From positions 62,001 to 126,000 of the forward strand of contig NZ_JABWDU010000007.1 of the NCBI RefSeq assembly GCF_013371465.1: a stretch of DNA of 64,000 nucleotides, written 5' to 3'. The position numbers were made by a program, and so were the translations under genes. This document shows positions 1 through 64,000 of the stretch, piece after piece. Position 1 is the first letter of the stretch; every line of letters starts with the position of its first letter. A model generated the notes under the pieces. The model was not told where the DNA came from. It ran no database searches and saw only the letters and a program-made list of their open reading frames with translations. This stretch comes from Ensifer oleiphilus (GTDB taxonomy: Bacteria; Pseudomonadota; Alphaproteobacteria; Rhizobiales; Rhizobiaceae).

Positions 1-1154
1 AGCCGCTCGCCGAAGCGAAGGGCGAGGTGATCTCGAACGCCGCCTATCTCGAATGGTTTGCCGAGGAAGCCAAGCGCATCGACGGCGACATCATTCCTGG
101 TGCCAATACCAGCCAACGCATCATGGTGCTGAAGCAGCCAGTCGGTGTCTGCGCTGCGATCACGCCCTGGAACTTCCCGAACGGCATGATCACCCGCAAG
201 GCCGGCCCGGCACTCGCGGCGGGTTGTAGCATGCTTTTGAAGCCTGCTTCGCAGACACCGCTTTCAGCGCTGGCGCTCGCCGTGCTTGCCGAGCGGGCAG
301 GGGTGCCTGCGGGCGTGTTCTCCGTCGTTACCGGCGAGGCGCGGCCGATTGGGTCGGAATTCTGCCATAATCCAAAGATCGCCAAGATCACCTTCACCGG
401 CTCCACCGGCGTCGGCCGCTGGTTGATGAAGGAGGCCGCCGACAGCATCAAGCGCCTCTCGCTGGAACTCGGCGGCAATGCGCCCTTTATCGTCTTTGAC
501 GATGCCGACCTCGATGCGGCTGTCGAAGGCGCGATGATTTCGAAATTCCGCAATGCCGGCCAGACCTGCGTCTGCGCCAACCGCATCTATGTGCAGGAAA
601 GCGTAGTCGAAGCCTTTTCGGAAAAGCTGCTCGCCAAGGTCTCCAGTTTGAAGCTCGGCCGCGGCACGGAAGTCGGCACCACGCAAGGCCCGCTAATCGA
701 CGACAAGGCCGTCGCCAAGATGGAAGAACACGTTGCCGACGCGCTGGAGAAAGGCGGCAGGCTACTTATCGGCGGCAAGCGCAGTGCGCTCGGCGGCAGC
801 TTCTACGAGCCGACGGTCATTGCCGGCGTGACGCAGGCGATGAAGGTCGCGAGCGAGGAGACCTTTGCGCCGCTCGCTCCGATCATCTCGTTCACGGACG
901 AGGACGACGTGATCGCCATGGCCAATGACAGCGAATATGGCCTCGCCTCCTATTTCTATGCGAAGGACATGGCGCGCGTCTGGCGCGTCGCCGAGGCGCT
1001 GGAAGCCGGCATGGTTGGTGTCAACACCGGCATGATCGCCAACGAGATGGCGCCATTTGGCGGCATCAAGCAGTCCGGTCTCGGCCGTGAGGGTTCGAAA
1101 TACGGCATCGAGGGGTTCCTTGAGCTGAAATATGTCTGCCTCGGCGGGCTCTAA
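1..1154 (+). CDS. gabD: Succinate-semialdehyde dehydrogenase, NAD(P)+ (5' end outside window)
   Basis: This is the C-terminal three quarters of an aldehyde dehydrogenase superfamily enzyme. The reading frame is open from base 3 back to the window edge, and the GTG at 27 is an internal valine, so the real start lies upstream. Visible family marks are the Rossmann-type region with ITPWNFP, the glutamate motif LELGGNAPF, the catalytic cysteine in NAGQTCVCANR, and the C-terminal GIKQSGLGREG. The string PLAEAKGEV before position 40 and the EEAKR stretch are typical of the GabD/SSADH branch, which oxidises succinate semialdehyde to succinate. The stop codon is two bases before glpD, so the two are probably cotranscribed. 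Its substrate in this context could be another aldehyde; the family call is firm, the substrate less so. Confidence 0.85.
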   Translation, partial: PLAEAKGEVISNAAYLEWFAEEAKRIDGDIIPGANTSQRIMVLKQPVGVCAAITPWNFPNGMITRKAGPALAAGCSMLLKPASQTPLSALALAVLAERAGVPAGVFSVVTGEARPIGSEFCHNPKIAKITFTGSTGVGRWLMKEAADSIKRLSLELGGNAPFIVFDDADLDAAVEGAMISKFRNAGQTCVCANRIYVQESVVEAFSEKLLAKVSSLKLGRGTEVGTTQGPLIDDKAVAKMEEHVADALEKGGRLLIGGKRSALGGSFYEPTVIAGVTQAMKVASEETFAPLAPIISFTDEDDVIAMANDSEYGLASYFYAKDMARVWRVAEALEAGMVGVNTGMIANEMAPFGGIKQSGLGREGSKYGIEGFLELKYVCLGGL

Positions 1155-1156
1155 CC

Positions 1157-2671
1157 ATGGCGGCCTTCGACTACGACATCCTCGTCATCGGCGGTGGCAT
1201 CAACGGCTGCGGCGTTGCGCGCGATGCGGCGGGGCGCGGCTACAAGGTGCTGCTCGCGGAAATGAATGATCTCGCGACCGGCACGTCGTCGGCATCGACG
1301 AAGCTCATCCACGGCGGCCTGCGCTATCTGGAACACCGTGAGTTCCGGCTGGTGCGGGAAGCGCTGATGGAGCGGGAGGTGCTCTGGCAAATGGCTCCCC
1401 ATATCATCTGGCCGCTTCGCTTCGTGCTGCCGCATCATGAAGGGCTTCGCCCGGCATGGCTGCTGCGGCTGGGGCTTTTCCTCTACGACCATATCGGCGG
1501 TCGGAAGCGCCTGCCGCCGACAAGGGTCCTGGACCTGACGAAACACGCGGCGGGCAAGCCTCTTAAGGACGGCTATGCTAAGGGGTTCGAATATTCCGAT
1601 GCCTGGGTGCAGGACGCTCGACTGGTGGTCCTCAACGCTCGAGACGCGGCCGATCGCGGCGCGGAGATTATGACACGTAGCGAAGTCATCCGCATCGAAC
1701 GCAGCAATGGCGGTTTCGTTGCCGAGATCGCCGACCGGGCGACGAAGATCTGCCGGACGGTCAGCCCCCGCCTCGTGGTCAACGCCGCCGGACCCTGGGT
1801 GGACCAGGTTATCGAGCTTGCCGCCCGTGGGGGCAATGTGAGGAATGTCCGGCTCGTGCAGGGCAGCCATATCGTCGTTCCCAAGCTGTTTGACCATGAC
1901 AAGGCCTACATCTTCCAGAACACCGACAAGCGCATCGTTTTCGCCATTCCCTACGAGGGCGATTTCACGTTGATCGGCACGACTGATCGCGACTTTTCCG
2001 GCAAGCCGGAAAAGGTCGCGATCAGCGAGGAGGAAACGGCCTATCTGTGCGCGGCCGCGAGCTCCTATTTCCAGCGGCAGATCGCACCGGCGGATGTCAT
2101 CTGGTCCTATTCCGGCATTCGCCCGCTCTACGAGGCAGGCGCGGCAAGCGCGCAGGAAGCGACGCGTGACTATGTGCTGAAGGCCGATGGCGACGCGGCA
2201 ACCGGCGTGATGATCAACGTGTTCGGCGGCAAGATCACGACCTATCGCCGGCTTGCCGAATCCGTGCTGGACCTCGTCGAAAAGCATCTCGGAGCCCGCA
2301 ATCCGCGCTGGACCGCCGGAGCGACGTTGCCGGGCGGCGACTTTCCGTTCGACGGCTTCGAGGCTCTCGTCGCCGGGCTGGCAGCGCACGCCCCTTCCGT
2401 TGCCGAGACGACAATAAGGCGGCTGGCGCGCAACTACGGCACCAAGGCCTTCGAGATTCTCGGCCCTGAGAACAGCCTGGGCAGGATCGTCGCAGCAAAT
2501 CTCGGGGAAAACGAGATTCGTTATCTCGTGAAGAAAGAATGGGCGCGCTCGGCGGAGGACATCCTGTGGCGTCGCTCCAAGGTGGGTTTGCGCAGCACGC
2601 CCGGGGATGTCGCAGCCCTCACAGCGTTCCTCGACGGTGAGCGGTTCGGCAGCAAGGCGGCGACCGGCTGA
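1157..2671 (+). CDS. glpD: Aerobic glycerol-3-phosphate dehydrogenase
   Basis: A 504-residue FAD-dependent dehydrogenase that oxidises sn-glycerol-3-phosphate to dihydroxyacetone phosphate at the cytoplasmic membrane and feeds electrons to quinone. The N-terminus carries the dinucleotide-binding motif G12-x-G14-x-x-G17, followed by the family signature with HGGLRYLEH near residue 55. Length and motif order match bacterial GlpD. It starts two bases after the upstream dehydrogenase stop, and glpK follows after a 29-base gap, so a glycerol or glycerol-3-phosphate catabolic operon is likely. No glpF facilitator or glp-type ABC importer is visible; either may lie upstream of the window. Confidence 0.95.
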
Positions 2672-2700
2672 GCCGGGTATTTTCCGGAGCGGGAGCTTTC

Positions 2701-4203
2701 ATGAGCGAATATGTACTAGCCATCGATCAGGGAACAACGTCGACGAGAGCGATCGTTTTCAATCGCGACTACCGGAACTGCGGATCCGGTCAGCAGGAGT
2801 TTCCGCAGCATTTCCCGCGGTCCGGATGGGTCGAGCACGACGCCGAAGACTTGTGGCGCACGGCAGTGGAGACATCGCGGTTGGCCATGTCGTCCGCGGG
2901 CGTTTCAGCCTGCGAAATTGCAGCGATCGGGATTACCAACCAGCGCGAGACCGTCGTGATGTGGGATCGGCGGACGGGAAGGCCGATCCACAAGGCTATC
3001 GTCTGGCAGGACAGGCGAACCGCCGAGCATTGCGCCCGGATTCGTGCCGACGGCACGGAGCAGGACATCGGCCGCAAGACAGGCCTGTTGCTCGACCCCT
3101 ATTTTTCCGCCACCAAGATCGCCTGGTTGCTTGACAACGTTGCTGGCGCAAGGGAGGCGGCAAGGGCCGGGCATCTAGCCTTCGGCACCGTCGACAGCTG
3201 GCTGGTCTACAAGCTGACGGGCGGACGGCGCCACGTGATCGACGTCACCAATGCATCCCGCACGATGCTCTGCAATATTGAGACGGCCGAGTGGGACGAT
3301 AGTCTACTTGCTCTGTTCAACGTACCGAAGGCGATCCTGCCGGAAATCGTCGGCAATACCGGTGACTTCGGGGAGACGGGCGAAGCATTGTTCGGCGGGC
3401 GGATTCCGATCCGCGGGATTGCCGGCGACCAGCAGGCCGCGATGATCGGCCAGGCCTGTTTCGAACCGGGCATGGTCAAATCGACCTATGGAACCGGGTG
3501 CTTCGCCCTGCTGAACACCGGCGCCGAGCGGGTGACGTCCCAACATCGGTTGCTGACGACCATTGCTTACAAGATCGACGGCCAGATGCATTATGCGCTG
3601 GAGGGCTCGATCTTTATCGCCGGTGCGGCAGTGCAGTGGCTGCGCGACGGTCTCGGGATCATCGACCGTGCCGATCGGTCCGGCCCGTTGGCCGCGGCCG
3701 CGGATGCCGGCCAGATCGTCTATCTCGTTCCGGCTTTCACGGGTCTCGGTGCCCCATGGTGGGATCCGGATGCGCGCGGCGCGCTCTACGGCCTTACCCG
3801 CAATACTGGCCCGGCGGAACTGGCAAAGGCGGCCCTGGAATCGGTCTGTTTCCAGACGCGCGACTTACTGAGAGCGATGCGTAAGGACTGGCCGCGGGCG
3901 GACGAAACGTTCCTGCGTGTCGATGGCGGCATGGCGGCGAGCGACTGGATGATGCAGCGCCTGGCAGACATCGTAGGCGTGCCGGTCGATCGCCCGGTTG
4001 TCCACGAAACCACGGCGCTCGGTGCTGCTTGGCTGGCGGGCCACGGAGCACAAGTGTGGCCGGATATGCAAGGCTTTTCCCAAAGTTGGAAGAGAGATCA
4101 CCGTTTCGTTGCCCGAATGGATGAGGGCGAACGACAGCAGCTCGTCCTCGGATGGCGGGCGGCAGTAAGGAGCACGCTTGATTTCAGCGGCAAGCAGCCC
4201 TGA
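2701..4203 (+). CDS. glpK: Glycerol kinase
   Basis: A 500-residue FGGY-family sugar kinase that phosphorylates glycerol with ATP to glycerol-3-phosphate, the substrate of the preceding GlpD. The N-terminal phosphate-binding loop is D9-Q-G-T-T-S-T. The glycerol kinase substrate segment [12 protein letters not shown], the [12 protein letters not shown] motif and the C-terminal ATP-site motif [12 protein letters not shown] are all present, and the length is normal. The start has a GGAGC Shine-Dalgarno-like sequence shortly before it. It is the last gene of the operon; beyond it lies an insertion-sequence scar. Confidence 0.95.
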
Positions 4204-4243
4204 ACCATGATCCGGTGAGAGCAGGGTCCTCGCTCCGGCCACC

Positions 4244-4592
4244 TCACTCGGCCGGCGTCCTGTCGTCCCGGCACTTTCTCGGTTGGTCGTTGAGATGGCG
4301 ATCAAGCTGGATGAGCTTGCGTTGCGACACAGTATCGCCTGGCATGAACCGGCGGATGCGCTTGTTGGCGTGCTCCAACGCGCCTTTCTGCCACGGTGCA
4401 CTGGGGTCGCAGAACCAACTCCGCGCGGATGCCATCTTCCAAAGCCCTGAATCCGGCAAACACCGTACCGCGGTCAAAGGTGAAGCTCCGCCGGGCAAAA
4501 GCGTTCGTGCATGGATCGGGAGTTGAGCGCCTGCTGATCTTTGAAGGGATACTTGCGCTGCGGCTTCTTGGTGCCGGACCTTTGCTGCCCAA
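4244..4592 (-). pseudogene. IS30-family transposase C-terminal remnant, frameshifted
   Basis: Two overlapping minus-strand frames together spell the end of an IS30 DDE transposase. The upstream frame contains RRSFTFDRGTVFAGF, which carries a catalytic-type Asp. The downstream frame contains WFCDPSAPWQKGALEHANK, the region of the last DDE glutamate, followed by IRRFMPGD. A frameshift lies at about 4425-4440. The N-terminal DNA-binding part and any terminal inverted repeats were not found, so the copy is dead. It sits just behind glpK and marks the boundary between the glycerol operon and a patch of small unknown genes. Confidence 0.75.
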
Positions 4593-4689
4593 CTCTGATC
4601 ACGCCCGAGACCTCGAAACGATGTGGCGCGAGGCGCATAACCTCTAAAGCGCCGTGGTCACGACCTGAGTTGCGACTTCGATCAGGCCC

Positions 4690-5034
4690 CTAGAGCGAAG
4701 TCTGCAAGCTGGCTCGGACTCGTATGCGACCTTGGCGCATGCCATTTTCATGCGATGCGCTGGTATTGCTGACAGGCGGTGGATTGCCATGGATCGAAAC
4801 CAGGAGCCGGGTTACCTCCTCTTCAATTCCTCTGCTTGCCACCTCGTACTCGAATAGAAGTCTTTGGTCTGACTGTTCCCGCTCTCGCAATTCCTCCAAC
4901 CGTGCGGCTGCGAGTGCGTATGCCTCAAAAAGGTCGTTAAGCTCCGCCGAACGGGGCTCGGTTTCGATCGCGCGCCGAAACTTCGGCATCCTCGCACTCA
5001 AACGGTGACGTCCTAGTTCCCTGAGCTTCTGCAT
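4690..5034 (-). CDS. Small hypothetical protein, paralogue of the gene at 5445-5903
   Basis: A 114-residue protein of unknown function. The middle, about residues 25-75, is predicted helical and rich in Glu, Arg and Leu, with FEAYALAAARLEELREREQ followed by LFEYEVASRGIEEEVTRLL. The same pattern (EAY, x6-8, LRE, then a second acidic helix with EFEV and EEEV/EDEI) occurs in the product of 5445-5903, so the two are paralogues separated by one small membrane-protein gene. A purine-rich AGGGAGAGGG lies just before the ATG and supports this start. There is no signal peptide or membrane segment. I do not recognise a named domain. Confidence 0.6.
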   Translation of the reverse strand: MQKLRELGRHRLSARMPKFRRAIETEPRSAELNDLFEAYALAAARLEELREREQSDQRLLFEYEVASRGIEEEVTRLLVSIHGNPPPVSNTSASHENGMRQGRIRVRASLQTSL

Positions 5035-5114
5035 TTCCCTCTCCCTTTTGGTGAAATCTAAGAAGGCGCCGCCAAGGATGAGTTAAGCTGAAAATTCAAT
5101 TGCGAGAGATCTCG

Positions 5115-5336
5115 CTATTTAGCCGACAAGCCAAAATCATGATCGCAAGCATCAATGCGCCCGATCAATGACCTGCTCAGTCGTGTCGCGGCGCTGGGAA
5201 TATCACGGGACTTGGGCGCCCTCTTCACGACCTGCGTTAAGACCGCGACCAGTAGACTAGTCAACGCCACGGCGGCTCCATATCTCGCCACCTTCATCGG
5301 GCGCAAGCGCGCGCCATCCCAATCATAGCCCATCAT
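5115..5336 (-). CDS. Small membrane protein with N-terminal MMxYDWxGxR motif
   Basis: A 73-residue protein with a short charged N-terminus (MMGYDWDGARLRPMKVAR), one hydrophobic segment at about residues 19-38, and a basic tail. The first 18 residues closely resemble those of the 36-residue product at 21401-21511 (MMTYDWEGVRRRRFKPAR), which also has one membrane segment directly after the motif. This points to a small family of single-pass membrane peptides. The Shine-Dalgarno is weak (GAGCAG). It lies between the two paralogous helical genes. No function is known to me. Confidence 0.5.
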   Translation of the reverse strand: MMGYDWDGARLRPMKVARYGAAVALTSLLVAVLTQVVKRAPKSRDIPSAATRLSRSLIGRIDACDHDFGLSAK

Positions 5337-5352
5337 CTGCTCTGCAACGGAA

Positions 5353-5386
5353 AGAACCGCAATCCGGAGAGCTGGATTGCGGTTCT
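5353..5386 (-). terminator. Perfect 13-bp hairpin, likely minus-strand terminator
   Basis: The arms AGAACCGCAATCC (5353-5365) and GGATTGCGGTTCT (5374-5386) are perfectly complementary with an 8-base loop. Read on the minus strand the stem is followed by TTCC, a short T-rich tail, so it probably ends the transcript of 5445-5903 and the amidohydrolase gene. On the plus strand there is no T-run. It lies between the stop of 5445-5903 and the start of the 73-residue gene. Confidence 0.5.
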
Positions 5387-5444
5387 AAGTTGCCGGCGGG
5401 GGGGCAGGGGCGGCAGCAACTGACGCGAGCATGCCGCTCAGTTG

Positions 5445-5903
5445 TTAAGTGAACATTGCGGTCCCGCCGCACCTTTTCGCAACTGAGAATCTACTGGTGG
5501 TCAGCGGCTCCTTCGGAGCGGGTACGCCAGCCAGCTTCCTTGCAATTTCATCTTCCATTTCCTGACATAGTACTTCAAATTCCTTGAGCAGTACGGCGTC
5601 TGGCGACCGTTGCTCGCGCAGTTCATTGCGGTTCCACACCGCAATGCCATAGGCTTCCATAAACTCATTGATCGCTGCGAATTTGGCCTCGGAAATCTGC
5701 CTCTGGTGCCTTGGCAGCAGCATCATCATGCGGTTGCGCCCTTCCTTCTCGAAATCCACAACCTCCTCCTCGGCTCCACCGTTGAGAAGATTGTCCTCCC
5801 CAAATACGAAAGTAGCAACATGAACATGAACCGACGCATTAGGCCTTGAAGGTTCGATAGAGTTGACGCCGGCACGCTGCTGTACACTCTGAAGCTTAGT
5901 CAC
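5445..5903 (-). CDS. Hypothetical helical protein, paralogue of 4690-5034
   Basis: A 152-residue protein with an unstructured N-terminal third and a helical region (residues about 78-125) containing EFMEAYGIAVWNRNELREQ and LLKEFEVLCQEMEDEIARKL, which aligns by eye with the 114-residue product at 4690-5034. Its ATG overlaps the stop codon of the upstream amidohydrolase gene by four bases (ATGA), so the two are translationally coupled. The start could alternatively be internal at the methionines near residue 59-61, which would remove the poorly conserved N-terminal third. It has no recognised domain, signal peptide or membrane segment. Confidence 0.55.
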   Translation of the reverse strand: MTKLQSVQQRAGVNSIEPSRPNASVHVHVATFVFGEDNLLNGGAEEEVVDFEKEGRNRMMMLLPRHQRQISEAKFAAINEFMEAYGIAVWNRNELREQRSPDAVLLKEFEVLCQEMEDEIARKLAGVPAPKEPLTTSRFSVAKRCGGTAMFT

Positions 5904-7630
5904 TGCGCTCTGAAGATCGTATCGCCTTCCTTGATCGTCTCGACAACCTTGATGTCTTTGATCGTCATTGGATCGACTTTGAGCGGGTTTTTGTCCAGGA
6001 TGACGAGGTCGGCGAGCTTGCCAGGTTCGAGCGATCCCTTTCTATCCTGTTCACCATATTGTTCCGCCGGCCAAATCGTCATCGTCTTCAACCCTTCCAA
6101 GGGCGTAACGCGTTGATCGGGACCGATCTGCGCACCTGCCCGAGATATGCGATTGACCGCGGACCAGAGCATGAACATCTGGTCGAGGGGAGCGACGACA
6201 AAGTCGGTGTGGTTTGTGGGGTGTAGTCCGGCGTTGATCGCATCGCGCATCGGGCTGATGTACATCGCCTGCTCCTTGCCACGATTGGCGAGATGGGCCT
6301 CGGCAAAATAGTAGGTGTGAAGTGTATAGAAGGACGGCCGGACCTTGTACTTGACGTATTTCGGAATTTGGTCCCGCCGGATGAATTGAGAATGGACTAG
6401 TGTTACGTGCCGATCCTTGGTGAGGTCATCGGCGGCTGCGAATTCATGCGCATTGAAGAATGCGTCTATAGCGGCATCACCATTGGCATGCAGGTCGAGC
6501 GGAACGCCAATCGTGTACACCTTCTTGACCATTTGATTGATGGTGTCCTGCGGAAAGGTCAGTTCGCCTTTCCAATCCTTCTCCCCTGCGGGACCACCCG
6601 TCAGATAGGGAGTCGTGAAGAAAGCGGTTCGTCCTTGCGGCGATCCATCTATCGTGATCTTGACGCCGCCGATCTTAAGCCTGTCACGGTATTCTCCCCA
6701 TTCGCTTACTGGGAGTTCCGCAGCAATCTTGTCCACGTCGGTGATGAACGGATAAGCGACTACATCAATGATATTGGCCCCGGCATCGGATGCTCGCTTC
6801 ATGGTCTGGAAATTGGCGAGGTGCGTGAGCCCTTCGTGGGCTGTCGTGATCCCGGCCTGGGCATAAAGCATCTGGCCTGCTTTTGCTGCCTCGATTTCCT
6901 GCTCGGGGGTCATCGCCTCGGACTGCTCGGCAACCGGCAAGTAAGCGGTTTCCATGATAAGGCCGTATGGCTCGTTCGTCCCCTCCTTGCGCACGATAAC
7001 ACCGCCCGGAGGCGTCTCCGTTGCGGCACTGTAGCCATATTTCTTGAGCGCCAGGCTGTTCAGGACGGTACCGTGCATCGACACGTGATCGACGCGAACC
7101 GGGTTCTCCGGAAAGGCGGCATCCAGGTCGTCACGGTTCAAAAGCCGCCCGTCGGGCATGACAGTATCGTCATAGCCGTAGGCAACGATCAGTTCGCCCT
7201 TGGGAATTTTCCGTTCCTCAGCAAACTTGCGGATCGTGGCGATGATGCTTTCGACATCCTTTCCCGGCCCTGAGGTCGGGGCATATACTTGCGCCTGGTT
7301 TGCTACAGAGAGCGAGTTTATGTAGTGGGAATGTGCGTCAATGAAGCCCGGTAGCAGGGTCTTTCCTGCAAGGTCGATGATTTTGGTACTCTCGTCCTTG
7401 TGTTCCTGCTCGATCATCTCACGGTCGCCGACCGCAACGATAAGCCCGTCTTTGACCGCTAAGGCCTCCACGGTTGGTTTCGCCTCGTTGACTGTGACGA
7501 TATCGCCACCAAAGAAAATCGTGTCGGCCGCTGAGATATCTGCCGCCAAGAGAGTCGTCCCGGACCAGGCTAACAAGACAAATGCAATCGCGGTTGACCG
7601 CATCAGAGTTGAAGCAGCGCAGATGCCCAT
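5900..7630 (-). CDS. Exported amidohydrolase, YtcJ-like (amidohydrolase 3 family)
   Basis: A 576-residue metal-dependent hydrolase of unknown substrate, probably periplasmic. The start at 7630 is chosen because GGGAGG lies just before it and because it yields a clean signal peptide (hydrophobic residues 10-29 ending ...LLAADISA); an in-frame start 25 codons further upstream lacks these. The metal motif is H100-S-H102 in DAHSHY, with further candidate ligands in LDLHANGDA, VTLVHSQF and a late NHTDF. A composite-barrel beta domain flanks the TIM barrel at both ends (GGDIVTVNE near 42; LADLVILDKNPL near the C-terminus). Relatives cleave N-acyl or imidazolone-like substrates, but no substrate can be assigned here. 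It overlaps the following small gene by four bases. Confidence 0.8.
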   Translation of the reverse strand: MGICAASTLMRSTAIAFVLLAWSGTTLLAADISAADTIFFGGDIVTVNEAKPTVEALAVKDGLIVAVGDREMIEQEHKDESTKIIDLAGKTLLPGFIDAHSHYINSLSVANQAQVYAPTSGPGKDVESIIATIRKFAEERKIPKGELIVAYGYDDTVMPDGRLLNRDDLDAAFPENPVRVDHVSMHGTVLNSLALKKYGYSAATETPPGGVIVRKEGTNEPYGLIMETAYLPVAEQSEAMTPEQEIEAAKAGQMLYAQAGITTAHEGLTHLANFQTMKRASDAGANIIDVVAYPFITDVDKIAAELPVSEWGEYRDRLKIGGVKITIDGSPQGRTAFFTTPYLTGGPAGEKDWKGELTFPQDTINQMVKKVYTIGVPLDLHANGDAAIDAFFNAHEFAAADDLTKDRHVTLVHSQFIRRDQIPKYVKYKVRPSFYTLHTYYFAEAHLANRGKEQAMYISPMRDAINAGLHPTNHTDFVVAPLDQMFMLWSAVNRISRAGAQIGPDQRVTPLEGLKTMTIWPAEQYGEQDRKGSLEPGKLADLVILDKNPLKVDPMTIKDIKVVETIKEGDTIFRAQ

Positions 7631-8173
7631 CGAAAAATCCTCCCGATCCGGTGTGATATTTCTCAATATACGCATATTGGAATCGTAGTGTTTGACGGTG
7701 GTCAAACCGCCAGACCTGGGCTTCCCAAGGCATTCGCTTGAGCTTCTGTTTCAAGATGCCAAGTTTCGACAGTTACCTGAATGTCGCGCCACTATCGATC
7801 AAGTTGTGCCTGCAGACAAGGTGCACGCGGAGGCGGCTTTCACATCTTCAGGGATTTGCAAATGTCTTCCGCCGCGTAGCTATTGATGCGCATAGCTACT
7901 TTCAGATCATGAGTTGGCCGGATGGTTCCTTGGCTGTAACTGCACGCCCCGACTCTGCTGATCACCGTTGATGATGGCGGTGAACGTGGCGGTCAACTTG
8001 GTGGCACCACGGGCACGGTGATGTACGAGCCCAGTCCTACATGTTGCGGCCTTGCTCGGATGGGTGCGGCGTGAACTGCGCCGCATGCGCCAACTTTCCA
8101 CGCACGCTACGTATGGTGACAAGCCGAATAGTCGGAAACGAAGGTCCGGTTGATTCCACTTATCAGCTATGCA
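7631..8173. other. Intergenic region with no convincing gene
   Basis: About 540 bases between the amidohydrolase start and the end of the LysR gene. Short open frames exist on both strands (for example 7738-7971 plus and 7907-8122 minus), but none has a good ribosome binding site, a recognisable domain or the third-position G/C bias of the neighbours. It must contain the promoter of the amidohydrolase and the end of the LysR transcript; no clear terminator hairpin was seen. Confidence 0.5.
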
Positions 8174-9076
8174 TCACGCTTTATCTGCGGCCGCTTCACC
8201 CGAAGCACTCATCAGCCACTCGCAGAAGATCTGCACTTCCTCGCGAGGGATAGATTTACCGTTGCGCACGAGGAAATGCGCCAATCGGATCGGCAGCCGA
8301 TAGTCAAACGGAGCGATTAGAATGCGCTGTTCAAGGTAATGGTCCGCGAAGCGCTTTAAGACCATGACGGAGCCAGCACGGGCGATCGCCGATTGCAGCG
8401 CTATAAACGAGGAATCCACCTTGAACCAATCGCCGGTCGTCTGAAGGTTCAGTCCATTCTGTTCGGATAATTGACCCCAGTCCGCCTCAGATCCCATGAT
8501 GCTAATAATCCTTCCCGCAGCCAATGCTTGAATGGTCAACGGCTGCGGGAAGGAGGCGGCATAGTCTGGATGGCAAACGGGGATGGCGTATTCATGGCCG
8601 AGATGCTGCACGGCGCCATCGTCCCAATCCCCTGTACCATAACGAATGTCGATGTCGGCGGGATCCTCGTCAAATTTGTCCGCCCAGACGAAAGACGTTA
8701 GCTGAACTGAAATGTCGGGATGCAAAGCGTAGAATTCGGCAATACGCGGAGCAATTACCAGACCCGCGAACGAGATAGAGGCGCGCACGCGCACCGTGCG
8801 CATCGTTGAATCTCGAAACAAGCTGTTTGTGGCCGACATCATGTCTGCAAAAGATCGGCGGATGGGTTGAGCGTAGGCTTTGCCGGTATCGGTCAGGGCG
8901 ACACCCCTTGGAAGCCTGACAAACAACTCTGTGCCGAGCTTGCGCTCCAAAAGTCGTATTTGCTGGCTAACTGCAGCAGGGGTCATCCCTAACTCTTCTG
9001 CAGCTGCCGTGAAGCTGGAATGTCGAGCTGCCGCTTCGAAACTGTGCAGCCAAGTGACTTGGGGCAATCTTGCCAT
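8174..9076 (-). CDS. LysR-type regulator, GcvA-like
   Basis: A 300-residue transcription factor. The N-terminus MARLPQVTWLHSFEAAARH is characteristic of the GcvA branch of LysR proteins. The winged helix-turn-helix spans about residues 14-60 (FTAAAEELGMTPAAVSQQ), followed by a linker helix and a periplasmic-binding-fold effector domain (about 92-295). The start at 9076 is preferred over one 11 codons earlier because AGGT lies at a proper distance and because family members begin at MARLP. It is transcribed divergently from the GMC oxidoreductase gene, the classic arrangement for a LysR protein controlling its neighbour, so it probably regulates the 9202-15896 gene set. Confidence 0.88.
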   Translation of the reverse strand: MARLPQVTWLHSFEAAARHSSFTAAAEELGMTPAAVSQQIRLLERKLGTELFVRLPRGVALTDTGKAYAQPIRRSFADMMSATNSLFRDSTMRTVRVRASISFAGLVIAPRIAEFYALHPDISVQLTSFVWADKFDEDPADIDIRYGTGDWDDGAVQHLGHEYAIPVCHPDYAASFPQPLTIQALAAGRIISIMGSEADWGQLSEQNGLNLQTTGDWFKVDSSFIALQSAIARAGSVMVLKRFADHYLEQRILIAPFDYRLPIRLAHFLVRNGKSIPREEVQIFCEWLMSASGEAAADKA

Positions 9077-9139
9077 ACGACCTGCAATGAAAATGATGCC
9101 TATGCTCACAAAAGCATTGTTTGTGTTGTAAGTCCAGCC

Positions 9140-9158
9140 TGCGATAGACCTTTACGCA
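9140..9158. promoter_or_regulatory. Candidate LysR operator TGCG-N11-CGCA
   Basis: The dyad TGCG at 9140-9143 and CGCA at 9155-9158, separated by 11 bases, has the interrupted-dyad architecture of LysR T-N11-A sites. It lies between the divergent lysR and GMC oxidoreductase starts, 64 bases before the lysR ATG and 44 bases before the oxidoreductase ATG. This is inference from symmetry and position only. Confidence 0.35.
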
Positions 9159-9201
9159 ATAGCGCGAAAGTCGACACGTCAGTTGGGAGGCTGATCCTAC
9201 G

Positions 9202-10806
9202 ATGAATGAATCAGCATTTCACTACATCATCGTAGGAGCTGGATCCGCGGGCTGTGTCCTCGCAAACAGGCTGAGCGAAAATCCACGCCATAAGGTGCTA
9301 CTGATCGAAGCCGGTGGTAGCGACGCTCGCTTTTGGATCAAGGTTCCGTTGGGATATGCGAAGACGTTTGCCGACCACGCCGTGAACTGGAGTTACATGA
9401 CCCAGCCCGACCCCGGTCTGAACGGGCGGCAGGCGTATTGGCCACGTGGCCGGGTGATTGGGGGGTCAAGCTCAATTAATGCGATGGCCTATTTGCGGGG
9501 CCTACCGCATGACTTCGACGATTGGGAGCGCGCAGGTGCGACTGGTTGGAATTGGGAGATCGTGCGCAAAACATATGAAGCGCTAGAATGCCACGTCGAA
9601 GGAGCTATCCAAAAAGGGGGCGGACCCTTGGTCGTGAGCGACGTCGGTGACGGCATGCACCCTTTTGTGCAGAACTTCCTGGTTGCCGCTCGTGAAATGG
9701 GTTGGAATGTCGCCCGCAACCTGAACGGCGAGGAAGCCGAAGGGCTCATGCGCATGCGCAGCACGGTTCGGAACGGACGACGCTGGTCGGCTGCGGACGC
9801 GTTTCTTCGGCCTGCAACCAAGCGATCAAACCTGCGCGTTATCTCGCGTGCACTCGTCGAAAAGCTGATCATTCAAAATGGGCGTGCGGCCGGCGTGCAG
9901 TTCCGGTTAGGCGGCGTCCAACACATCGTGCGGGCGAATAAGGAAGTAATCCTATCAGCAGGCGCCATTAATTCGCCCCAGATTCTTCAGTTGTCAGGAA
10001 TTGGTCCGGCGGCTTTACTGCAAGCACATTGCATTCCCGTTTTGCATGATCTGCCCGAGGTCGGCAAAGGTCTGCAAGACCACCTAGCAGTTTCACAATA
10101 TTATCGCGCGACTGAGCCCACATTGAACAACATTTTGGGCAACGGTCTTGGCAGGATGTTGGCCGGAGTCCGCTACATCCTGACGCGTAAGGGACCGCTG
10201 AGTGTACCCGTAAATCAGATCAGTGGTTACGTCCGCTCATCGCCGGAATTGGAAGTTCCCGATGTGCAAGTTTACTGCAATCCGATGTCCTACATTACAC
10301 ACGCGTCAGGCGCGGTGGGCGTGGACCCTGCTCCAGGATTTCTACTATGTGTTCAACCCAGTCGCCCAACAAGCCGGGGTCAGGTAACGATTGCTTCGAC
10401 CAATCCAGAGGCCCCCCCGCTGATCCAGCCCAATTCGCTCTCTACCAATGAAGATTGCGAAACTGTGATCAAGGCCAGCCGCCTTCTGCAGCAATTGGCT
10501 CAGACCAGCGCTATACGCGCCGTGACGAAGGCGCGCCTTCAGCCCGACATCTCGACCATGGACGATGCTGCGTTATTGGAAAACTTTCGCAATCGTGCCG
10601 GAACCGTTTTCCATCCAAGTTGCACCTGCCGCATGGGCCACGATGCCAGAGATTCGGTATTGGATGCACGCTTGCGCGTTCATGGGATGGAGGGCCTTCG
10701 CGTTGTCGACGCGTCCGCCTTTCCCAATGTCACGTCCGGCAACACCAACGGTCCAACCATCATGTTGGCCACGCGAGCCGCCGAACTGATTCTACAAGAT
10801 GCGTGA
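9202..10806 (+). CDS. GMC-family FAD-dependent alcohol dehydrogenase (choline dehydrogenase-like)
   Basis: A 534-residue glucose-methanol-choline oxidoreductase. The FAD motif is G12-A-G14-S-A-G17 with the ribose-binding E36, followed by the GMC signature PRGRVIGGSSSINAM at about residues 80-95. The probable active-site pair is H471 (GTVFHPSCTCRMG) and N514 (SGNTNGP). Length is normal. Such enzymes oxidise primary or secondary alcohols to carbonyls. The choline branch is the nearest familiar relative, but absence of betB/betI-type neighbours argues against choline. It opens a set with an enolase-superfamily dehydratase, an aldehyde dehydrogenase and an MFS carrier, so a polyol or sugar alcohol is plausible. 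A GGGAGG lies 12 bases before the ATG. Confidence 0.88.
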   Translation: MNESAFHYIIVGAGSAGCVLANRLSENPRHKVLLIEAGGSDARFWIKVPLGYAKTFADHAVNWSYMTQPDPGLNGRQAYWPRGRVIGGSSSINAMAYLRGLPHDFDDWERAGATGWNWEIVRKTYEALECHVEGAIQKGGGPLVVSDVGDGMHPFVQNFLVAAREMGWNVARNLNGEEAEGLMRMRSTVRNGRRWSAADAFLRPATKRSNLRVISRALVEKLIIQNGRAAGVQFRLGGVQHIVRANKEVILSAGAINSPQILQLSGIGPAALLQAHCIPVLHDLPEVGKGLQDHLAVSQYYRATEPTLNNILGNGLGRMLAGVRYILTRKGPLSVPVNQISGYVRSSPELEVPDVQVYCNPMSYITHASGAVGVDPAPGFLLCVQPSRPTSRGQVTIASTNPEAPPLIQPNSLSTNEDCETVIKASRLLQQLAQTSAIRAVTKARLQPDISTMDDAALLENFRNRAGTVFHPSCTCRMGHDARDSVLDARLRVHGMEGLRVVDASAFPNVTSGNTNGPTIMLATRAAELILQDA

Positions 10807-10824
10807 TTGTAAGGGACTAGGTTC

Positions 10825-12033
10825 ATGAAGCTCGACCGGATAGAGACCTTTGTTGTTGCCAACCCGCCGCCGCGACATGGCGGGCGCTACTTCATCTTCG
10901 TTCGCCTGACCACCGCCTGCGGCATCAGCGGGGTGGGGGAAATCTACAACGCCACATTCGGCCCGGACCTTTGCGCGGCGATGGCCGTCGATATGTTCAC
11001 CCGGCAGTTCGAAGGCAACGATCCACACCATATCGAGCGGATCTGGCGCCGAAGCTATGGCGCCGGCTTCACGATGCGCCCCGACGTGACCGTGATGGGC
11101 GTCTTGAGCGGTCTCGAAATGGCCTGCTGGGATATCATCGGCAAGGCCGCTGACCAGCCTGTCTATCAATTGCTCGGCGGCAAGGTCCATGAGCGGTTGC
11201 GCAGCTACACCTATCTTTATCCGCCGCACGGTGACGTCTATCCAGATCCGAGCCTTCCCAACGTCTACAACGATCCGGATATCGCCGCAGAAGTCGCTGC
11301 TTGCGCCGTCGAAGAAGGCTTCACCGCCGTCAAGTTCGATCCCGCCGGCCCCTATACGATCTATGACGGTCATCAGCCGCGCATGGAGGATCTCGAGCGG
11401 TCGGAAGAATTCTGCAGACGCATCCGGCACGCCGTCGGCAACAGGGCCGACCTCCTGTTCGGCACCCATGGGCAGTTCACCGTTTCCGGCGCAAAACGAT
11501 TGGCGCGCCGGCTGGAAGCCTACGACCCGCTCTGGTTCGAGGAGCCCATTCCGCCGGAAAATCCTGCGGACATGGCCGAGGTTGCCCGCTATACCGCCAT
11601 CCCAATTGCGGCTGGCGAACGTCTGTGCACCAAGCATGAGTTCGCCCGCATGCTCGAAGCTGGTGCAGCCTCCATACTCCAAATGAATCTCGGTCGCGTT
11701 GGTGGCATCCTGGAGGCGAAGAAAATTGCCGCGATGGCCGAAACGCGATCCGCGCAGATCGCGCCGCATCTCTATTGCGGCCCCGTGGTGGCGGCCGCCA
11801 ACATCCAGATCGCGACATGCAGCCCGAACTTTCTGATACTGGAGTCGATCGGCCGCTTCGATGGCGCGTTCATGCGGTTCCTCAACGAACCGATCGTCTG
11901 GGAAAGCGGCTTCGTCATCCCGCCCACGGCTCCCGGTCTCGGGGTGACGCTGAACGACGAGGCGATCGCCGCGAGCCCCTATACGGGCACCGAACTTCAC
12001 CTCAACCTCGTCACCGAACCGGTCGCGCCGTGA
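10825..12033 (+). CDS. Mandelate racemase/muconate lactonizing enzyme family dehydratase
   Basis: A 402-residue enolase-superfamily protein. The N-terminal capping domain spans about 1-115 and the modified TIM barrel about 145-370. Visible barrel motifs are TAVKFDPAG (candidate lysine after strand 2), E239/E240 in FEEPIPPEN, E265 in AAGERLCTKHEF, and H315 in QIAPHLYCGP as a candidate general acid. At the first metal-ligand position the sequence reads LLFGTHGQF, with no Asp where mannonate-dehydratase-like members have one. Most relatives dehydrate or racemise aldonic acids. The gene sits 18 bases after the GMC gene and 26 before the aldehyde dehydrogenase, so a sugar-acid dehydratase in a short oxidative pathway is the best guess. 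Confidence 0.8.
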   Translation: MKLDRIETFVVANPPPRHGGRYFIFVRLTTACGISGVGEIYNATFGPDLCAAMAVDMFTRQFEGNDPHHIERIWRRSYGAGFTMRPDVTVMGVLSGLEMACWDIIGKAADQPVYQLLGGKVHERLRSYTYLYPPHGDVYPDPSLPNVYNDPDIAAEVAACAVEEGFTAVKFDPAGPYTIYDGHQPRMEDLERSEEFCRRIRHAVGNRADLLFGTHGQFTVSGAKRLARRLEAYDPLWFEEPIPPENPADMAEVARYTAIPIAAGERLCTKHEFARMLEAGAASILQMNLGRVGGILEAKKIAAMAETRSAQIAPHLYCGPVVAAANIQIATCSPNFLILESIGRFDGAFMRFLNEPIVWESGFVIPPTAPGLGVTLNDEAIAASPYTGTELHLNLVTEPVAP

Positions 12034-12059
12034 CTTATGCCCGAAAGGAATGAGAGGCT

Positions 12060-13490
12060 ATGAAGAACCTGGACAAATTCTACATTGATGGCGCCTGGGT
12101 CGCGCCCGTATCAGGCAACCCATTTGCCATCACAAATCCAGCCAACGGCGAAGTTGTGGGGCAGGTGATCCTGGGCGACAGCCGCGATGTCGACGCAGCA
12201 GTGGGCGTGGCGAAGCGTGCGTTCAACACCTTTTCGAAGACGAGCAAAGAAGAACGGATTGCCTTGCTGGAGCGGTTGAAGGCGGTATTCTCCTCTCGGC
12301 TGGAGGAGATGGCGCAGGCGATAAGCACGGAGATGGGCGCGCCGATCAGTATGGCGCGTGAGCAGCAGGCCTTTTGTGGCGTCGAACATATTGAGGCGTT
12401 CATCGCCGCACTCAAAGCTCAGACACAGCGCGAGATCTTGGCCAATGGCGATACGCTGATCCGTGAGCCAATCGGGGTTTGCGGGCTGATTACACCATGG
12501 AATTGGCCGATTAGCCAAATAGCGCTGAAAGTCGTACCCGCCTTTGCCACGGGGGCGACCTGCGTTCTGAAGCCGTCAGAATATGCGCCGCTTTCAGCGG
12601 CGCTGTTCGCTGATATCGTGCACGAGGCAGGTTATGCCCCGGGCGTGTTCAATCTCGTATTCGGCGACGGGCAAGAGGTAGGCCGCGCGATGTCGCGCCA
12701 TCGTGATATCGCGATGATGTCATTCACGGGATCCACACGTGCGGGCATCTCGGTCTCAAAGGACGCCGCGGATACGGTCAAGCGAGTAACGTTGGAACTG
12801 GGCGGCAAATCCCCGAACCTGGTCTTTGCCGACGCCGATTTGGAAACCCGTGCTGCGGCCTCTGTCGCCCATTGCTTCTATAATACGGGACAGTCTTGCA
12901 ACGCTCCGACGCGGATGCTGGTCGAACGTAGTGTCTACGATCGTGTTCTCGAAATCGCAAAACAAGTTGCAGAGACGCAAATGGTGGACGATCCCGCCAA
13001 ACCCGGCGACCACATTGGCCCCTTGTTCAACCAACTGCAGTTCGACCGTGTTCAGGCAATGATCAAGATGGGTATCGACGAAGGAGCGCGCCTTCTCGCT
13101 GGGGGAACCGGCAAGCCCGAAGGGCTGGAGAAGGGGTGCTTTGTCAAGCCCACAATCTTTGCCGACGTGACGAATGACATGCGGATCGCGCGCGAAGAAA
13201 TCTTCGGTCCAGTTCTGGTCATCATCCCCTTCGATACCGAAGCCGAAGCTATCGCGATCGCAAATGACAGCGATTTTGGCCTAGCGGCCTATCTGCAGAC
13301 AGGGGACATGACTAGGGCCGAGCGCGTTGCTGACGCCCTGCGCGCAGGTACCGTCACGATAAATGGGCAGGCCACCAACTATGGCTCTCCCTTTGGCGGC
13401 TACAAGCAATCGGGCAACGGGCGCGAAGGTGGGATCTTCGGACTCGAGGATTACCAGGAGCTGAAGGTTCGTAGCTCGATCCGCCTTTGA
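12060..13490 (+). CDS. NAD-dependent aldehyde dehydrogenase
   Basis: A 476-residue aldehyde dehydrogenase of normal length. The catalytic cysteine is C280 (YNTGQSCNAP) and the general base E246 (LELGGKSPN); the N-terminal ITPWNWP and the C-terminal FGGYKQSGNGREGG are also typical. The closest-looking group is the broad aldehyde dehydrogenase family that includes betaine- and vanillin-like enzymes, so the substrate cannot be told from sequence. A GAGG lies just before the ATG. In context it would oxidise the aldehyde made by the GMC enzyme, or one released after the dehydratase. Confidence 0.88.
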   Translation: MKNLDKFYIDGAWVAPVSGNPFAITNPANGEVVGQVILGDSRDVDAAVGVAKRAFNTFSKTSKEERIALLERLKAVFSSRLEEMAQAISTEMGAPISMAREQQAFCGVEHIEAFIAALKAQTQREILANGDTLIREPIGVCGLITPWNWPISQIALKVVPAFATGATCVLKPSEYAPLSAALFADIVHEAGYAPGVFNLVFGDGQEVGRAMSRHRDIAMMSFTGSTRAGISVSKDAADTVKRVTLELGGKSPNLVFADADLETRAAASVAHCFYNTGQSCNAPTRMLVERSVYDRVLEIAKQVAETQMVDDPAKPGDHIGPLFNQLQFDRVQAMIKMGIDEGARLLAGGTGKPEGLEKGCFVKPTIFADVTNDMRIAREEIFGPVLVIIPFDTEAEAIAIANDSDFGLAAYLQTGDMTRAERVADALRAGTVTINGQATNYGSPFGGYKQSGNGREGGIFGLEDYQELKVRSSIRL

Positions 13491-13584
13491 GCCCAAGTCC
13501 GCCTTCGCGGGCAAATTGGTAATTCGCCCACCTCATTAAACGCACGGTTTCAAAGCTTCAGACTCTTGGGAGGAGTCCACGACG

Positions 13585-14901
13585 ATGGCTACACTCAGTC
13601 CGGCCACAGGCATCGACAATGCGCAATCGCACCAGTCTGGCATCCAACGCTATATTCAGTTCTTCATTCTGCTCCTCGCGGCGGGGTCCATCTATCCGCT
13701 GATTTATCTGCGCCAGAACTTCGAAACGACGATTCTCGAAACCTTCAAGATATCCAGTTCTGAACTCGGCACGTATTACTCGATGCTTGGGACGATATTT
13801 CTGGTTACCTATCTGCCTAGCGGCTGGTTGGCGGACCGGGTATCGCCGCGTCTTCTCTTAACCTTCTCAATGGCGGTCACAGGCATCCTGGGTCTTTGGT
13901 ATGCCAGCATTCCAGATAAATCGGCCTTATATTGGATATTTTTGGGCTGGGGCATCTCATCTGGTCTGACCTTCTGGGCGGCGCTCCTTAAGGGCGTCAA
14001 GATGCTGGCTCGGCCCCATGAGCAGGGTCGATTCTTTGGCGGTCTGGAAGGGCTGCGCGGTCTTGTGGAAGCCATCCTGGCTACGGCCGCCGTTGCGCTA
14101 TTTAGCTATTACGTTGATGGTAAGGGCCTTTCCGCAGCAGAGACTCTGCCGTCGGTCATCATGCTCTACGTTTACAACTGCTTTGCGGTAGCGCTCTTAT
14201 GTTTCCTTTTCCTGGGCTTGAAAGACGACACCGCTGTGGAGACCGCGACGAAGACCAATCTCCTGGCTGATCTTAGGCTGCTTATGGCAGTACCCGAGCT
14301 TTGGCTTATCGCCATTATCATACTTTGTGGTTATCAGTTGTTCTGGGCGACCTATTCCTTCTCCGCTTTCCTGCAGGAAAAATACACGATGACGGCAAGC
14401 GCCGCCGCCTTTATCACGGTAGCGAAGTTGTGGATGCGTCCCATCGGTGGCTTGGGAGCTGGCTTTCTGGGCGACAAGATCGGCCGAGAAAATATATTGG
14501 CGATCACCATGACATTGAGTATTGTCGGGCTGCTGGCACTGCTGTTTCTGCCATCGACGGCTCACAGTCTCGTCTTGCTGCTTGTCGTGTTGCTGATCGG
14601 CGTGATGACATATGCCACTCGTGGCTTATATTGGTCGATCCTTGAAAGCAGCAATATCCCGACTCGGCTGACTGGGTTCGCCATCGGCATGATTTCCCTG
14701 ATCGCATATACACCTGACATTTATCTCCCTAAACTGAATGGGTACCTTGCAGATCGCTATTCGGGACTCGCAGTTTATCAAATGTACTTCGGCTTCATCG
14801 CCGCGTCGGGTATCCTTGGTCTGCTTGCCATAGGTCTTCTGAAGTCACGGACGAAAATTAGAGCGGCGGCCCAAGTCCCGACCACGGTGGCCGCGGAATA
14901 G
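13585..14901 (+). CDS. MFS transporter
   Basis: A 438-residue major facilitator with about twelve hydrophobic segments. The loop between segments 2 and 3 carries the MFS signature as GWLADRVSPR, and the matching loop in the second half reads GFLGDKIGREN. The N-terminal 25 residues are polar. The overall look resembles the anion:cation symporter/organophosphate-type permeases (UhpC/YihN-like), which import sugar acids or phosphorylated sugars, but the substrate is not determined. A GGGAGGAG lies upstream of the ATG. It follows the aldehyde dehydrogenase by 94 bases and probably imports the substrate of this gene set. Confidence 0.85.
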   Translation: MATLSPATGIDNAQSHQSGIQRYIQFFILLLAAGSIYPLIYLRQNFETTILETFKISSSELGTYYSMLGTIFLVTYLPSGWLADRVSPRLLLTFSMAVTGILGLWYASIPDKSALYWIFLGWGISSGLTFWAALLKGVKMLARPHEQGRFFGGLEGLRGLVEAILATAAVALFSYYVDGKGLSAAETLPSVIMLYVYNCFAVALLCFLFLGLKDDTAVETATKTNLLADLRLLMAVPELWLIAIIILCGYQLFWATYSFSAFLQEKYTMTASAAAFITVAKLWMRPIGGLGAGFLGDKIGRENILAITMTLSIVGLLALLFLPSTAHSLVLLLVVLLIGVMTYATRGLYWSILESSNIPTRLTGFAIGMISLIAYTPDIYLPKLNGYLADRYSGLAVYQMYFGFIAASGILGLLAIGLLKSRTKIRAAAQVPTTVAAE

Positions 14902-14990
14902 TAAGGCTGCGGGCGGAGTAAAATCTGGCTCTGCTACATGGCCGTTTTGCCTCCGCTTATACTTTCGCTTTTCGGTTTCACAAGGATCGA

Positions 14991-15896
14991 ATGCCAATGA
15001 TCTACGGCTATATCGGGCTAGGAAATCTCGGAGGGCACCTTGCTGCCAGCCTGCTCAAGGCCGGCTTCGCGGTGGTCGTGCATGATCGCCACAAACATCT
15101 TTCCGAGCGCCTCGTTGCAGAAGGGGCGACCTGGGCGGATTCTCCGGAAGAAATGGCGCGGCAGTGCGATGCTGTGATCACCTGCCTACCCTCACCATCT
15201 GTCTCCGATCAGGTTCTTAACCAGTTACTTTCCGACCTGAGACCCGGGTCGACCTGGATCGAGATGTCGACGCTGAGCCGTGATGAAATTCTTCGTCTCG
15301 CTGCTGTTGCTGCGAGGCATGGCGTGCGAGTGATGGAGCTACCAGTGACTGGGGGCGTGCATCTTGCCGCGCACGGAAAGATCACCATGCTTGCCGGCGG
15401 AGACAAGGACCTCTTTGAGACCCATTTGCCGGCGCTCGAAGCCATGGGCCACAAGATTTTCCACATGGGTACGCTTGGCAATGCTGCGATCATCAAGGTA
15501 ATCACCAACATGCTGGCCTTCATCCACTTGAAGGCATGCAGCGAAGCGCTAATGCTGGCCCGGCGCGGCGGGCTCGATCTCGGTCAGGCCTGGCACGCCA
15601 TCAAGGCTTCCTCGGGTAATTCCTTCGTCCACGAGACCGAGGGCGCGCTGATCCTCAACGGATCGTACGATGTCGCCTTCAACATTGACCTGGCGCTGAA
15701 GGATCTCGGATTTGCCATGGCGTTCGGCCGTGAATTCGGCGTCCCGCTCGACCTTGCGGGGGTCACCCAGCAAACCTACGTTGCCGCCAAGGCGGCCTAT
15801 GGCGGCAACGCCGAATCGCCGATGATCGCCAAGCTTCTGGAAGACCTGCTGAAGACCGACCTGCGCGCACCGGGCTTTCCGGCCCGGCTGGAGTGA
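14991..15896 (+). CDS. NAD(P)-dependent oxidoreductase, 3-hydroxyisobutyrate dehydrogenase family
   Basis: A 301-residue beta-hydroxyacid dehydrogenase. The Rossmann motif G9-L-G11-N-L-G14 is at the N-terminus, the substrate motif reads MELPVTGGVHLAAHG (residues about 115-129), and the catalytic lysine is K169 in GNAAIIKVITN. Family members oxidise 3-hydroxyisobutyrate, tartronate semialdehyde, 6-phosphogluconate-like or sulfo-sugar acids. Substrate is not assignable from sequence, but its place at the end of the GMC/dehydratase/ALDH/MFS set suits a sugar-acid semialdehyde. AAGGA lies seven bases before the ATG. The downstream neighbour is convergent, so it ends the transcript. Confidence 0.82.
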   Translation: MPMIYGYIGLGNLGGHLAASLLKAGFAVVVHDRHKHLSERLVAEGATWADSPEEMARQCDAVITCLPSPSVSDQVLNQLLSDLRPGSTWIEMSTLSRDEILRLAAVAARHGVRVMELPVTGGVHLAAHGKITMLAGGDKDLFETHLPALEAMGHKIFHMGTLGNAAIIKVITNMLAFIHLKACSEALMLARRGGLDLGQAWHAIKASSGNSFVHETEGALILNGSYDVAFNIDLALKDLGFAMAFGREFGVPLDLAGVTQQTYVAAKAAYGGNAESPMIAKLLEDLLKTDLRAPGFPARLE

Positions 15897-15938
15897 TGTG
15901 TGTGTGCTCGTAGGATTGCATAATGTATCAGTGGGAAC

Positions 15939-17114
15939 TCAGTGGCCGCTTGCTCCGTCGCTGAGTATTTCCATGTAGGCGCGATAGACGAACACCCGGC
16001 CCCGCCGTCGGCCCGTTACTTCTTCAACGATCCCAAGTCTTTGGAGTTGGTCTAGAGCTGCGTTGACGGTCGGCATTGTCAGTCCGCTTAGCTTCATTGC
16101 TGCCGTCGCGGTCAAATAGGGGCTTGTGCGCATGGCTTCGTGGATCTGGAGGACCGATCCCGTACGTTCAGACTCTCTTATGATCCGGTCGCGGTCGCCG
16201 TCGAATAGCCGTGCAATTTGACTGGCAGTCTCAAATGCTTGTTCCGCAGTTTCGCAGATCCCATCGAGAAAGAACTCGAGCCAAGCTTCCCAGGTGCCGT
16301 ATTCTCGGACTTCCTGCAGCAGGCGGTAGTAATCGGCCCTGCGCGATTTGAAATAGAGGCTGAGGTAGAGCAAGGGTTGTCGAAGTACGCCCGTAGCGCA
16401 AAGGAATAATGTGATCAGGAGGCGACCGAGACGACCATTGCCGTCCAGGAAGGGATGGATGGTTTCAAACTGGACGTGGATGAGCCCCGCCTTGATCAGA
16501 GGTGGAATGTCGGGCGTGTCCAGATGAACGAACCTCTCCCATTCACCGAGACAACTCATGACTTCGTTGGGAGGAGGGGGCACGAACATGGCGTTTCCTG
16601 GCCGAGTTCCGCCGATCCAATTCTGGGTCGTGCGGAATTCACCAGGGCTCTTCGTCCCACCGCGGCCGCTGTCCAGCAATCGCTGATGCATTTCCCGAAT
16701 AAGGCGCAGGGATAGTGGTAGTTCTTTCAGACGCTCGAGGCCGAACATCATGGCGTCGACGTAATTGGAGACTTCGCGAATATCGTCGACGGGCTCGCCA
16801 CCGATCGCTTCCGTTTCGAAGCGAAGCAGGTCGGAAAGCGTCGATTGGGTGCCCTCGATTTGGGATGAAAGGACCGCCTCTTTACGTACATACATGTAGA
16901 GGAACAGTTCCTTGTTCGGTAGCAACACGGAAACACCGTCGAGCCGACCGAGCGCGCGCTCGGCCGCGCTGAGACGAGTGAGCAAGCCGGTGATCGCGAG
17001 TGGCGGAACCGGGGGAAGGGGAGGCGGAACAAACGCCTTGACGCGTTCACCACTGACAGCGGTTTCCACGAAGCGGCCCAGCCGTCCGTTGTTGTTAGGG
17101 TCGTTGCTGCCCAT
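15939..17114 (-). CDS. Fic family protein with N-terminal inhibitory helix
   Basis: A 391-residue Fic-domain protein. The core motif HPFLDGNGRLGR is complete at residues 220-231, so the AMP-transferase (or other nucleotidyl- or phosphoryl-transferase) active site, with H220, should be functional. An N-terminal segment carries S83-S-Q-I-E87-G88, matching the (S/T)xxxE(G/N) inhibitory motif whose glutamate blocks productive ATP binding in class II Fic proteins. The N-terminal 100 residues form the Fic_N-like region, and the C-terminal 60 residues look like a winged helix, which suggests DNA binding or autoregulation. It is a single gene, convergent with the upstream dehydrogenase gene. The target protein is unknown. 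Confidence 0.88.
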   Translation of the reverse strand: MGSNDPNNNGRLGRFVETAVSGERVKAFVPPPLPPVPPLAITGLLTRLSAAERALGRLDGVSVLLPNKELFLYMYVRKEAVLSSQIEGTQSTLSDLLRFETEAIGGEPVDDIREVSNYVDAMMFGLERLKELPLSLRLIREMHQRLLDSGRGGTKSPGEFRTTQNWIGGTRPGNAMFVPPPPNEVMSCLGEWERFVHLDTPDIPPLIKAGLIHVQFETIHPFLDGNGRLGRLLITLFLCATGVLRQPLLYLSLYFKSRRADYYRLLQEVREYGTWEAWLEFFLDGICETAEQAFETASQIARLFDGDRDRIIRESERTGSVLQIHEAMRTSPYLTATAAMKLSGLTMPTVNAALDQLQRLGIVEEVTGRRRGRVFVYRAYMEILSDGASGH

Positions 17115-17223
17115 AGCCTTCTCGAGACGATTGTTGTGGTGGAGTTAAATAGCACGACGCTTTAATAAACGAAATGACAGCTTTGTTAATTAGCGCGCTC
17201 GCTCAATAAGCAACCGGCATGCA

Positions 17224-17251
17224 GGTGGTTCGATTCCATTCAAGAGCGCCA
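17224..17251 (+). other. tRNA 3'-end-like sequence (T arm plus acceptor and CCA)
   Basis: The bases GGTGGTTCGATTCCATT (17224-17240) can fold as a T arm with a TTCGATT loop (two of its five stem pairs are G-T). They are followed by seven bases, a discriminator and CCA (17249-17251). A partial 5' acceptor partner (GCTTTGT at 17180) pairs at five of seven positions, but no good D arm or anticodon arm can be built. I read it as a decayed tRNA, an attachment-site duplicate of a tRNA end, or chance. Confidence 0.2.
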
Positions 17252-17312
17252 AGCTCGGAGACCGCCGTAACACCGACCGCCGCGCCGGATCGCCGCTGGG
17301 AAAGCCGTGCTC

Positions 17313-19091
17313 CTATTGGCGCACGTCGCCAGGCGCGGTCTTAGGACTGCGGAAGCATTCTGGCGATTTCGTCGAAGTACCAAAGCCTGGTTCGACATAG
17401 CTCTTTGAGCCTTGCACCAATGTTCCTCTGGTTCGATTGCGGCCCGAAAGTTTGGCCTCGTAAAGTAGCTTGTCGGCCTGTTCGTAGAGTTCAGCGAAAT
17501 CCACATCAGCATTTGTTGATGTATCCGCCACTCCCATGCTTGCAGTTACGGGGCGGCCAAGGTGTGGAACCGTGTTGGCGACGACGAGGGGAATCGCCCG
17601 GCGCCTACGATCCACCCGAGCTTGGCCATCTTCGCCACGCACAAGAAGCACGAACTCCTCGCCGCCGAGGCGGAACGCATGAACCTGCGGGTCCGCCTGG
17701 AGTGCTTCGGCCACCGCTTTCAGCACGGCATCGCCGACCACGTGGCCGTGAACATCATTGATTGACTTGAAGTGGTCCAGGTCGAGTACGGCAAGGGTGC
17801 GATAGCCCTCGGCGCGAAGCTTGTCGAAATTCTGCTCGATTGCACGCCGGTTGAGCAACCCGGTCAATGCGTCGCGTTCGGATAGGCGCTCCAGTACGTC
17901 TGCCTCGAAGCGTGCACTGTCTCGCTCGCGCTTGATCGTCATAAAGCGGTCAGCCACGCCGAGTGCGGTGAACAATGCTTCGCATAGGCACCCCGTATAG
18001 AATAGCAGCATAGCGTCATTGCTCTCTAACCATGGAACTACGCCCGTTGCCAAGCGTACCAACCCGGCCATGATCACAGGGGTATAGCCGATCGCCTGGA
18101 ACTTGGCGGCTCGACTTCCGCGCCGCAGTGCGTCGGCAACTGACAAGATGAAGATGATGACTACCGGAGCAAAAGCCGCCGTGTAGATGGTTGACTGGAT
18201 CGAACGTCCCACGAACGGAAATGCGGCGTGTGACAAGCTGAGAAACATCGCCCAGGCGGCGCAAACGAGCAGCGCCCGCCGCAGGAGAGGATGCATACGG
18301 CCGGGTTCGATGAAACTGTGGGTAAACATTGCCCCTGAAGCGACTGTAACGCCGAAGATCACCGTCGTCATCCAGCTCAATGTCATTGCCGGCGGATCGA
18401 AAAGAACCACTGCAAGCCCCGAAGAGACCAAAATAGTCAGCAGCAAAGAGATCGTGAGCAGGGAATGCCAAAGCAGGAATGGCTCGCCCAGGATCCGGTA
18501 GAAAGCCGCGTTGAAAATGACCGGTATAAACAGCATTCCAGCAAGGGTAGCCAAGAGAAGCAAGGACCGTAGATGTTCCGGGCCCATAGCAAGGTCAGAC
18601 GAGGACAGATAGGCTCTCTCGAGTGTCATCCGGTGGCTTGGTAAATCGAACGCAACAACAACTTGTCGCGTGTCGTGGGTTACGTCCGGCAGAGGGGCCT
18701 TGAAATATCCGCCAGACAGAGCGCTAAGCAGTTCACCGGCCGGCAAGGACGTCTGGCGCATCTCGCCGTCTCGGTCGATCGCCAGCAGATGCATAGCCAC
18801 GAGTGCACTACGCCTTGAAAAGAGATATCGGGGAAGGACATCGTGTGGACCGATTTCAAAACGCAGCAGCGTCCGCTCGCCATCGAGCGAATAGGTCCGG
18901 TCTCCACAGGTCCAGCGCCTGGGTGAGTTGACGACCGTGACCAAGTCGTCCGACAAACGGCTGGATGTCCAGCAAGAGCTGCGGATGTCCATCGTTTCAG
19001 ACGCGCCAACTGGTGCGATGCCCATAGATGCAAGCATCACTAAGCTCAGCACAGTCGTCGCAAGCACTTTTCGGAGGTCATTCCAGGACAT
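17313..19091 (-). CDS. Membrane-anchored diguanylate cyclase (GGDEF family)
   Basis: A 592-residue signalling enzyme expected to make cyclic di-GMP. A signal peptide or first membrane helix (residues 8-30) is followed by an extracytoplasmic domain of about 140 residues and a block of seven to eight hydrophobic segments (about 177-385), an arrangement like the 7TMR-DISM sensor class. A short coiled linker leads to the GGDEF domain (about 405-555), with LDLDHFKSINDVHGH for metal and GTP binding and an intact RLGGEEF, GGEEF at 476-480. The stretch just before it (LQADPQVHAF) has no RxxD, so the allosteric product-inhibition site appears absent. No EAL domain is present. The signal sensed is unknown. 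Confidence 0.9.
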   Translation of the reverse strand: MSWNDLRKVLATTVLSLVMLASMGIAPVGASETMDIRSSCWTSSRLSDDLVTVVNSPRRWTCGDRTYSLDGERTLLRFEIGPHDVLPRYLFSRRSALVAMHLLAIDRDGEMRQTSLPAGELLSALSGGYFKAPLPDVTHDTRQVVVAFDLPSHRMTLERAYLSSSDLAMGPEHLRSLLLLATLAGMLFIPVIFNAAFYRILGEPFLLWHSLLTISLLLTILVSSGLAVVLFDPPAMTLSWMTTVIFGVTVASGAMFTHSFIEPGRMHPLLRRALLVCAAWAMFLSLSHAAFPFVGRSIQSTIYTAAFAPVVIIFILSVADALRRGSRAAKFQAIGYTPVIMAGLVRLATGVVPWLESNDAMLLFYTGCLCEALFTALGVADRFMTIKRERDSARFEADVLERLSERDALTGLLNRRAIEQNFDKLRAEGYRTLAVLDLDHFKSINDVHGHVVGDAVLKAVAEALQADPQVHAFRLGGEEFVLLVRGEDGQARVDRRRRAIPLVVANTVPHLGRPVTASMGVADTSTNADVDFAELYEQADKLLYEAKLSGRNRTRGTLVQGSKSYVEPGFGTSTKSPECFRSPKTAPGDVRQ

Positions 19092-19248
19092 AGGTCAACG
19101 CTACATGCTCAAACATTGAGATGCGGTTACTGCCCCCAAATCCGTTGGCGCGGGGTGAAATTCCAAGGCGATGGCAAGATCGGCCGGCCGAGGTGATCGA
19201 ACGCAAACGTCTACAACAGTGCGGCTTTCTCGCTACCTACTTTGAAGA

Positions 19249-19453
19249 GCACTGGTCTCGGTCGGCCTAGGCATCGGCTTTGCACCGGAATGGACGCTGG
19301 ATCTGCCCAATCGCAATTTCAAGCGTCGAAAGGTGAGGGGTGTCGACTTCAGGATCGGGCTTGAGGTTGCGTGGTGGTCCAAGGATGACCCGACGGGCCG
19401 CCCGCGATGACTTCATCGATTTCGCCAAGTCGTTGGTAAGGGCGGGTAGGTGA
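19249..19453 (+). pseudogene. LysR-type regulator C-terminal fragment, frameshifted
   Basis: From 19249 the frame reads ALVSVGLGIGFAPEWT and continues through NFKRRKVRGVDFRIGLEVAW to a stop at 19408-19410. Shifting frame at 19406 restores DDFIDFAKSLVRAGR and a stop at 19453, exactly as in the C-terminal effector domain of LysR regulators. Upstream, degraded sequence around 19200-19248 may continue it in another frame. With at least one frameshift and no N-terminal helix-turn-helix, the gene is dead. It is the first recognisable piece of a decayed stretch reaching to about 22410. Confidence 0.7.
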
Positions 19454-19731
19454 GGGACGGTGAAATCTAACGACTCTGTTTGCCCAGCGGGAAGGGGAAG
19501 TTGCCGCATCAGGATCACGAATTCCGTCGTGACAGCTAGCTCGAAGACGTGTTGAGGCGGAGATTCTGGAGCCGCACGGCCCCGTGGGGAGGTGCGGCGA
19601 TTTATGCTCGACTTTAGGTGATCACGGAGTTCCGATTCTTTGTGTCGTGGATCTCCGAGTGGAGGGATGATACTGTGCCAGCGGGACAGATATCAGTCAC
19701 CGCGAACGTGCACATAGCAATATGAGGGCGA
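19454..19731. other. Intergenic stretch without a recognisable gene
   Basis: About 280 bases between the LysR fragment and the SulP fragment. One plus-strand frame from about 19558 reads AEILEPHGPVGR to a stop near 19670, but has no start, no Shine-Dalgarno and no family I recognise. It is probably more decayed coding DNA. Confidence 0.4.
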
Positions 19732-19736
19732 AATGA

Positions 19737-19945
19737 AGGCCCGTTGGCGATGCCGATCAACTAAATCGCTCATCGACCGTTACCCTGCGCCCGGATATGA
19801 TCGCGGGCATCACAGCAGCGGCAGTGGTGATTCCGAAGGCTATGGCCTATGCGACCGCTGCCGGCCTTCCAGTTAGCGCCGGGCTTTACGCCGCCTTTGT
19901 ACCGATGATCGTCTACGCGCTCCTCGGCACGTCGCGCGTCAAGGC
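19737..19945 (+). pseudogene. SulP-family anion permease N-terminal fragment
   Basis: The frame running through 19797 reads TLRPDMIAGITAAAVVIPK, then AMAYATAAGLPVSAGLYAAF and VPMIVYALLGTSR. This is the conserved first and second membrane segment region of SulP sulfate/bicarbonate permeases. After the SR at about 19945 the sequence leaves the family: the frame continues to 20078 but resembles nothing, and the rest of the roughly 500-residue transporter and STAS domain is missing. No proper start is seen upstream. It is therefore a truncated remnant, probably left by a deletion or recombination. Confidence 0.75.
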
Positions 19946-20224
19946 GGCCGACGACACAGCATACGCAAGGATGGACACCATCCGGTTCCCGGCCCGAGCG
20001 CCTGACATCCACATTTTTGATGCGCAAAGTTGTTCAATTGCCGGCCGAGTCCTCAAGGCACACGCGCTCGAGCGATAGTGCACTCACCACACCGGGTGGC
20101 GGGCGCGAATGGTTGCAAATGTCGTTGTCCTTGCCGTTACCGTTACCGCTTGATCGACCCGCGTGCCGTACAAGCCCTGAACTCTTTAACAAGCTCATCG
20201 TGCCTCCTTTGGCCGTGAGTAAGC

Positions 20225-20401
20225 CTATTTCGCCTCCACCTGGGGAATGTACACGGCGGCAGCCCGACTATCGTCGTTGAGAAATTCGCCTCCAACGATC
20301 AAGTAAACGGCTATCTCTGTTACCGAAATAAGCATCACACCGATCGGCAGCCCGGTTGATGCGGTTTTTTCCGGTTGCCCAAAGCTATGTCTTTTGTACA
20401 T
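20225..20401 (-). CDS. Small hypothetical membrane protein
   Basis: A 58-residue product starting MYKRHSFGQPEKTA. A polar N-terminus is followed by one hydrophobic segment (about residues 19-38, IGVMLISVTEIAVYLIVGG) and a short tail. GGGAGAACAGG before the ATG supports the start at 20401 over one seven codons upstream. It may be a genuine single-pass peptide. It sits between the SulP remnant and a lone terminator. No family is recognised. Confidence 0.4.
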   Translation of the reverse strand: MYKRHSFGQPEKTASTGLPIGVMLISVTEIAVYLIVGGEFLNDDSRAAAVYIPQVEAK

Positions 20402-20785
20402 CCTGTTCTCCCACAGTCTCATCCAATTGGTAACAGCCGCAGAGCAGCCTGCAGGAACCGAAGAGCCGCTCTGGGGCCGTCACCCATGACTTTTCTGTTC
20501 TGGGGGACTGGGCTGATTGAGAAATTTAGCGCTATGGGGGGCAGAACAATCGACATCGGACCTATGCCACGGCTGGTCAGACTGAAGTCCCAAGCCGGAA
20601 CTTTTCACCTTGTCGCGGGTGCCGGTGCGCCCCGCCGACGGATACTCACCAACCTATCCGTCGACACGCGCGTCATGCGAGATGCAGCGGATCGGAGGCG
20701 GGCAATTGAGGCGTCAAAACTCGGCGACTATTCCGCCAAAGATGGAATCGTTGTAAAAGTTATGTACTGGGTACTCATAACGATT

Positions 20786-20814
20786 GCGGCCTCCACAGCG
20801 GAGGCCGCTTTTTT
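20786..20814 (+). terminator. Strong intrinsic terminator (plus strand)
   Basis: GCGGCCTCC (20786-20794), a five-base loop and GGAGGCCGC (20800-20808) form a perfect 9-bp G/C-rich stem followed by six Ts (20809-20814). On the minus strand there is no T-run, so it serves a plus-strand transcript. No convincing plus-strand gene ends here: a short 18-codon frame from 20762 runs through the hairpin, and a longer frame from 20375 lacks coding features. It may end a small RNA or a lost gene. Confidence 0.75.
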
Positions 20815-20828
20815 GTGAAGCGACGAGC

Positions 20829-21035
20829 TTAGTAGGTCATGACGTGCTTGAGAGCATCCGCGTCCTGAATGCCGCTTTGATACAGGCCGATCAACTGGGC
20901 GGCGAGCGCATCAGCCTCTTCGCTTTCCAATGGGATTGCCTTTTGGCGTATCAATTCGGGGAAGACGGCTTCGGTTTTTTTGAAGGCATCAGGCTCTATT
21001 ATCTCTTGGCGAGATGCGGCGGTTTTGTTCATCAC
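20829..21035 (-). CDS. Small hypothetical protein
   Basis: A 68-residue acidic protein, mostly predicted alpha-helical, with RQEIIEPDAFKKTEAVFPEL and ADALAAQLIGLYQSGIQDAD. It begins at GTG 21035 or ATG 21032; GGGAG lies at a suitable distance from either. It has no membrane segment or known domain, but its composition is that of a folded protein and it is convergent with the terminator at 20786-20814. It could be a small regulator or a toxin-antitoxin-like remnant; I cannot assign a role. Confidence 0.5.
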   Translation of the reverse strand: MMNKTAASRQEIIEPDAFKKTEAVFPELIRQKAIPLESEEADALAAQLIGLYQSGIQDADALKHVMTY

Positions 21036-21400
21036 ACATAGCTCCCAACCGATAAGGAGGACATGTCAGTCCCAGCGCAGATGATTATGCGGGATGGTTG
21101 GCGCGGTGCAATCCTGAATGTGTGCGCGGGTGGGCTAGGCTCTGCCGCCGGGGAAATCAGGCGGCACCTCGACGACATGAAACGTTGGAAGACGATGGGG
21201 GATCGGCGTGGCACACGGGGTAGCCGGCATTGCGGCAATGGCGCTTGGTGTCAGCTTGGCCGAGGCGATGCGTGGCATCGTGTTCATTGTTGTTGGAAGG
21301 GCTAAGCCGATCGATTTAAGTGCGATACTTATTCCAACCAAACTCTTGCGGCCTTCCGTTCTAAAAAATGCCAGCCTTGGAGGGCCGCTTTTTCATCGGT
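21036..21400. other. Decayed stretch with a strong Shine-Dalgarno and a frameshifted small frame
   Basis: AAGGAGGAC at 21054-21062 sits directly before ATG 21063, an excellent initiation site. The frame reads MSVPAQMIMRDGWRGAIL and, after MKRWKTMG near 21195, loses protein-like character, while the frame from GTG 21208 (AHGVAGIAAMALGVSLAEAM, then RGIVFIVVG) looks coding and membrane-inserted. A single frameshift near 21200 would join them. I treat it as a broken small gene of unknown family, not as an intact one. Confidence 0.35.
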
Positions 21401-21511
21401 TCACGATGCTAAAACTATAGCCGATAGCCATGCACCCAGTGCCAGCAACAGCCACACTCTAGCGGGCTTGAAACGCCTCCTGCGGACACCTTCCCAATCG
21501 TAGGTCATCAT
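21401..21511 (-). CDS. 36-residue membrane peptide, MMxYDWxG family
   Basis: A very short gene: a charged N-terminus MMTYDWEGVRRRRFKPAR followed by one hydrophobic segment (VWLLLALGAWLSAIVLAS) and the stop. GAGAGGAGGAC immediately before the double ATG at 21509-21511 is a strong Shine-Dalgarno and fixes the start, even though the frame stays open much further upstream. The N-terminal motif is shared with the 73-residue product at 5115-5336, so this is probably a real small membrane protein of a rhizobial family. Function is unknown. Confidence 0.6.
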   Translation of the reverse strand: MMTYDWEGVRRRRFKPARVWLLLALGAWLSAIVLAS

Positions 21512-22313
21512 GTCCTCCTCTCGGTGGCGCACAATGCACAAATGTAGGCCAGAGGAAAAGCCCGTTAGGAAAGAGTTCGCGGGGATAACCAGGGGCACGA
21601 CCTCTGGTGGTGCGATACTTAGTGAAAAAGGCGATTTGGCAGTTTGTCCCCTAATGTGGAGCGCTGGCTCCCCCCGCTGCACGCAGCTCGGTGACCTTGC
21701 GATCGAGGTCGAGTTTGCGCGGTCCGAACTCCTGCGCGCCACCAAGGCCCTCGACAATCTTGCCTTTGCCAACGACGAACAGCGTGTCGCGATCGATATT
21801 GTCCCACGCGCCGTCGAGGCCCCGGTCCGCCAGATCGCGGAGACTGCCGGCGGCCAGGGCTCTATGCTGGTCTGGCAAACTTCGGGAAAAGTTTGATCTA
21901 CAATTCGGTTCGAACGCGCAGACCGGGGAGTTTGGTGATGGCCGGTTCTGATTCCCACGGAAGCCATGACTGCCGAAAAGCCGAAGCAGAGGTGGCGGCA
22001 TTGCGCGACGCCGATATGGATTTCTCAGACCTTGACAGCGAAAGGAGCTTGCCTTGGAAGGCGGGCTTCCAGTCGCGGGTCGCTAATGTCTATGCTGCGA
22101 CCAGAAAGTTGCGAACCTGCGTGAGGAGATCGGGTCTATTAATTCGGGAACGTCCCGATTGATAAAGAGGCGGCCATCCTTTCTTGAAACTACGCAGAAC
22201 AGGATCATGAGCCATCCCGCCCTGGTTCTGATCGCGACCGGCGTCATCAGATACCTCTGGGGTCCATCGAGACGACGTCGCTAGGGAACCCGAGCTGAGG
22301 GAATTGCCTGAGC
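21512..22313. other. About 800 bases of probable gene debris
   Basis: The interval 21650-21900 has high third-position G/C in frames on both strands: plus with GDLAIEVEFARSELLRATKA, minus with DNIDRDTLFVVGKGKIVEGL. I could not decide which, if either, was coding. Neither has a good start or a family I recognise. The rest, 21900-22313, shows only short frames. It lies between the 36-residue gene and the integrase fragment and is most likely decayed mobile or accessory DNA. Confidence 0.4.
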
Positions 22314-22407
22314 GTGCCGGATAACCTCTATTCTAAGGCGAAAGGACGGATCTATTGCTGGCGCGTCAAAGTGAAGAAGTATGTGCGCGGGTCGTCTCGG
22401 AGTGCCA
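22314..22407 (+). pseudogene. Phage-type tyrosine integrase, N-terminal fragment
   Basis: The frame from GTG 22314 reads VPDNLYSKAKGRIYCWRVKV followed by KKYVRGSSRSA. This matches the start of tyrosine recombinases of the phage/island type, whose N-terminal arm-binding domain begins with a PDNLY-like motif and a W-R-V strand. After about 30 codons the similarity stops and the frame ends at about 22470. The catalytic domain is absent. It suggests that an integrated element once ended or began here and supports reading 19240-22410 as a relic island. Confidence 0.55.
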
Positions 22408-22542
22408 TCATCCCGAGCATAATTCCATCATCTATCCGGCGAAAGAGGTCGGTAATCGGTTGGCGATCATAGATCATGGCCGCTGAATATACCCTATCGA
22501 ACTCCCGCGTATCGAGCGTAGCGGTACGGGACAAGTTGAAAC

Positions 22543-23991
22543 CTAAGCGGAGTGCACACTATCCAAACGCAGAATGAATTGTTGGAGTGCATCGGGAGCA
22601 AGCGCGACATGGTCTCCCGTCATTCGCATGTGCTCGGCTATTTTGGAGAACAACTCCGCAGCCAAATCTGCGCGTTCCACAACCAGGTTTGTCGTTTCCT
22701 GCGCGTCGCTTTCCAGCGCATAGAGTTCGAAGAAGATCTCATCCTTGAATAAGTCGACGATGAGCTTGTGTGATTTGCAGATGATGCATCGCGAGAAATT
22801 GCCAAGGGCTCCATTGCCGTCATACTGGATGAAGATGTCCCGGTGCTCGCGCGTCGTCCCGCCCCTCATCGCCGGCAGCAAGGAGGTCCCGGGAAGATCA
22901 GGCGGGCGTTCGATTTCCAGGAGCTCGCAGATCGTGGGAAGCACATCGATGTGGCTCACAGGCTGCTCACAGATGCCGCCCATGCCCTCCATCCCCGCAG
23001 GCAGCTTGAAGATGAGGGGTGTCCTGACGGATTCTTCATACATGCACATCTTCTGCCAGAGCCGGTGCGAGCCGAGCATCTCGCCATGATCACTCGTAAA
23101 CACGATCAGCGTTTCATCGTAGATGCCTTCGGCCTTCAGCCTGCTTACGAGTTCACCGATGCAATGATCAAGAAGTGCGACCAGACCGGCATAGACGCGC
23201 CAGATCTCCTTCCAATCGTCGCGGCTGTAGCGGGCGCCGAGGAAGCCCGGGAGGTTGTAGAGCTGCAGAGGGCTTTGGCCGGAGAACCAAACGCCGACAT
23301 TATCTGGAGGATCAAATTCACGCGCCAGCGAAAACCAAGGTTCGGGGACATCGAATGGAGGATGCGGCGCCAGGAACATCGCACTGAGGAAGAACGGGCG
23401 GGACCGATCGCGGTTCTCGATGGCGTCGAGCGCCGATCGCAGGATGTAGCCGTCGAAGAAACTGTCGAAGCCCGGCTCGTAGCACCCAGTCGCCGGTAGT
23501 GAATAGTTCCCGACTGAGGTCACGGCGCCGGAGGTCAGTTCCGGAACGATGCCGCGGAAGCGCGTGCCTCCGGGTGGCCGATGGCCCCTGGCCTGCAGAA
23601 ATGCGCCATAAGTGTCTTCAAGGGCGTTCCACTTGGTCCTGGTGCCTTCGCGTGTTTCCAGCGGTGGTTGGTACATCATGTGTTGTTTTCCCGCATGCCA
23701 CCCATCCCAGTCGGCTGACAGGAGGTCGTAAAGATTGGCGATGCCATCCGGGATGAAGCCATGTTGCCTGTCCGCCTCGACCCAGGGATTGATCAGGCAA
23801 CCGGTCGAATTGGGATAGCGTCCGGTGAAAAACGCGCCACGCGAGGGAACGCAGAGCGGGGAAGCGCAATATGCGTTCGGGAAAAAACAGCTGTCGGCCT
23901 GAAGCGCCTGCAGATGCGGCATGTAGGATGTGCCGATGAAATCGTAGCGAAGCTGGTCGGCCATGATGACGACGACGTTGGGTTTCTTCAT
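22543..23991 (-). CDS. Sulfatase (formylglycine-dependent, arylsulfatase-type)
   Basis: A 482-residue type I sulfatase that hydrolyses sulfate esters. The modification signature C47-V-P-S-R, followed by GAFFTGRYP, is intact, so C47 should be converted to formylglycine by a separate maturation enzyme that is not in this window. The N-terminal metal site is MADQLR (residues 10-15), with further ligands in FTSDHGEMLGSH. There is no signal peptide; the protein begins MKKPNVVVIMADQ, so it should act in the cytoplasm on imported substrate. It follows the LacI gene by 153 bases on the same strand and belongs to the uronate-oligosaccharide locus. It probably removes sulfate from a sugar of an algal- or glycosaminoglycan-type oligosaccharide; the exact substrate is inference. 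Confidence 0.88.
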   Translation of the reverse strand: MKKPNVVVIMADQLRYDFIGTSYMPHLQALQADSCFFPNAYCASPLCVPSRGAFFTGRYPNSTGCLINPWVEADRQHGFIPDGIANLYDLLSADWDGWHAGKQHMMYQPPLETREGTRTKWNALEDTYGAFLQARGHRPPGGTRFRGIVPELTSGAVTSVGNYSLPATGCYEPGFDSFFDGYILRSALDAIENRDRSRPFFLSAMFLAPHPPFDVPEPWFSLAREFDPPDNVGVWFSGQSPLQLYNLPGFLGARYSRDDWKEIWRVYAGLVALLDHCIGELVSRLKAEGIYDETLIVFTSDHGEMLGSHRLWQKMCMYEESVRTPLIFKLPAGMEGMGGICEQPVSHIDVLPTICELLEIERPPDLPGTSLLPAMRGGTTREHRDIFIQYDGNGALGNFSRCIICKSHKLIVDLFKDEIFFELYALESDAQETTNLVVERADLAAELFSKIAEHMRMTGDHVALAPDALQQFILRLDSVHSA

Positions 23992-24144
23992 GGAGGCATC
24001 CTCGCTGGTCTGGGGAGAAAAGATGGCATGATCGTCCGGCGCTTGCCGCGTGCTGTACGGTCAGGCGAACTCGGATATCGGCGCCGGGCAGGTGGCAGGA
24101 CAAGGACGAGCCGGCGGCGGTGACGCCGGCAAGTCTCCATGCCG

Positions 24145-25203
24145 TTAGCGGGTGGGGCGCTGTCTGGGCGGCCCGACGGTCGCCCTTTCGATTAGCTTCA
24201 CGCCCATGTTGACGCGGGTGATGCTCTCTTCGGCGTTGGCGATCCGCTTCATCAGCAGTTGAACACCGATCCGGCCAAGCTCCAGGCGATCGATGCTGAT
24301 CGTCGTCAGCGGCGGCCGGCTGTGCATGGCAATCGCTACATCGTCGAGCCCGATGATCGAATAGTCGTCGGGAACCGAAAGCCCCTGGCTCTGAAGCGCC
24401 TGCATGACGCCGAGCGCGACCACGTCCATGCTGCAGAAAAGGGCCGTTGCCTTGTCGAGCCTGCCGCTCTCGAGCGCCTGGCGTGTCGCCAGTTGCGCTT
24501 GGGTTTCCAGGAAACCCATCTTGCCGAGGTCAAGAAGATGCTTGTCCGGATCGAACTCTATTCCGGCTTCTTCCAGTGCCAGGCGGAAGCCTTCAAGACG
24601 ACGCTGCATCGACAATCGCCGTGGGAGCGTGACGTGCACGATCTCTCGGTGCCCGGCCTCAAGCAGGCGCCGCGTCGCAAGCCAGCCCGCTGACCAGTTG
24701 TCGGGCAGAACACTGTCCATGCGCATCGAGCGATCCATGCCGTTGATCAGAACCGTCGGCACGCCGCTTGCGGCGAGCCGGTCGATTGCGGCCCGGTCGT
24801 CTAGGCCGACCGCGATGACTGTGCTCGGTTCCGCGCCGCGCAGATATTCGTCGATTTCCATTGCGTTCTGTTGCGCGTCGAGCGTCAGGAGCTGCACGTC
24901 GACCTTCAGAGAGTGCGCCGCCGCCTCGTCCAGCGCGCCGCGGATCACATCCTCGTAGAACTGCGAACCGGAGTAGTACTCGGCTGGAACGATCAAGGCG
25001 GTGCTTCCGATGCCGGCCTTGTGCAGCGAACGGGCGCTGCGCCCGAGGTAGCCGAGCTCTTCGGCAAGAGCCAGGATCTTCTTGCGGCTCTCGCCGCTAA
25101 CGCCGCCGCGATTGTTCAGAACCTTCGACACGGATGCGACCGAAACGCCGGCTGCATCGGCGATGTCGCGCAGTGTCAGTGTGGCGAGTTGATCATCGGT
25201 CAT
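24145..25203 (-). CDS. LacI-family transcriptional repressor
   Basis: A 352-residue LacI/GalR regulator. The helix-turn-helix lies at residues 10-31 (LRDIADAAGVSVASVSKVLN), followed by the hinge (SRKKILALAEELGY), and the rest is a sugar-binding periplasmic-protein-like effector domain. It sits between the GH88 and sulfatase genes on the minus strand. The divergent promoter region 26458-26613 contains a perfect 15-base palindrome, the expected kind of operator for this family, so it probably represses both arms of the uronate locus until an oligosaccharide or uronate intermediate is present. Confidence 0.93.
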   Translation of the reverse strand: MTDDQLATLTLRDIADAAGVSVASVSKVLNNRGGVSGESRKKILALAEELGYLGRSARSLHKAGIGSTALIVPAEYYSGSQFYEDVIRGALDEAAAHSLKVDVQLLTLDAQQNAMEIDEYLRGAEPSTVIAVGLDDRAAIDRLAASGVPTVLINGMDRSMRMDSVLPDNWSAGWLATRRLLEAGHREIVHVTLPRRLSMQRRLEGFRLALEEAGIEFDPDKHLLDLGKMGFLETQAQLATRQALESGRLDKATALFCSMDVVALGVMQALQSQGLSVPDDYSIIGLDDVAIAMHSRPPLTTISIDRLELGRIGVQLLMKRIANAEESITRVNMGVKLIERATVGPPRQRPTR

Positions 25204-25266
25204 TGTAAGTGCACTCCATCAGATTCCTGCGCGTTTTGGGAGTCACGGCGGCGGGCATTCGTCTGC

Positions 25267-26457
25267 TTACCAGAAGAATTGTGTATGCCCGAGCGACCGC
25301 ATCAAGGCCTCCATGAAATAGTAGTCGCCATAGGGAAGCATGGTGTCGGAGTAGCCTGATCCGACATGGGCCGCACCATGGGCGAGAAGGCCGAGTGCTG
25401 CTGGATCGCCAGTCAGGTCGCAGGTGTCGAGCAAGCCCGCGATCAGGCGGTCGGCAAACCCGCGCCAGACTTGAGCTTCTTCGGCGTCGCATTGGTCGGC
25501 GAGCATATAGATGCCGGCTGCCATGATCGCGCCGGCCGAGCTGTCGCGCGGCGCGTACTTCGGGTCAGGAACGTCATAGTCCCAAACGGGCACGAGGTCG
25601 CTGCCCATCAGCTGCTCGGCCTTGGCGGCGAGCCTGCGGGCAGCATCCAAATAGGTCCTGTTTCCGGTGACGCGCGCGCATTGGGCAAAACCATGGATCA
25701 ACCAGGCCTGGCCGCGCGACCAGCATGAGCTGTCGGCATGACCCTGGTGGGTTTCGCCGCGCAGTGCGTCGCCAGTGCTCGGATCGAACAGGAAGGTGTG
25801 GAAGCTGGTGTCGTCGTCGCGCACGAGGTGTTTCAAAGTGGTGTCGGCATGGCCATCGGCGGCCTCGCGAAAGTCCGCTCGCCCGGTTTCGCCGTAGGCC
25901 CAATAAAGCAGCGCAAGGTTCTGCATCGTATCGGCGATGATCCGCCCATTGGCGAAGTCCGCGCGCATGCCACCGTGCGCCGGCTGAGCGTTCCATGCCT
26001 GAAGATAGCGCCCCTCCGGTCGGTACCGGCCGAGCAGCAGATTGGCGGCCTCAAGAGCGAGCGCGCGCGGTTCCTTCTCGCCGGTCATAAGCCATTCGGC
26101 CACACAGCTGAGCGAGAACTGGAAGCCAAGATCATGGTCCTGGGCGCGGCGATGCGCCAGAATGCCCCTAAAGATCGAGCGGCGGGCGCGTGCTGCGTTC
26201 AGGAATGTCGGGTCTCCTGTCAGCTGCGAGGCAAGCCACAACTGGCCGGCATGAAAGCTCACGACCCAGTCGTAGGGGCTGCAATAGGCCCAGCCATTGT
26301 CGCTTAAGCCGATCTTCGGATTGCGGATGCCGATGATCGGCATGGTCGTGCGCAATTTTTCGACGCTGCGCACGAGTGCTGCCTGGTGGCGATCAACATG
26401 AGAGGTGGCTGCTGCCGGCACGGAGGCTGCGAAGTAGCTACTGGTTTCAATTTTCAT
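25267..26457 (-). CDS. Unsaturated glucuronyl hydrolase (GH88)
   Basis: A 396-residue glycoside hydrolase of family 88, an alpha/alpha-barrel enzyme that removes the 4,5-unsaturated uronic acid left at the non-reducing end by polysaccharide lyases. The two characteristic aspartates are D109 (QDHDLGFQF) and D176 (IIADTMQNLALLYWA), and the later motif HQGHADSSCWSRGQAW is typical of the family. Start 26457 is chosen because AGGAG precedes it and because the 12 extra upstream codons are not family-like. No signal peptide is visible, so it works in the cytoplasm on oligosaccharides brought in by the divergent ABC importer. Its product, 5-keto-4-deoxyuronate, is the substrate of KduI encoded in the same locus. 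Confidence 0.9.
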   Translation of the reverse strand: MKIETSSYFAASVPAAATSHVDRHQAALVRSVEKLRTTMPIIGIRNPKIGLSDNGWAYCSPYDWVVSFHAGQLWLASQLTGDPTFLNAARARRSIFRGILAHRRAQDHDLGFQFSLSCVAEWLMTGEKEPRALALEAANLLLGRYRPEGRYLQAWNAQPAHGGMRADFANGRIIADTMQNLALLYWAYGETGRADFREAADGHADTTLKHLVRDDDTSFHTFLFDPSTGDALRGETHQGHADSSCWSRGQAWLIHGFAQCARVTGNRTYLDAARRLAAKAEQLMGSDLVPVWDYDVPDPKYAPRDSSAGAIMAAGIYMLADQCDAEEAQVWRGFADRLIAGLLDTCDLTGDPAALGLLAHGAAHVGSGYSDTMLPYGDYYFMEALMRSLGHTQFFW

Positions 26458-26511
26458 GTGTGTGCTCCTGAGTATGGAAATCTTTTTGCTCATTAAGTAA
26501 ATTTCGTCAAT

Positions 26512-26526
26512 AGCGAAACTTTCGCT
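26512..26526. promoter_or_regulatory. Palindromic operator AGCGAAACTTTCGCT
   Basis: A perfect 7+1+7 palindrome between the divergent GH88 and permease genes, directly touching the -35 hexamer of the plus-strand promoter candidate. Symmetry, length and position fit a LacI-family operator, most likely for the repressor at 24145-25203. The binding protein is inferred, not shown. Confidence 0.6.
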
Positions 26527-26554
26527 TGACGCAGAATGTTTTCGGTTTCATTCT
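26526..26554 (+). promoter_or_regulatory. Candidate sigma-70-type promoter of the uronate importer operon
   Basis: TTGACG at 26526-26531, a 17-base spacer and CATTCT at 26549-26554. The -35 matches consensus at five of six positions and the -10 is poor. It overlaps the last base of the palindrome, so a bound repressor would block polymerase. It lies 60-90 bases before the first permease ATG. Confidence 0.4.
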
Positions 26555-26613
26555 TATGCCTAGTCTGGGCGTCCTTCGTGACGTTCATGGCGCCGATAAG
26601 GGAGGGTTAGGGA

Positions 26614-27537
26614 ATGTCCATTGCGGACGCATCGAATGCAGGGCCGCCTCTGAGCGTGCGACTGCGCAGCCAGTTGGGCGGCTACGGTTTTCTGCTGCCC
26701 TGGCTGTTGGGGTTTGTCGTACTGACCTTGGGCCCGGCCGTTTCGTCGTTCTATCTTTCGCTCACGGACTTCGGCCTGATGGGGCCGGCCAACTGGGTCG
26801 GTGCCGAGAACTACGTGCGGATCGCCAGCGACGACCCCCGTTTCTGGACGGCGATGCGGGTGACTTTCACTTTTGTCCTGCTGTCGGTCCCGCTCAAACT
26901 GATGTTCGCGCTGGCGATTGCAGTGGCGCTGAACAAGGGGCTGCGTGGCCTGACGGTGTTTCGCGCGATCTTCTATCTTCCGTCGCTGGTCGGTGGCAGC
27001 GTTGCAATCGCGGTGCTCTGGCGGCAGGTGTTTGCCGGCGATGGCGTGCTGAACCAGGTTCTGGCGGCCCTCTTCGGCTACGAGGGCCCGAGCTGGATCT
27101 CGAACCCGTCCACGTCGCTCTACACCCTCGTCCTGCTCGCCGCCTGGCAGTTCGGCTCTTCGATGATCATCTTTCTGGCCGGTCTGCGTCAGATCCCGCA
27201 GGATATGTACGAGGCCGCCAGCATCGACGGCGCAAGCCGCTCCCGCCAGTTCTTCAAGATCACGCTGCCGCTGTTGACGCCGGTGATCTTCTTTAATGCG
27301 GTGATCCTGACGATCGACGCCTTCAAGGCATTCACCTCGGCTTTCGTCGTCAGTGACGGCAGCGGGGGGCCGATCGATACGACGCTGTTCTACACGCTTT
27401 ACCTCTACCAGGAAGCCTTCACCAACTTCCGCTTCGGATACGCCTCAGCCCTTGCCTGGGTGCTGGTGGTCATTATCGCAATTTTCACGGCGCTGTCTTT
27501 CATGTCGGCTAAATATTGGGTGCACTACGATGACTGA
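26614..27537 (+). CDS. Sugar ABC transporter permease, MalF/UgpA type
   Basis: A 307-residue inner-membrane permease with six membrane segments and the coupling (EAA) loop EAASIDGASRSRQFFKITLP at about residues 200-220. It is the first gene of the plus-strand operon and overlaps the next permease gene by eight bases. With 27530-28423 it forms the heterodimeric channel of a carbohydrate uptake transporter-1 type importer. The substrate is inferred from the neighbours to be an unsaturated uronate-containing oligosaccharide. Confidence 0.92.
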   Translation: MSIADASNAGPPLSVRLRSQLGGYGFLLPWLLGFVVLTLGPAVSSFYLSLTDFGLMGPANWVGAENYVRIASDDPRFWTAMRVTFTFVLLSVPLKLMFALAIAVALNKGLRGLTVFRAIFYLPSLVGGSVAIAVLWRQVFAGDGVLNQVLAALFGYEGPSWISNPSTSLYTLVLLAAWQFGSSMIIFLAGLRQIPQDMYEAASIDGASRSRQFFKITLPLLTPVIFFNAVILTIDAFKAFTSAFVVSDGSGGPIDTTLFYTLYLYQEAFTNFRFGYASALAWVLVVIIAIFTALSFMSAKYWVHYDD

Positions 27538-28423
27538 TACCGTCTATGCGTCGAGCGTCGTCGAGGCAGCCGCCATGCCCGAAGGAGCGAAGTCATCGCC
27601 GCTGAAGCGGGCGCTGGTCTACGCGCTCCTGACCGCGGTCAGCTTCATCATGCTCTACCCGCTGCTGTGGATGGTCTCGAGCTCCTTCAAGCCCGAAAAC
27701 GAGATCTTCGCGACGACGTCGCTAATCCCGCAGGAGTTTACGCTCGATGCCTATCGACGTGGCTGGAATGGCCTGAGCGTCAGCTTCGGCTACATGTTCC
27801 TCAACTCGTTGCTGATCTCGGTTCTGGTCGTCATCGGCAATCTGATGTCGTGCTCGATGGCCGCCTATGCCTTCACGCGACTGCAGTTCAAGGGGCGCGG
27901 ATTCTGGTTTGCGCTGATGCTCGGGACGCTGATGATGCCGCAGCATGCGGTGCTGATCCCGCAATATCTGATGTTCCTGAAATTCGGCTGGGTCAACACC
28001 ATCATGCCGCTTGTCGTTCCGAAGTTCTTCGCCATCGACGCCTTCTTCATCTTCCTGATGGTTCAGTTCTTCCGCGGTATCCCGCGTGAGCTCGATGAGG
28101 CGGCTATCATGGATGGTGCCGGACCGTTGCGCATCTTCCTCAAGGTGATCCTGCCGCTTTCGACGCCGGTTCTGGCGACCGCCGCAGTCTTCTCGTTCAT
28201 CTGGACCTGGGACGATTTCTTCGCGCCGTTGATCTATCTGAACGACATCGAGAAATACACGGCCCAGCTAGGTCTTCGAACCTTCGTCGATGCCACGGCG
28301 CAATCGGATTGGGGCGCGCTGCTTGCGATGTCGACCTTGACCGTATTGCCGATCTTCATCCTCTTCCTCCTGTTCCAGCGGCTCCTGATCGAAGGCATCG
28401 CGACGACGGGCATGAAGCGGTAG
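27530..28423 (+). CDS. Sugar ABC transporter permease, MalG type
   Basis: A 297-residue permease starting MTDTVYASSVVEAA at ATG 27530, inside the end of the preceding gene; a longer open frame upstream has no start signal and would overlap it far more. Six membrane segments follow the cytoplasmic N-terminus, and the coupling loop is DEAAIMDGAGPLRIFLKVIL. It pairs with the MalF-type permease and is energised by the ATPase at 28471-29565. Confidence 0.92.
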   Translation: MTDTVYASSVVEAAAMPEGAKSSPLKRALVYALLTAVSFIMLYPLLWMVSSSFKPENEIFATTSLIPQEFTLDAYRRGWNGLSVSFGYMFLNSLLISVLVVIGNLMSCSMAAYAFTRLQFKGRGFWFALMLGTLMMPQHAVLIPQYLMFLKFGWVNTIMPLVVPKFFAIDAFFIFLMVQFFRGIPRELDEAAIMDGAGPLRIFLKVILPLSTPVLATAAVFSFIWTWDDFFAPLIYLNDIEKYTAQLGLRTFVDATAQSDWGALLAMSTLTVLPIFILFLLFQRLLIEGIATTGMKR

Positions 28424-28470
28424 CGCCACGAACAACAGCCACAGAACAAGAAACAGGAAAGGGGAGCCCC

Positions 28471-29565
28471 ATGACGACGCTCGCTTTGAAGCAAGTCCAG
28501 AAGCGCTACGGTGCCGTCGAAATCATTCGCGGCGTCGACCTCCAGATCGGCAGCGGCGAGTTCGTCGTTTTCGTCGGCCCGTCAGGATGCGGCAAGTCCA
28601 CGCTCTTGCGCATGATTGCTGGACTGGAACCAATCTCCGGCGGCGAGCTGGCGATCGGCGGCGCCAGAATGAACGAGAAGGCGGCCTCCGAACGTGGCAT
28701 TGCCATGGTCTTTCAATCCTACGCGCTCTATCCGCATATGAGCGTCTACAAGAACATGTCGTTCGGCCTTGAGACCATGCGCATGCCCAAGCCCGAAATC
28801 GACAAGCGGGTGCGCAAGGCGGCCGAAATCCTGCAGATCACCCAACTGCTGGAACGCAAGCCAAAGCAGCTGTCGGGCGGCCAGCGTCAGCGCGTCGCCA
28901 TCGGCCGCGCCATCGTGCGCGATCCGAAGATCTTTCTGTTCGACGAACCCTTGTCCAATCTGGACGCCGAGCTTCGCGTGCAGACCCGCGTCGAGATCGC
29001 AAAGCTCCACGCCGATATCGGCGCCACGATGATCTACGTCACCCATGACCAGGTCGAAGCGATGACGCTCGCCGACCGGATCGTGGTGCTGCGCGCTGGC
29101 CGGATCGAGCAGCAGGGATCGCCGCTCGAAATCTACAACAGGCCAGTCAATCGCTTTGTCGCGGGCTTCATCGGTTCGCCGAAGATGAATTTCCTGGATG
29201 TTTCCGTGGTGGGTCGTCGCGACGACGGGGTTGTCATCGGTCTTGCCGGCGCCGATGTCGCCGTGCCGCTGGTCGAACGAGTCGAGATCGGGGCGACGCT
29301 CAGCCTTGGCGTTCGCCCGGAGCATATCAGGGCCAACGGCGCGGGTGGCATCGCTCTCGGGACAATGACGATCACGCATATCGAGCATCTCGGCGGCCAG
29401 ACCATCATCTATGGGCGTCTGCCCGACAAGCAGGCGCTCATCGTCGCCATGGAAGGCCAAACGCTGCTCAACACGGGCGAAACGCTGAACGTCAGCATCG
29501 CGCCGGAACATTGCCATCTCTTCGACGCCGAAGGACGCAGGCTTGCCGACTGGGCTCAGGCATAA
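28471..29565 (+). CDS. Sugar ABC transporter ATP-binding protein, MalK/UgpC type
   Basis: A 364-residue ATPase. Walker A is G36-P-S-G-C-G-K42-S-T, the signature is LSGGQRQRVAIGRA, Walker B is IFLFDEPLSNLDAELR and the switch histidine lies in YVTHDQVEAM. The C-terminal 120 residues form the TOBE/MalK regulatory domain. The start is the ATG at 28471, after AAAGGGGAG, rather than upstream in-frame codons lying within the permease gene. It drives the importer formed by the two preceding permeases. Confidence 0.95.
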   Translation: MTTLALKQVQKRYGAVEIIRGVDLQIGSGEFVVFVGPSGCGKSTLLRMIAGLEPISGGELAIGGARMNEKAASERGIAMVFQSYALYPHMSVYKNMSFGLETMRMPKPEIDKRVRKAAEILQITQLLERKPKQLSGGQRQRVAIGRAIVRDPKIFLFDEPLSNLDAELRVQTRVEIAKLHADIGATMIYVTHDQVEAMTLADRIVVLRAGRIEQQGSPLEIYNRPVNRFVAGFIGSPKMNFLDVSVVGRRDDGVVIGLAGADVAVPLVERVEIGATLSLGVRPEHIRANGAGGIALGTMTITHIEHLGGQTIIYGRLPDKQALIVAMEGQTLLNTGETLNVSIAPEHCHLFDAEGRRLADWAQA

Positions 29566-29589
29566 AAACGGAACCAAAGGGAGGAATTC

Positions 29590-30876
29590 ATGCTCAATCG
29601 ACGCGAACTTCTACGCAACGGCCTGATGCTCGGCGGAACGGCTGCATTCTCGCAGCTCCCGCTGCGGACCGCATTTGCCGACAGCGCCACGATGCGGCTC
29701 TACTGGTGGGGCACGCCCGCGCGCGCCGAGCGCACGCTTGGCGTCGCCCGGCTGTTCGAGGCAGCCAATCCGGACGTCAAGATCAACGGTGAAGTCGGCG
29801 GCAACGACTACTGGTCGAAACTGACGACGATGCTCGTCGGCGGAAACGCGCCTGACATTTTCCAGCTCGAGCCCGGCCGGTTTGCCGACTATGCGCGCCG
29901 CAACACCACGCTTCCGCTCAACGATTTTCTCGGCAAGTCCATTCGCACCGACAAGCTCGCACCGGGTGTGCTGGAGCTTGGAACCGTCGACGGCAAGGTG
30001 GCGGGCATGCCGTTGTCGCTCAACGCCTTCGCCTTGTTCTATGACGCGAAAGCCTTCAAGCAGGCCGGGCTCAATCCGCCGGGGGCTGCGACCACATGGG
30101 ACGAATTCGCAAAGCTTTGCGTCGACCTGACCAAGGCGATCGATCGCAGGAACGTCTGGGCCGTCGGCAACGCTTCGCGCTACACCTATGCGTTCGATGC
30201 TTTCCTGAACCAGCGCGGCAAGCGATTGTATGGCGAGGACGGGAAGATCGGCTTCGATGCCAACGATGCCAAGGACTGGTATGGCTACTGGGAAAGCCTC
30301 GCCAAGAACGGCGGCTGCGTGTCGGCCGAAGTCCAGTCCATGGACCAGATCCAGGTGGATTCTAACCCGCTCGCAACCGGCAAGGCCGCCATGGCCATCG
30401 CCTTTTCGAACCAGCTTCTGGGCTACCAGTCGGCCGTGAAGAACCCGCTCGGGATCACCAACTTGCCGGTCTCGGAGCCCTCAGGACCATCAGGCCTGTT
30501 CTATCGGCCGGGTCTGCATTTCGGCATTGCAAGCACCTGCGAAAATCCGGGGCTTGCTGCCCGCTTCATCGACTTCTTCGTCAACGACATGGCTGCCGGC
30601 ATGGTGCTCGGCGTCGAGCGCGGCGTTCCGGTCAATACCGACGTCAAGGATGCGGTCGTTCCGCTGATCGACGACGTGTCGAAACGGACGGTCGATTACA
30701 TCTCGTCGATTGCCGGTCGGGTCGGTGCCTATCCTCCGCCGGTGCCGGTCGGCGCCTCCGAATTCGACACGCGCGCCTTCCGGCCGCTGGCTGACAAGGT
30801 GGCCTTCGGCCGGGTGACGCCCGCGGAGGCGGCCGATCAGTTGGTGGCGGAAGGCGGCCGAATTCTCAAGGGCTGA
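29590..30876 (+). CDS. ABC sugar-binding protein 1 (tandem pair)
   Basis: A 428-residue extracellular solute-binding protein (family 1). The N-terminus NRRELLRNGLMLGGTAAF carries a twin-arginine RRELL motif before a hydrophobic stretch, suggesting Tat export, with cleavage near AFADSAT. AGGGAGG precedes the ATG. The mature part has the usual two-lobe pattern with APDIFQLEPGRF and the late FIDFFVN motif. It is the first of two adjacent, clearly homologous binding proteins serving one permease/ATPase set, so the importer probably has two substrate specificities or affinities. Confidence 0.92.
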   Translation: MLNRRELLRNGLMLGGTAAFSQLPLRTAFADSATMRLYWWGTPARAERTLGVARLFEAANPDVKINGEVGGNDYWSKLTTMLVGGNAPDIFQLEPGRFADYARRNTTLPLNDFLGKSIRTDKLAPGVLELGTVDGKVAGMPLSLNAFALFYDAKAFKQAGLNPPGAATTWDEFAKLCVDLTKAIDRRNVWAVGNASRYTYAFDAFLNQRGKRLYGEDGKIGFDANDAKDWYGYWESLAKNGGCVSAEVQSMDQIQVDSNPLATGKAAMAIAFSNQLLGYQSAVKNPLGITNLPVSEPSGPSGLFYRPGLHFGIASTCENPGLAARFIDFFVNDMAAGMVLGVERGVPVNTDVKDAVVPLIDDVSKRTVDYISSIAGRVGAYPPPVPVGASEFDTRAFRPLADKVAFGRVTPAEAADQLVAEGGRILKG

Positions 30877-30984
30877 TCGTCTCGGACGATAGGCGGCCAC
30901 TTCGCTTGTCGAAGTCGCCATGCGCAAGTGCGCCGCCGAAGGAGGTCGGCGGCGCACGGAAATAGAAGCTTTCGGGAGAGAACC

Positions 30985-32271
30985 ATGCTTGGCAGACGCG
31001 AACTTTTGCAGTTGGGGTTGTTGTTCGGAGGGGCGGCAACGCTTTTGCAATCGCCGCTGCGCTCGGCCTTGGCGGATAGCGCGACGATGCGCCTCTTCTG
31101 GTTCGGTTCGCCCGCACGCGCCGAGCGCACCCTGAGTGTTGCCAGGTTGTTCGAGGCCGCAAATCCCGGTGTGAAGATCAATGGCGAGGTTGGCGGCAAC
31201 GACTACTGGTCGAAGCTGACGACGATGCTGGCCGGCGGCAATGCGCCCGACATTTTCCAGCTCGCGCCGAGCCGTTTTGCCGACTATGCGCGCCGCAACA
31301 CCATGCTTCCTCTCGGCGATTACCTGGGAAGCACGATCCGCACCGACAAATTGATGTCCGGCGTCCTCGATCTCGGGGCGGTCGACGGCAAGGTCGTCGG
31401 CATGCCGCTGTCGTTGAATGCGTTTGCTCTGATTTACGACAGTGTCGCCTTCGAAAAGGCCGCGATTGCACCGCCCGGCCCGACCACCACCTGGGACGGT
31501 TTTGCCAGACTCTGCGTCGACATCACCAAGGCGATCGGCCGGAAGAATGTCTGGGCGGTCGGCAACGGCGCGCGCTACAGCTATGCCTTCGAGGCGTTTC
31601 TCGTTCAACGCGGCAAGCGACTGTACGGCGAGGATGGCCGGATCGGCTTCGACGCCACCGATGCCAGCGACTGGTACGGCTATTGGGAGAGCCTGGCGAA
31701 GAACGGCGGCTGCGTGTCGGCCGAGGTCCAGGCCATGGACAAGCTGCAGATCGATTCCAATCCGCTTTCCACCGGTCATGCGGTGATGGCGATTGCCTTT
31801 TCTAACCAGTTGCTCGGCTATCAGGCGCTCGCCAAGAACAGGTTGGGCATCACCTCGCTACCGATCGCCGATGCGGCAGGACCTTCCGGCCTGTTCTACA
31901 AGGCAAGCCTGCATTTCGGGATTGCCAGCACCTCAAGGCAGCCGGAACTTGCAGCCCGGTTCATCGATTTCTTCATCAATGACCTGGCGGCAGGGAAAAT
32001 TCTCGGGGTGGAACGCGGCGTGCCAATCAACCTTGACGTCCGGGAGGCAGTGGCGCCTCTCGTCGATGACGTCTCGAAACGATCGGTGGACTACATTTCC
32101 TCGATAGCGGGAAGGGTGGGTGCCTTTCCGCCCCAGGTTCCGATCGGGGCCTCCGAGATGGAGGAACGCGTGTTCCGGCCGATCGCCGACCAGGTCGCCT
32201 TCGGCCAGTTGACTGTTGCTGCAGCCGGCGAGGAACTGGTCGCGCAGGCAAACCGCATTCTCAGGAGCTAA
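30985..32271 (+). CDS. ABC sugar-binding protein 2 (tandem duplicate)
   Basis: A 428-residue protein of exactly the same length as the preceding gene product and identical to it at most positions by eye, for example NGEVGGNDYWSKLTTML and KNGGCVSAEVQ in both. The N-terminus GRRELLQLGLLFGGAATL again carries a twin-arginine motif before a hydrophobic core. ATG 30985 is preceded by GGGAGAG; frames open further upstream are not family-like. The intergenic 108 bases have no obvious promoter. It arose by tandem gene duplication and has diverged mostly in lobe-surface segments such as GLNPPGAAT versus AIAPPGPTT. Confidence 0.92.
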   Translation: MLGRRELLQLGLLFGGAATLLQSPLRSALADSATMRLFWFGSPARAERTLSVARLFEAANPGVKINGEVGGNDYWSKLTTMLAGGNAPDIFQLAPSRFADYARRNTMLPLGDYLGSTIRTDKLMSGVLDLGAVDGKVVGMPLSLNAFALIYDSVAFEKAAIAPPGPTTTWDGFARLCVDITKAIGRKNVWAVGNGARYSYAFEAFLVQRGKRLYGEDGRIGFDATDASDWYGYWESLAKNGGCVSAEVQAMDKLQIDSNPLSTGHAVMAIAFSNQLLGYQALAKNRLGITSLPIADAAGPSGLFYKASLHFGIASTSRQPELAARFIDFFINDLAAGKILGVERGVPINLDVREAVAPLVDDVSKRSVDYISSIAGRVGAFPPQVPIGASEMEERVFRPIADQVAFGQLTVAAAGEELVAQANRILRS

Positions 32272-32331
32272 CGTTTCCCAAACGCTCGCCCTGGGCACCA
32301 CAGCATACGCCGCCCTAGACAGGAATAGCCC

Positions 32332-34206
32332 ATGACAGATGGCATATACCCCGACAGCCTGTTCCATCCATGGTCGGGCAATGAACTGCGCACGCGCGCC
32401 GATGTCGAGCGCGCGCTGAAATCGCTCTGCGACCCGGCCGAGCCCTACCGATCGCCAGGTGGCGCGCGGTTGCGGTTCGACGCGACCGCTGCGCATTTCG
32501 ATCAGGCGGCAGCCGATCTTGAGGGCTTCTCGCGGTTGTTGTGGGGGTTGGTGCCGGCTGAGGTCGGCGGCGCCACATGGATCGACTGGACGCCGATCGC
32601 GCGCGGCCTTGCGTCCGGCACGGATCCGCACCATCGCGAATACTGGGGTCAGCCCACGGATCGCAACCAGCGCCTTGTCGAACTCGCGGCCATCGGATTT
32701 GCGTTGCGTCTCGTGCCGGACAAGCTCTGGGCTCCCCTGGGGCCAGATGCGCGCCAGAATGTCGTCGCCTATCTGAAGGCCGGGCATGCCTGCCGGTTTT
32801 CCGAGAACAACTGGAAGTTCTTCCGGATTCTCATCGGCCTGGGGCTGGATTCCGTCGGCGCCGATCACGATCGGGCCTTGGACCAGGCCTATATCGACGA
32901 GCTCGAAACGTTCTATCTCGGCGATGGCTGGTACAGCGATGGCGACGCGCGCCGTGCCGACCACTACATCCCCTTCGCCTTTCACTTCTATGGGCTCATT
33001 CTTGCCGCGCTCGACGGTAGCACCTACACGCAGCCATATCGCGAGCGAGCGCGTCTCGCCGCCGGCGATATGACGCGATGGTTTGCCGATGACGGCGCCG
33101 CCTTGGCGTTCGGTCGGTCGATGACTTATCGGTTTGCGATCGCCGGTTTCTTCGGTGCTTTGGCATTTTCCGGCGAGGAGGCGCTGCCCTGGGGGCAACT
33201 CAAGGGCTTCTACCTGCGCAATCTGCGCTGGTGGGCCAGGCAACCGATGGCGTCGAGGGACGGTATCCTGCCGGTTGGCTACGCCTACCCGAACCTTTTG
33301 ATGTGCGAGACCTACAATTCGCCGCAGTCGCCCTATTGGGCCTTGAAGGCGTTTCTGCCGCTGGCCTTACCGGAGCAACACCCCTTCTGGAGCGCTGTGG
33401 AGGCGGTTTGTCCACCGCGCGACGACGTCGCCGCACACCGACACACGGGCATGATCATCAAGAATCCGCCCGGCAATGCCATCGCGCTTTGCAGCGGCCA
33501 GCAGACGGGACCGCAAAACACCTGGGCACGGTTCGGCGCCGAGAAATACAGCAAGTTCGTCTATTCCGCCCGTTACGGCTTCAGCGTGGAAAGCGACCCC
33601 AATCGCTTTGCAGATGCGGTCCTGGATGGCATGCTGGGTTTCAGCAGCGACGGTCTCCAGTTTCAGGTCCGACAGGCAAATGAGGAGGTGTTGATCGCCG
33701 ACGACGTCCTCTACGCGCGCTGGCGGCCCAATGACGACATCCTGGTCGAAACCTGGCTCTACTGGCATGAGGAATTCCATGTCCGCGCCCATCGCGTGAG
33801 AACCGAACGAGCCGTTACCGCGAAGGAGGGGGGCTTTGCGATCGCCAGACACGACAGGCTTGCCGAGGCACTGGAAAGTGAACCTGGCAAGGCGGTCGTG
33901 GCGACCCCGCGAGACCTCTCGGCGATCGTCGATTGCGGCTCGTCGGTCGCTCGCGTCGGCAAGGCGCATATCGCTCAGCCGAACACCAACCTGATTGCCG
34001 CAAAGACGCTTGTGCCGCAGCTGGTGGCCGAGCTTTCTCCTGGAGAGAGCACGCTTTTTTCCGCCGTTCTGGTGAGCGCCGATCCGGTCGCCGGCCGCAG
34101 CGCGCTGACGCGCTTGCCGCGGACCCCCGACCTGCCGGCGCTCGAGGCGCTGATCAGCGCTAAGGGCCGGCCGGTCTCGCTCATGAACAGAAACACGAGT
34201 GCCTGA
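32332..34206 (+). CDS. DUF2264 domain protein
   Basis: A 624-residue protein without a signal peptide. The N-terminal 360 residues match the DUF2264 pattern, an alpha/alpha-toroid-like fold with GFSRLLWGLVPA, GHACRFSENNWKFFRI and DGWYSDGDARRADHYIPFAF; the C-terminal 230 residues look beta-rich. Members are often found next to GH88, GH105 or polysaccharide lyase genes and have been suspected of acting on uronate-containing oligosaccharides, but I know of no firmly established reaction. AGGA precedes the ATG. Lying between the binding proteins and kduI, it probably acts on the imported oligosaccharide in the cytoplasm. Confidence 0.82.
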   Translation: MTDGIYPDSLFHPWSGNELRTRADVERALKSLCDPAEPYRSPGGARLRFDATAAHFDQAAADLEGFSRLLWGLVPAEVGGATWIDWTPIARGLASGTDPHHREYWGQPTDRNQRLVELAAIGFALRLVPDKLWAPLGPDARQNVVAYLKAGHACRFSENNWKFFRILIGLGLDSVGADHDRALDQAYIDELETFYLGDGWYSDGDARRADHYIPFAFHFYGLILAALDGSTYTQPYRERARLAAGDMTRWFADDGAALAFGRSMTYRFAIAGFFGALAFSGEEALPWGQLKGFYLRNLRWWARQPMASRDGILPVGYAYPNLLMCETYNSPQSPYWALKAFLPLALPEQHPFWSAVEAVCPPRDDVAAHRHTGMIIKNPPGNAIALCSGQQTGPQNTWARFGAEKYSKFVYSARYGFSVESDPNRFADAVLDGMLGFSSDGLQFQVRQANEEVLIADDVLYARWRPNDDILVETWLYWHEEFHVRAHRVRTERAVTAKEGGFAIARHDRLAEALESEPGKAVVATPRDLSAIVDCGSSVARVGKAHIAQPNTNLIAAKTLVPQLVAELSPGESTLFSAVLVSADPVAGRSALTRLPRTPDLPALEALISAKGRPVSLMNRNTSA

Positions 34207-34252
34207 CCGCCTGTCGATGCCGGCCAATTTTGAAAGTTGAGGACAAGAACTG

Positions 34253-35092
34253 ATGGATATTCGCCAAGCTATACATTTCGAACAGGCCGAAACGCTCGAC
34301 ACAGAGGGGCTGCGCCGCCATTTTCTCATCGAAGATCTCTTCGTTGCCGGCGAGATGCGCGCCGCCTACAGCCATTATGATCGCCTGGTTCTTCTCGGCA
34401 TCCGGCCGGAAGGCACGCCGCTTGCCTTCAGCGCTGCGCTAGCAAAATCCGCCGGCGTCGCCGATTTTCTCGAGCGGCGGGAACTGGCCGTCGTCAACCT
34501 TGGTGGCGGTGCGGCGAGAATATCTGTCGATGCCTTGGATCATGTCATTGCGCCGTTCGAGGCGCTCTATATCGGCAAAGGGGCGAAGGGCGTAGCCTTT
34601 GCCGCCGTGGACGAGGCATCGCCTCCAAAACTCTATGGCGTCTCAGCTCCTGCGCATGCCAGCCATCCCACCCGCAAGATCACCCAGGATGAAGCTTCAC
34701 CACAGGCGCTCGGAACGAGTGAGGCCGCCAACAAGCGCACCATCTACAAATATGTCCATGACGGCCTGTTGCCGACCTGCCAGCTCATGCTCGGCATCAC
34801 ACGGTTCGAGCCGGGAAGCGTCTGGAACACCATGCCTGCGCACCTTCACGATCGGCGCATGGAAGCTTATCTCTATTTCGACATGCCGGAAGATCGTATG
34901 GTCGTCCATCTCATGGGTCGGCCCGAGGCGACGCGCCACCTGATCGTTCGCAACGAGCAGGTGGTCATCTCGCCCCCGTGGTCGATCCACAGCGGCAGCG
35001 GCACGGGTTCCTATGCCTTCGTCTGGGCGATGGCGGGGGATAACCAGTCTTTCGCCGACATGGACTTTGTGCCGATGGGGACCCTGCGATGA
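34253..35092 (+). CDS. kduI: 5-dehydro-4-deoxy-D-glucuronate isomerase
   Basis: A 279-residue cupin-fold isomerase that converts 5-keto-4-deoxyuronate to 3-deoxy-D-glycero-2,5-hexodiulosonate. The zinc ligands known from the family are visible as H197 and H199 (PAHLHD), E204 (RRMEAYLYFD) and H246 (PPWSIHSG). Length is normal and AGGA precedes the ATG. Its stop overlaps the kduD start by four bases. The pair handles the unsaturated uronate released by GH88, so this is the step where the oligosaccharide route joins general uronate metabolism. Confidence 0.96.
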   Translation: MDIRQAIHFEQAETLDTEGLRRHFLIEDLFVAGEMRAAYSHYDRLVLLGIRPEGTPLAFSAALAKSAGVADFLERRELAVVNLGGGAARISVDALDHVIAPFEALYIGKGAKGVAFAAVDEASPPKLYGVSAPAHASHPTRKITQDEASPQALGTSEAANKRTIYKYVHDGLLPTCQLMLGITRFEPGSVWNTMPAHLHDRRMEAYLYFDMPEDRMVVHLMGRPEATRHLIVRNEQVVISPPWSIHSGSGTGSYAFVWAMAGDNQSFADMDFVPMGTLR

Positions 35093-35853
35093 GCGAGATT
35101 GCGGACCTGTTCGATCTTACCGGCAAGTGGGCGCTGGTCACCGGCGCCCGCGGAGGACTGGGGCAGGCGATGGCTCGGGCGCTGGCGATGGCGGGGGCCG
35201 ACATCGTCGGCCTTGGATCCACGCCGATGCCGGAAACGGGTCAGCTGATAGAGGCAAGCGGACGCCGTTTCCTCGGTGTCCAGGCGGATCTTTCGCAACC
35301 CAACGACTTTCGCGCCCTCGTCGCCCAGATGGAAGAGCTGGCCGGGCCTATCGATATCCTGGTCAACAATGCCGGAATCATCAGGCGTGCCGATGTGCTC
35401 GACTACACAGAGGCGGATTGGGACGTGGTGACGAATGTCAACGAAAAGAACCTGTTCTTTCTGAGCCAAGCTGTCGCGCGCGGCATGGTTTCGCGCCGGT
35501 TCGGCCGCATCATCAACATCGCGTCGCTGCTTTCCTTCCAGGGCGGGATCCGTGTCCCTGCCTACACCGCCTCGAAGCACGCGGTGGCCGGACTGACGAA
35601 GCTGATGGCCAACGAACTGGCTGCATCCGGTGTCACCGTCAACGCCATTGCGCCGGGCTACATGGAAACCGACAACACCGCAGCACTGCGGGCGGACCCG
35701 GATCGCCAGAGACAGATCCTCGAACGTATTCCGATGGGGCGGTGGGGTGTTCCTGACGATCTGGCGACTGCCGTTCTGTTCCTGGCCACTCCTCGTGCCT
35801 CCTATGTGACCGGAGCGATCATTCCTGTGGATGGAGGATGGCTCGCCCGATGA
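35089..35853 (+). CDS. kduD: 2-dehydro-3-deoxy-D-gluconate 5-dehydrogenase
   Basis: A 254-residue short-chain dehydrogenase that reduces 3-deoxy-D-glycero-2,5-hexodiulosonate to 2-keto-3-deoxygluconate with NAD(P)H. The cofactor motif is T18-G-A-R-G-G-L-G25, NNAG is at 93-96, and the catalytic triad is S146, Y159 and K163 (YTASK). It is translationally coupled to kduI. It closes the operon; the downstream KDG kinase and KDPG aldolase are not in the window and are presumably encoded elsewhere. Confidence 0.95.
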   Translation: MSEIADLFDLTGKWALVTGARGGLGQAMARALAMAGADIVGLGSTPMPETGQLIEASGRRFLGVQADLSQPNDFRALVAQMEELAGPIDILVNNAGIIRRADVLDYTEADWDVVTNVNEKNLFFLSQAVARGMVSRRFGRIINIASLLSFQGGIRVPAYTASKHAVAGLTKLMANELAASGVTVNAIAPGYMETDNTAALRADPDRQRQILERIPMGRWGVPDDLATAVLFLATPRASYVTGAIIPVDGGWLAR

Positions 35854-36091
35854 GCCGTTTACGTCAGCCGTCGTCATCACGGGTGCCGGACAAAGCACCC
35901 CGATCGACCAGTTTGGTTCGAGGCACGGCGTCAATCGAGACCGAGGCTTTGTTCAAGCGGACCAAACCTGCTTCTTCATTGTGCTGACGAACGCAGTCCC
36001 TAGGAGTCGTTCTGGGCCTTCGGGAGTGTAGTCCCGATGCGATTTTCTTGGGCCTTTCTCAAGGTGCCGTTGGTCGCAATGGCCGACTAGC
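35854..36091. other. Convergent intergenic region, nothing recognised
   Basis: About 240 bases between the ends of kduD and the AraC gene. No strong hairpin with a T-run was found and no open frame is convincing. A plus-strand frame near 35905 (LVRGTASIETEALFKRTK) has no start and may be the tail of lost coding DNA. Confidence 0.35.
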
Positions 36092-37126
36092 TCAATTGGC
36101 AATCATGGTTTGCTGCCGTGGAGTCTCGATTGGGGAGAAGCCGAACCGCTTTTTGTAGCAGGTGGCAAAATACTGGCTCGAGGAGAAACCGCAGTCAAAA
36201 GCGACGTTGGTGACGGACTGTTGGCCACTTTCAAGCAATTGGCGCGCCGCGTTTAGCCGCAGCATCTGCAGAAAGCGCACAGGCGTCATGTTGGTCAGGA
36301 CCAGGCAATGCTGAGTGAATTGGGTGCGCGACAGATTGCATTCGATAGCCATGTTCTCCAGCGTCCAGTCTTCGTCCAGCGCGTGCTTCAAGCGCTTGAG
36401 GAAAATCTCTACCGTGCGCTTGGAGCTTGCAAGTGCCAGGTCCAGCACCGGCGCCTGGCTTTCCAGCATTTGGCGGAACTGGAGCAGCATCATCGAGATC
36501 AGCAGACGCAGGCGTGCTTCGCCGCCATGGATGTCTTGGCTCGCAACCACCTCGTGGATCTCCATGAAGGTGCGAGCGACTTCGCGCGAGGCGAGATAGG
36601 AGATCTGCTCGTTCTTGGACAAAAGCTCGCTCAGCCGTTTGCGGTCTCGTTCCGGCCAGCCGATCCAGTCCGGCCAAAGCCAGGTTTCGTGCGGGCGACG
36701 CACGCCCATGTCCATCAACACCCAGACGATATGGCTTGCGCCGATATTGGGATCGCCGAGCGCATGCAACTGCCAAGGCCGGACCACGAACATCTGGCCC
36801 TCGCTGAGCGTGGTCTTGCGTCCGTCCATCGTAATGGTCAGCGAGCCGCGTGCGAGGTAAGCGATCTTGACGCCTTCGTTGCAATGTTCGCGTAGGCCCC
36901 AGTCCTGCGGGTTCGTTGCGTCCCACCCACCGACGGAACAGACTTGGGGAAGGGCCTGACCGAGGTCGATGCCCGGATAGCCGCGTCGCGTCCATGCGTT
37001 GAGCGAGACCTGTCCAGCAATTGACGCCTTCATCAGGTCCTGGCAGTTCCCGGCATAAAGCAGGGCACCCGGCTCACGGAAAACCGCCGGCCGTCCAACG
37101 GCTCGCTCATTGTTGATTTTGCTCAT
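36092..37126 (-). CDS. AraC-family transcriptional regulator
   Basis: A 344-residue regulator. The N-terminal half is a cupin-type effector domain (about 40-170, with LTITMDGRKTTLSEGQMFVV). The C-terminal 100 residues hold the two AraC helix-turn-helix motifs (LENMAIECNLSRTQFTQHC and VTNVAFDCGFSSSQYFATCY). ATG 37126 is preferred because GGGGAGAG lies just before it; an ATG four codons upstream has none. It is divergent from the sugar isomerase/ABC operon starting at 37288 and probably activates it in response to a sugar. Confidence 0.93.
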   Translation of the reverse strand: MSKINNERAVGRPAVFREPGALLYAGNCQDLMKASIAGQVSLNAWTRRGYPGIDLGQALPQVCSVGGWDATNPQDWGLREHCNEGVKIAYLARGSLTITMDGRKTTLSEGQMFVVRPWQLHALGDPNIGASHIVWVLMDMGVRRPHETWLWPDWIGWPERDRKRLSELLSKNEQISYLASREVARTFMEIHEVVASQDIHGGEARLRLLISMMLLQFRQMLESQAPVLDLALASSKRTVEIFLKRLKHALDEDWTLENMAIECNLSRTQFTQHCLVLTNMTPVRFLQMLRLNAARQLLESGQQSVTNVAFDCGFSSSQYFATCYKKRFGFSPIETPRQQTMIAN

Positions 37127-37287
37127 CGCTCTCCCCATCGATGTTCAAAATTTACCAGTCCGCTATTTCGAACGCAGACGCTCCTTTATTGCGCAATGCT
37201 GCGTCATCATCAAGCGACAAACGGAGGCGCTTTGTGATTTGCCGTTGTAACTCAACGGCATGGAGGACAATCAGGGAGGATTTGCCG

Positions 37288-38154
37288 GTGCGGATAGGCT
37301 TCCACACGGATGCGTTCAACTCGGCCTATTGGTCGTTCGAAAAATGCTTGCAGTGGGCGAGCGACAACGACGTGCACTTCATCGAGTGTGGTCTGATAGA
37401 CGGCGTGAGCTGGATTCACGGTCTCGGCTACCAACCACATGTCGCGCTTTACGAGGACCCCGCATTGCTGCGCCAAAAGATGGACCGCTACGGCGTGCGG
37501 TTCTCTCAGGTCGATGCGGCTTATCCGCTTTCCGGTGAAGACGGCCCGTTGCGTGGTGTGCCCTACGTGCTGAAATCGATTGCCTGGGCCGCGCAGGCCG
37601 GCAGCCCCTGCGTTGACACCACCGACGGGCTTCATTTGCCGCCGGGGCTGAGCGAAGAAGAATCGATGGCGTTGATGAAGCGCAGCTACGAGCAGATCAT
37701 CGAGGTCGCGCAAGCGCACGAAATCATCGTCAATATCGAACCCCACGGACATTTCACCACCCGACCTGAGTTCATGGAGCGCATGCTTGCCTTCGTCGAT
37801 TCCCGATGGCTGCGCATGAACATGGACACCGGCAACACCTTCATCGCTGGTCAGGAGCCGACGGAGTTCCTGCCGCTCTTCATCGACAAGGTCAGCCACG
37901 TTCACATCAAGGATGTTTCGCAAACGCTGGCCGCGGCGGTTCGTGGTGGGCAGACAGGCATCGCGGTCAGCCATTGCGCGCTCGGCGACGGTGTCAACGC
38001 CGACAACATCAAGACGTGCCTCGCGATGTTGCGCGACCATGGCTACGATGGTGTGCTCAGCCTCGAATGCGAAGGTACCGCGGGCCCCATGATCGAGAAA
38101 TCCCTGGCCTGGATCCGCGCGACCTGCCGCGACCTCGGCATCAAGCTGCACTGA
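37288..38154 (+). CDS. TIM-barrel sugar phosphate isomerase/epimerase-like protein 1
   Basis: A 288-residue protein of the xylose isomerase-like/AP endonuclease 2 superfamily. Metal-site motifs are visible at the ends of the barrel strands: VNIEPHGHF, NMDTGNTFI, VSHVHIKDV and LSLECEG. Start GTG 37288 is chosen because GGGAGGA ends eight bases before it and the protein then begins RIGFHTDAFNS, a normal first strand; a longer frame from 37141 is not family-like. It is the first gene of an operon with a second enzyme of the same fold and a complete RbsABC-type importer. It probably interconverts keto- and aldo-sugars or epimerises them; the substrate is not known. Confidence 0.82.
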   Translation: MRIGFHTDAFNSAYWSFEKCLQWASDNDVHFIECGLIDGVSWIHGLGYQPHVALYEDPALLRQKMDRYGVRFSQVDAAYPLSGEDGPLRGVPYVLKSIAWAAQAGSPCVDTTDGLHLPPGLSEEESMALMKRSYEQIIEVAQAHEIIVNIEPHGHFTTRPEFMERMLAFVDSRWLRMNMDTGNTFIAGQEPTEFLPLFIDKVSHVHIKDVSQTLAAAVRGGQTGIAVSHCALGDGVNADNIKTCLAMLRDHGYDGVLSLECEGTAGPMIEKSLAWIRATCRDLGIKLH

Positions 38155-38161
38155 GCGCACC

Positions 38162-39010
38162 ATGAACCTCGGCATCAACCTTCTCTGCCTTACCGACTTC
38201 GTGGAGGATCGGCACTTGGCCAGCATCGGGCGGCTTCGCGACCTCGGCTATGACGGGGTCGAGGTCCCGGTCCTTAAAGGCGCTGTCGACCACTACGAAC
38301 GCCTCGGCAAGGAACTGGACACACTGGGCATCGGTCGGTCGACTACGTCGATCGTTCCCACGCCGGACGCCAACCCCGTCAGTTGCGACCCGGATGTTCG
38401 GGGGCGCGGCCTTGCCCACCTCGACTGGGCGCTGGATTGCGCCATCGCGCTTGGAGCCGAAAGCATGGGAGGGCCATTCCATGCGCCGATCGGGTTCTTC
38501 ACCGGGGCAGGCGCCAGCGAGGATGAACTCAAATACGGTGCCGACGCGCACCGTGCATTGGCGGAGCGGGCTGCGGCAAACGGAATGCATCTGAGCCTCG
38601 AGCCGCTCAATCGTTTCGAGACCTATTACTTGAACACCATGGAGCAGGCCCGCTCCTATGTGGACCGGGTTGGACATCCCGCCTTCAAGATCATGTACGA
38701 CACCTTTCATGCCAACGTCGAAGAGCGTCGCCCGGAGGCGGCCATTCGCCTGATCGGCAGCGATATCGGCGTCTTTCACGTTTCGGAGAACGACCGTGGC
38801 ATCCCGGGACGAGGGCACATAGACTTCGCCGCGATGTTCAGGACTTTGAAGGAGATCGGTTATGACGGCTGGCTGACCCTTGAGGCGTTCGGCGCCGGGC
38901 TTCCGGCGATCGCGACGGCCACCCGCGTCTGGAGACCGCTGTTTCCTGATTTCGAGACGCTTTTTTCTGAAAGCGCGACGTTCATTCGCAAGACATGGGC
39001 ACAAGCATGA
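38162..39010 (+). CDS. TIM-barrel sugar epimerase-like protein 2 (ketose 3-epimerase type)
   Basis: A 282-residue relative of D-tagatose/D-psicose 3-epimerases. The conserved metal-site segments are MHLSLEPLNRFE, KIMYDTFHANVEE, VFHVSENDRGIPGRGHIDF and LTLEAFG; the GRGHIDF motif in particular is typical of this branch. The start is seven bases after the previous stop. Its last codons overlap the ABC ATPase start by four bases. It probably epimerises a ketose delivered by the importer. Confidence 0.83.
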   Translation: MNLGINLLCLTDFVEDRHLASIGRLRDLGYDGVEVPVLKGAVDHYERLGKELDTLGIGRSTTSIVPTPDANPVSCDPDVRGRGLAHLDWALDCAIALGAESMGGPFHAPIGFFTGAGASEDELKYGADAHRALAERAAANGMHLSLEPLNRFETYYLNTMEQARSYVDRVGHPAFKIMYDTFHANVEERRPEAAIRLIGSDIGVFHVSENDRGIPGRGHIDFAAMFRTLKEIGYDGWLTLEAFGAGLPAIATATRVWRPLFPDFETLFSESATFIRKTWAQA

Positions 39011-40521
39011 ACACTCCCTCTCCTGTAATCGAGATGCGCGCCATCACCAAGAGTTTCCCCGGCGTCAAAGCACTGAAAGGCGTGAGCTTCGCCGCTTATC
39101 CGGGCGAGGTGCACGCACTGGCCGGCGAGAACGGCGCCGGTAAGTCGACGCTGATGAAAATCCTCTCCGGCGTCTACCGGCTGGACGATGGCGCCGTTGT
39201 CGTGGGCGGCGAGGAGCGACATTTCACCCATCCGCTCGAGGCAATCCGAGCCGGCATCGCGGTTATCTACCAGGAATTTTCGCTGCTGCCCGAGCGCACC
39301 GTGGCGCAGAACATCTTTCTCGGCCGCGAACCGACGCGGTTCGGCCTCGTCGACCACCGGGCGATGAATAGGGAGGCGCGACGTGTGCTCTCGCTGTTCG
39401 GTTCGGCGCATCGGATCGAAGCCGACACGGTTGTCGCCGACCTTGATGTCGCAAGCCAGCAACTGGTCGAGATCGCCAAGGCGGTTTCGCTCGATGTTCG
39501 CGTTATCGTCATGGATGAACCGACCGCCGCCCTCAACGAGACGGAATGCGAGGTGCTGTTTAGCCTCGTCGACACGCTGAAGAAGAGGGATGTGGCGATT
39601 ATCTACATCACGCACCGCATGCGCGAGATCACACGGCTTGCCGACCGCGTGACGGTACTCAAGGACGGCGAAACGGCCGTGAGCTTCGATGAAGTGCCGG
39701 AGCCCGATGCGATCGTCCGCGCCATGGTCGGCCGGGATATCGGTGATTTCTACGCAGCGCCGGCGACGCCACAGGAAATCGGCGACATCGTGCTCTCCGT
39801 GCGCCATGGCGGCAACGACCGATTGAGGAATATCTCCTTCGACCTTCGCGCCGGCGAGGTCGTCGGTATTGCCGGATTGCAGGGGGCAGAACGCGTTGCG
39901 CTCGCCAAGGCGATTTTCGGCATTTCACCCTTCACAGAGGGGGAGGTGATGCTTGCCGGCAAGTCGGCGAGATTCAACCACCCGCGCGACGCCATCAGAG
40001 CAGGTATCGGCCTACTGCCGGGCGATCGCAAGGCCGAAGGGCTGGTGCTGATGCAGTCGGTTACGGACAATGGCATGCTGACCGCAAGGGCGCTTTCTGC
40101 TCTCGCGGGCAGGGCCGATGCGACCGCCTTCGCGACCACGGAGGAAATGGATGGACTGCTGCAGGACCTTGACGTTCGCGCTGGCAGCTTTTCCCAGGAG
40201 ATCAAGGCCCTCTCCGGCGGAAACCAGCAAAAGGCAATTGTCGCGCGTTGGCTGGCGCTGGCGCCGCGCCTGCTGATCTTCATCGAGCCGACGCGCGGCA
40301 TCGATGTCAACGCCAAGGCGGGCATCTACCACCTCATGCGCGATCTCGCCCGCAAGGGTACGGCGATCATGATGATCTCGTCCGACCTGCCCGAGGTGCT
40401 CGGCGCTGCCGACCGCATCCTCGTCATGCGCGGCGGCGAACTGGTGGCAGCGTTCCCGCGCGGCGTGTCTGAGGCCGATGTGATGCTTGCCGCAACCGGC
40501 GAAGAGGCGGTGGCGGCATGA
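39007..40521 (+). CDS. Sugar ABC transporter ATP-binding protein, RbsA type, with altered second Walker B
   Basis: A 504-residue duplicated ATPase of the ribose/xylose/galactose type. In the first half Walker A is G40-E-N-G-A-G-K46-S-T, the signature is degenerate as usual for this family (VASQQLVEIAKAV), and Walker B is VIVMDEPTAAL. In the second half the P-loop is degenerate as usual (GLQGAERVA) and the signature LSGGNQQKAIVARWLA is intact, but Walker B reads LLIFI426-E427-PTRGID, with isoleucine where family members have aspartate. The start is the ATG overlapping the upstream stop. It energises the permeases at 40518 and 41495. Confidence 0.92.
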   Translation: MNTPSPVIEMRAITKSFPGVKALKGVSFAAYPGEVHALAGENGAGKSTLMKILSGVYRLDDGAVVVGGEERHFTHPLEAIRAGIAVIYQEFSLLPERTVAQNIFLGREPTRFGLVDHRAMNREARRVLSLFGSAHRIEADTVVADLDVASQQLVEIAKAVSLDVRVIVMDEPTAALNETECEVLFSLVDTLKKRDVAIIYITHRMREITRLADRVTVLKDGETAVSFDEVPEPDAIVRAMVGRDIGDFYAAPATPQEIGDIVLSVRHGGNDRLRNISFDLRAGEVVGIAGLQGAERVALAKAIFGISPFTEGEVMLAGKSARFNHPRDAIRAGIGLLPGDRKAEGLVLMQSVTDNGMLTARALSALAGRADATAFATTEEMDGLLQDLDVRAGSFSQEIKALSGGNQQKAIVARWLALAPRLLIFIEPTRGIDVNAKAGIYHLMRDLARKGTAIMMISSDLPEVLGAADRILVMRGGELVAAFPRGVSEADVMLAATGEEAVAA

Positions 40522-41498
40522 GCACGGCGACACTCATCAAACGCCTACCGTCGCGCATCGAGCGCTATTCACCGGCCCTGCTGCTCGCGGCAGCACTTCT
40601 GATCTACGTCGCGATTGCGCTCAGCCTCGGCTTGACGCGGTTCCTGACACCGGAAGCGGCGATCTCCATCCTCAACCGCTCCATTGCGCTCGGCATGACC
40701 GCGGTCGGCCAGACCTTCGCTATTCTCGTCGGTTCGATAGACCTCTCGGTAGCCCACCTCATTTCCGCGTCGGCGGTGGTTTCGTCGGCGATCATGAACG
40801 GCGATCCGGCAATGATGGCGCCAGCCGTCGTCGTGGTGCTGCTTATGGGCGCGCTGGTCGGCACGTTGAACGGGCTGATGATCACCAGGCTCGAGGTCAA
40901 TCCGCTGATCGCGACGCTGGGCATGGCGCTCATCATTCAGGGTTGCCTTGCATCCTTCCACGGCAAGTTCGGCGGATCGGTCCCGGATGCGTTCCAGTTC
41001 TTCGCCTATGGCACGGTGCTGGGGCTGCCGTTCAGTCTCATGGTGTTGGCGGTTGTGGTTGTTGCAGCCTGGGTCGTGCTGCGGTTCACCCGCTTCGGCT
41101 CCAACGTCTATTCGGTTGGCGGCAACCGCGACACCGCGCGTGCAGCGGGCATCAAGACGAACCGCGTGGTGATTGCAAGCCATATCCTTTGCAGCCTCTG
41201 TGCATCGCTGTCCGGCCTCTATCTCGCAAGCCGCCTCAAATCCGGCTCGCCCTGGCTCGGCACGGAGGGGGCCTACGATCTGGAATCGATCGCCGTCGTC
41301 GTCATCGGCGGGACGATCCTCTCCGGCGGAAAGGGCGGAATCTGGGGCACGGTCGCAGGCGTCGTCATCTTCTCTCTGATCGACTCCATCTTCAATCTTG
41401 CCGGCGTCGACGCCTTTGCCAAGCAGGTCATGCGCGGCATCATCATCGTCGCTGCCGTCGCCTTCTACGCCGTGCGTTCGAAGAGGATCGTGGCATGA
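40518..41498 (+). CDS. Sugar ABC transporter permease 1, RbsC type
   Basis: A 326-residue permease with eight to ten hydrophobic segments. The family motifs FAILVGSIDLSVAHLISASA and GGTILSGGKGGIWGTVAG are present. It overlaps the ATPase gene and the second permease gene by four bases each, a tightly coupled operon. With the second permease it would form a heterodimeric channel rather than the homodimer of E. coli RbsC. Confidence 0.9.
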   Translation: MSTATLIKRLPSRIERYSPALLLAAALLIYVAIALSLGLTRFLTPEAAISILNRSIALGMTAVGQTFAILVGSIDLSVAHLISASAVVSSAIMNGDPAMMAPAVVVVLLMGALVGTLNGLMITRLEVNPLIATLGMALIIQGCLASFHGKFGGSVPDAFQFFAYGTVLGLPFSLMVLAVVVVAAWVVLRFTRFGSNVYSVGGNRDTARAAGIKTNRVVIASHILCSLCASLSGLYLASRLKSGSPWLGTEGAYDLESIAVVVIGGTILSGGKGGIWGTVAGVVIFSLIDSIFNLAGVDAFAKQVMRGIIIVAAVAFYAVRSKRIVA

Positions 41499-42496
41499 GC
41501 CAGCAGACTGTCAGTTCCCAACAGGCGCCTGGCGCACCCCGAAGCGGCCGCCTGCCGAAGATCAACCCCGTCTTCTTCGTGCTTGCAGCGCTGCTCGTCG
41601 CCATCACGCTATCGAACCCGAATTTCGTCGAGCCCACGGGCTACATGAACTTCCTGAAGCGCGCCGCGCCGCTGGCGATCCTCGCTGCCGGCCAGATCTA
41701 TGTCATCGTGTCGGGTGGTTTCGACCTCTCGGTCGGCTCGCTGATCACACTGACGGTGGTCGGTTCCTCGATGCTGCTCAACAACAACGCCGACGCGACC
41801 TGGTGGGTGATCCCGATCATGTATGCCGTCGGGCTCGCAGTAGGTGTCGTCAACGGCCTCGTCGTCAGCTTTCTGAGGGTCCCCTCGCTGATTGCCACAC
41901 TCGGCATGATGATCACGCTCAACGGTGCAGCCTTCATGTGGTCGAGCGGTTCACCGCGCGGCTATTTACCGGAAACGTTCCGCTTCTTCGGGCGCGTCAA
42001 CATCCAGGGCATTCCGCTCATCCAGTTCCTGCCAGTGGCGCTGCTGGTAATGCTTGCGGCCGGTTCATACCTGTTCTGGCTCATGCATCGCACCAATCTC
42101 GGACGCATGCTGCACGCGATCGGCGACAACCCGCGTGCGGCGCAGATGTCGGGCGTTCCGATCGAGCGGGTTCGTATCACCGCCTTCGTCGTGTCGTCGC
42201 TGAGCGCGGTGACGGCCGGCATCCTGCTCGGCGGTTTTGCCGGTGTCTCGACCGATGTCGGCGTCGGCTACGAGTTGCAGGCAATCACGGCTTGCGTCAT
42301 CGGCGGTGCGCAGCTTCTGGGCGGGCGCGGCTCGGTGCCTGCCTCGATTGCCGGCGCGTTGACGCTGACTGCCATCTTCACGCTGCTCAACTTCATCGGC
42401 TTACCGAAACCGGTGCGCGACGTCGTCCAGGGCGTGATCCTGATCGTTGCCGTCGTGCTTGCCACCTATCGGCGCAACCGCGCTGGCGGGACCTGA
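41495..42496 (+). CDS. Sugar ABC transporter permease 2, RbsC type
   Basis: A 333-residue permease beginning MSQQTVSSQQAPGAP at the ATG that overlaps the stop of permease 1. Motifs IYVIVSGGFDLSVGSLITLT and CVIGGAQLLGGRGSVPASIAG identify the family. Membrane topology resembles its neighbour, but the sequences are clearly diverged, so the duplication is old. Confidence 0.9.
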   Translation: MSQQTVSSQQAPGAPRSGRLPKINPVFFVLAALLVAITLSNPNFVEPTGYMNFLKRAAPLAILAAGQIYVIVSGGFDLSVGSLITLTVVGSSMLLNNNADATWWVIPIMYAVGLAVGVVNGLVVSFLRVPSLIATLGMMITLNGAAFMWSSGSPRGYLPETFRFFGRVNIQGIPLIQFLPVALLVMLAAGSYLFWLMHRTNLGRMLHAIGDNPRAAQMSGVPIERVRITAFVVSSLSAVTAGILLGGFAGVSTDVGVGYELQAITACVIGGAQLLGGRGSVPASIAGALTLTAIFTLLNFIGLPKPVRDVVQGVILIVAVVLATYRRNRAGGT

Positions 42497-42557
42497 GTTT
42501 CGTCGGCCGCAAGGCCGTCGGGAGGAACTGAAAATCATGATCAAATGGGAGTGAGAC

Positions 42558-43682
42558 ATGAAAAGACTGCTGACCGCCGCCCTTTCGGCGGCCCTCATCG
42601 CCAGCACCGCGCAGGCGCAAAAGCTGAATTTTGACGATCCTGCCGAATTCGCCAGGCAGCGCGAACTCTTGACTGCCAAGGCCAACGGTCCGAACGGGGA
42701 GCCATGGGCGCAATATTACGGTGACCAGATGGCCGACACCGCAAAGTTCAGGAAGGAAGGCCCCTACACGATCTGCTTCTCCAATGCCGGGGTCAACAAT
42801 GCCTGGCGTGTGACGGGCTGGACGAATATGCAGGCCGAGGTGAAGCTCCATCCCGAAATCAAGGAACTTATTCATGTCGATGCGGAAGGCTCTGACGACA
42901 AACAGATTTCTGACATCGACGATCTTATCGACGGCGGCAAGTGCTCTGCGCTGATCGTGTCGCCGAACACCACTGCAGCGCTGACTCCGGCAGTCGAAAA
43001 GGCCTGCGCCAAGCTGCCCGTCATCGTCTTCGACCGTGGCGTCAACACGAAGTGCCCGGTGACCTTCATCCATCCGGTCGGCGGGTATGGCTTTGGCATC
43101 CAGGCTGGCGAGTTCGTGGCGGCCAATGCGCCCACCGGCGCCAACGTGCTGATGCTGCGCATCGTGCCGGGTGTCGACGTTCTGGAAACCCGTGCATCCG
43201 CCGCCAAGCACATCTTCAAGGAAAAGGGGCTGAACGTCATCGGCGAAGAGTTCACCGAGGGCGACAACGCCAAGACCAAATCAATTGTCGAGGACTATCT
43301 TCAGCGCGGCAAGATCGACGCGGTCTGGATGGATGCCGGCGCGACCGCCGTTGCAGCGCTGGAGGCCTTCGAAGATTCCGGCCTGCCTCTGCCTGTTATC
43401 ACCGGGGAGGACCAGCAGGACTTCCTGATGAAATGGAAGGCTGAAGGCTTCAAGGCGATTGCACCGACCTACCCGACCTATCAGTGGCGCACGCCCATTA
43501 TTGCGGCCGTGAAGGTGCTGAAAGGCGAACAGGTCCCCGGACCGGAATGGGTGATGCCGCAGCCGGCGATCACCGCCGAGACGCTCGACCAGTATGTCAA
43601 CGATAAGATGCCGCCGCTTCACCACGCCATGTGCGGCTGCGAGAAGCTGCCCGACTATCCAGCCGCATGGGGTGGCCAGTAA
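42558..43682 (+). CDS. Sugar ABC transporter substrate-binding protein, RbsB/periplasmic-binding type
   Basis: A 374-residue periplasmic protein. A standard signal peptide (KRLLTAALSAALIASTAQA) ends at about residue 20. The body has the periplasmic-binding-protein fold of the ribose family, with FSNAGVNNAWRVTGW near residue 75 and a hinge-region DRGVNTKCP. GGGAG lies eight bases before the ATG. It is longer than E. coli RbsB and has several cysteines, as in a less-studied branch. It is the last gene of the operon and is followed by a G/C-rich hairpin. Confidence 0.9.
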   Translation: MKRLLTAALSAALIASTAQAQKLNFDDPAEFARQRELLTAKANGPNGEPWAQYYGDQMADTAKFRKEGPYTICFSNAGVNNAWRVTGWTNMQAEVKLHPEIKELIHVDAEGSDDKQISDIDDLIDGGKCSALIVSPNTTAALTPAVEKACAKLPVIVFDRGVNTKCPVTFIHPVGGYGFGIQAGEFVAANAPTGANVLMLRIVPGVDVLETRASAAKHIFKEKGLNVIGEEFTEGDNAKTKSIVEDYLQRGKIDAVWMDAGATAVAALEAFEDSGLPLPVITGEDQQDFLMKWKAEGFKAIAPTYPTYQWRTPIIAAVKVLKGEQVPGPEWVMPQPAITAETLDQYVNDKMPPLHHAMCGCEKLPDYPAAWGGQ

Positions 43683-43690
43683 AGAAAAGA

Positions 43691-43716
43691 GGGGGCTGCG
43701 CGATAGCGCGGCCCCC
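43691..43716 (+). terminator. G/C-rich hairpin after the sugar ABC operon
   Basis: GGGGGCTGCGC (43691-43701), loop GATA, GCGCGGCCCCC (43706-43716): eleven pairs with one G-U. It begins nine bases after the binding-protein stop. The tail AATTGGG is poor in T, so it may terminate weakly or protect the mRNA 3' end. Confidence 0.45.
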
Positions 43717-43750
43717 AATTGGGCGCGGGCACTTTAACACAAGTCGATTT

Positions 43751-43918
43751 GGCCGCGGTTCCGATGAAGCCCGTGGTGGCGACCGACGCAAACGCCACAT
43801 CCGTCAGGGCGACCAATCCCGCCAGAAGCATAACTCCGCTCAGCACTAAGCGAACTGACGCCGGCGGGCCGGTCGGATCGCCACCTGCATTGCGCGGCAT
43901 GGTGGCGTGAGAAGCCAT
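43751..43918 (-). pseudogene. HdeD-family membrane protein, N-terminal remnant
   Basis: From ATG 43918 the minus-strand frame reads a polar lead with GGDPTGPPASVR, then VLSGVMLLAGLVALTDVAFA and SVATTGFIGTAA, the first two membrane helices of HdeD-type acid-stress/DUF308 proteins. Beyond 43751 the frame enters unrelated sequence overlapping the operon terminator, so four of the six helices are lost. GAGGAG lies upstream of the ATG but at a long distance. A truncated relic is more likely than a working protein. Confidence 0.5.
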
Positions 43919-44096
43919 GGTTTCGTTGCTGCTCCTCTGTTTGTTTGCCGCTCCTCCGACCAGCGGAGAGTGCTGGGAAAGAAAGTCCGAATACGCTGCG
44001 GGGGGCAATCAGTCGATTGCGCAGCCGTGAGATCTGCTGGACGCACAGAATGCGTCAGTGAACTTTGCCCCTATAGACCGCGTGACACCAATGGCG

Positions 44097-44291
44097 CTAC
44101 AGCCGTTCATTTCGGCGAAGGACGTGACTGATGACGAAGGCTATTCCGATAAGCAAAAGGACCGCTCCTGCGAACCCGAACCCGAACGAGCCATAGCGGT
44201 AGCCGGATGCTGCGACGAGGAACCCGATAATGATACTAGCGATGCCAATTAATTTCATCTTCATCAAGTTGAATTTGCCATATCCAGCCAT
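44097..44291 (-). CDS. Small two-helix membrane protein
   Basis: A 64-residue product with two hydrophobic segments (about 11-29, MKLIGIASIIIGFLVAASG, and 36-55) separated by a Gly/Tyr/Phe turn, and a basic C-terminus. GGGGAC before ATG 44291 supports the start. The composition resembles small DUF3309/DUF3096-like or YtxH-like membrane peptides of rhizobia, but I cannot name the family with confidence. Confidence 0.45.
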   Translation of the reverse strand: MAGYGKFNLMKMKLIGIASIIIGFLVAASGYRYGSFGFGFAGAVLLLIGIAFVISHVLRRNERL

Positions 44292-44963
44292 TTAGTGTCC
44301 CCAAGTTTAATAGTATACCTGTGCGGAATGAGAAAATTATTCTTGGTGGTGCTCTTCACTACAGCGCAGTGACGCGTGTTCAACGAAAGCGGTGGCTGCG
44401 CCGCGTTAAAGGGATCGTCCTCTTCTGTAGTCGCATACTAAAAATGCCCAGATTAAGCACAATGATAAGATTTAACGCTCGATTTTGCTAGTGTAAAATG
44501 ATCGATTGGTGACTTCCGCGTGCATCGGCCACAGTCACCCTCGTGCCTATTTTGCGAGAGTGTTGCCATCCGCGCCAGAAACTCGCCTTGAACAGGAATT
44601 CTCAAATGGTGGGCTGAAAAGGGCTATGCCGTGTCCTGTGGCAAGAAGCCGCCTTATTTGTTGGCAACCATCTTCGGCGCGTCTTGGATTGCGCAACTTG
44701 CCTGCTCGTAGGACCTGGTTTGCTTCAGAATGTGGGTGGCAAGGACGTCTCGGACATTGCAATTAGCGAGATGATGGCCACGCCATGAGAGAGCTAAGCA
44801 AGATTTAGGTTTCTTGCCCGATTCTCCTGCAGACTTTCTCAAAGTCTCCCGGTAGCTGCGGAACGGGCGTCAGGGACTGTCGATACTCTGCGAACATCAG
44901 AGGCAGAGATGTCCTCCGGCGGTCGGCCTTACTTCAATGGTCAATACTTCCGCGAGGCCGGCG
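44292..44963. other. About 670 bases without a recognisable gene
   Basis: The first 200 bases are A/T-richer than the surroundings (for example around 44440-44500) and may hold the promoter of the small membrane protein gene. The rest has only short frames on both strands without starts, ribosome sites or family resemblance. No terminator for the thiolase operon was clearly identified. Confidence 0.45.
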
Positions 44964-46166
44964 TCACGGCCGCCTCAGAAGCATCGAGATACCCTGTCCG
45001 ACGCCGATACACATGGTCGCAACCGCGCGCTTCGCGCCTTGGGCTTCAAGCTCCAGTGCGGCCGTAAGCGCCAGGCGCGCACCCGACATGCCCAGCGGAT
45101 GGCCGAGTGCGATGGCGCCGCCATTCGGATTGACGTTGGACGCGTCGTCGGCAAGCCCCAATTGCCGCATGCAGGCGAGAGCCTGCGCCGCGAAAGCCTC
45201 GTTGAGCTCGACGATGTCGATGTCGCCGATGCAAAGGCCGAGACGTTCAAGCAGCTTTCGGGTGGAATTGACGGGGCCGATGCCCATGATGCGTGGCGCA
45301 ACACCCGCCGTTGCCATGCCGTCGATCCGGGCGAGGGGCTCAAGACCGTAGCGTTCGACAGCGCGATCGGAGGCGAGCACGAGTGCCGCCGCCCCGTCAT
45401 TGACGCCGGACGCATTGCCGGCGGTTACCGTGCCATTGGCGCGAAAGGGCGTCGGCAGGCTGGCAAGCTTTTCGAGGGTCGTCTCACGTAGGTGTTCGTC
45501 CTGTTCGACGTACGTCGTGTCGCCCTTTCGCCCCCTGATCGGATAGGGAGCGATTTCGCGGGCGAACCGCCCGTTCTTTTGCGCGGTCGCTGCGCGCGCC
45601 TGGCTGCGCAACGCAAAGGCGTCCTGATCTTCACGCGCGATCGAAAACTCTGTCGCGACGTTTTCGGCCGTGTCCGGCATGGGGTCTATGCCGTATCGCT
45701 CTTTCATCAGCGGATTGACGAAGCGCCATCCGATGGTCGTGTCGTGGATCTCGGTGCTGCGTTGAAACGGGCTTTCGGCCTTCGGGATGACGAAGGGCGC
45801 GCGTGACATGCTCTCCACACCGCCGGCGATAACAACCTCCGCCTCGCCCAGCCGGATGGCGCGTGCGCCGTAGCCAACGGCATCGAGGCCCGAACCGCAA
45901 AGCCTGTTGATCGTCGTTCCCGCCACCGTATCCGGCAGCCCGGCAAGCAAGGCCGCCATGCGGGCGACGTTGCGATTGTCCTCTCCCGCCTGGTTGGCGC
46001 AACCGAAGACAACCTCGTCGATCGCGTCGGCCGGAACACTTGCAAAACGTGCCAGCGCTTCGCGGATCACGTGGGCGGCGAGATCATCGGCTCGCACGCT
46101 CGACAGCGCGCCGCCATAGCGACCGATCGGCGTGCGAACGCCGCCGATGAGAAAGGCTTCACGCAT
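44964..46166 (-). CDS. Beta-ketoadipyl-CoA/acetyl-CoA thiolase (PcaF/PaaJ-like)
   Basis: A 400-residue thiolase. The nucleophile is C90 (INRLCGSGLDAV), the active-site histidine H356 (ALGHPLG) and the second cysteine C386 (CIGVGQG). The N-terminus REAFLIGGVRTPIGRYGGAL is characteristic of 3-oxoadipyl-CoA thiolases, which split 3-oxoadipyl-CoA into succinyl-CoA and acetyl-CoA. It is the last gene of the aromatic operon and overlaps the upstream hydratase/dehydrogenase gene by eight bases. In this operon it would perform the final thiolysis after ring cleavage; the chain length of its natural substrate is inference. Confidence 0.9.
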   Translation of the reverse strand: MREAFLIGGVRTPIGRYGGALSSVRADDLAAHVIREALARFASVPADAIDEVVFGCANQAGEDNRNVARMAALLAGLPDTVAGTTINRLCGSGLDAVGYGARAIRLGEAEVVIAGGVESMSRAPFVIPKAESPFQRSTEIHDTTIGWRFVNPLMKERYGIDPMPDTAENVATEFSIAREDQDAFALRSQARAATAQKNGRFAREIAPYPIRGRKGDTTYVEQDEHLRETTLEKLASLPTPFRANGTVTAGNASGVNDGAAALVLASDRAVERYGLEPLARIDGMATAGVAPRIMGIGPVNSTRKLLERLGLCIGDIDIVELNEAFAAQALACMRQLGLADDASNVNPNGGAIALGHPLGMSGARLALTAALELEAQGAKRAVATMCIGVGQGISMLLRRP

Positions 46167-48141
46167 GGGGCTCGCCCTTGTTTTGCTCTGCGGCGAACAT
46201 CGGCCCGCCTCTGTGTGCTGGAAATCCGTAGCCGTTGATCATCACTACGTCGATGTCGCCGGGACGCGCCGCGATGCCGTCGGTAAGCAGTGCCGTTCCT
46301 TCATCGACCATCGCCTTCAAGAGCCGGCTCATGATCTCCGCGGGGGTGAAAATGCGCGGCGCAATGTTCTTGGCCGCCCGCGCCGCCTCGATCACCGCGG
46401 TCACCTCGGGATCAATGGTCCGCTTGCCATCGGGATAGGCATACCAGCCGCGACCGATCTTGTGGCCAAGGCGACCCGCCTCACAAAGCCGGTCGGCGAT
46501 TTCGACGTAACGTGCGGCAGGGTCCCGCGTCGCCGCCTGGCGCTTGCGGCGTGCCCAGGCAATTTCCAGCCCGGCCATGTCGTTGACGGCGAAGATGCCC
46601 ATCGGAAAGCCATAGGCTTCGAGCGCGGCATCGATCTCCTGGGGCAGCGCGCCGTCCTCCAGCATGAATTCCGCCTCGCGGCGATAGGCCGAGAAGATGC
46701 GGTTGCCGATGAAGCCTTCGGTGACGCCGCAGACCACCGGCAGCTTGCCGAGGCGTTTGACGAAAGCGAGGGCGCTGGCTAGGACCTCTGGTGCTGTCTT
46801 GACGCAGTCGACGACTTCAACCAGTCGCATGACATTGGCCGGCGAGAAGAAATGGAGCCCGACCACGCGTGACGGATCTGCCGTCGCGGCGGCAATCGCA
46901 TCGGGATTTAAGTAACTCGTATTGGTAGCAAGAATGGCGTCGGCTCTGACGATGCCGTCAAGCTTGCGAAACAGGTCGGTCTTGACCGTGAGGTCGTCAA
47001 AGACTGCTTCGATGACAAGGTCGGCCTTCACAAGTTCCTCGGCCTCGGCGGTCGTCTGCAATCGGGCGAGGCATTCCGCGCGTCCGTCCGCGGTGAACCG
47101 AGCGGAGCGTACGGATTTGTCCAGGGTCTCGGCGATGCGTGCCCTGCCGCCGGCTGCCGCTTCTGGGCTCTGTTCCAGCGCGATGACGCTGTGGCCGGAC
47201 GTCAGGGCGGCGACGGCGATGCCAGATCCCATGAGCCCGGTGCCGACCACGGCGACGGTCTCGATCCTGCGCGACGAGGCTTTGTCGAGGCCCTCGACCT
47301 TACCCGCGGCGCGCTCGGCGAAGAAGACGTGCCGCAGGGCAGCGGACTCGCTGGAATCGCGCAAACGCAGGAAGGTGGCGCGTTCGGCGGCCAATCCTCT
47401 TCTGAGGTCGAGTTCGCCGGCTGCCTTGACGAGGCGAATGGCCTCCGCGGGGGCGGACTGGCCGCGTGCTCGCGCTAGCACTTTCGCTTCAGCGGCGCTG
47501 ACTGTCGTTGGGTCCGTGGAAGGAACGCCGATCATGCCAGTCCGGCGCAGCGGTTTTCCGCTAGCTTCGTGCACCAGCGCGATGGCGGCGCCAACGGGAG
47601 CGGTGGCGACACCATCGGCAAGCCCAAGCGTGACGGCTTCGGCCGCCTTGACAGGACGCCCCGTGCCGACGAGCTCGATCGCTGCGACCAAGCCAACCAA
47701 GCGCGGCAGACGCTGCGTCCCGCCGGCACCCGGCACGATCCCGAGTTTCACCTCGGGCAGCCCGAACGATGCCTTTTCGCCGGCGATGCGGCCGTGGCAA
47801 GCGAGAGCCACTTCGCAGCCTCCGCCAAGGGCGGCGCCGTTGACTGCAGCGACAACAGGCTTTTCGAACGTCTCGATGCGCTCGATCACATCGGGAAGCA
47901 TAGGTTCGACCGGCGGCTTGCCGAACTCCTTGATATCGGCTCCGCCTATGAACGTGCTGCCGGCACCCGTCAGGACGATGCCCGTTGCCGCGTCAAGAGA
48001 GGCAGTATGATCGAGTGCCGCCATCAAGCCGGAGCGCACATCTGCGGACAGGGCGTTGACAGGCGGGTTGTCGATGACGACGACGAAAACACCGTCTCGA
48101 AGGCGAGCGGAGATGCTCTTTGAAAATGGGATGTCTGCCAT
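46159..48141 (-). CDS. Bifunctional enoyl-CoA hydratase / 3-hydroxyacyl-CoA dehydrogenase
   Basis: A 660-residue fusion of a crotonase domain (about 1-190) and a 3-hydroxyacyl-CoA dehydrogenase (about 293-655). The crotonase part keeps both catalytic glutamates, E110 (GGGCEVALACH) and E130 (GLPEVKLGIVPG). The dehydrogenase has the NAD motif G300-T-G302-L-M-G305 and the catalytic histidine in VGLHFFSPANVMRLVEVV. ATG 48141 follows GAGGT and starts the hydratase domain correctly; the longer open frame upstream overlaps the Rid gene out of frame and is not coding. It carries out the hydration and second oxidation steps of beta-oxidation on the ring-cleaved CoA ester. Confidence 0.92.
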   Translation of the reverse strand: MADIPFSKSISARLRDGVFVVVIDNPPVNALSADVRSGLMAALDHTASLDAATGIVLTGAGSTFIGGADIKEFGKPPVEPMLPDVIERIETFEKPVVAAVNGAALGGGCEVALACHGRIAGEKASFGLPEVKLGIVPGAGGTQRLPRLVGLVAAIELVGTGRPVKAAEAVTLGLADGVATAPVGAAIALVHEASGKPLRRTGMIGVPSTDPTTVSAAEAKVLARARGQSAPAEAIRLVKAAGELDLRRGLAAERATFLRLRDSSESAALRHVFFAERAAGKVEGLDKASSRRIETVAVVGTGLMGSGIAVAALTSGHSVIALEQSPEAAAGGRARIAETLDKSVRSARFTADGRAECLARLQTTAEAEELVKADLVIEAVFDDLTVKTDLFRKLDGIVRADAILATNTSYLNPDAIAAATADPSRVVGLHFFSPANVMRLVEVVDCVKTAPEVLASALAFVKRLGKLPVVCGVTEGFIGNRIFSAYRREAEFMLEDGALPQEIDAALEAYGFPMGIFAVNDMAGLEIAWARRKRQAATRDPAARYVEIADRLCEAGRLGHKIGRGWYAYPDGKRTIDPEVTAVIEAARAAKNIAPRIFTPAEIMSRLLKAMVDEGTALLTDGIAARPGDIDVVMINGYGFPAHRGGPMFAAEQNKGEPHA

Positions 48142-48152
48142 GTCGGCAAACC

Positions 48153-48548
48153 TCAATCGGGGACGACGGCGGTGACCTGGATCTCGATCTTGGCGCGGTC
48201 TTCTACCAATGAGACCACCTGCATCGCCGCCATGGCAGGGAAATGCCGACCGATGATGTCGCGGTAGGCCTGGCCGATGCCGCGCAGGTTGCCGACATAT
48301 TCCTGCTTGTCGGTGAAATACCACGTCATCGTGGTAATATGCTCCGGCCCGGCGCCTCCGGCCGCGAGCACCGCTACGACATTCTTCAGCGTCTGGCGCA
48401 CCTGCTCCACGAAATCGTCGGTTTCGAACTCGGATTGTGCATTCCAACCGATCTGGCCGCCGACAAAAACCGTGCGGCCTCTGGCAGCGACGCCGTTGGC
48501 GTAACCGATCGGCTTTGCCCAACCTTCAGGTTGCAGGATGGTGTGCAT
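48153..48548 (-). CDS. RidA/YjgF-family protein lacking the usual arginine
   Basis: A 131-residue Rid-superfamily protein. The family pattern is visible (VFVGGQIGWNA, FVEQVRQTLKNVVAVLAAGG, and the C-terminal VEDRAKIEIQVTAV). RidA proper hydrolyses enamine/imine intermediates using an arginine in a PAR motif; here the corresponding segment reads P104-A-M106-A-A-M, so the arginine is replaced by methionine. Related Rid proteins without the arginine exist and may have other reactions. Lying inside the 2-aminobenzoyl-CoA operon, it is a good candidate to handle the amino or enamine group of the dearomatised ring, but this is inference. Confidence 0.85.
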   Translation of the reverse strand: MHTILQPEGWAKPIGYANGVAARGRTVFVGGQIGWNAQSEFETDDFVEQVRQTLKNVVAVLAAGGAGPEHITTMTWYFTDKQEYVGNLRGIGQAYRDIIGRHFPAMAAMQVVSLVEDRAKIEIQVTAVVPD

Positions 48549-48657
48549 GTGTCGTCTCCAGATGTTGTGACAACGCGGCGCGGATGCAATCCGGCCAGGC
48601 TAATGAAGCGTGAGCGCCGAACGACGCCCTTGAATCTTGCGCATTCGGCACCCCTCG

Positions 48658-49854
48658 CTATCGTCTCGTGCCCTTCATCAGCTCGCGGCCGATGATGAGC
48701 TTTTGAACTTCGGTCGCGCCCTCGTAGATGCGCAAAGCGCGGATCTCGCGATAGAGCCGCTCGGTGATCTCGCCAACGCGCACGCCACGACCGCCGAAGA
48801 GCTGCAGGGCCTGGTCGATGACCCATTGCGCATTCTCGGTCGCCGTCATCTTGGCCATTGCGGCCTCGCGTGTCGTCGGCCGCTTCTGCACGTCGCGCTG
48901 CCACGCAGTGCGGCAGGTCAGAAGGGCTGCGGCGTCGATTGCGGTCGCCATCTCGCCGAGCGTGCTTTGCGCCGTCGGCAGATCGGCAAGGGTCGCGCCG
49001 AACATCCTGCGGCTCTTTGCGTGCGCCACCGCCTCGTCCAGTGCGCGGCGGGCAAAGCCGATGGCCGCCGCAGCGACGGACGGGCGGAAGATGTCGAGTG
49101 TGCGCATGGCGATCTTGAAGCCTTCGCCGGCACTGCCGAGAAGCTGCGACGCCGGGATACGGCATGTGTCGAAACGCAGCCGGGCAAGCGGATGCGGCGC
49201 GATCGTCTCGATGCGCTCGGCAATCACTAAGCCCGGTGTGTCGGCGAACACCACGAAGGCTGAGATGCCGCGCGTACCGGGTGCCTCGCCGGTGCGGGCA
49301 AAGACGGTGTAGACGTCGGCGATGCCGCCGTTCGAGATAAAGGTCTTTTCGCCATCGAGCACGAAGTCCTCTCCGTCGCGCCGGGCAGCACAGGCCATTG
49401 CCGCGACATCCGATCCTGCATCGGGCTCGGAAAGCGCAAAGGCGGAGATCCATTCGCCGCTGGCGACCTTCGGCAGAATGGCCTGCTTCAGCGCCTGCGA
49501 ACCGGAAAGGCTGATCGCGCCGGTGCCGAGCCCCTGCATGGCAAAGGCGAAGTCGGCAAGCCCGTCGGTGTAGGCAAGCGTTTCGCGGATAAGGCAGAGC
49601 GACCGGCTGTCGATTTCTTCGCTCGCCCCGCCGAACGCCTTCGGCACGCAATGGCGAAGCACGCCTGCAGCACCGAGGGCGCCGACCAGATGCCGGCAGG
49701 CGGCATCGACATTTGCGTTATCGATCTCGCCGAGGCCGCCGTTGGCGATGAACGCGTCCAACTCCGTGGCAAGCGCACGGTGGCCCTTCTCGAAGAACGG
49801 CCAGTCGAAATGGTCGCGGGTCGGCTGAAGTGGAGCCTTCTCCTGAAGGTCCAT
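48658..49854 (-). CDS. Acyl-CoA dehydrogenase
   Basis: A 398-residue flavoprotein starting [15 protein letters not shown] at ATG 49854, two bases after the stop of the crotonase gene. FAD and substrate motifs include [11 protein letters not shown] and [13 protein letters not shown]; the catalytic base is E378 in [11 protein letters not shown]. Length is normal. It would introduce the alpha-beta double bond into the alicyclic or ring-opened CoA ester formed from 2-aminobenzoyl-CoA. A 109-base gap follows before the Rid gene. Confidence 0.93.
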
Positions 49855-49856
49855 GG

Positions 49857-50699
49857 TCAGTTCCCCTTGAACTCGGGCTTGGCCTTGGCTGCAAAGGCCT
49901 CGAAGGCGCGGCGGAAGTCGCCGGTCGCCATGCAGATCGCCTGGGCTTGTGCTTCCGCTTCGATCAACTGGTCGATGCCCATCGCCCATTCCTGATCGAG
50001 CATCTTCTTTGTCATCGCGTGGGCAAACCACGGGCCGTCGGCAATGCCGCGTGCGAATTTCTGAGCTTCGGAAAGCAACACCGAGCGCTCGTGCAGCGCG
50101 TTATAGAAGCCCCAGGCATGCCCTTCCGTTGCGGTCATCGCCCGACCAGTGAAAAGCAATTCCGCGGCGCGACCCTGGCCGATGATGCGGGGAAGAATTC
50201 CGCAGGCGCCCATGTCTGCTCCGGCGAGCCCGACGCGCGTGAACAGAAATGCCGTTTTCGCTTCCGGCGTCGCCACGCGGAAGTCGGAAGCCATCGCCAG
50301 GATCGCGCCGGCGCCGGCGCAGATACCGTCGACCGCTGATACGACCGGCTGAGGGCAAGCGCGGATCTGGCGCACCAGTTCGCCGGTCATTCGAGTGAAA
50401 TCGATGAGGTCGGGCATCGACATGCGCGTCAGCGGCTCGATGATCTCGAAGACGTCGCCGCCGGAGGAAAAGTTGTCATTGGCGCCGGTCAGGACAACGG
50501 CGCGCACGTCGCTTGCCCGGCCGAGTGCCCGGAAGAGATCGACAAGCTCTTCGTAGCTCTCGAAGGTCAGCGGATTCTTCTTCTCCGGACGGTTGAGGGT
50601 GATCGTGGCGACCCGGCCGTCGGCATCTGTTTCGAACAGGAAGTGCTGGGCCTTGTGATCCCTAAAGGGGCGCTTCTTGGCCTGCATCGGGTTTGTCAT
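49857..50699 (-). CDS. Enoyl-CoA hydratase/isomerase family protein with non-standard active site
   Basis: A 280-residue crotonase-fold protein. The oxyanion-hole segments are [10 protein letters not shown] and [17 protein letters not shown]. At the two places where classical hydratases carry glutamates this protein has isoleucine (GAGAILAM) and the segment [12 protein letters not shown], which offers an aspartate instead, so ordinary enoyl-CoA hydration is doubtful. ATG 50699 follows TTGGAGGATAGAG and is three bases after the upstream SDR stop. In the aromatic operon it may hydrate or hydrolytically open the non-aromatic ring; the reaction is inferred. Confidence 0.85.
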
Positions 50700-50701
50700 C
50701 T

Positions 50702-51478
50702 CTATCCTCCAAGAACTTCGCCACCGGCGACTGCGATGGCCTGGCCCGTGATCGCGCTCGCCTTCTCCGACACGAGCCATGAGACGGTGTCGGCCACCTC
50801 GTCAGGCGTCACCAGGCGCCCTTGCGGATTGGCCCGCGCCAGGCTTGCACGCGCTTCCTCACGCGAACGGCCGGTCTTCTCGCTGATTGTATCGAGCGCG
50901 CCCTCAATCAGCGGGGTGTCGGTGAACCCGGGGCAGACTGCATTGATCGTGACGTCGGTGCGCGCAAGCTCGAGTGCCAGCGCGCGCGTCAGGCCGATGA
51001 CGCCGTGCTTCGAGGCGCAATAGGCGGAGACATAGGAGTAACCGGTGAGACCCGCCGTGCTCGCGACGTTGACAATCCGGCCGTTTCCGGCCCGGCGCAC
51101 GGAGGAAAGCGCTGCCTGCGTCACCAGAAAAACCCCGGTCAGGTTGGTTGTGAGCACCCGTTGCCAGAGCGACAGATCGGTTTTCTCGAATGGCGCCGAA
51201 GGCGCTTCGCCGGCGCAGTTGACGAGAACCGCAATCTCTCCGCTCTTGGCAATTGCAACCGAAATGCCTTGCTCGACCGCCACCGGGTCGGTCACGTCGA
51301 AGCCGCCAAGCACATGGGCGTGGCCGCCAGACGACAGAATTTCGTCTCGCACGGCATTAAGCGGTGCTGCGCGGCGGCCGGCAAGGCTGACAATGTGGCC
51401 ATCGGCTGCGAGCGCGAGCGCGATTGCCTTGCCGATGCCGCTTCCGGCCCCTGTTACGAGCGCGTGCCTGCGGTTCAT
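50702..51478 (-). CDS. Short-chain dehydrogenase (3-hydroxyacyl-CoA dehydrogenase-like SDR)
   Basis: A 258-residue classical SDR. The cofactor motif is [10 protein letters not shown] at residues 10-19, the NNAG-equivalent reads [10 protein letters not shown], and the catalytic pair is in SAYCASKHG. The C-terminal [15 protein letters not shown] and [11 protein letters not shown] fit the 3-oxoacyl reductase/hydroxyacyl dehydrogenase branch. It overlaps the upstream flavoprotein gene by four bases. A likely role is oxidation or reduction of a ring hydroxyl or keto group next to the CoA thioester. Confidence 0.88.
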
Positions 51479-53796
51479 GGTTTGCCTGCCGTCGTTGCCG
51501 CGCGCGCCAGGTTGTTCACATATTGCGCGCGGGCGGAGTTGTACTGCTTCGGCCAGGGCTCGCCATCGTAACCGATCTTCGCTGCCTCGTGCAGGACGAA
51601 GGAAGGATCCGCCAGGTGTGGGCGGGCGATCGCGCAGAGGTCGGCGCGGCCGGCGGCGATGATCGAATTGGCGTGATCCGCTTCGGAAATCGCCCCGACG
51701 GCGATGGTCGGCACCTGGATCTCGTTGCGGATCTTGTCGGAAAAGGGGGTCTGGAACAGCCGGCCGTAGACAGGCTGTTCTTCCTTGACCACCTGGCCGG
51801 AGGAGCAGTCGATCATGTCGGCGCCGGCCTCCTTGAACAGGCGGGCAAAGACGGCCGCGTCGTCCGGCGTATTGCCGCCCTCGTGCCAGTCGTGCGTCGA
51901 CAGACGCACCGACATCGGTCGATCCTCGGGCCAGATCTTGCGAACTGCGTGGAATACTTCGAGCGGGAAGCGGGCGCGGGCCGCGTGGTCGCCCCCATAG
52001 TCGTCCGTGCGAAGGTTGGTGAGCGGTGACAGGAAACTTGAAAGCAGGTAGCCGTGCGCCACGTGCAGCTCGAGGATGTCAAAGCCAAGGTCCCGGGCCC
52101 GCTCGGTGGCCTGTATGAAGTCGGCAACGACGCGGTCCATATCCGCACGGGTCATCTCGCGCGGCGTGTCCGAATGCTTGAGGTAGGGCAGGGCGGATGC
52201 CGAAATGAGTGGCCAGGCGCCTTCGTTCAAAGGTTGGTCGATCCCCTCCCAGGCGAGCTTGGTCGCGCCCTTGCGTCCGGCGTGTCCGAGCTGGATGCCG
52301 ATCTTGGCTTGGGTCTGCTGGTGCACGAAGTCGACGATGCGCTTGTAAGCCAGCGTCTGTTCGGCGTTCCACAGGCCCAGGCACCCCGGCGTGATGCGGG
52401 CGTCGGGCGATACGCAGGTCATTTCCGGGAAAACGAGTGCGGCGCCGCCCATGGCGCGTGCGCCCAGATGCACCAGATGAAAGTCGTTCGGCACGCCATC
52501 GGTCGCTGAATACATCGCCATCGGCGAGACCACGATGCGGTTCCTGAGCGTCAGGCCACGCAGCTTGAACGGCGTGAACATCGGTGGCGGGACGGCTCCG
52601 CTTGCCGCAGGCGCGACACCGGCGCGTTCGGCAAACCAGCGCTCGAAGCCTTCGAGCCAGTCCTTGTCTCGCAGGCGGAGGTTTTCGTGGCTGATGCGCT
52701 GCGAGCGGGTCAACATCGAATACATGAACTGCTCGGGCTCCAGCGTATCGGCATAACGCGTGCCGACGACCTCGAACCATTCCATGGCATTGCGGGCGGC
52801 ATTCTGGATGCGGGCGACATCAACCCGGCGGATCTCTTCGTAAGCCTGGAGCACGTCGGGGATGCTGGCCTTGTCGTGGCCGAACGTATCGAACTGGCGG
52901 GTCAGCTCGATGGCGTCGTCGATCGCGAGCTTGGTGCCCGACCCGATGGCGAAATGCGCGGTATGGGCGCTGTCGCCCATTAGGACGACGTGGCTATTGC
53001 CGTTGAAGTGGCTCCACTTCTCGCAGATCAACCGGCCGAAATTCAGCCAGGCCGAGCCGCGCATATGGCGCGCATTGGTCATCAGCTTATGACCATCGAG
53101 CGTCTCGGCAAAAAGTTTTTCGCAAAACGCGATCGACTGGTCCTGATCCATCTGGTCGAGGCCATGGGCGCGGAAAACATCGTCGGTGGTCTCGACGATG
53201 AAGGTCGAGGTGTCGTCGTCGAAACGGTAGATATGCGCTTGGAACCAGCCGTGTTCGGTGCGCTGGAAGTCGAAGGTGAAGGCATCGAAGCGCTTGTTGG
53301 TGCCGAGCCAGACATAGCGGTTGGGACGGATGACCATGTCCGGCTGGAAGACATCGGAGTATCTGTTGCGAATTCGGGAGTTGACGCCATCGGAAGCGAT
53401 GATGAGGTCGGCATCGGCAAATTGCTCGTCGCTTTCCACGTCCTGCTCGAACACGAGTTCGACACCGAGTTCGAGGCAGCGCTCCTGGAGGATGTTGAGC
53501 ATCTTCTTGCGGCCGATGCCGACGAAGCCGTGGCCCGTCGTCCTGATCTTGCGGCCCTTGAAGACCAGCTCGATATCGTCCCAATGGTTGAAGGAAACCT
53601 CGATGGCCTCAGCCGTTTCCGGATCCCACTTTCGCATCGACTGCATCGTGGCGTCCGAGAAGACCACCCCCCAACCGAAGGTATCGAAGGCGCGGTTGCG
53701 CTCGACGACCGTTACCTGGTGCTCCGGGTGCTGGCGCTTCATCAGCAACGCAAAATAGAGGCCGGCTGGCCCGCCACCGATACAGACGATCCGCAT
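51475..53796 (-). CDS. 2-aminobenzoyl-CoA monooxygenase/reductase-like bifunctional flavoprotein
   Basis: A 773-residue fusion. The N-terminal half (1 to about 390) is a single-component aromatic monooxygenase with the FAD motif G7-G8-G9-P-A-G12, [13 protein letters not shown] and [14 protein letters not shown] near 272-285. The C-terminal half (about 406-760) is an old-yellow-enzyme-like NAD(P)H:flavin oxidoreductase with [18 protein letters not shown] and [16 protein letters not shown]. This architecture and size are those of 2-aminobenzoyl-CoA monooxygenase/reductase of Azoarcus evansii and of enzymes annotated as salicylyl-CoA 5-hydroxylase/oxidoreductase. It hydroxylates and then reduces (dearomatises) the CoA-bound ring. 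GGGAGGAG precedes ATG 53796; the 20 codons upstream in frame are not family-like. It heads the operon. Confidence 0.9.
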
Positions 53797-53895
53797 GTCG
53801 TTCTCCTCCCGAGCTCCGGCCGCGCGCGTCGCCGCCCTGATGCCGTTGGCGGTCATCCGGAACTGCTTGAGGCAAGGGTGGACTCATTCACAATA

Positions 53896-53954
53896 AATTT
53901 CAAGCTTAAAATTGTTTTGCGCGAATGCACTTTCCGCAAGTGCGGATTTCGCGC
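53896..53954. promoter_or_regulatory. Palindromes between the aromatic operon and the MarR gene
   Basis: AATTTCAAGCTTAAAATT at 53896-53913 is an 18-base palindrome with one mismatched pair, centred on AAGCTT, the A/T-rich type often bound by MarR dimers. Next to it lies a nested dyad: outer arms GCGCGAA (53919-53925) and TTCGCGC (53948-53954), inner arms GCACTT (53927-53932) and AAGTGC (53938-53943). The region is upstream of the flavoprotein start at 53796 and contains the operon promoter. The binding proteins are inferred. Confidence 0.45.
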
Positions 53955-54017
53955 ACGGGCCATCAGCGGAGGTCCGCTTCTCAGGCGCCAGGAAAGTAGG
54001 CAAAGTCGGAATTGCCT

Positions 54018-54542
54018 TTAGGTGTTTTTTGCCAACGCGGAGATGACGGAGCGCTTGAGCTTGGCGAGTTCATCCATCAACACGCCGCTTTCCTTGGGCG
54101 AAAGGCCCGCAAACAGGTCGGAGATCCAGTCGGCATGGGTTGCAGCCATCTTCTCGAATTCGGCGCGGCCAAAGGGCGTCAGCGCGATCACTTGCACGCG
54201 CCGATCCGTCGGCAATGTGGTGCGGCTTATGTGGCCGCTCTCGGTGAGACGCTCCACCAGGACCGTTATGTTGCCGGGCGAGACCATCATGCGTTTAGAG
54301 ACCTCGCCAAGCACCATGCCATCGGGCGCGCGCTCGAGCTGGGCCATCAGGTCGAAACGCGGCAGGGTCGAGTCGAATTCCTCCCGGAGCCGGCGGCGGA
54401 TCTCGCTCTCGACCAGCGTCGAACAGGTGAGCAAGCGCAGCCATAACCTGAGCTCGGCGCGATGATCGCCGGGAGCTTCGAGTGCCTTGGTCTCGCCATC
54501 CACCCATTCCGGCGAAGTGTCGAACTTGTCTTCACCCATCAT
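54018..54542 (-). CDS. MarR-family transcriptional regulator
   Basis: A 174-residue winged-helix regulator. The recognition region is GMVLGEVSKRMMVSPGNITV followed by the wing SGHISRTTLPTDRRVQVIALT, both standard for MarR. The N-terminal and C-terminal helices form the dimer interface. The start is uncertain: ATG 54542 or 54539 or GTG 54569, none with a strong Shine-Dalgarno. It is immediately upstream of the 2-aminobenzoyl-CoA operon on the same strand, with candidate operators at 53896-53954, so it is the likely repressor relieved by an aromatic acid or its CoA ester. Confidence 0.9.
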   Translation of the reverse strand: MMGEDKFDTSPEWVDGETKALEAPGDHRAELRLWLRLLTCSTLVESEIRRRLREEFDSTLPRFDLMAQLERAPDGMVLGEVSKRMMVSPGNITVLVERLTESGHISRTTLPTDRRVQVIALTPFGRAEFEKMAATHADWISDLFAGLSPKESGVLMDELAKLKRSVISALAKNT

Positions 54543-54646
54543 AACAACCGTCCGCTTCTTGTCCTGCACCCTCGCATCGGCGGGCAGTCGCCCGTCCCTT
54601 TGCTTTTAGAGACGTTTCCGGCTCTTGGACAGGCCGTCACGCTCCG

Positions 54647-55414
54647 TCATTTGGAAGCATGCCGCGGCCAGGAATGGTGCCCGGCTGGAGTGGCGCCATC
54701 CTCGGATTGGGCGTAGACGTTCACCGTAAAACCAATGTGGTCGGTCATGAGCTGTCGGGCGCGTTCGATGTCGCGGTCGAGCACCGCCTCCATTAGTTCG
54801 GTGTGATGCTCGATCGCCATGGCGTCCTCCAAGGCGGCGACCGCCTCTTCATATCCCTCGCTCATGCCTGCCGCCGCCCTCAATGTCGGGGCCAGACTGA
54901 GGAAGCGATGATGGCGGCGAAGCTGGTCGGAGATCGTTGCCTGAAACCGGGAAAGCCAGCTCGAGCGCGCTGCGCCGATCAGGGCGCTGTGGAAAGCGGC
55001 GTGTTTCTCGTCCCACTCGTCGATCTCGCTTTCAGAGACGTTTCCGACGGCAATCTTGCAGCGCGACAGCCGGTAGTGCGCTGTGACGACGGCGGACTCC
55101 CAGGCGCTGTCGCCTTTTTCGATCGACTCGATGAGCAGCGGTATCTCCACGACCAAACGGGCCCGGGTCAGGTCGTCGAGCGCCTCGCGCGAAACCGGTG
55201 CAACAGCGAAGCCGCGGTTGCTGATTGCCGTCACCAGCCCTTCGGCTTCCAGTCGCGACAGGGCTTCCCTCAGAGGCGTCCAGCCGATGCCGTAGTTTTC
55301 GCGCAGACCACTCAACTTCATCGGCGCACCCGGCTTGAGCCGCGTTGCCAGGATGTCGCGGCGCAGCAACCGGTAGGCCGATTCCGTTTTGGTCGACTGT
55401 TCGTGATCTTGCAT
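54647..55414 (-). CDS. GntR-family regulator (FadR/FCD subfamily)
   Basis: A 255-residue regulator. The N-terminal winged helix (about 10-75) contains GWTPLREALSRLEAEGLV, the GntR signature. The C-terminal all-helical FCD domain (about 85-235) holds likely metal and ligand residues in DEKHAAFHSALI and the late ARQLMTDHI. AAGGG precedes ATG 55414; a TTG one codon earlier is possible. It is divergent from the importer/kynureninase operon at 55574, with A/T-rich repeats in between, so it probably controls uptake and kynureninase in response to an aromatic or amino acid ligand. Confidence 0.92.
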   Translation of the reverse strand: MQDHEQSTKTESAYRLLRRDILATRLKPGAPMKLSGLRENYGIGWTPLREALSRLEAEGLVTAISNRGFAVAPVSREALDDLTRARLVVEIPLLIESIEKGDSAWESAVVTAHYRLSRCKIAVGNVSESEIDEWDEKHAAFHSALIGAARSSWLSRFQATISDQLRRHHRFLSLAPTLRAAAGMSEGYEEAVAALEDAMAIEHHTELMEAVLDRDIERARQLMTDHIGFTVNVYAQSEDGATPAGHHSWPRHASK

Positions 55415-55446
55415 CAAGTACCCTTAACGCCCGCGCCGTTGAGCTC

Positions 55447-55489
55447 AAATATATATAGTTCTGCCGAGAATTTGAAAATATATATATTT
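55447..55489. promoter_or_regulatory. Two A/T-rich operator-like repeats before the kynureninase operon
   Basis: AAATATATATAG at 55447-55458 and the perfect 14-base palindrome AAATATATATATTT at 55476-55489 start 29 bases apart, close to three helical turns. They lie between the divergent gntR and importer genes and directly upstream of the -35 candidate. In this G/C-rich DNA such a run is conspicuous. GntR/FCD binding is inferred from position. Confidence 0.45.
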
Positions 55490-55491
55490 GT

Positions 55492-55520
55492 TTGACAAGA
55501 ACTCTGACCGTCTCCATCAT
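55492..55520 (+). promoter_or_regulatory. Promoter candidate of the importer/kynureninase operon
   Basis: A perfect TTGACA -35 at 55492-55497, a 17-base spacer and a weak CATCAT -10 at 55515-55520, about 55 bases before the first ATG. The A/T palindrome ends three bases before the -35, a position suited to regulation. Confidence 0.45.
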
Positions 55521-55573
55521 CCACGCACGCCGCCGAGGAGGGTGGCAAGCTCGTCAAATTCTGGGAGGGATGC

Positions 55574-56557
55574 ATGAGCAAGAGAACGTGGCTTTCGGGA
55601 TTGGTCGTCGCCGGCGCGCTGGCATGGGGAACGGGAACGGCCGCTGCCGATCCGATCCGCATCGGCATCGCTAATTTCGGCGAACACCCGCAATTGAGCG
55701 CGTCGATCGCCGGCTTCAAGAAGGCGCTGGCTGAAAACGGCTTCGTGGAAGGCACCGATGTCGTCTACACCGAAAGCCATACGAACTTCGATGCTTCGCT
55801 CGTGCCGCAGATGATTGCAAAGCTGCAGGCAGAACAGCCGAAGCTCGTCTATACGATCACCACACCCGTATCGCAGATCGCCAAGAAGGCGCTCGCCGGA
55901 TCCGGCATCCCGGTCGTCTTTTCCGCCGTCACCGATCCGGTGGCAGCCAAGCTGGTTCCGTCCTGGGAGGTGGGCGACGACGGCATGACCGGAGCGACGG
56001 ACCTTCAGGACGTGGCCGCCGTGATGGCCTTCACCCGCAAGCTCCTGCCGGAAGCCAAGCGCTTCGGCGTTCCCTATAATCCTGGTGAGGCGAACGACAC
56101 GGCGCTGCTCGACAAGATCAAAGAGGCGGCACCCGCTGCCGGGTTCGAGGTCGTGGCCGTGGGCGTCGACAACGTCAACGACATCCAGCAGCGCATCGCT
56201 TCCTTCGCTGGCAAGGCCGACGTGATCTACACGCCTGCATCCAATCTGCTCCAGCCGGCGATCGGTGCTGTATCGGCGGCTGCACGCCAGACGCAGATCC
56301 CGATCGTCAATTCCGACGACGGTGCCGTGCGCGATGGCGTCGTGCCGGCGAGCTTTGCCGTCAACTACGAGCAGGTCGGCATGAATGCCGGCAAGATCGC
56401 CGCCGAAATCCTTGGGGGTAAGGACCCGAAGACGATCGCGCCGTCTCGTCCGGCCTATGAAGATCACGCACCGCTGATCTCGAAGAAGGCGGCGGCCGCT
56501 TTCGGCATCGAAGTGCCGGCGGCGCTCGCCACCGAGTGCAACTGCGTCGTCGACTGA
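55574..56557 (+). CDS. ABC transporter substrate-binding protein, TrpX-like
   Basis: A 327-residue periplasmic protein of the ABC_sub_bind family (COG2984 type). The signal peptide spans about residues 1-25 (TWLSGLVVAGALAWGTGTAA). The mature protein has IRIGIANFGEHPQLSASIAG, TPVSQIAKKALAGSGIPVVF and IVNSDDGAVRDGVVPASFAV, all typical. Relatives with this gene order bind tryptophan or related aromatic amino acids. GGGAGGG precedes the ATG. Next to kynureninase, kynurenine or tryptophan is the best guess for the ligand. Confidence 0.9.
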   Translation: MSKRTWLSGLVVAGALAWGTGTAAADPIRIGIANFGEHPQLSASIAGFKKALAENGFVEGTDVVYTESHTNFDASLVPQMIAKLQAEQPKLVYTITTPVSQIAKKALAGSGIPVVFSAVTDPVAAKLVPSWEVGDDGMTGATDLQDVAAVMAFTRKLLPEAKRFGVPYNPGEANDTALLDKIKEAAPAAGFEVVAVGVDNVNDIQQRIASFAGKADVIYTPASNLLQPAIGAVSAAARQTQIPIVNSDDGAVRDGVVPASFAVNYEQVGMNAGKIAAEILGGKDPKTIAPSRPAYEDHAPLISKKAAAAFGIEVPAALATECNCVVD

Positions 56558-56575
56558 TTTCCAGTTGGTCTCAAT

Positions 56576-56602
56576 AGTGACGGCGCCAAGAGCGCTGTCA
56601 CT
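56576..56602 (+). promoter_or_regulatory. Intercistronic hairpin between binding protein and ATPase genes
   Basis: AGTGACGGCGC (56576-56586), loop CAAGA, GCGCTGTCACT (56592-56602): eleven pairs with one G-U and no T-run after it. It is typical of stem-loops that stabilise the upstream binding-protein mRNA and reduce expression of the downstream transporter genes. Confidence 0.5.
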
Positions 56603-56623
56603 TCATCGGATTGGGGGGAGCCA

Positions 56624-57403
56624 ATGCTGGAAATCAGATCGGCCCGCAAGGTCTTCTACAAGGGGCAAGCAGACGAGAAGGTCGCGCTCGACGGCCTCAG
56701 CCTCCGCCTCGCGACGGGCGAATTCGGCGTCGTCATAGGCTCGAACGGCGCCGGCAAGAGCAGCATGCTCAACGCAATTTCCGGCGCACTCGTGCTCGAT
56801 GCGGGACAGGTTGTCATCAATGGCGACGACGTGACGGCTATGCCCGTCCACAAACGCGCGATGCGGCTCGCACGCGTCTTCCAGGACCCGATGCGCGGCA
56901 CCGCAGCCAGCATGACGGTGGCGGAAAACATGTTGCTCGCCGACCTTCGCAGCAACAAGCGCACGCTCCGCCGTGGCCTCAACGCGACGCGGCTCGCGTC
57001 CTACAAGGAGCGGCTCTCTCTGCTGGGTCTCGGGCTGGAAAACCGCCTCGATACCCGTGTGGAACTGCTGTCGGGCGGCCAACGGCAATCGCTGTCCCTG
57101 ATCATGGCCGTCGGTGGGAAGCCGGAACTGCTGCTGCTTGACGAACACACCGCAGCACTTGACCCGCGCACGGCCGATATCGTCATGCAGGCGACGATCC
57201 GCGCGGTCGAAGCCCTGAAGCTGACCACGCTGATGGTGACGCACAATATGCAGCACGCCGTAGATTTCGGCCACAAGGTCGTCATGCTCGATGCAGGACG
57301 CGTTCGCCTGGAGATCGACGGCAAGGACAAGGCCCAGACGACGGTGCCGGATCTGATCGGCCATTTCTCCGTCAAAACCGACCGCATGTTCCTGGCGAGT
57401 TGA
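56624..57403 (+). CDS. ABC transporter ATP-binding protein, TrpZ-like
   Basis: A 259-residue ATPase. Walker A is G39-S-N-G-A-G-K45-S-S, the signature LSGGQRQSLSLIMA and Walker B LLLLDEHTAALDP; the DEHTAALDP form, with His instead of Pro, is normal for the partners of ABC_sub_bind proteins. GGGGGGAG precedes the ATG. It ends in a region where the permease start overlaps or follows within a few bases. Confidence 0.93.
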   Translation: MLEIRSARKVFYKGQADEKVALDGLSLRLATGEFGVVIGSNGAGKSSMLNAISGALVLDAGQVVINGDDVTAMPVHKRAMRLARVFQDPMRGTAASMTVAENMLLADLRSNKRTLRRGLNATRLASYKERLSLLGLGLENRLDTRVELLSGGQRQSLSLIMAVGGKPELLLLDEHTAALDPRTADIVMQATIRAVEALKLTTLMVTHNMQHAVDFGHKVVMLDAGRVRLEIDGKDKAQTTVPDLIGHFSVKTDRMFLAS

Positions 57404-57408
57404 CGATC

Positions 57409-58332
57409 ATGGATATCATTCAAAACATCATCTCGAGCTTCGTCTCGCTCGTTCCCGTCACGCTGGCGCAAAGCCTGATCCTCGCCTTCGTGGTGATGGG
57501 GATCATGATCCCGTTTCGCATGCTGAGCTTCCCGGATCTGACCAGCGAAGGCGCGTTCCCGCTCGGCGGCTGCGTCTGCGGCGTACTCATGGCGGCCGGC
57601 ATGTCGCCATTGGCGGCGATTGCCATTGCCTTGGTGGCGGGCTTCGTTGCCGGCTGCTGCACCGCGTTCATTCACCTGCGCTTCCGGATCCACACGCTGC
57701 TCGCCGGCATCTTGATGATGACGATGCTCTATTCGATCAACCTGCGCATCATGGGCCGCTCGAACATCTCGGTCTTCGGAGCGCCGACGGTCTTTGACTG
57801 GGTGCCGGGGTTGCAACCGGGTTTCCCGGCAAGCAAAATCGCCGTGGCAGGCCTCATCGCGCTCGTCGTCTTCGTCCTGCTCTATCATTTCTTCCGGACG
57901 GAAAAGGGCACGGCTGTCCGCGCCGTCGGCGCGAACCCGGATATGGCGGAAGCCCAGGGCATCAATGTCTGGATGGCGACCATTGGCGGCGTCGGGCTTG
58001 CTGGCGCATTCTCGGCGGCCGGCGGCGCACTGATGGTGCAGTCGCAAGGCTTTGCCGACGTCAATATGGGGCTCGGCATCCTGATCAACGGGCTGGCTGC
58101 GCTGATGATCGGTGAAGCGATTGTCGGTAAACAAAGCGTGCTGCGCCAGCTCGCCGCTCCGTTCGTCGGTGCGGTCGTCTACTATCAGCTCGTCTCCCTC
58201 TGCCTGGCTGCCGGCATGCCGCCGCCGGATCTGAAGCTTGCGACGGGCCTGTTCGTTCTGGCCATGCTGGCTCTTCCGAGCCTCAAGCGAGGCCGTGGGC
58301 CGGCACCCGCCCGCGAAACCGTACGCGAATAA
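57409..58332 (+). CDS. ABC transporter permease, TrpY-like
   Basis: A 307-residue permease with about eight hydrophobic segments, related to the branched-chain/ribose permease class (LTSEGAFPLGGCVCGVLMAA, then HTLLAGILMMTMLYSINLRI and a late ALMIGEAIVGKQSVLRQL). ATG 57409 is taken as start; a TTG at 57400 overlapping the ATPase stop is possible. With the preceding two genes it completes a TrpXYZ-like importer that is cotranscribed with kynureninase. Confidence 0.9.
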   Translation: MDIIQNIISSFVSLVPVTLAQSLILAFVVMGIMIPFRMLSFPDLTSEGAFPLGGCVCGVLMAAGMSPLAAIAIALVAGFVAGCCTAFIHLRFRIHTLLAGILMMTMLYSINLRIMGRSNISVFGAPTVFDWVPGLQPGFPASKIAVAGLIALVVFVLLYHFFRTEKGTAVRAVGANPDMAEAQGINVWMATIGGVGLAGAFSAAGGALMVQSQGFADVNMGLGILINGLAALMIGEAIVGKQSVLRQLAAPFVGAVVYYQLVSLCLAAGMPPPDLKLATGLFVLAMLALPSLKRGRGPAPARETVRE

Positions 58333-58346
58333 ACGAGGACCGTTTC

Positions 58347-59594
58347 ATGAGTGCTGTACCTGATCTTGCAGCGATCGAGGCTATGGATGCGGCCGACGTG
58401 CTGCGCCCGATGCGCGACCGCTTCATCCTGCCGCCGGGCCTCATCTATCTCGATGGCAACTCGCTCGGTGTTGCCTCGACCGCGGCCTTCGACGAACTCC
58501 GAAAGGCGGCAACCGAGGAATGGGGGCAGGATCTCATTCGCAGCTGGAACACGGCCGGGTGGTTCGACATGCCGCTCGCGCTCGGCGACCGTGTCGGGCG
58601 GCTGATCGGGGCTGCCGCCGGCCAGACCGTCGTTTGCGACACCACGTCGATCAATATCTACAAGACCCTGCATGCCGCCATGGCGCTCCGACCGGATCGT
58701 TCCATGATCGTCAGCGAAGGTGGCAGCTTCCCGACCGATCTCTACATGGCCGAGGGCGTGGTTTCGACGCGCCCCGGCGCCTCGTTGCGCCTCGAAGGGG
58801 TCGATGCGCCCGAGATCGAGGACCTGATCAACAGTGACGTGGCCGTGGTTCTGGTCAACCACGTCAACTACAAGTCCGGCGAACTCCGCGACATGGCGGC
58901 GCTGACGCGCAAGGCGCATGAGCACGGCGCGCTGGTCATCTGGGATCTCTGCCATACGGCCGGCGCCCTGCCGGTCGATCTCGACGGCGCCGATGTCGAT
59001 TTCGCCGTCGGCTGCACCTACAAGTACCTGAACGGCGGGCCTGGGGCTCCTGCTTTCATCTATGCCGCGACGCGCCACCACAGCGATATCCGTCAGCCGC
59101 TCAGCGGCTGGTGGGGGCATGCTCGTCCCTTCGCCTTCGAGAAGAACTACGCCGCCGGCGAGGGGGTCCGCCGCTTTCTTTGCGGCACACAGCCGATCCT
59201 GTCGCTGCGGGCGCTCAAGGGCGCACTCGACGTCTGGGACACGGTCGACATGGCGCAGCTCCGCGAAAAGAGCATCCGGCTGACGGATCTCTTCATCACG
59301 CTTGTCGAAGAAAAATGCGGCGCTCACGGCCTCGAGCTCGAAAGCCCGCGCGACGGGACCAAGCGCGGAAGCCAGGTCTCGTTCAGCCATCCGAACAGCT
59401 ATGAGATCATGCAGGCGCTGATTGCGCGCGGAGTCATTGGCGATTTCCGCGCACCCACCACGATGCGGTTCGGCTTCACACCGCTCTACGTCAGCTATGC
59501 CGACGTCTGGCAGGCGGTGGCCATTCTTGAAGAGATCCTACGCACCGGTTCGTGGCAGGATGCGCGTTTTGCCGTTCGCGCCGCCGTGACCTGA
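58347..59594 (+). CDS. kynU: Kynureninase
   Basis: A 415-residue PLP enzyme of aminotransferase class V that splits L-kynurenine into anthranilate and L-alanine. The PLP-binding lysine is K226 in CTYKYLNGGPGAPAF, the cofactor-contacting D200 and H203 lie in WDLCHTAGALP, and LDGNSLG at 36-42 is the family N-terminal signature. Length is normal for bacterial KynU. It follows the permease by 14 bases. It produces the anthranilate that the divergent operon at 44964-53796 is equipped to degrade once activated to its CoA ester. Confidence 0.95.
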   Translation: MSAVPDLAAIEAMDAADVLRPMRDRFILPPGLIYLDGNSLGVASTAAFDELRKAATEEWGQDLIRSWNTAGWFDMPLALGDRVGRLIGAAAGQTVVCDTTSINIYKTLHAAMALRPDRSMIVSEGGSFPTDLYMAEGVVSTRPGASLRLEGVDAPEIEDLINSDVAVVLVNHVNYKSGELRDMAALTRKAHEHGALVIWDLCHTAGALPVDLDGADVDFAVGCTYKYLNGGPGAPAFIYAATRHHSDIRQPLSGWWGHARPFAFEKNYAAGEGVRRFLCGTQPILSLRALKGALDVWDTVDMAQLREKSIRLTDLFITLVEEKCGAHGLELESPRDGTKRGSQVSFSHPNSYEIMQALIARGVIGDFRAPTTMRFGFTPLYVSYADVWQAVAILEEILRTGSWQDARFAVRAAVT

Positions 59595-59607
59595 TCTCCA
59601 TATTTTC

Positions 59608-59641
59608 TGAGACTGCGGGCGGTCTGCTTCCTGCAGTCTCA
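59608..59641 (+). promoter_or_regulatory. Hairpin in the kynU to PLP-enzyme gap
   Basis: TGAGACTGC (59608-59616) and GCAGTCTCA (59633-59641) form a 9-bp perfect stem with a 16-base loop, 14 bases after the kynU stop. There is no T-run, so it is more likely an mRNA-processing or stability element than a full terminator. Confidence 0.35.
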
Positions 59642-59706
59642 AGTCGGATCATAAGTCTCACTCGGCGTGACTGAGCGTCGGGCAGCCGTAACAGGGGACG
59701 TTCACA

Positions 59707-60675
59707 ATGATCGCGCCACACCGCCCGACGCCCGCCGAAATCGTTGAGGCTCGCGAGTGCATTGCTCCCCACGTCCCGCGCACGCCCTTGGTCCGGCTCG
59801 ACCTCGGGCTTGCGGACCGGCAGATTTTCCTGAAGCTGGAGACCCTCTCTCCGATCGGCGCCTTCAAACTGCGCCCGGCATTGAACGCCGTGCTTTCGCG
59901 TGATCCCACGGCTTTGCGCAATGGCGTGGCGGTCACAAGCTCCGACAACATGGCCTACGGCATGGCCTGGGCCGCGCGCCTGATCGGCGTGCCGATGGTC
60001 GCCTACATGTATCGCGGCGCGCCGCAGACCAAAATCGACGGTGTGCGGGACCTTGGTGGCGAGGTACGCTTCGTGAGCGCGGAGACCTGGTGGGACTATA
60101 TTGTTGGTGCGGACCGGCCCGATGCGCCGGAATTGCTGATCAATCCGGTGACCAATCAGGCGGTGCTGGCCGGAAACGGCTCCATCGGCATGGAAATCCT
60201 CGAGGATCTGCCTGAGGTCAATGTGGTGTTCACGCCTTATGGCGGCGGCAGCATGACGACGGGGGTCGCCAGCGCCGTGAAAGCCACGTCCGACCGTTGC
60301 CGCGTTTTTGCGGTCGAAGACGACAGCGCCGCCCCGGTATGCGCGGCCCTGGAGGCCGGGCGGATCGTGACCATCGAGACCAGACCGTCGTTCATCAAGA
60401 GCATCGGGGCTCCCTCTTTGGTACCGCAGCTTTGGCCGGTTGCACGCGAACTGATCGACGGCGCCATCGCGATCAGCCCGGCCCAGGTGACCGACGCGAT
60501 GCGGCTGCTGTTCAGGAAAGCGAAGATCGTCGCCGAAGGTGCGGGGGCTGCGTCGCTCGCCGCCGCGATCTCGCGACCGGATCTCAAAGGAAACATTGTC
60601 TGCGTGATCTCGGGCGGCAACATTGACGCTGCAGCCTATTCGACCGTCCTTGCCGGCGGCATTCCCGCGGCCTGA
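59707..60675 (+). CDS. PLP-dependent threonine dehydratase-like enzyme
   Basis: A 322-residue fold-type II PLP enzyme. The PLP lysine is K54 in PIGAFKLRPA, and the glycine-rich phosphate loop reads TPYGGGSMTTGVA. The loop that normally reads SSGNHAQG in threonine/serine dehydratases is TSSDNMAYGMAWAA here, with Asp replacing the Gly and Met replacing the His. Overall length resembles short dehydratases such as catabolic threonine dehydratase and the hydroxyectoine-utilisation EutB group. The substrate is unknown. It lies 112 bases after kynU on the same strand and convergent with livF, so a role in amino acid disposal linked to kynurenine use is possible. Confidence 0.8.
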   Translation: MIAPHRPTPAEIVEARECIAPHVPRTPLVRLDLGLADRQIFLKLETLSPIGAFKLRPALNAVLSRDPTALRNGVAVTSSDNMAYGMAWAARLIGVPMVAYMYRGAPQTKIDGVRDLGGEVRFVSAETWWDYIVGADRPDAPELLINPVTNQAVLAGNGSIGMEILEDLPEVNVVFTPYGGGSMTTGVASAVKATSDRCRVFAVEDDSAAPVCAALEAGRIVTIETRPSFIKSIGAPSLVPQLWPVARELIDGAIAISPAQVTDAMRLLFRKAKIVAEGAGAASLAAAISRPDLKGNIVCVISGGNIDAAAYSTVLAGGIPAA

Positions 60676-60685
60676 ACCGACGAAC

Positions 60686-61372
60686 TCAGATCCCGAGATA
60701 GCGGTCCTGAAGTGCCGGCGTCAACGTTGCCGGTGATCCCGTGAACACGGTGACGCCCTTTTCCAGCACGAAGCAGCGGTCGGCGACGGGCAGCAGTTCG
60801 GAAAGCGTCTTGTCGACGACGAGGATCGATTGGCCCGCCGCCTTGAGCGTGCGGATTGCAGACCAGATGTCCTGCCGGATAACCGGCGCAAGCCCCTCGG
60901 TTGCCTCGTCGAGAATGAGTAGTCTGGGATTGGTCATCAGCGCCCTGCCGATCGCAAGCATCTGCTGTTCGCCGCCCGAGAGCGTGTTGGCGTATTGGTC
61001 GCGGCGCTCGCCGAGTCTTGGGAAAAGTGCGACGACCTTCTCCAAGGTCCACTCCGTCCCGCGAGCGGTGGCAACGAGATTTTCCATGACGGTGAGATTG
61101 GGAAAGCAGCGCCGTCCCTCGGGCACAAGCCCAAGACCGAGCCTGGCAATGCGATGCGATCGCAGTCCGAAGATCGACTTGCCGGCGAAGGTGATAGCGC
61201 CCGAGCGCGGGCGCACGAGGCCGAGGATCGAGTTGATCGTCGTGGTCTTGCCCATGCCGTTGCGGCCCATGAGGGCGACAACTTCGCCCTCCCGCACATC
61301 GAGGTCGACGCCGAAGAGCGCCTGGGAAGCGCCGTAGAAGGTCTCGAGGCCTTTCAGTGCGAGCAGGCTCAC
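60686..61372 (-). CDS. livF: Branched-chain/aromatic-type ABC transporter ATP-binding protein
   Basis: A 228-residue LivF-type ATPase. Walker A is G36-R-N-G-M-G-K42-T-T, the signature LSGGEQQMLAIGRALM and Walker B LLILDEATEGLAP, all typical of the LivF branch. Its ATG overlaps the livG stop by four bases. The Liv family imports branched-chain amino acids but also aromatic acids and amides, and its place beside kynureninase and the aminobenzoyl-CoA genes favours an aromatic substrate. Confidence 0.93.
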   Translation of the reverse strand: MSLLALKGLETFYGASQALFGVDLDVREGEVVALMGRNGMGKTTTINSILGLVRPRSGAITFAGKSIFGLRSHRIARLGLGLVPEGRRCFPNLTVMENLVATARGTEWTLEKVVALFPRLGERRDQYANTLSGGEQQMLAIGRALMTNPRLLILDEATEGLAPVIRQDIWSAIRTLKAAGQSILVVDKTLSELLPVADRCFVLEKGVTVFTGSPATLTPALQDRYLGI

Positions 61373-62118
61373 GCGGTTTCTCCAAGATAGGCCCGGCGAA
61401 CGTCGGGATCGCTGCGGATTTCATCGACGGTGCCGCTCGCGATAATGCGGCCGTAGACGAGCACGGATACCCGGTCCGCCAGCGCAAAGACCGCATCCAT
61501 GTCGTGTTCGACGAGCAGCATTGGCGCTTGGTGGCGCAACTCGTCGAGGAAGGACGTCAGCCGCTTGGAACCCTCCGGTCCCATGCCGGCCATCGGTTCG
61601 TCGAACAGAAAAGCCCTTGGCGAAAGCGCCAGCGCTATGGCGATCTCCAGCTGCCGGCGTTCGCCGTGCGACAGTTCCGCTGCCGGCACGTGGGCACGGG
61701 TTGCAAGCCCAACCCGCTCCAGCATCGCCATCGCCGGTTCGGTCAGGGTCTTGTCGTCGGTAACCTGGCGGAAGAAGCGGAAGCTGCTGCCTTGCCTTGC
61801 CTGCACCGCCAGCATCACATTGCGCAGGGCCGAGAATTCCTGCGCGAGAGAGGAAATCTGGAAGCTGCGGGCAAGGCCGAGCCGGGCACGGGCGGCCATG
61901 TCCAGCCCGCCGATATCGCGACCGAGAAACCGGATCGTGCCGCTGTCGGCTTTGAGCGAGCCGGCGATCTGGTGGATGAGGGTGCTCTTTCCGGCGCCAT
62001 TCGGGCCGATCAGTGCATGGATCTGTCCCGGCCGAAGCTCGAGACTGACCCCATCGGTCGCCTTCAGGGCGCCGAAGGATTTTCTGAGATCGTGGATTTC
62101 GAGGACTGGCTCAGACAT
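61369..62118 (-). CDS. livG: Branched-chain/aromatic-type ABC transporter ATP-binding protein
   Basis: A 249-residue LivG-type ATPase beginning MSEPVLEIHDLRKSFG at ATG 62118, within the last codons of livM (8-base overlap); further upstream in-frame codons lie inside livM and are not family-like. Walker A is G38-P-N-G-A-G-K44-S-T, and the signature reads LSHGERRQLEIAIAL, with His in the LSGGE position as usual in this branch. Walker B is AFLFDEPMAGMGP. Confidence 0.93.
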   Translation of the reverse strand: MSEPVLEIHDLRKSFGALKATDGVSLELRPGQIHALIGPNGAGKSTLIHQIAGSLKADSGTIRFLGRDIGGLDMAARARLGLARSFQISSLAQEFSALRNVMLAVQARQGSSFRFFRQVTDDKTLTEPAMAMLERVGLATRAHVPAAELSHGERRQLEIAIALALSPRAFLFDEPMAGMGPEGSKRLTSFLDELRHQAPMLLVEHDMDAVFALADRVSVLVYGRIIASGTVDEIRSDPDVRRAYLGETA

Positions 62119-63088
62119 GACGCGGCTTTCCGCAGAGCAGGCCGAGCAATCCGCCGCGCGCAAAGAGCACGATGCCGAGCAGGATGAGGCCAAGGAAGAA
62201 TTGCCAACGCTCGGTGATGCCGCCGAGCACGTATTCGAAGAACACGAAGATCATGGCGCCGGCGACCGGCCCGAACAGCCGACCCTTGCCGCCGAGGATG
62301 ATGAGCACGATCAGTTCGCCCGACATGTGCCAGGACAGCATCGACGGGCCGACGAAGCGATTGAGGTCGGCATAGAGCGCGCCGGCAAAGCCGGTGATCA
62401 TGGCGGAGGCGGCGAAGGCGACGAGGCGAATACTGAAGGGCGCGATGCCAACGGCGGCAAGGCGCGTTCCGTTCTGCCGCGCCGCCTGCAATGCGCTGCC
62501 GAAGCGTGAGCCCTCGATTATGCGAAACAGAAGAAGCGCGCCCATGAGGGCCGCGTAGCAGATGAGGAAATAGGGCAGGGGCTTGGCGGTGTTGACACCG
62601 GGAAAGGCGTTGCGCATCGACAGCGACAGGCCGTCCTCGCCACCATAGGCAGGCCAGGAGATGGCGAAGTAGTAGATCATCTGCGCGAAGGCGAGCGTGA
62701 TCATGATGAAATAGACACCTGACGTGCGCAGGCTGATCGCTCCGATCGGCAGTGCGACGAGGCCGGCGACCGCCACCGCCGTCATCCAGATGAGCGGCAT
62801 CGAAGTCGTGCCGGGAATATCGGCAAACAGCGGTTCGGCATTGAAGGCGTGGGTCGCCAGAATGCCGGCGACATAGCCGCCGAGGCCGAAGAAGGCAGCG
62901 TGTCCGAAGGACAGGAGCCCGCCAAGCCCGAGTGCCAAATTGAGGCCGACGGCGGCGAGCGCGAGCACGACGACACGGGTCGCAAGCGTCACGTAAAAGG
63001 GTTCGCCCATGCCGGCGGCGACAAGCGGCGCGCCGAGAAGCAGAAGGGCGAGGAGGAGATTGACCGTGGTCTCGCGGCTCATGGGCAT
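62111..63088 (-). CDS. livM: Branched-chain/aromatic-type ABC transporter permease
   Basis: A 325-residue LivM-type permease with about nine hydrophobic segments. The motif ALGLGGLLSFGHAAFFGLGG and the later FAASAMITGFAGALYADLNR are diagnostic. The start is ATG 63088, directly behind the livH stop; ATG 63082 two codons on is an alternative. Shine-Dalgarno sequences are weak, suggesting coupling to livH. Confidence 0.92.
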   Translation of the reverse strand: MPMSRETTVNLLLALLLLGAPLVAAGMGEPFYVTLATRVVVLALAAVGLNLALGLGGLLSFGHAAFFGLGGYVAGILATHAFNAEPLFADIPGTTSMPLIWMTAVAVAGLVALPIGAISLRTSGVYFIMITLAFAQMIYYFAISWPAYGGEDGLSLSMRNAFPGVNTAKPLPYFLICYAALMGALLLFRIIEGSRFGSALQAARQNGTRLAAVGIAPFSIRLVAFAASAMITGFAGALYADLNRFVGPSMLSWHMSGELIVLIILGGKGRLFGPVAGAMIFVFFEYVLGGITERWQFFLGLILLGIVLFARGGLLGLLCGKPRHV

Positions 63089-63089
63089 C

Positions 63090-64000
63090 TCACGAATGCG
63101 CCGAAAACAGGCCGCTCGGCCGGAAGGCAAGGATGAGGGCCATCACGACATAGATCAGCATCGAGGCGAGTGCCGCACCGATGGTGGTCGCCTGCGACGC
63201 GGGCATGGTCAATGCGAGCAGGGATGGAAGCAGGAAGCGCCCCATGGTGTCGACGACGCCGACAATGACCGCGCCGACGAGGGCGCCCTTTATGGAGCCG
63301 ATGCCTCCGATGACGATGACGACGAAGGCGAGGATGAGAACCGGCTCGCCCATCCCGACCTGAACCGACTGCAGGGCGCCGACCAGAGCGCCGGCAAGGC
63401 CCGCTAGTGCTGCGCCGAGCGCAAAGACGACCGTATAAAGCGTGCCTATGTCGACACCGAGCGCCCCGATCATTTCGCGATCGGACTCACCGGCGCGAAT
63501 GCGCATGCCGAGTCGGGTCCTGGAAATCAACAGATAGAGGCCTGCGGCCACGACGACACCGACGCCGATGATCGCCAGCCGATAGAGCTGGTATTGGCCG
63601 CCGCCCGGCAAGGCCACCGCGCCTTGAAGTTGGGGCGGTATGTCGAGATAGAGCGGGAAAGAGCCGAAGAGCCAGCGTGCGCCTTCAGAAAGGATGAGGA
63701 TCAGCGCGAAGGTTGCGAGGACCTGGTCGAGATGGTCGCGGTCGTAGAGTCTGCGAATGACGGCAACCTCGATGATCGCTCCGACGCCGGCGGCAGCCGC
63801 CAGGCTGGCGATCAGCCCGATCCAGAACGAGCCGGTCGCGGCAGCGACCGTGGCGCAGGCAAAGGCGCCGATCATGTAGAGCGAGCCATGGGCGAGATTG
63901 ATCAGGCCCATGACGCCGAAGATCAGCGTCAGGCCCGCGGCCATCAGAAACAGCATGACGCCGAGCTGAAGCCCGTTGAGCAGTTGTTCGATCAGGAGTG
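63090..64000 (-). CDS. livH: Branched-chain/aromatic-type ABC transporter permease (5' end outside window)
   Basis: A LivH-type permease open to the window edge. The visible 300-odd residues include QLLNGLQLGVMLFLMAAG at the very start, LTLIFGVMGLINLAHGSLYM, the coupling loop RAGESDREMIGALG and VVIGGIGSIKGALVGAV. The ATG at 63956 is an internal methionine, since the family N-terminus continues in frame beyond it. The genes upstream on the minus strand, expected to include a Liv-type binding protein and possibly a CoA ligase, lie outside the window. Confidence 0.92.
   Translation of the reverse strand, partial: LLIEQLLNGLQLGVMLFLMAAGLTLIFGVMGLINLAHGSLYMIGAFACATVAAATGSFWIGLIASLAAAAGVGAIIEVAVIRRLYDRDHLDQVLATFALILILSEGARWLFGSFPLYLDIPPQLQGAVALPGGGQYQLYRLAIIGVGVVVAAGLYLLISRTRLGMRIRAGESDREMIGALGVDIGTLYTVVFALGAALAGLAGALVGALQSVQVGMGEPVLILAFVVIVIGGIGSIKGALVGAVIVGVVDTMGRFLLPSLLALTMPASQATTIGAALASMLIYVVMALILAFRPSGLFSAHS

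Follow-up and report, generated by a model that had tools for sequence, protein, structure and literature searches.

Putative aerobic tryptophan/kynurenine catabolic regulon with CoA-dependent anthranilate degradation in Ensifer oleiphilus

Main finding

The island described here lies at the end of a 64,000-bp stretch of DNA (the window) from Ensifer oleiphilus, a relative of root-nodule bacteria that lives in soil, and extends beyond it. It is very probably an aerobic regulon for tryptophan and kynurenine catabolism, in which anthranilate would be degraded via CoA intermediates; the enzyme activities, substrates and regulator–site pairings are predicted from sequence. This type of pathway is already known, but the control site at two promoters and the likely kynurenine importer look new. 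A loosely annotated and misnamed cluster becomes a testable regulon, with one 17-base site in two promoter regions in 14 genomes of one genus.

Organization of the island

The abm operon is located on the minus strand, and its gene starts were set to agree with the annotated orthologues. It begins with a fused FAD monooxygenase and Old Yellow Enzyme-type reductase of the 2-aminobenzoyl-CoA monooxygenase/reductase type (51475–53796; Pfam FAD_binding_3 and Oxidored_FMN). This gene is followed by those for a short-chain dehydrogenase/reductase (SDR; 50702–51478; adh_short), a crotonase (49857–50699), an acyl-CoA dehydrogenase (48658–49854; Acyl-CoA_dh and alignment of orthologues), a RidA-family protein of 131 amino acids, likely an enamine/imine deaminase (48153–48548; PF01042 and RidA-annotated orthologues at the corresponding loci), and an enoyl-CoA hydratase/3-hydroxyacyl-CoA dehydrogenase fusion (46159–48141; ECH_1 and 3HCDH, and alignment). 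The final gene encodes a thiolase of the 3-oxoadipyl-CoA type (PcaF; 44964–46166), which scored 668 bits with NF006551 (cut-off 605) and 657 bits with TIGR02430 (cut-off 597). The genes overlap or are at most 11 bp apart, with the sole exception of 109 bp (48549–48657) between the acyl-CoA dehydrogenase and Rid genes.

Two regulator genes, of the MarR (54018–54569; MarR_2) and GntR/FCD (54647–55417; GntR and FCD) families, are also encoded on the minus strand. The latter is divergent from the plus-strand genes of a TrpXYZ-like importer and kynureninase (58347–59594; TIGR01814, 360 bits, cut-off 246). A PLP-dependent ammonia-lyase-like protein conserved in the island (59707–60675, plus strand; PALP) and the minus-strand genes of a Liv-type importer complete the window. 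Beyond base 64000, on the strand of livH, lie genes for a Liv-type binding protein, tryptophan 2,3-dioxygenase and a CoA ligase, with the dioxygenase in the middle. The original prediction, which had described the operon from flavoprotein to thiolase next to kynureninase and two importers and had proposed a search for a Liv binding protein and a CoA ligase just past the window, was borne out.

The flavoprotein scored above the family cut-off in 14 of the 16 genus genomes, so the island is not the distinctive rhizosphere nutrition trait it had been supposed to be. Thirteen relatives in the genus encode the flavoprotein; 12 of these share with E. oleiphilus a set of 22 genes, a recurrence which argues against chance grouping. 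In the thirteenth relative (G011), the set is split across two contigs and no thiolase was detected in the stretches examined. Tryptophan 2,3-dioxygenase and kynureninase are encoded beside the flavoprotein in 13 of the 14 genus loci and elsewhere in the same genome in the fourteenth.

Predicted route from tryptophan to central metabolism

Kynureninase produces anthranilate, and the aerobic 2-aminobenzoyl-CoA route is established for Azoarcus evansii. The tryptophan 2,3-dioxygenase (L006:1786–2622, outside the window, livH strand) scored 427 bits with TIGR03036 (cut-off 391). An aromatic-CoA ligase, absent from the window and sought beyond its end, is present about 2.1 kb further on (L006:2626–4290, livH strand). 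Its top PDB sequence match is anthranilate–CoA ligase 4wv3, its score of 374.9 is about 0.4 bits under the benzoate–CoA ligase family cut-off of 375.25, and it shares 53% identity with the AMP-binding protein adjoining the flavoprotein on plasmid pAL1. A formamidase-like alpha/beta hydrolase, also outside the window, matches kynurenine formamidase 4e11 at 1.6e-16 but the putative esterase 2pbl more strongly; it passed the NCBIfam HaHSL cut-off and that of no formamidase model. With these three genes, the island appears to encode a route from tryptophan via kynurenine and anthranilate to 2-aminobenzoyl-CoA. The original prediction of kynurenine as an input has to be extended to tryptophan, given the dioxygenase and likely formamidase encoded alongside.

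In the proposed pathway, tryptophan 2,3-dioxygenase and the likely formamidase would yield kynurenine, kynureninase would convert it to anthranilate and alanine, and the enzyme of the benzoate–CoA ligase family would form 2-aminobenzoyl-CoA. The FAD half of the flavoprotein would then hydroxylate the ring, and the Old Yellow Enzyme half would reduce it to 2-amino-5-oxocyclohex-1-ene-carboxyl-CoA, a reaction of the A. evansii type. In the presumed order of the later steps, the Rid protein would remove ammonia, the SDR would reduce a ketone and the crotonase would open the ring; the acyl-CoA dehydrogenase, the hydratase/dehydrogenase fusion and the PcaF-type thiolase would complete degradation by beta-oxidation.

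The crotonase scored 465 bits with NF006107 (cut-off 330). Both hydratase glutamates are missing in 107 of 107 aligned orthologues, and both are kept in the hydratase domain of the fusion protein. The apparently hydratase-dead crotonase is a candidate ring-opening enzyme in a lower pathway that the published passages considered here describe only as beta-oxidation. Most genus relatives have two further genes at the position of the 109-bp gap, one for another acyl-CoA dehydrogenase and one for a thioesterase, with the gene order at this position taken from Ensifer sp. PDNC004 (L038). Neither gene was found in the E. oleiphilus, G003 and G015 loci; both are present in the other 11 genus loci.

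The original prediction had anthranilate degraded without catechol or gentisate. The catechol route was rejected, since no genomic match to anthranilate 1,2-dioxygenase exceeded 465 bits against a cut-off of 672. No gentisate dioxygenase was found at the locus either. The genome also carries another kynureninase cassette, in this case with 3-hydroxyanthranilate dioxygenase; kynurenine therefore has a route besides the CoA one.

Two classes of fused flavoproteins

The flavoprotein scored 1360 bits with NCBIfam NF006101 (cut-off 1078), which bears the name salicylyl-CoA 5-hydroxylase. This family covers two classes, with His in 127 and Gln in 20 of 147 loci at one position of the reductase domain; the Gln residues of L117, L144 and L157 were read from the loci themselves and not from the first alignment. 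The protein from the window has His. Its reductase motif HVAHGY, altered in the gentisate-context proteins, is intact, and the pattern H-x-x-H-x-Y aligns with solved chains of the Old Yellow Enzyme type. Gene presence was scored by identity cut-offs within the fetched stretches, genes past the end of a short contig or stretch counting as absent; on this basis, gentisate dioxygenase occurs in 18 of the 20 Gln-type loci and (at ≥60% identity) in 0 of the 127 His-type loci, and 116 of the latter encode one or more of the four proteins crotonase, acyl-CoA dehydrogenase, Rid and ligase (≥45%). Gln-type loci L145 and L154 gave no gentisate dioxygenase match. Across 101 genomes, tryptophan 2,3-dioxygenase was present in 37 of the 51 that encode the flavoprotein and in 2 of the 50 that do not, kinship being ignored.

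A reading in which the flavoprotein acts as a genuine salicylyl-CoA 5-hydroxylase and the island feeds gentisate is very improbable. The family name points that way, and so do the identities, which are as high or higher to 18 gentisate-context proteins (54–63%) than to 19 anthranilate-type proteins from other alphaproteobacterial-type loci (52–57%). However, the 16 gentisate-context proteins included in the tree group in a single clade of their own (SH-aLRT 99), with the window protein in another, and all 18 have Gln where the latter has His. Neither gentisate dioxygenase nor a matching fumarylacetoacetate hydrolase is encoded at the island, and crotonase, acyl-CoA dehydrogenase, Rid and ligase were each found in 0 of the 20 Gln-type loci. 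The gentisate reading was rejected on the missing gentisate genes, the clade and the His residue. As originally suggested, the protein is predicted to be of the 2-aminobenzoyl-CoA type. Both sequence-based grounds named for refuting that suggestion, a genome with no aromatic-CoA ligase and a flavoprotein clustering with salicylyl-CoA or unrelated monooxygenases, failed. The His/Gln position offers a sequence marker which splits proteins of the 2-aminobenzoyl-CoA monooxygenase/reductase type from gentisate-context proteins under one family name.

The abm box and regulation

An imperfect palindrome, AATTTTAAGCTTGAAATTT (53895–53914), is located some 100 bp upstream of the first codon of the flavoprotein gene and is proposed to be a MarR operator, the abm box; the MarR gene, whose product is the proposed binder, adjoins it in genus loci. 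All 14 island-bearing genomes of the genus contain the 17-base form ATTTCAAGCYTAAARTT (≤1 mismatch) at exactly two sites each, both in intergenic promoter regions of the island and nowhere else. None was found at this level in the two genus genomes without the island. The second site is in the promoter region between the ligase–dioxygenase operon and the formamidase-like gene. At two mismatches, the E. oleiphilus genome contains two extra places plus the opposite strand of the first box, and a reversed control gave two, so only the ≤1-mismatch level is specific. The longer 19-base palindrome (≤3 mismatches) was not found on the ligase side, where only the common 17-base form is present, nor was a copy at the TrpXYZ–kynureninase promoter, the two matches in the window being one place. 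The TrpXYZ–kynureninase intergenic stretch has different, AT-rich conserved blocks.

Of the 127 His-type loci, 51 have a 12-base core of the box no more than 250 bp upstream of their flavoprotein match, as do 0 of the 20 Gln-type loci, with 52 matches in 36,750 upstream bases versus 26 in 3,179,584 bases elsewhere. The exact core is absent within 250 bp in the other 76 His-type loci, so the site is not universal. From the distribution of the box we infer that both operons are tied to the MarR gene. We propose that the MarR protein controls the flavoprotein operon and the divergent ligase–dioxygenase–Liv/formamidase promoter via one box. The GntR protein, homologues of which are encoded beside TrpX copies elsewhere, would control the importer and kynureninase.

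Importers and the source of anthranilate

The TrpXYZ-like importer consists of a binding protein (55574–56557; ABC_sub_bind), an ATPase (56624–57403; ABC_tran) and a permease (57400–58332; BPD_transp_2), all on the plus strand. Judging from gene context, it probably carries kynurenine: close TrpX homologues adjoin kynureninase in 20 of 21 cases, including G004 and G006, two genomes with no tryptophan 2,3-dioxygenase match. The lone copy apart from kynureninase is that of G055:C7. The Liv-type importer comprises a Peripla_BP_6 binding protein, BPD_transp_2 permeases (LivM-like, 62111–63082; LivH-like, 63090–64000, with its start past the window end) and two island-conserved ATPases (LivF-like, 60686–61372, ABC_tran; LivG-like, 61369–62118, ABC_tran and BCA_ABC_TP_C). 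LivK and LivH, the two proteins scanned, matched no NCBIfam Liv or Urt model at cut-off. This importer accompanies the CoA ligase in 33 of 33 loci and most likely brings in anthranilate.

Uptake of tryptophan by the TrpXYZ-like system, as its nearest family name implies, is possible but rather doubtful. The nearest model, NF041285, describes a tryptophan binding protein, a tryptophan dioxygenase is encoded in the same island, some PDB relatives of the TrpX-like protein are aromatic amino acid binders, and the G055:C7 copy counts against the kynurenine reading. The score of 174.5 bits is, however, far under the NF041285 cut-off of 390, and the pairing with kynureninase extends to the two genomes named above. 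A further alternative, that the CoA part mainly serves outside or auxin-derived anthranilate and that the tryptophan genes joined it as a secondary addition, seems unlikely. In its favour, the same core adjoins iad-like auxin genes in Azospirillum, many loci hold the core without tryptophan genes, and the histories of ligase and flavoprotein differ, although the mosaic groups in this comparison were named after the flavoprotein tree was seen and the AU value is descriptive. It is opposed by the same box between the ligase–dioxygenase operon and the formamidase-like gene, by the near-constant company of dioxygenase and kynureninase in the genus, and by the lack of Rieske oxygenase and IadA-like genes, for which Azospirillum queries gave no match in window positions 40001–64000 or in L006. 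An auxin (iad) locus was rejected on this negative search.

Kynurenine import remains the preferred reading, and a bacterial ABC importer for this compound is proposed here. With slightly less than even confidence, we regard the GntR–TrpXYZ–kynureninase block as a portable module for scavenging kynurenine, equipped with its own ABC importer for kynurenine or 3-hydroxykynurenine and joined in the genus to two lower pathways, the anthranilate–CoA island and a conserved 3-hydroxyanthranilate cassette. Kynurenine is also made by fungi and animals. The two genomes that have the 3-hydroxyanthranilate cassette and no tryptophan 2,3-dioxygenase match would accordingly live on the kynurenine of other organisms.

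Comparison with known systems

The anthranilate pathway of Azoarcus (Aromatoleum) evansii was reportedly described by Schuhle et al. in 2001. In the passages of a later account used here, the aerobic 2-aminobenzoate pathway of this organism comprises a CoA ligase, a fused monooxygenase/reductase and later steps of the beta-oxidation type (PMC4539516). The island has these in common with it, a likeness by description and not by sequence: the A. evansii flavoprotein gene did not turn up in the 80 loci retained from at least 584 relatives. To this, the island adds tryptophan 2,3-dioxygenase, kynureninase, two importers and apparently one MarR box.

For Arthrobacter sp. Rue61a, two genes with anthranilate–CoA ligase activity are reported in the relevant section of PMC3534580; by position, the AMP-binding protein of plasmid pAL1 (L197) is probably one of them. 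The pAL1 proteins share 49% (flavoprotein, itself putative), 53% (ligase) and 37% (Rid) identity with those of the island, and the histidine motif of the flavoprotein is intact in both. The plasmid differs in its quinaldine input and in its neighbouring genes, among which an FAH-family protein, a cupin and a thioesterase are annotated but neither a crotonase nor an acyl-CoA dehydrogenase.

Cupriavidus metallidurans CH34 resembles the island in combining 2-aminobenzoyl-CoA (abm) and kynurenine pathway (kyn) genes in one genome; the part of the paper cited describes no single island, and its growth table shows no growth on anthranilate (PMC8879955). The iad auxin loci of plant-associated bacteria, as outlined in the cited portion of PMC9613470, are MarR-controlled, as is proposed here, and end in anthranilate; their input is indole-3-acetate, and no Rieske or IadA-like genes were found in the island. 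Plasmid NZ_CP070354.1 of Ensifer sp. PDNC004 (L038) additionally encodes a thioesterase and one more acyl-CoA dehydrogenase, both absent from the window; its gene set and gene order are otherwise those of the island described here.

Gene content and distribution of the island

All genes listed in the original prediction were found in the window (G000:C30:62001-126000; genome size, 6.76 Mb), and the main line of its interpretation, uptake of kynurenine or related aromatics and degradation of anthranilate via CoA esters, was upheld. The Liv-type binding protein (about 64105-65304, window numbering) and the benzoate-CoA-ligase-family enzyme (about 66125-67789), both expected past base 64000, are encoded there on the strand of LivH. 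The same strand carries a tryptophan 2,3-dioxygenase (about 65285-66121; 427 bits, cut-off 391). The gene divergent from the ligase (about 68039-68890) encodes an alpha/beta hydrolase with kynurenine formamidase among its relatives. Sugar-type ABC importer genes (38995-43682) adjoin the island and were excluded from its count. The best rows of the nucleotide comparison were Ensifer/Sinorhizobium plasmids with 82-85% identity to the island. Three features appear to be new and are testable: a box at two putative promoters, a candidate His/Gln marker in the flavoprotein, and the predicted cargoes of two importers.

Of the 101 genomes examined, E. oleiphilus included, 45 encode a fused flavoprotein that exceeds the family cut-off; within the genus, the figure is 14 of 16. 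The trait is thus ordinary for the genus and not, as first supposed, distinctive in a rhizobium. The 22-gene set was complete in 12 of the 13 genus relatives with the flavoprotein. One relative, G011, has the ligase, dioxygenase, Liv, and hydrolase genes on a separate contig from the rest of the island; no thiolase was detected in its retrieved stretches. E. oleiphilus, G003, and G015 lack two genes carried by the remaining 11 genus loci, for a thioesterase and a second acyl-CoA dehydrogenase; in the window, the site without them is 48549-48657. Tryptophan dioxygenase was detected in 37 of 51 genomes with a full-length flavoprotein (45 over the cut-off plus six at 995-1054 bits) vs. 2 of 50 without, and outside the genus in 23 of 37 vs. 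2 of 48 (Fisher tests, which ignore kinship).

A putative operator and the history of the two operons

The region from the MarR gene to the flavoprotein contains a conserved imperfect palindrome, AATTTTAAGCTTGAAATTT (18 loci aligned). A related stretch in the opposite orientation, ATTTCAAGCCTAAAGTT, is located in the ligase-hydrolase intergenic region (16 loci aligned). The joint pattern ATTTCAAGCYTAAARTT was derived from these loci and matches them by construction, so that the test is its occurrence elsewhere. With at most one mismatch, it was present at exactly two places, both perfect, in each of the 14 island genomes of the genus, with no third place in any of them; it was absent from G004 and G006, both of which lack the flavoprotein, and the reversed-pattern control gave no matches in the 16 genomes. 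About 14 kb separates the two places in 13 genomes; in G011, each of the two island contigs carries one. A search of the own genome with two mismatches allowed gave two additional places, and the control likewise gave two.

Of the 127 His-type loci, 51 have a shorter core, TTYAAGCYTRAA, in the 250 bp upstream of the flavoprotein match, whereas none of the 20 Gln-type loci does. Both alpha- and betaproteobacterial loci contain it. Its density was 52 matches per 36,750 upstream bases vs. 26 per 3,179,584 other bases; mononucleotide-shuffled upstreams contained it in 0.02 loci on average. Because of the position of the box, we infer that MarR binds it. No box-like site was found among the literature matches listed, by searches not aimed at the site itself.

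In the ligase tree, a group of 25 rows (SH-aLRT 100) unites the Ensifer-like loci and other loci of alphaproteobacterial type. Flavoprotein data from the same 70 loci reject this grouping (AU p about 1e-6; groups picked after viewing the first tree, quick models). Given this conflict, the two operons seem to be of different origins. The core operon is also present in Azospirillum thermophilum (L041), where it adjoins iad-like auxin genes, which suggests interchangeable input modules.

Importers and kynureninase cassettes

Of the 147 loci, 33 encode a Liv permease (at least 45% identity); each of the 33 has the ligase, but only 18 have tryptophan dioxygenase. Since the permease tracks the ligase and not the dioxygenase, it probably imports anthranilate.

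For tryptophan TrpX, the cut-off is 390 bits; the TrpX-like protein of the island scored 174.5. Homologs of at least 75% occur at 21 places in the 101 genomes, 20 of them within about 2.1 kb of kynureninase; the exception is G055:C7. Six of these places are a second cassette of invariant order: GntR, TrpXYZ, kynureninase, aldehyde dehydrogenase, LysR, DapA-like, 3-hydroxyanthranilate dioxygenase, and aspartate dehydrogenase-like. It is present in 6 of 16 genus genomes: E. oleiphilus (L198, contig C1, 2920-12985), G003, G004, G005, G006, and G010. The search for tryptophan 2,3-dioxygenase, the tryptophan-oxidizing enzyme covered, gave no match in G004 and G006. The low tryptophan-TrpX score and the pairing with kynureninase, even where this dioxygenase is missing, make kynurenine or 3-hydroxykynurenine the better guess for the cargo. 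Among the literature matches listed, none named a bacterial kynurenine ABC importer in its title.

Two classes of the fused flavoprotein

The NCBIfam name of the flavoprotein is bifunctional salicylyl-CoA 5-hydroxylase/oxidoreductase. We compared 147 non-independent loci: the own locus, 50 relatives, 16 plasmid loci, and 80 named loci (the best 80 of at least 584 relatives, ordered by similarity to a gentisate-context protein); the plasmid locus of Ensifer sp. PDNC004 and that of G005, for example, are apparently on one replicon. The reductase motif H-x-x-H-x-Y was placed by alignment with solved Old Yellow Enzyme-type chains; its first histidine position is occupied by His in 127 loci and by Gln in 20. 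Gentisate dioxygenase (at least 60%; the query came from Gln locus L049, which matches itself) was nearby in 18 of 20 Gln loci vs. 0 of 127 His loci; one His locus, G097, has a 40% homolog. Crotonase, acyl-CoA dehydrogenase, Rid, or ligase accompanied 116 of 127 His loci vs. 0 of 20 Gln loci.

Gln, gentisate dioxygenase, and FAH genes occur together at L043, L049, L117, L118, L126, L130, L133, L137, L139-L141, L143, L144, L150, L152, L153, L157, and L181, with Providencia and Xenorhabdus among the hosts. The Gln-type loci L145 and L154, without a gentisate dioxygenase match at the locus, form a separate pair in the tree. Monooxygenase-half homologs in open frames of 921-938 residues (G047:C2:1004519, G034:C6:121495, G077:C3:409399, and G095:C87:13133) are possibly other fusions.

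The flavoprotein tree (quick method, midpoint root, warnings on long rows, among them pAL1, L157, and L181) held 118 rows, that is, 148 minus 30 near copies removed by hand, two of them gentisate-context. The 16 gentisate-context rows cluster in a single clade (SH-aLRT 99), whose nesting among betaproteobacterial His-type proteins makes this class look derived, presumably via a change in the reductase half. Compared with the salicylyl-CoA type, as originally advised, the window protein has His and lies outside that clade, in an Ensifer-like one (SH-aLRT 100). According to one report, 5-hydroxyanthraniloyl-CoA forms when NADH is limiting (PMC3534580), consistent with hydroxylation by an enzyme whose reduction step does not proceed. 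Gln is a putative cause of lost ring reduction.

Lower pathway

The hydratase domain of the neighboring fusion keeps both glutamates, which we take to be catalytic. Both are missing from the crotonase in all 107 orthologs aligned: one site holds Ile, Met, Cys, Val, or Leu and the other Phe. An aspartate within DMGA is common to all 107. Its closest solved relatives by sequence are 3g64, a putative enoyl-CoA hydratase, followed by 4fzw, a 1,2-epoxyphenylacetyl-CoA isomerase. Rid would strip the amino group first and the crotonase would then open the ring, if the presumed order is correct.

The flavoprotein, Rid, thioesterase, and an FAH-family gene occur together in L047, L081, L082, L083, and L197, and a cupin is annotated in L047 and L197. 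Neither crotonase nor acyl-CoA dehydrogenase was found beside the flavoprotein of these five loci. Since L197 is plasmid pAL1 of Arthrobacter sp. Rue61a, anthranilate may also be degraded through a second type of lower pathway. Anthranilate-grown Rue61a cells reportedly contain a CoA ester whose acid is C7H8O4; the ester may be cyclohexanedione-carboxyl-CoA (PMC3534580).
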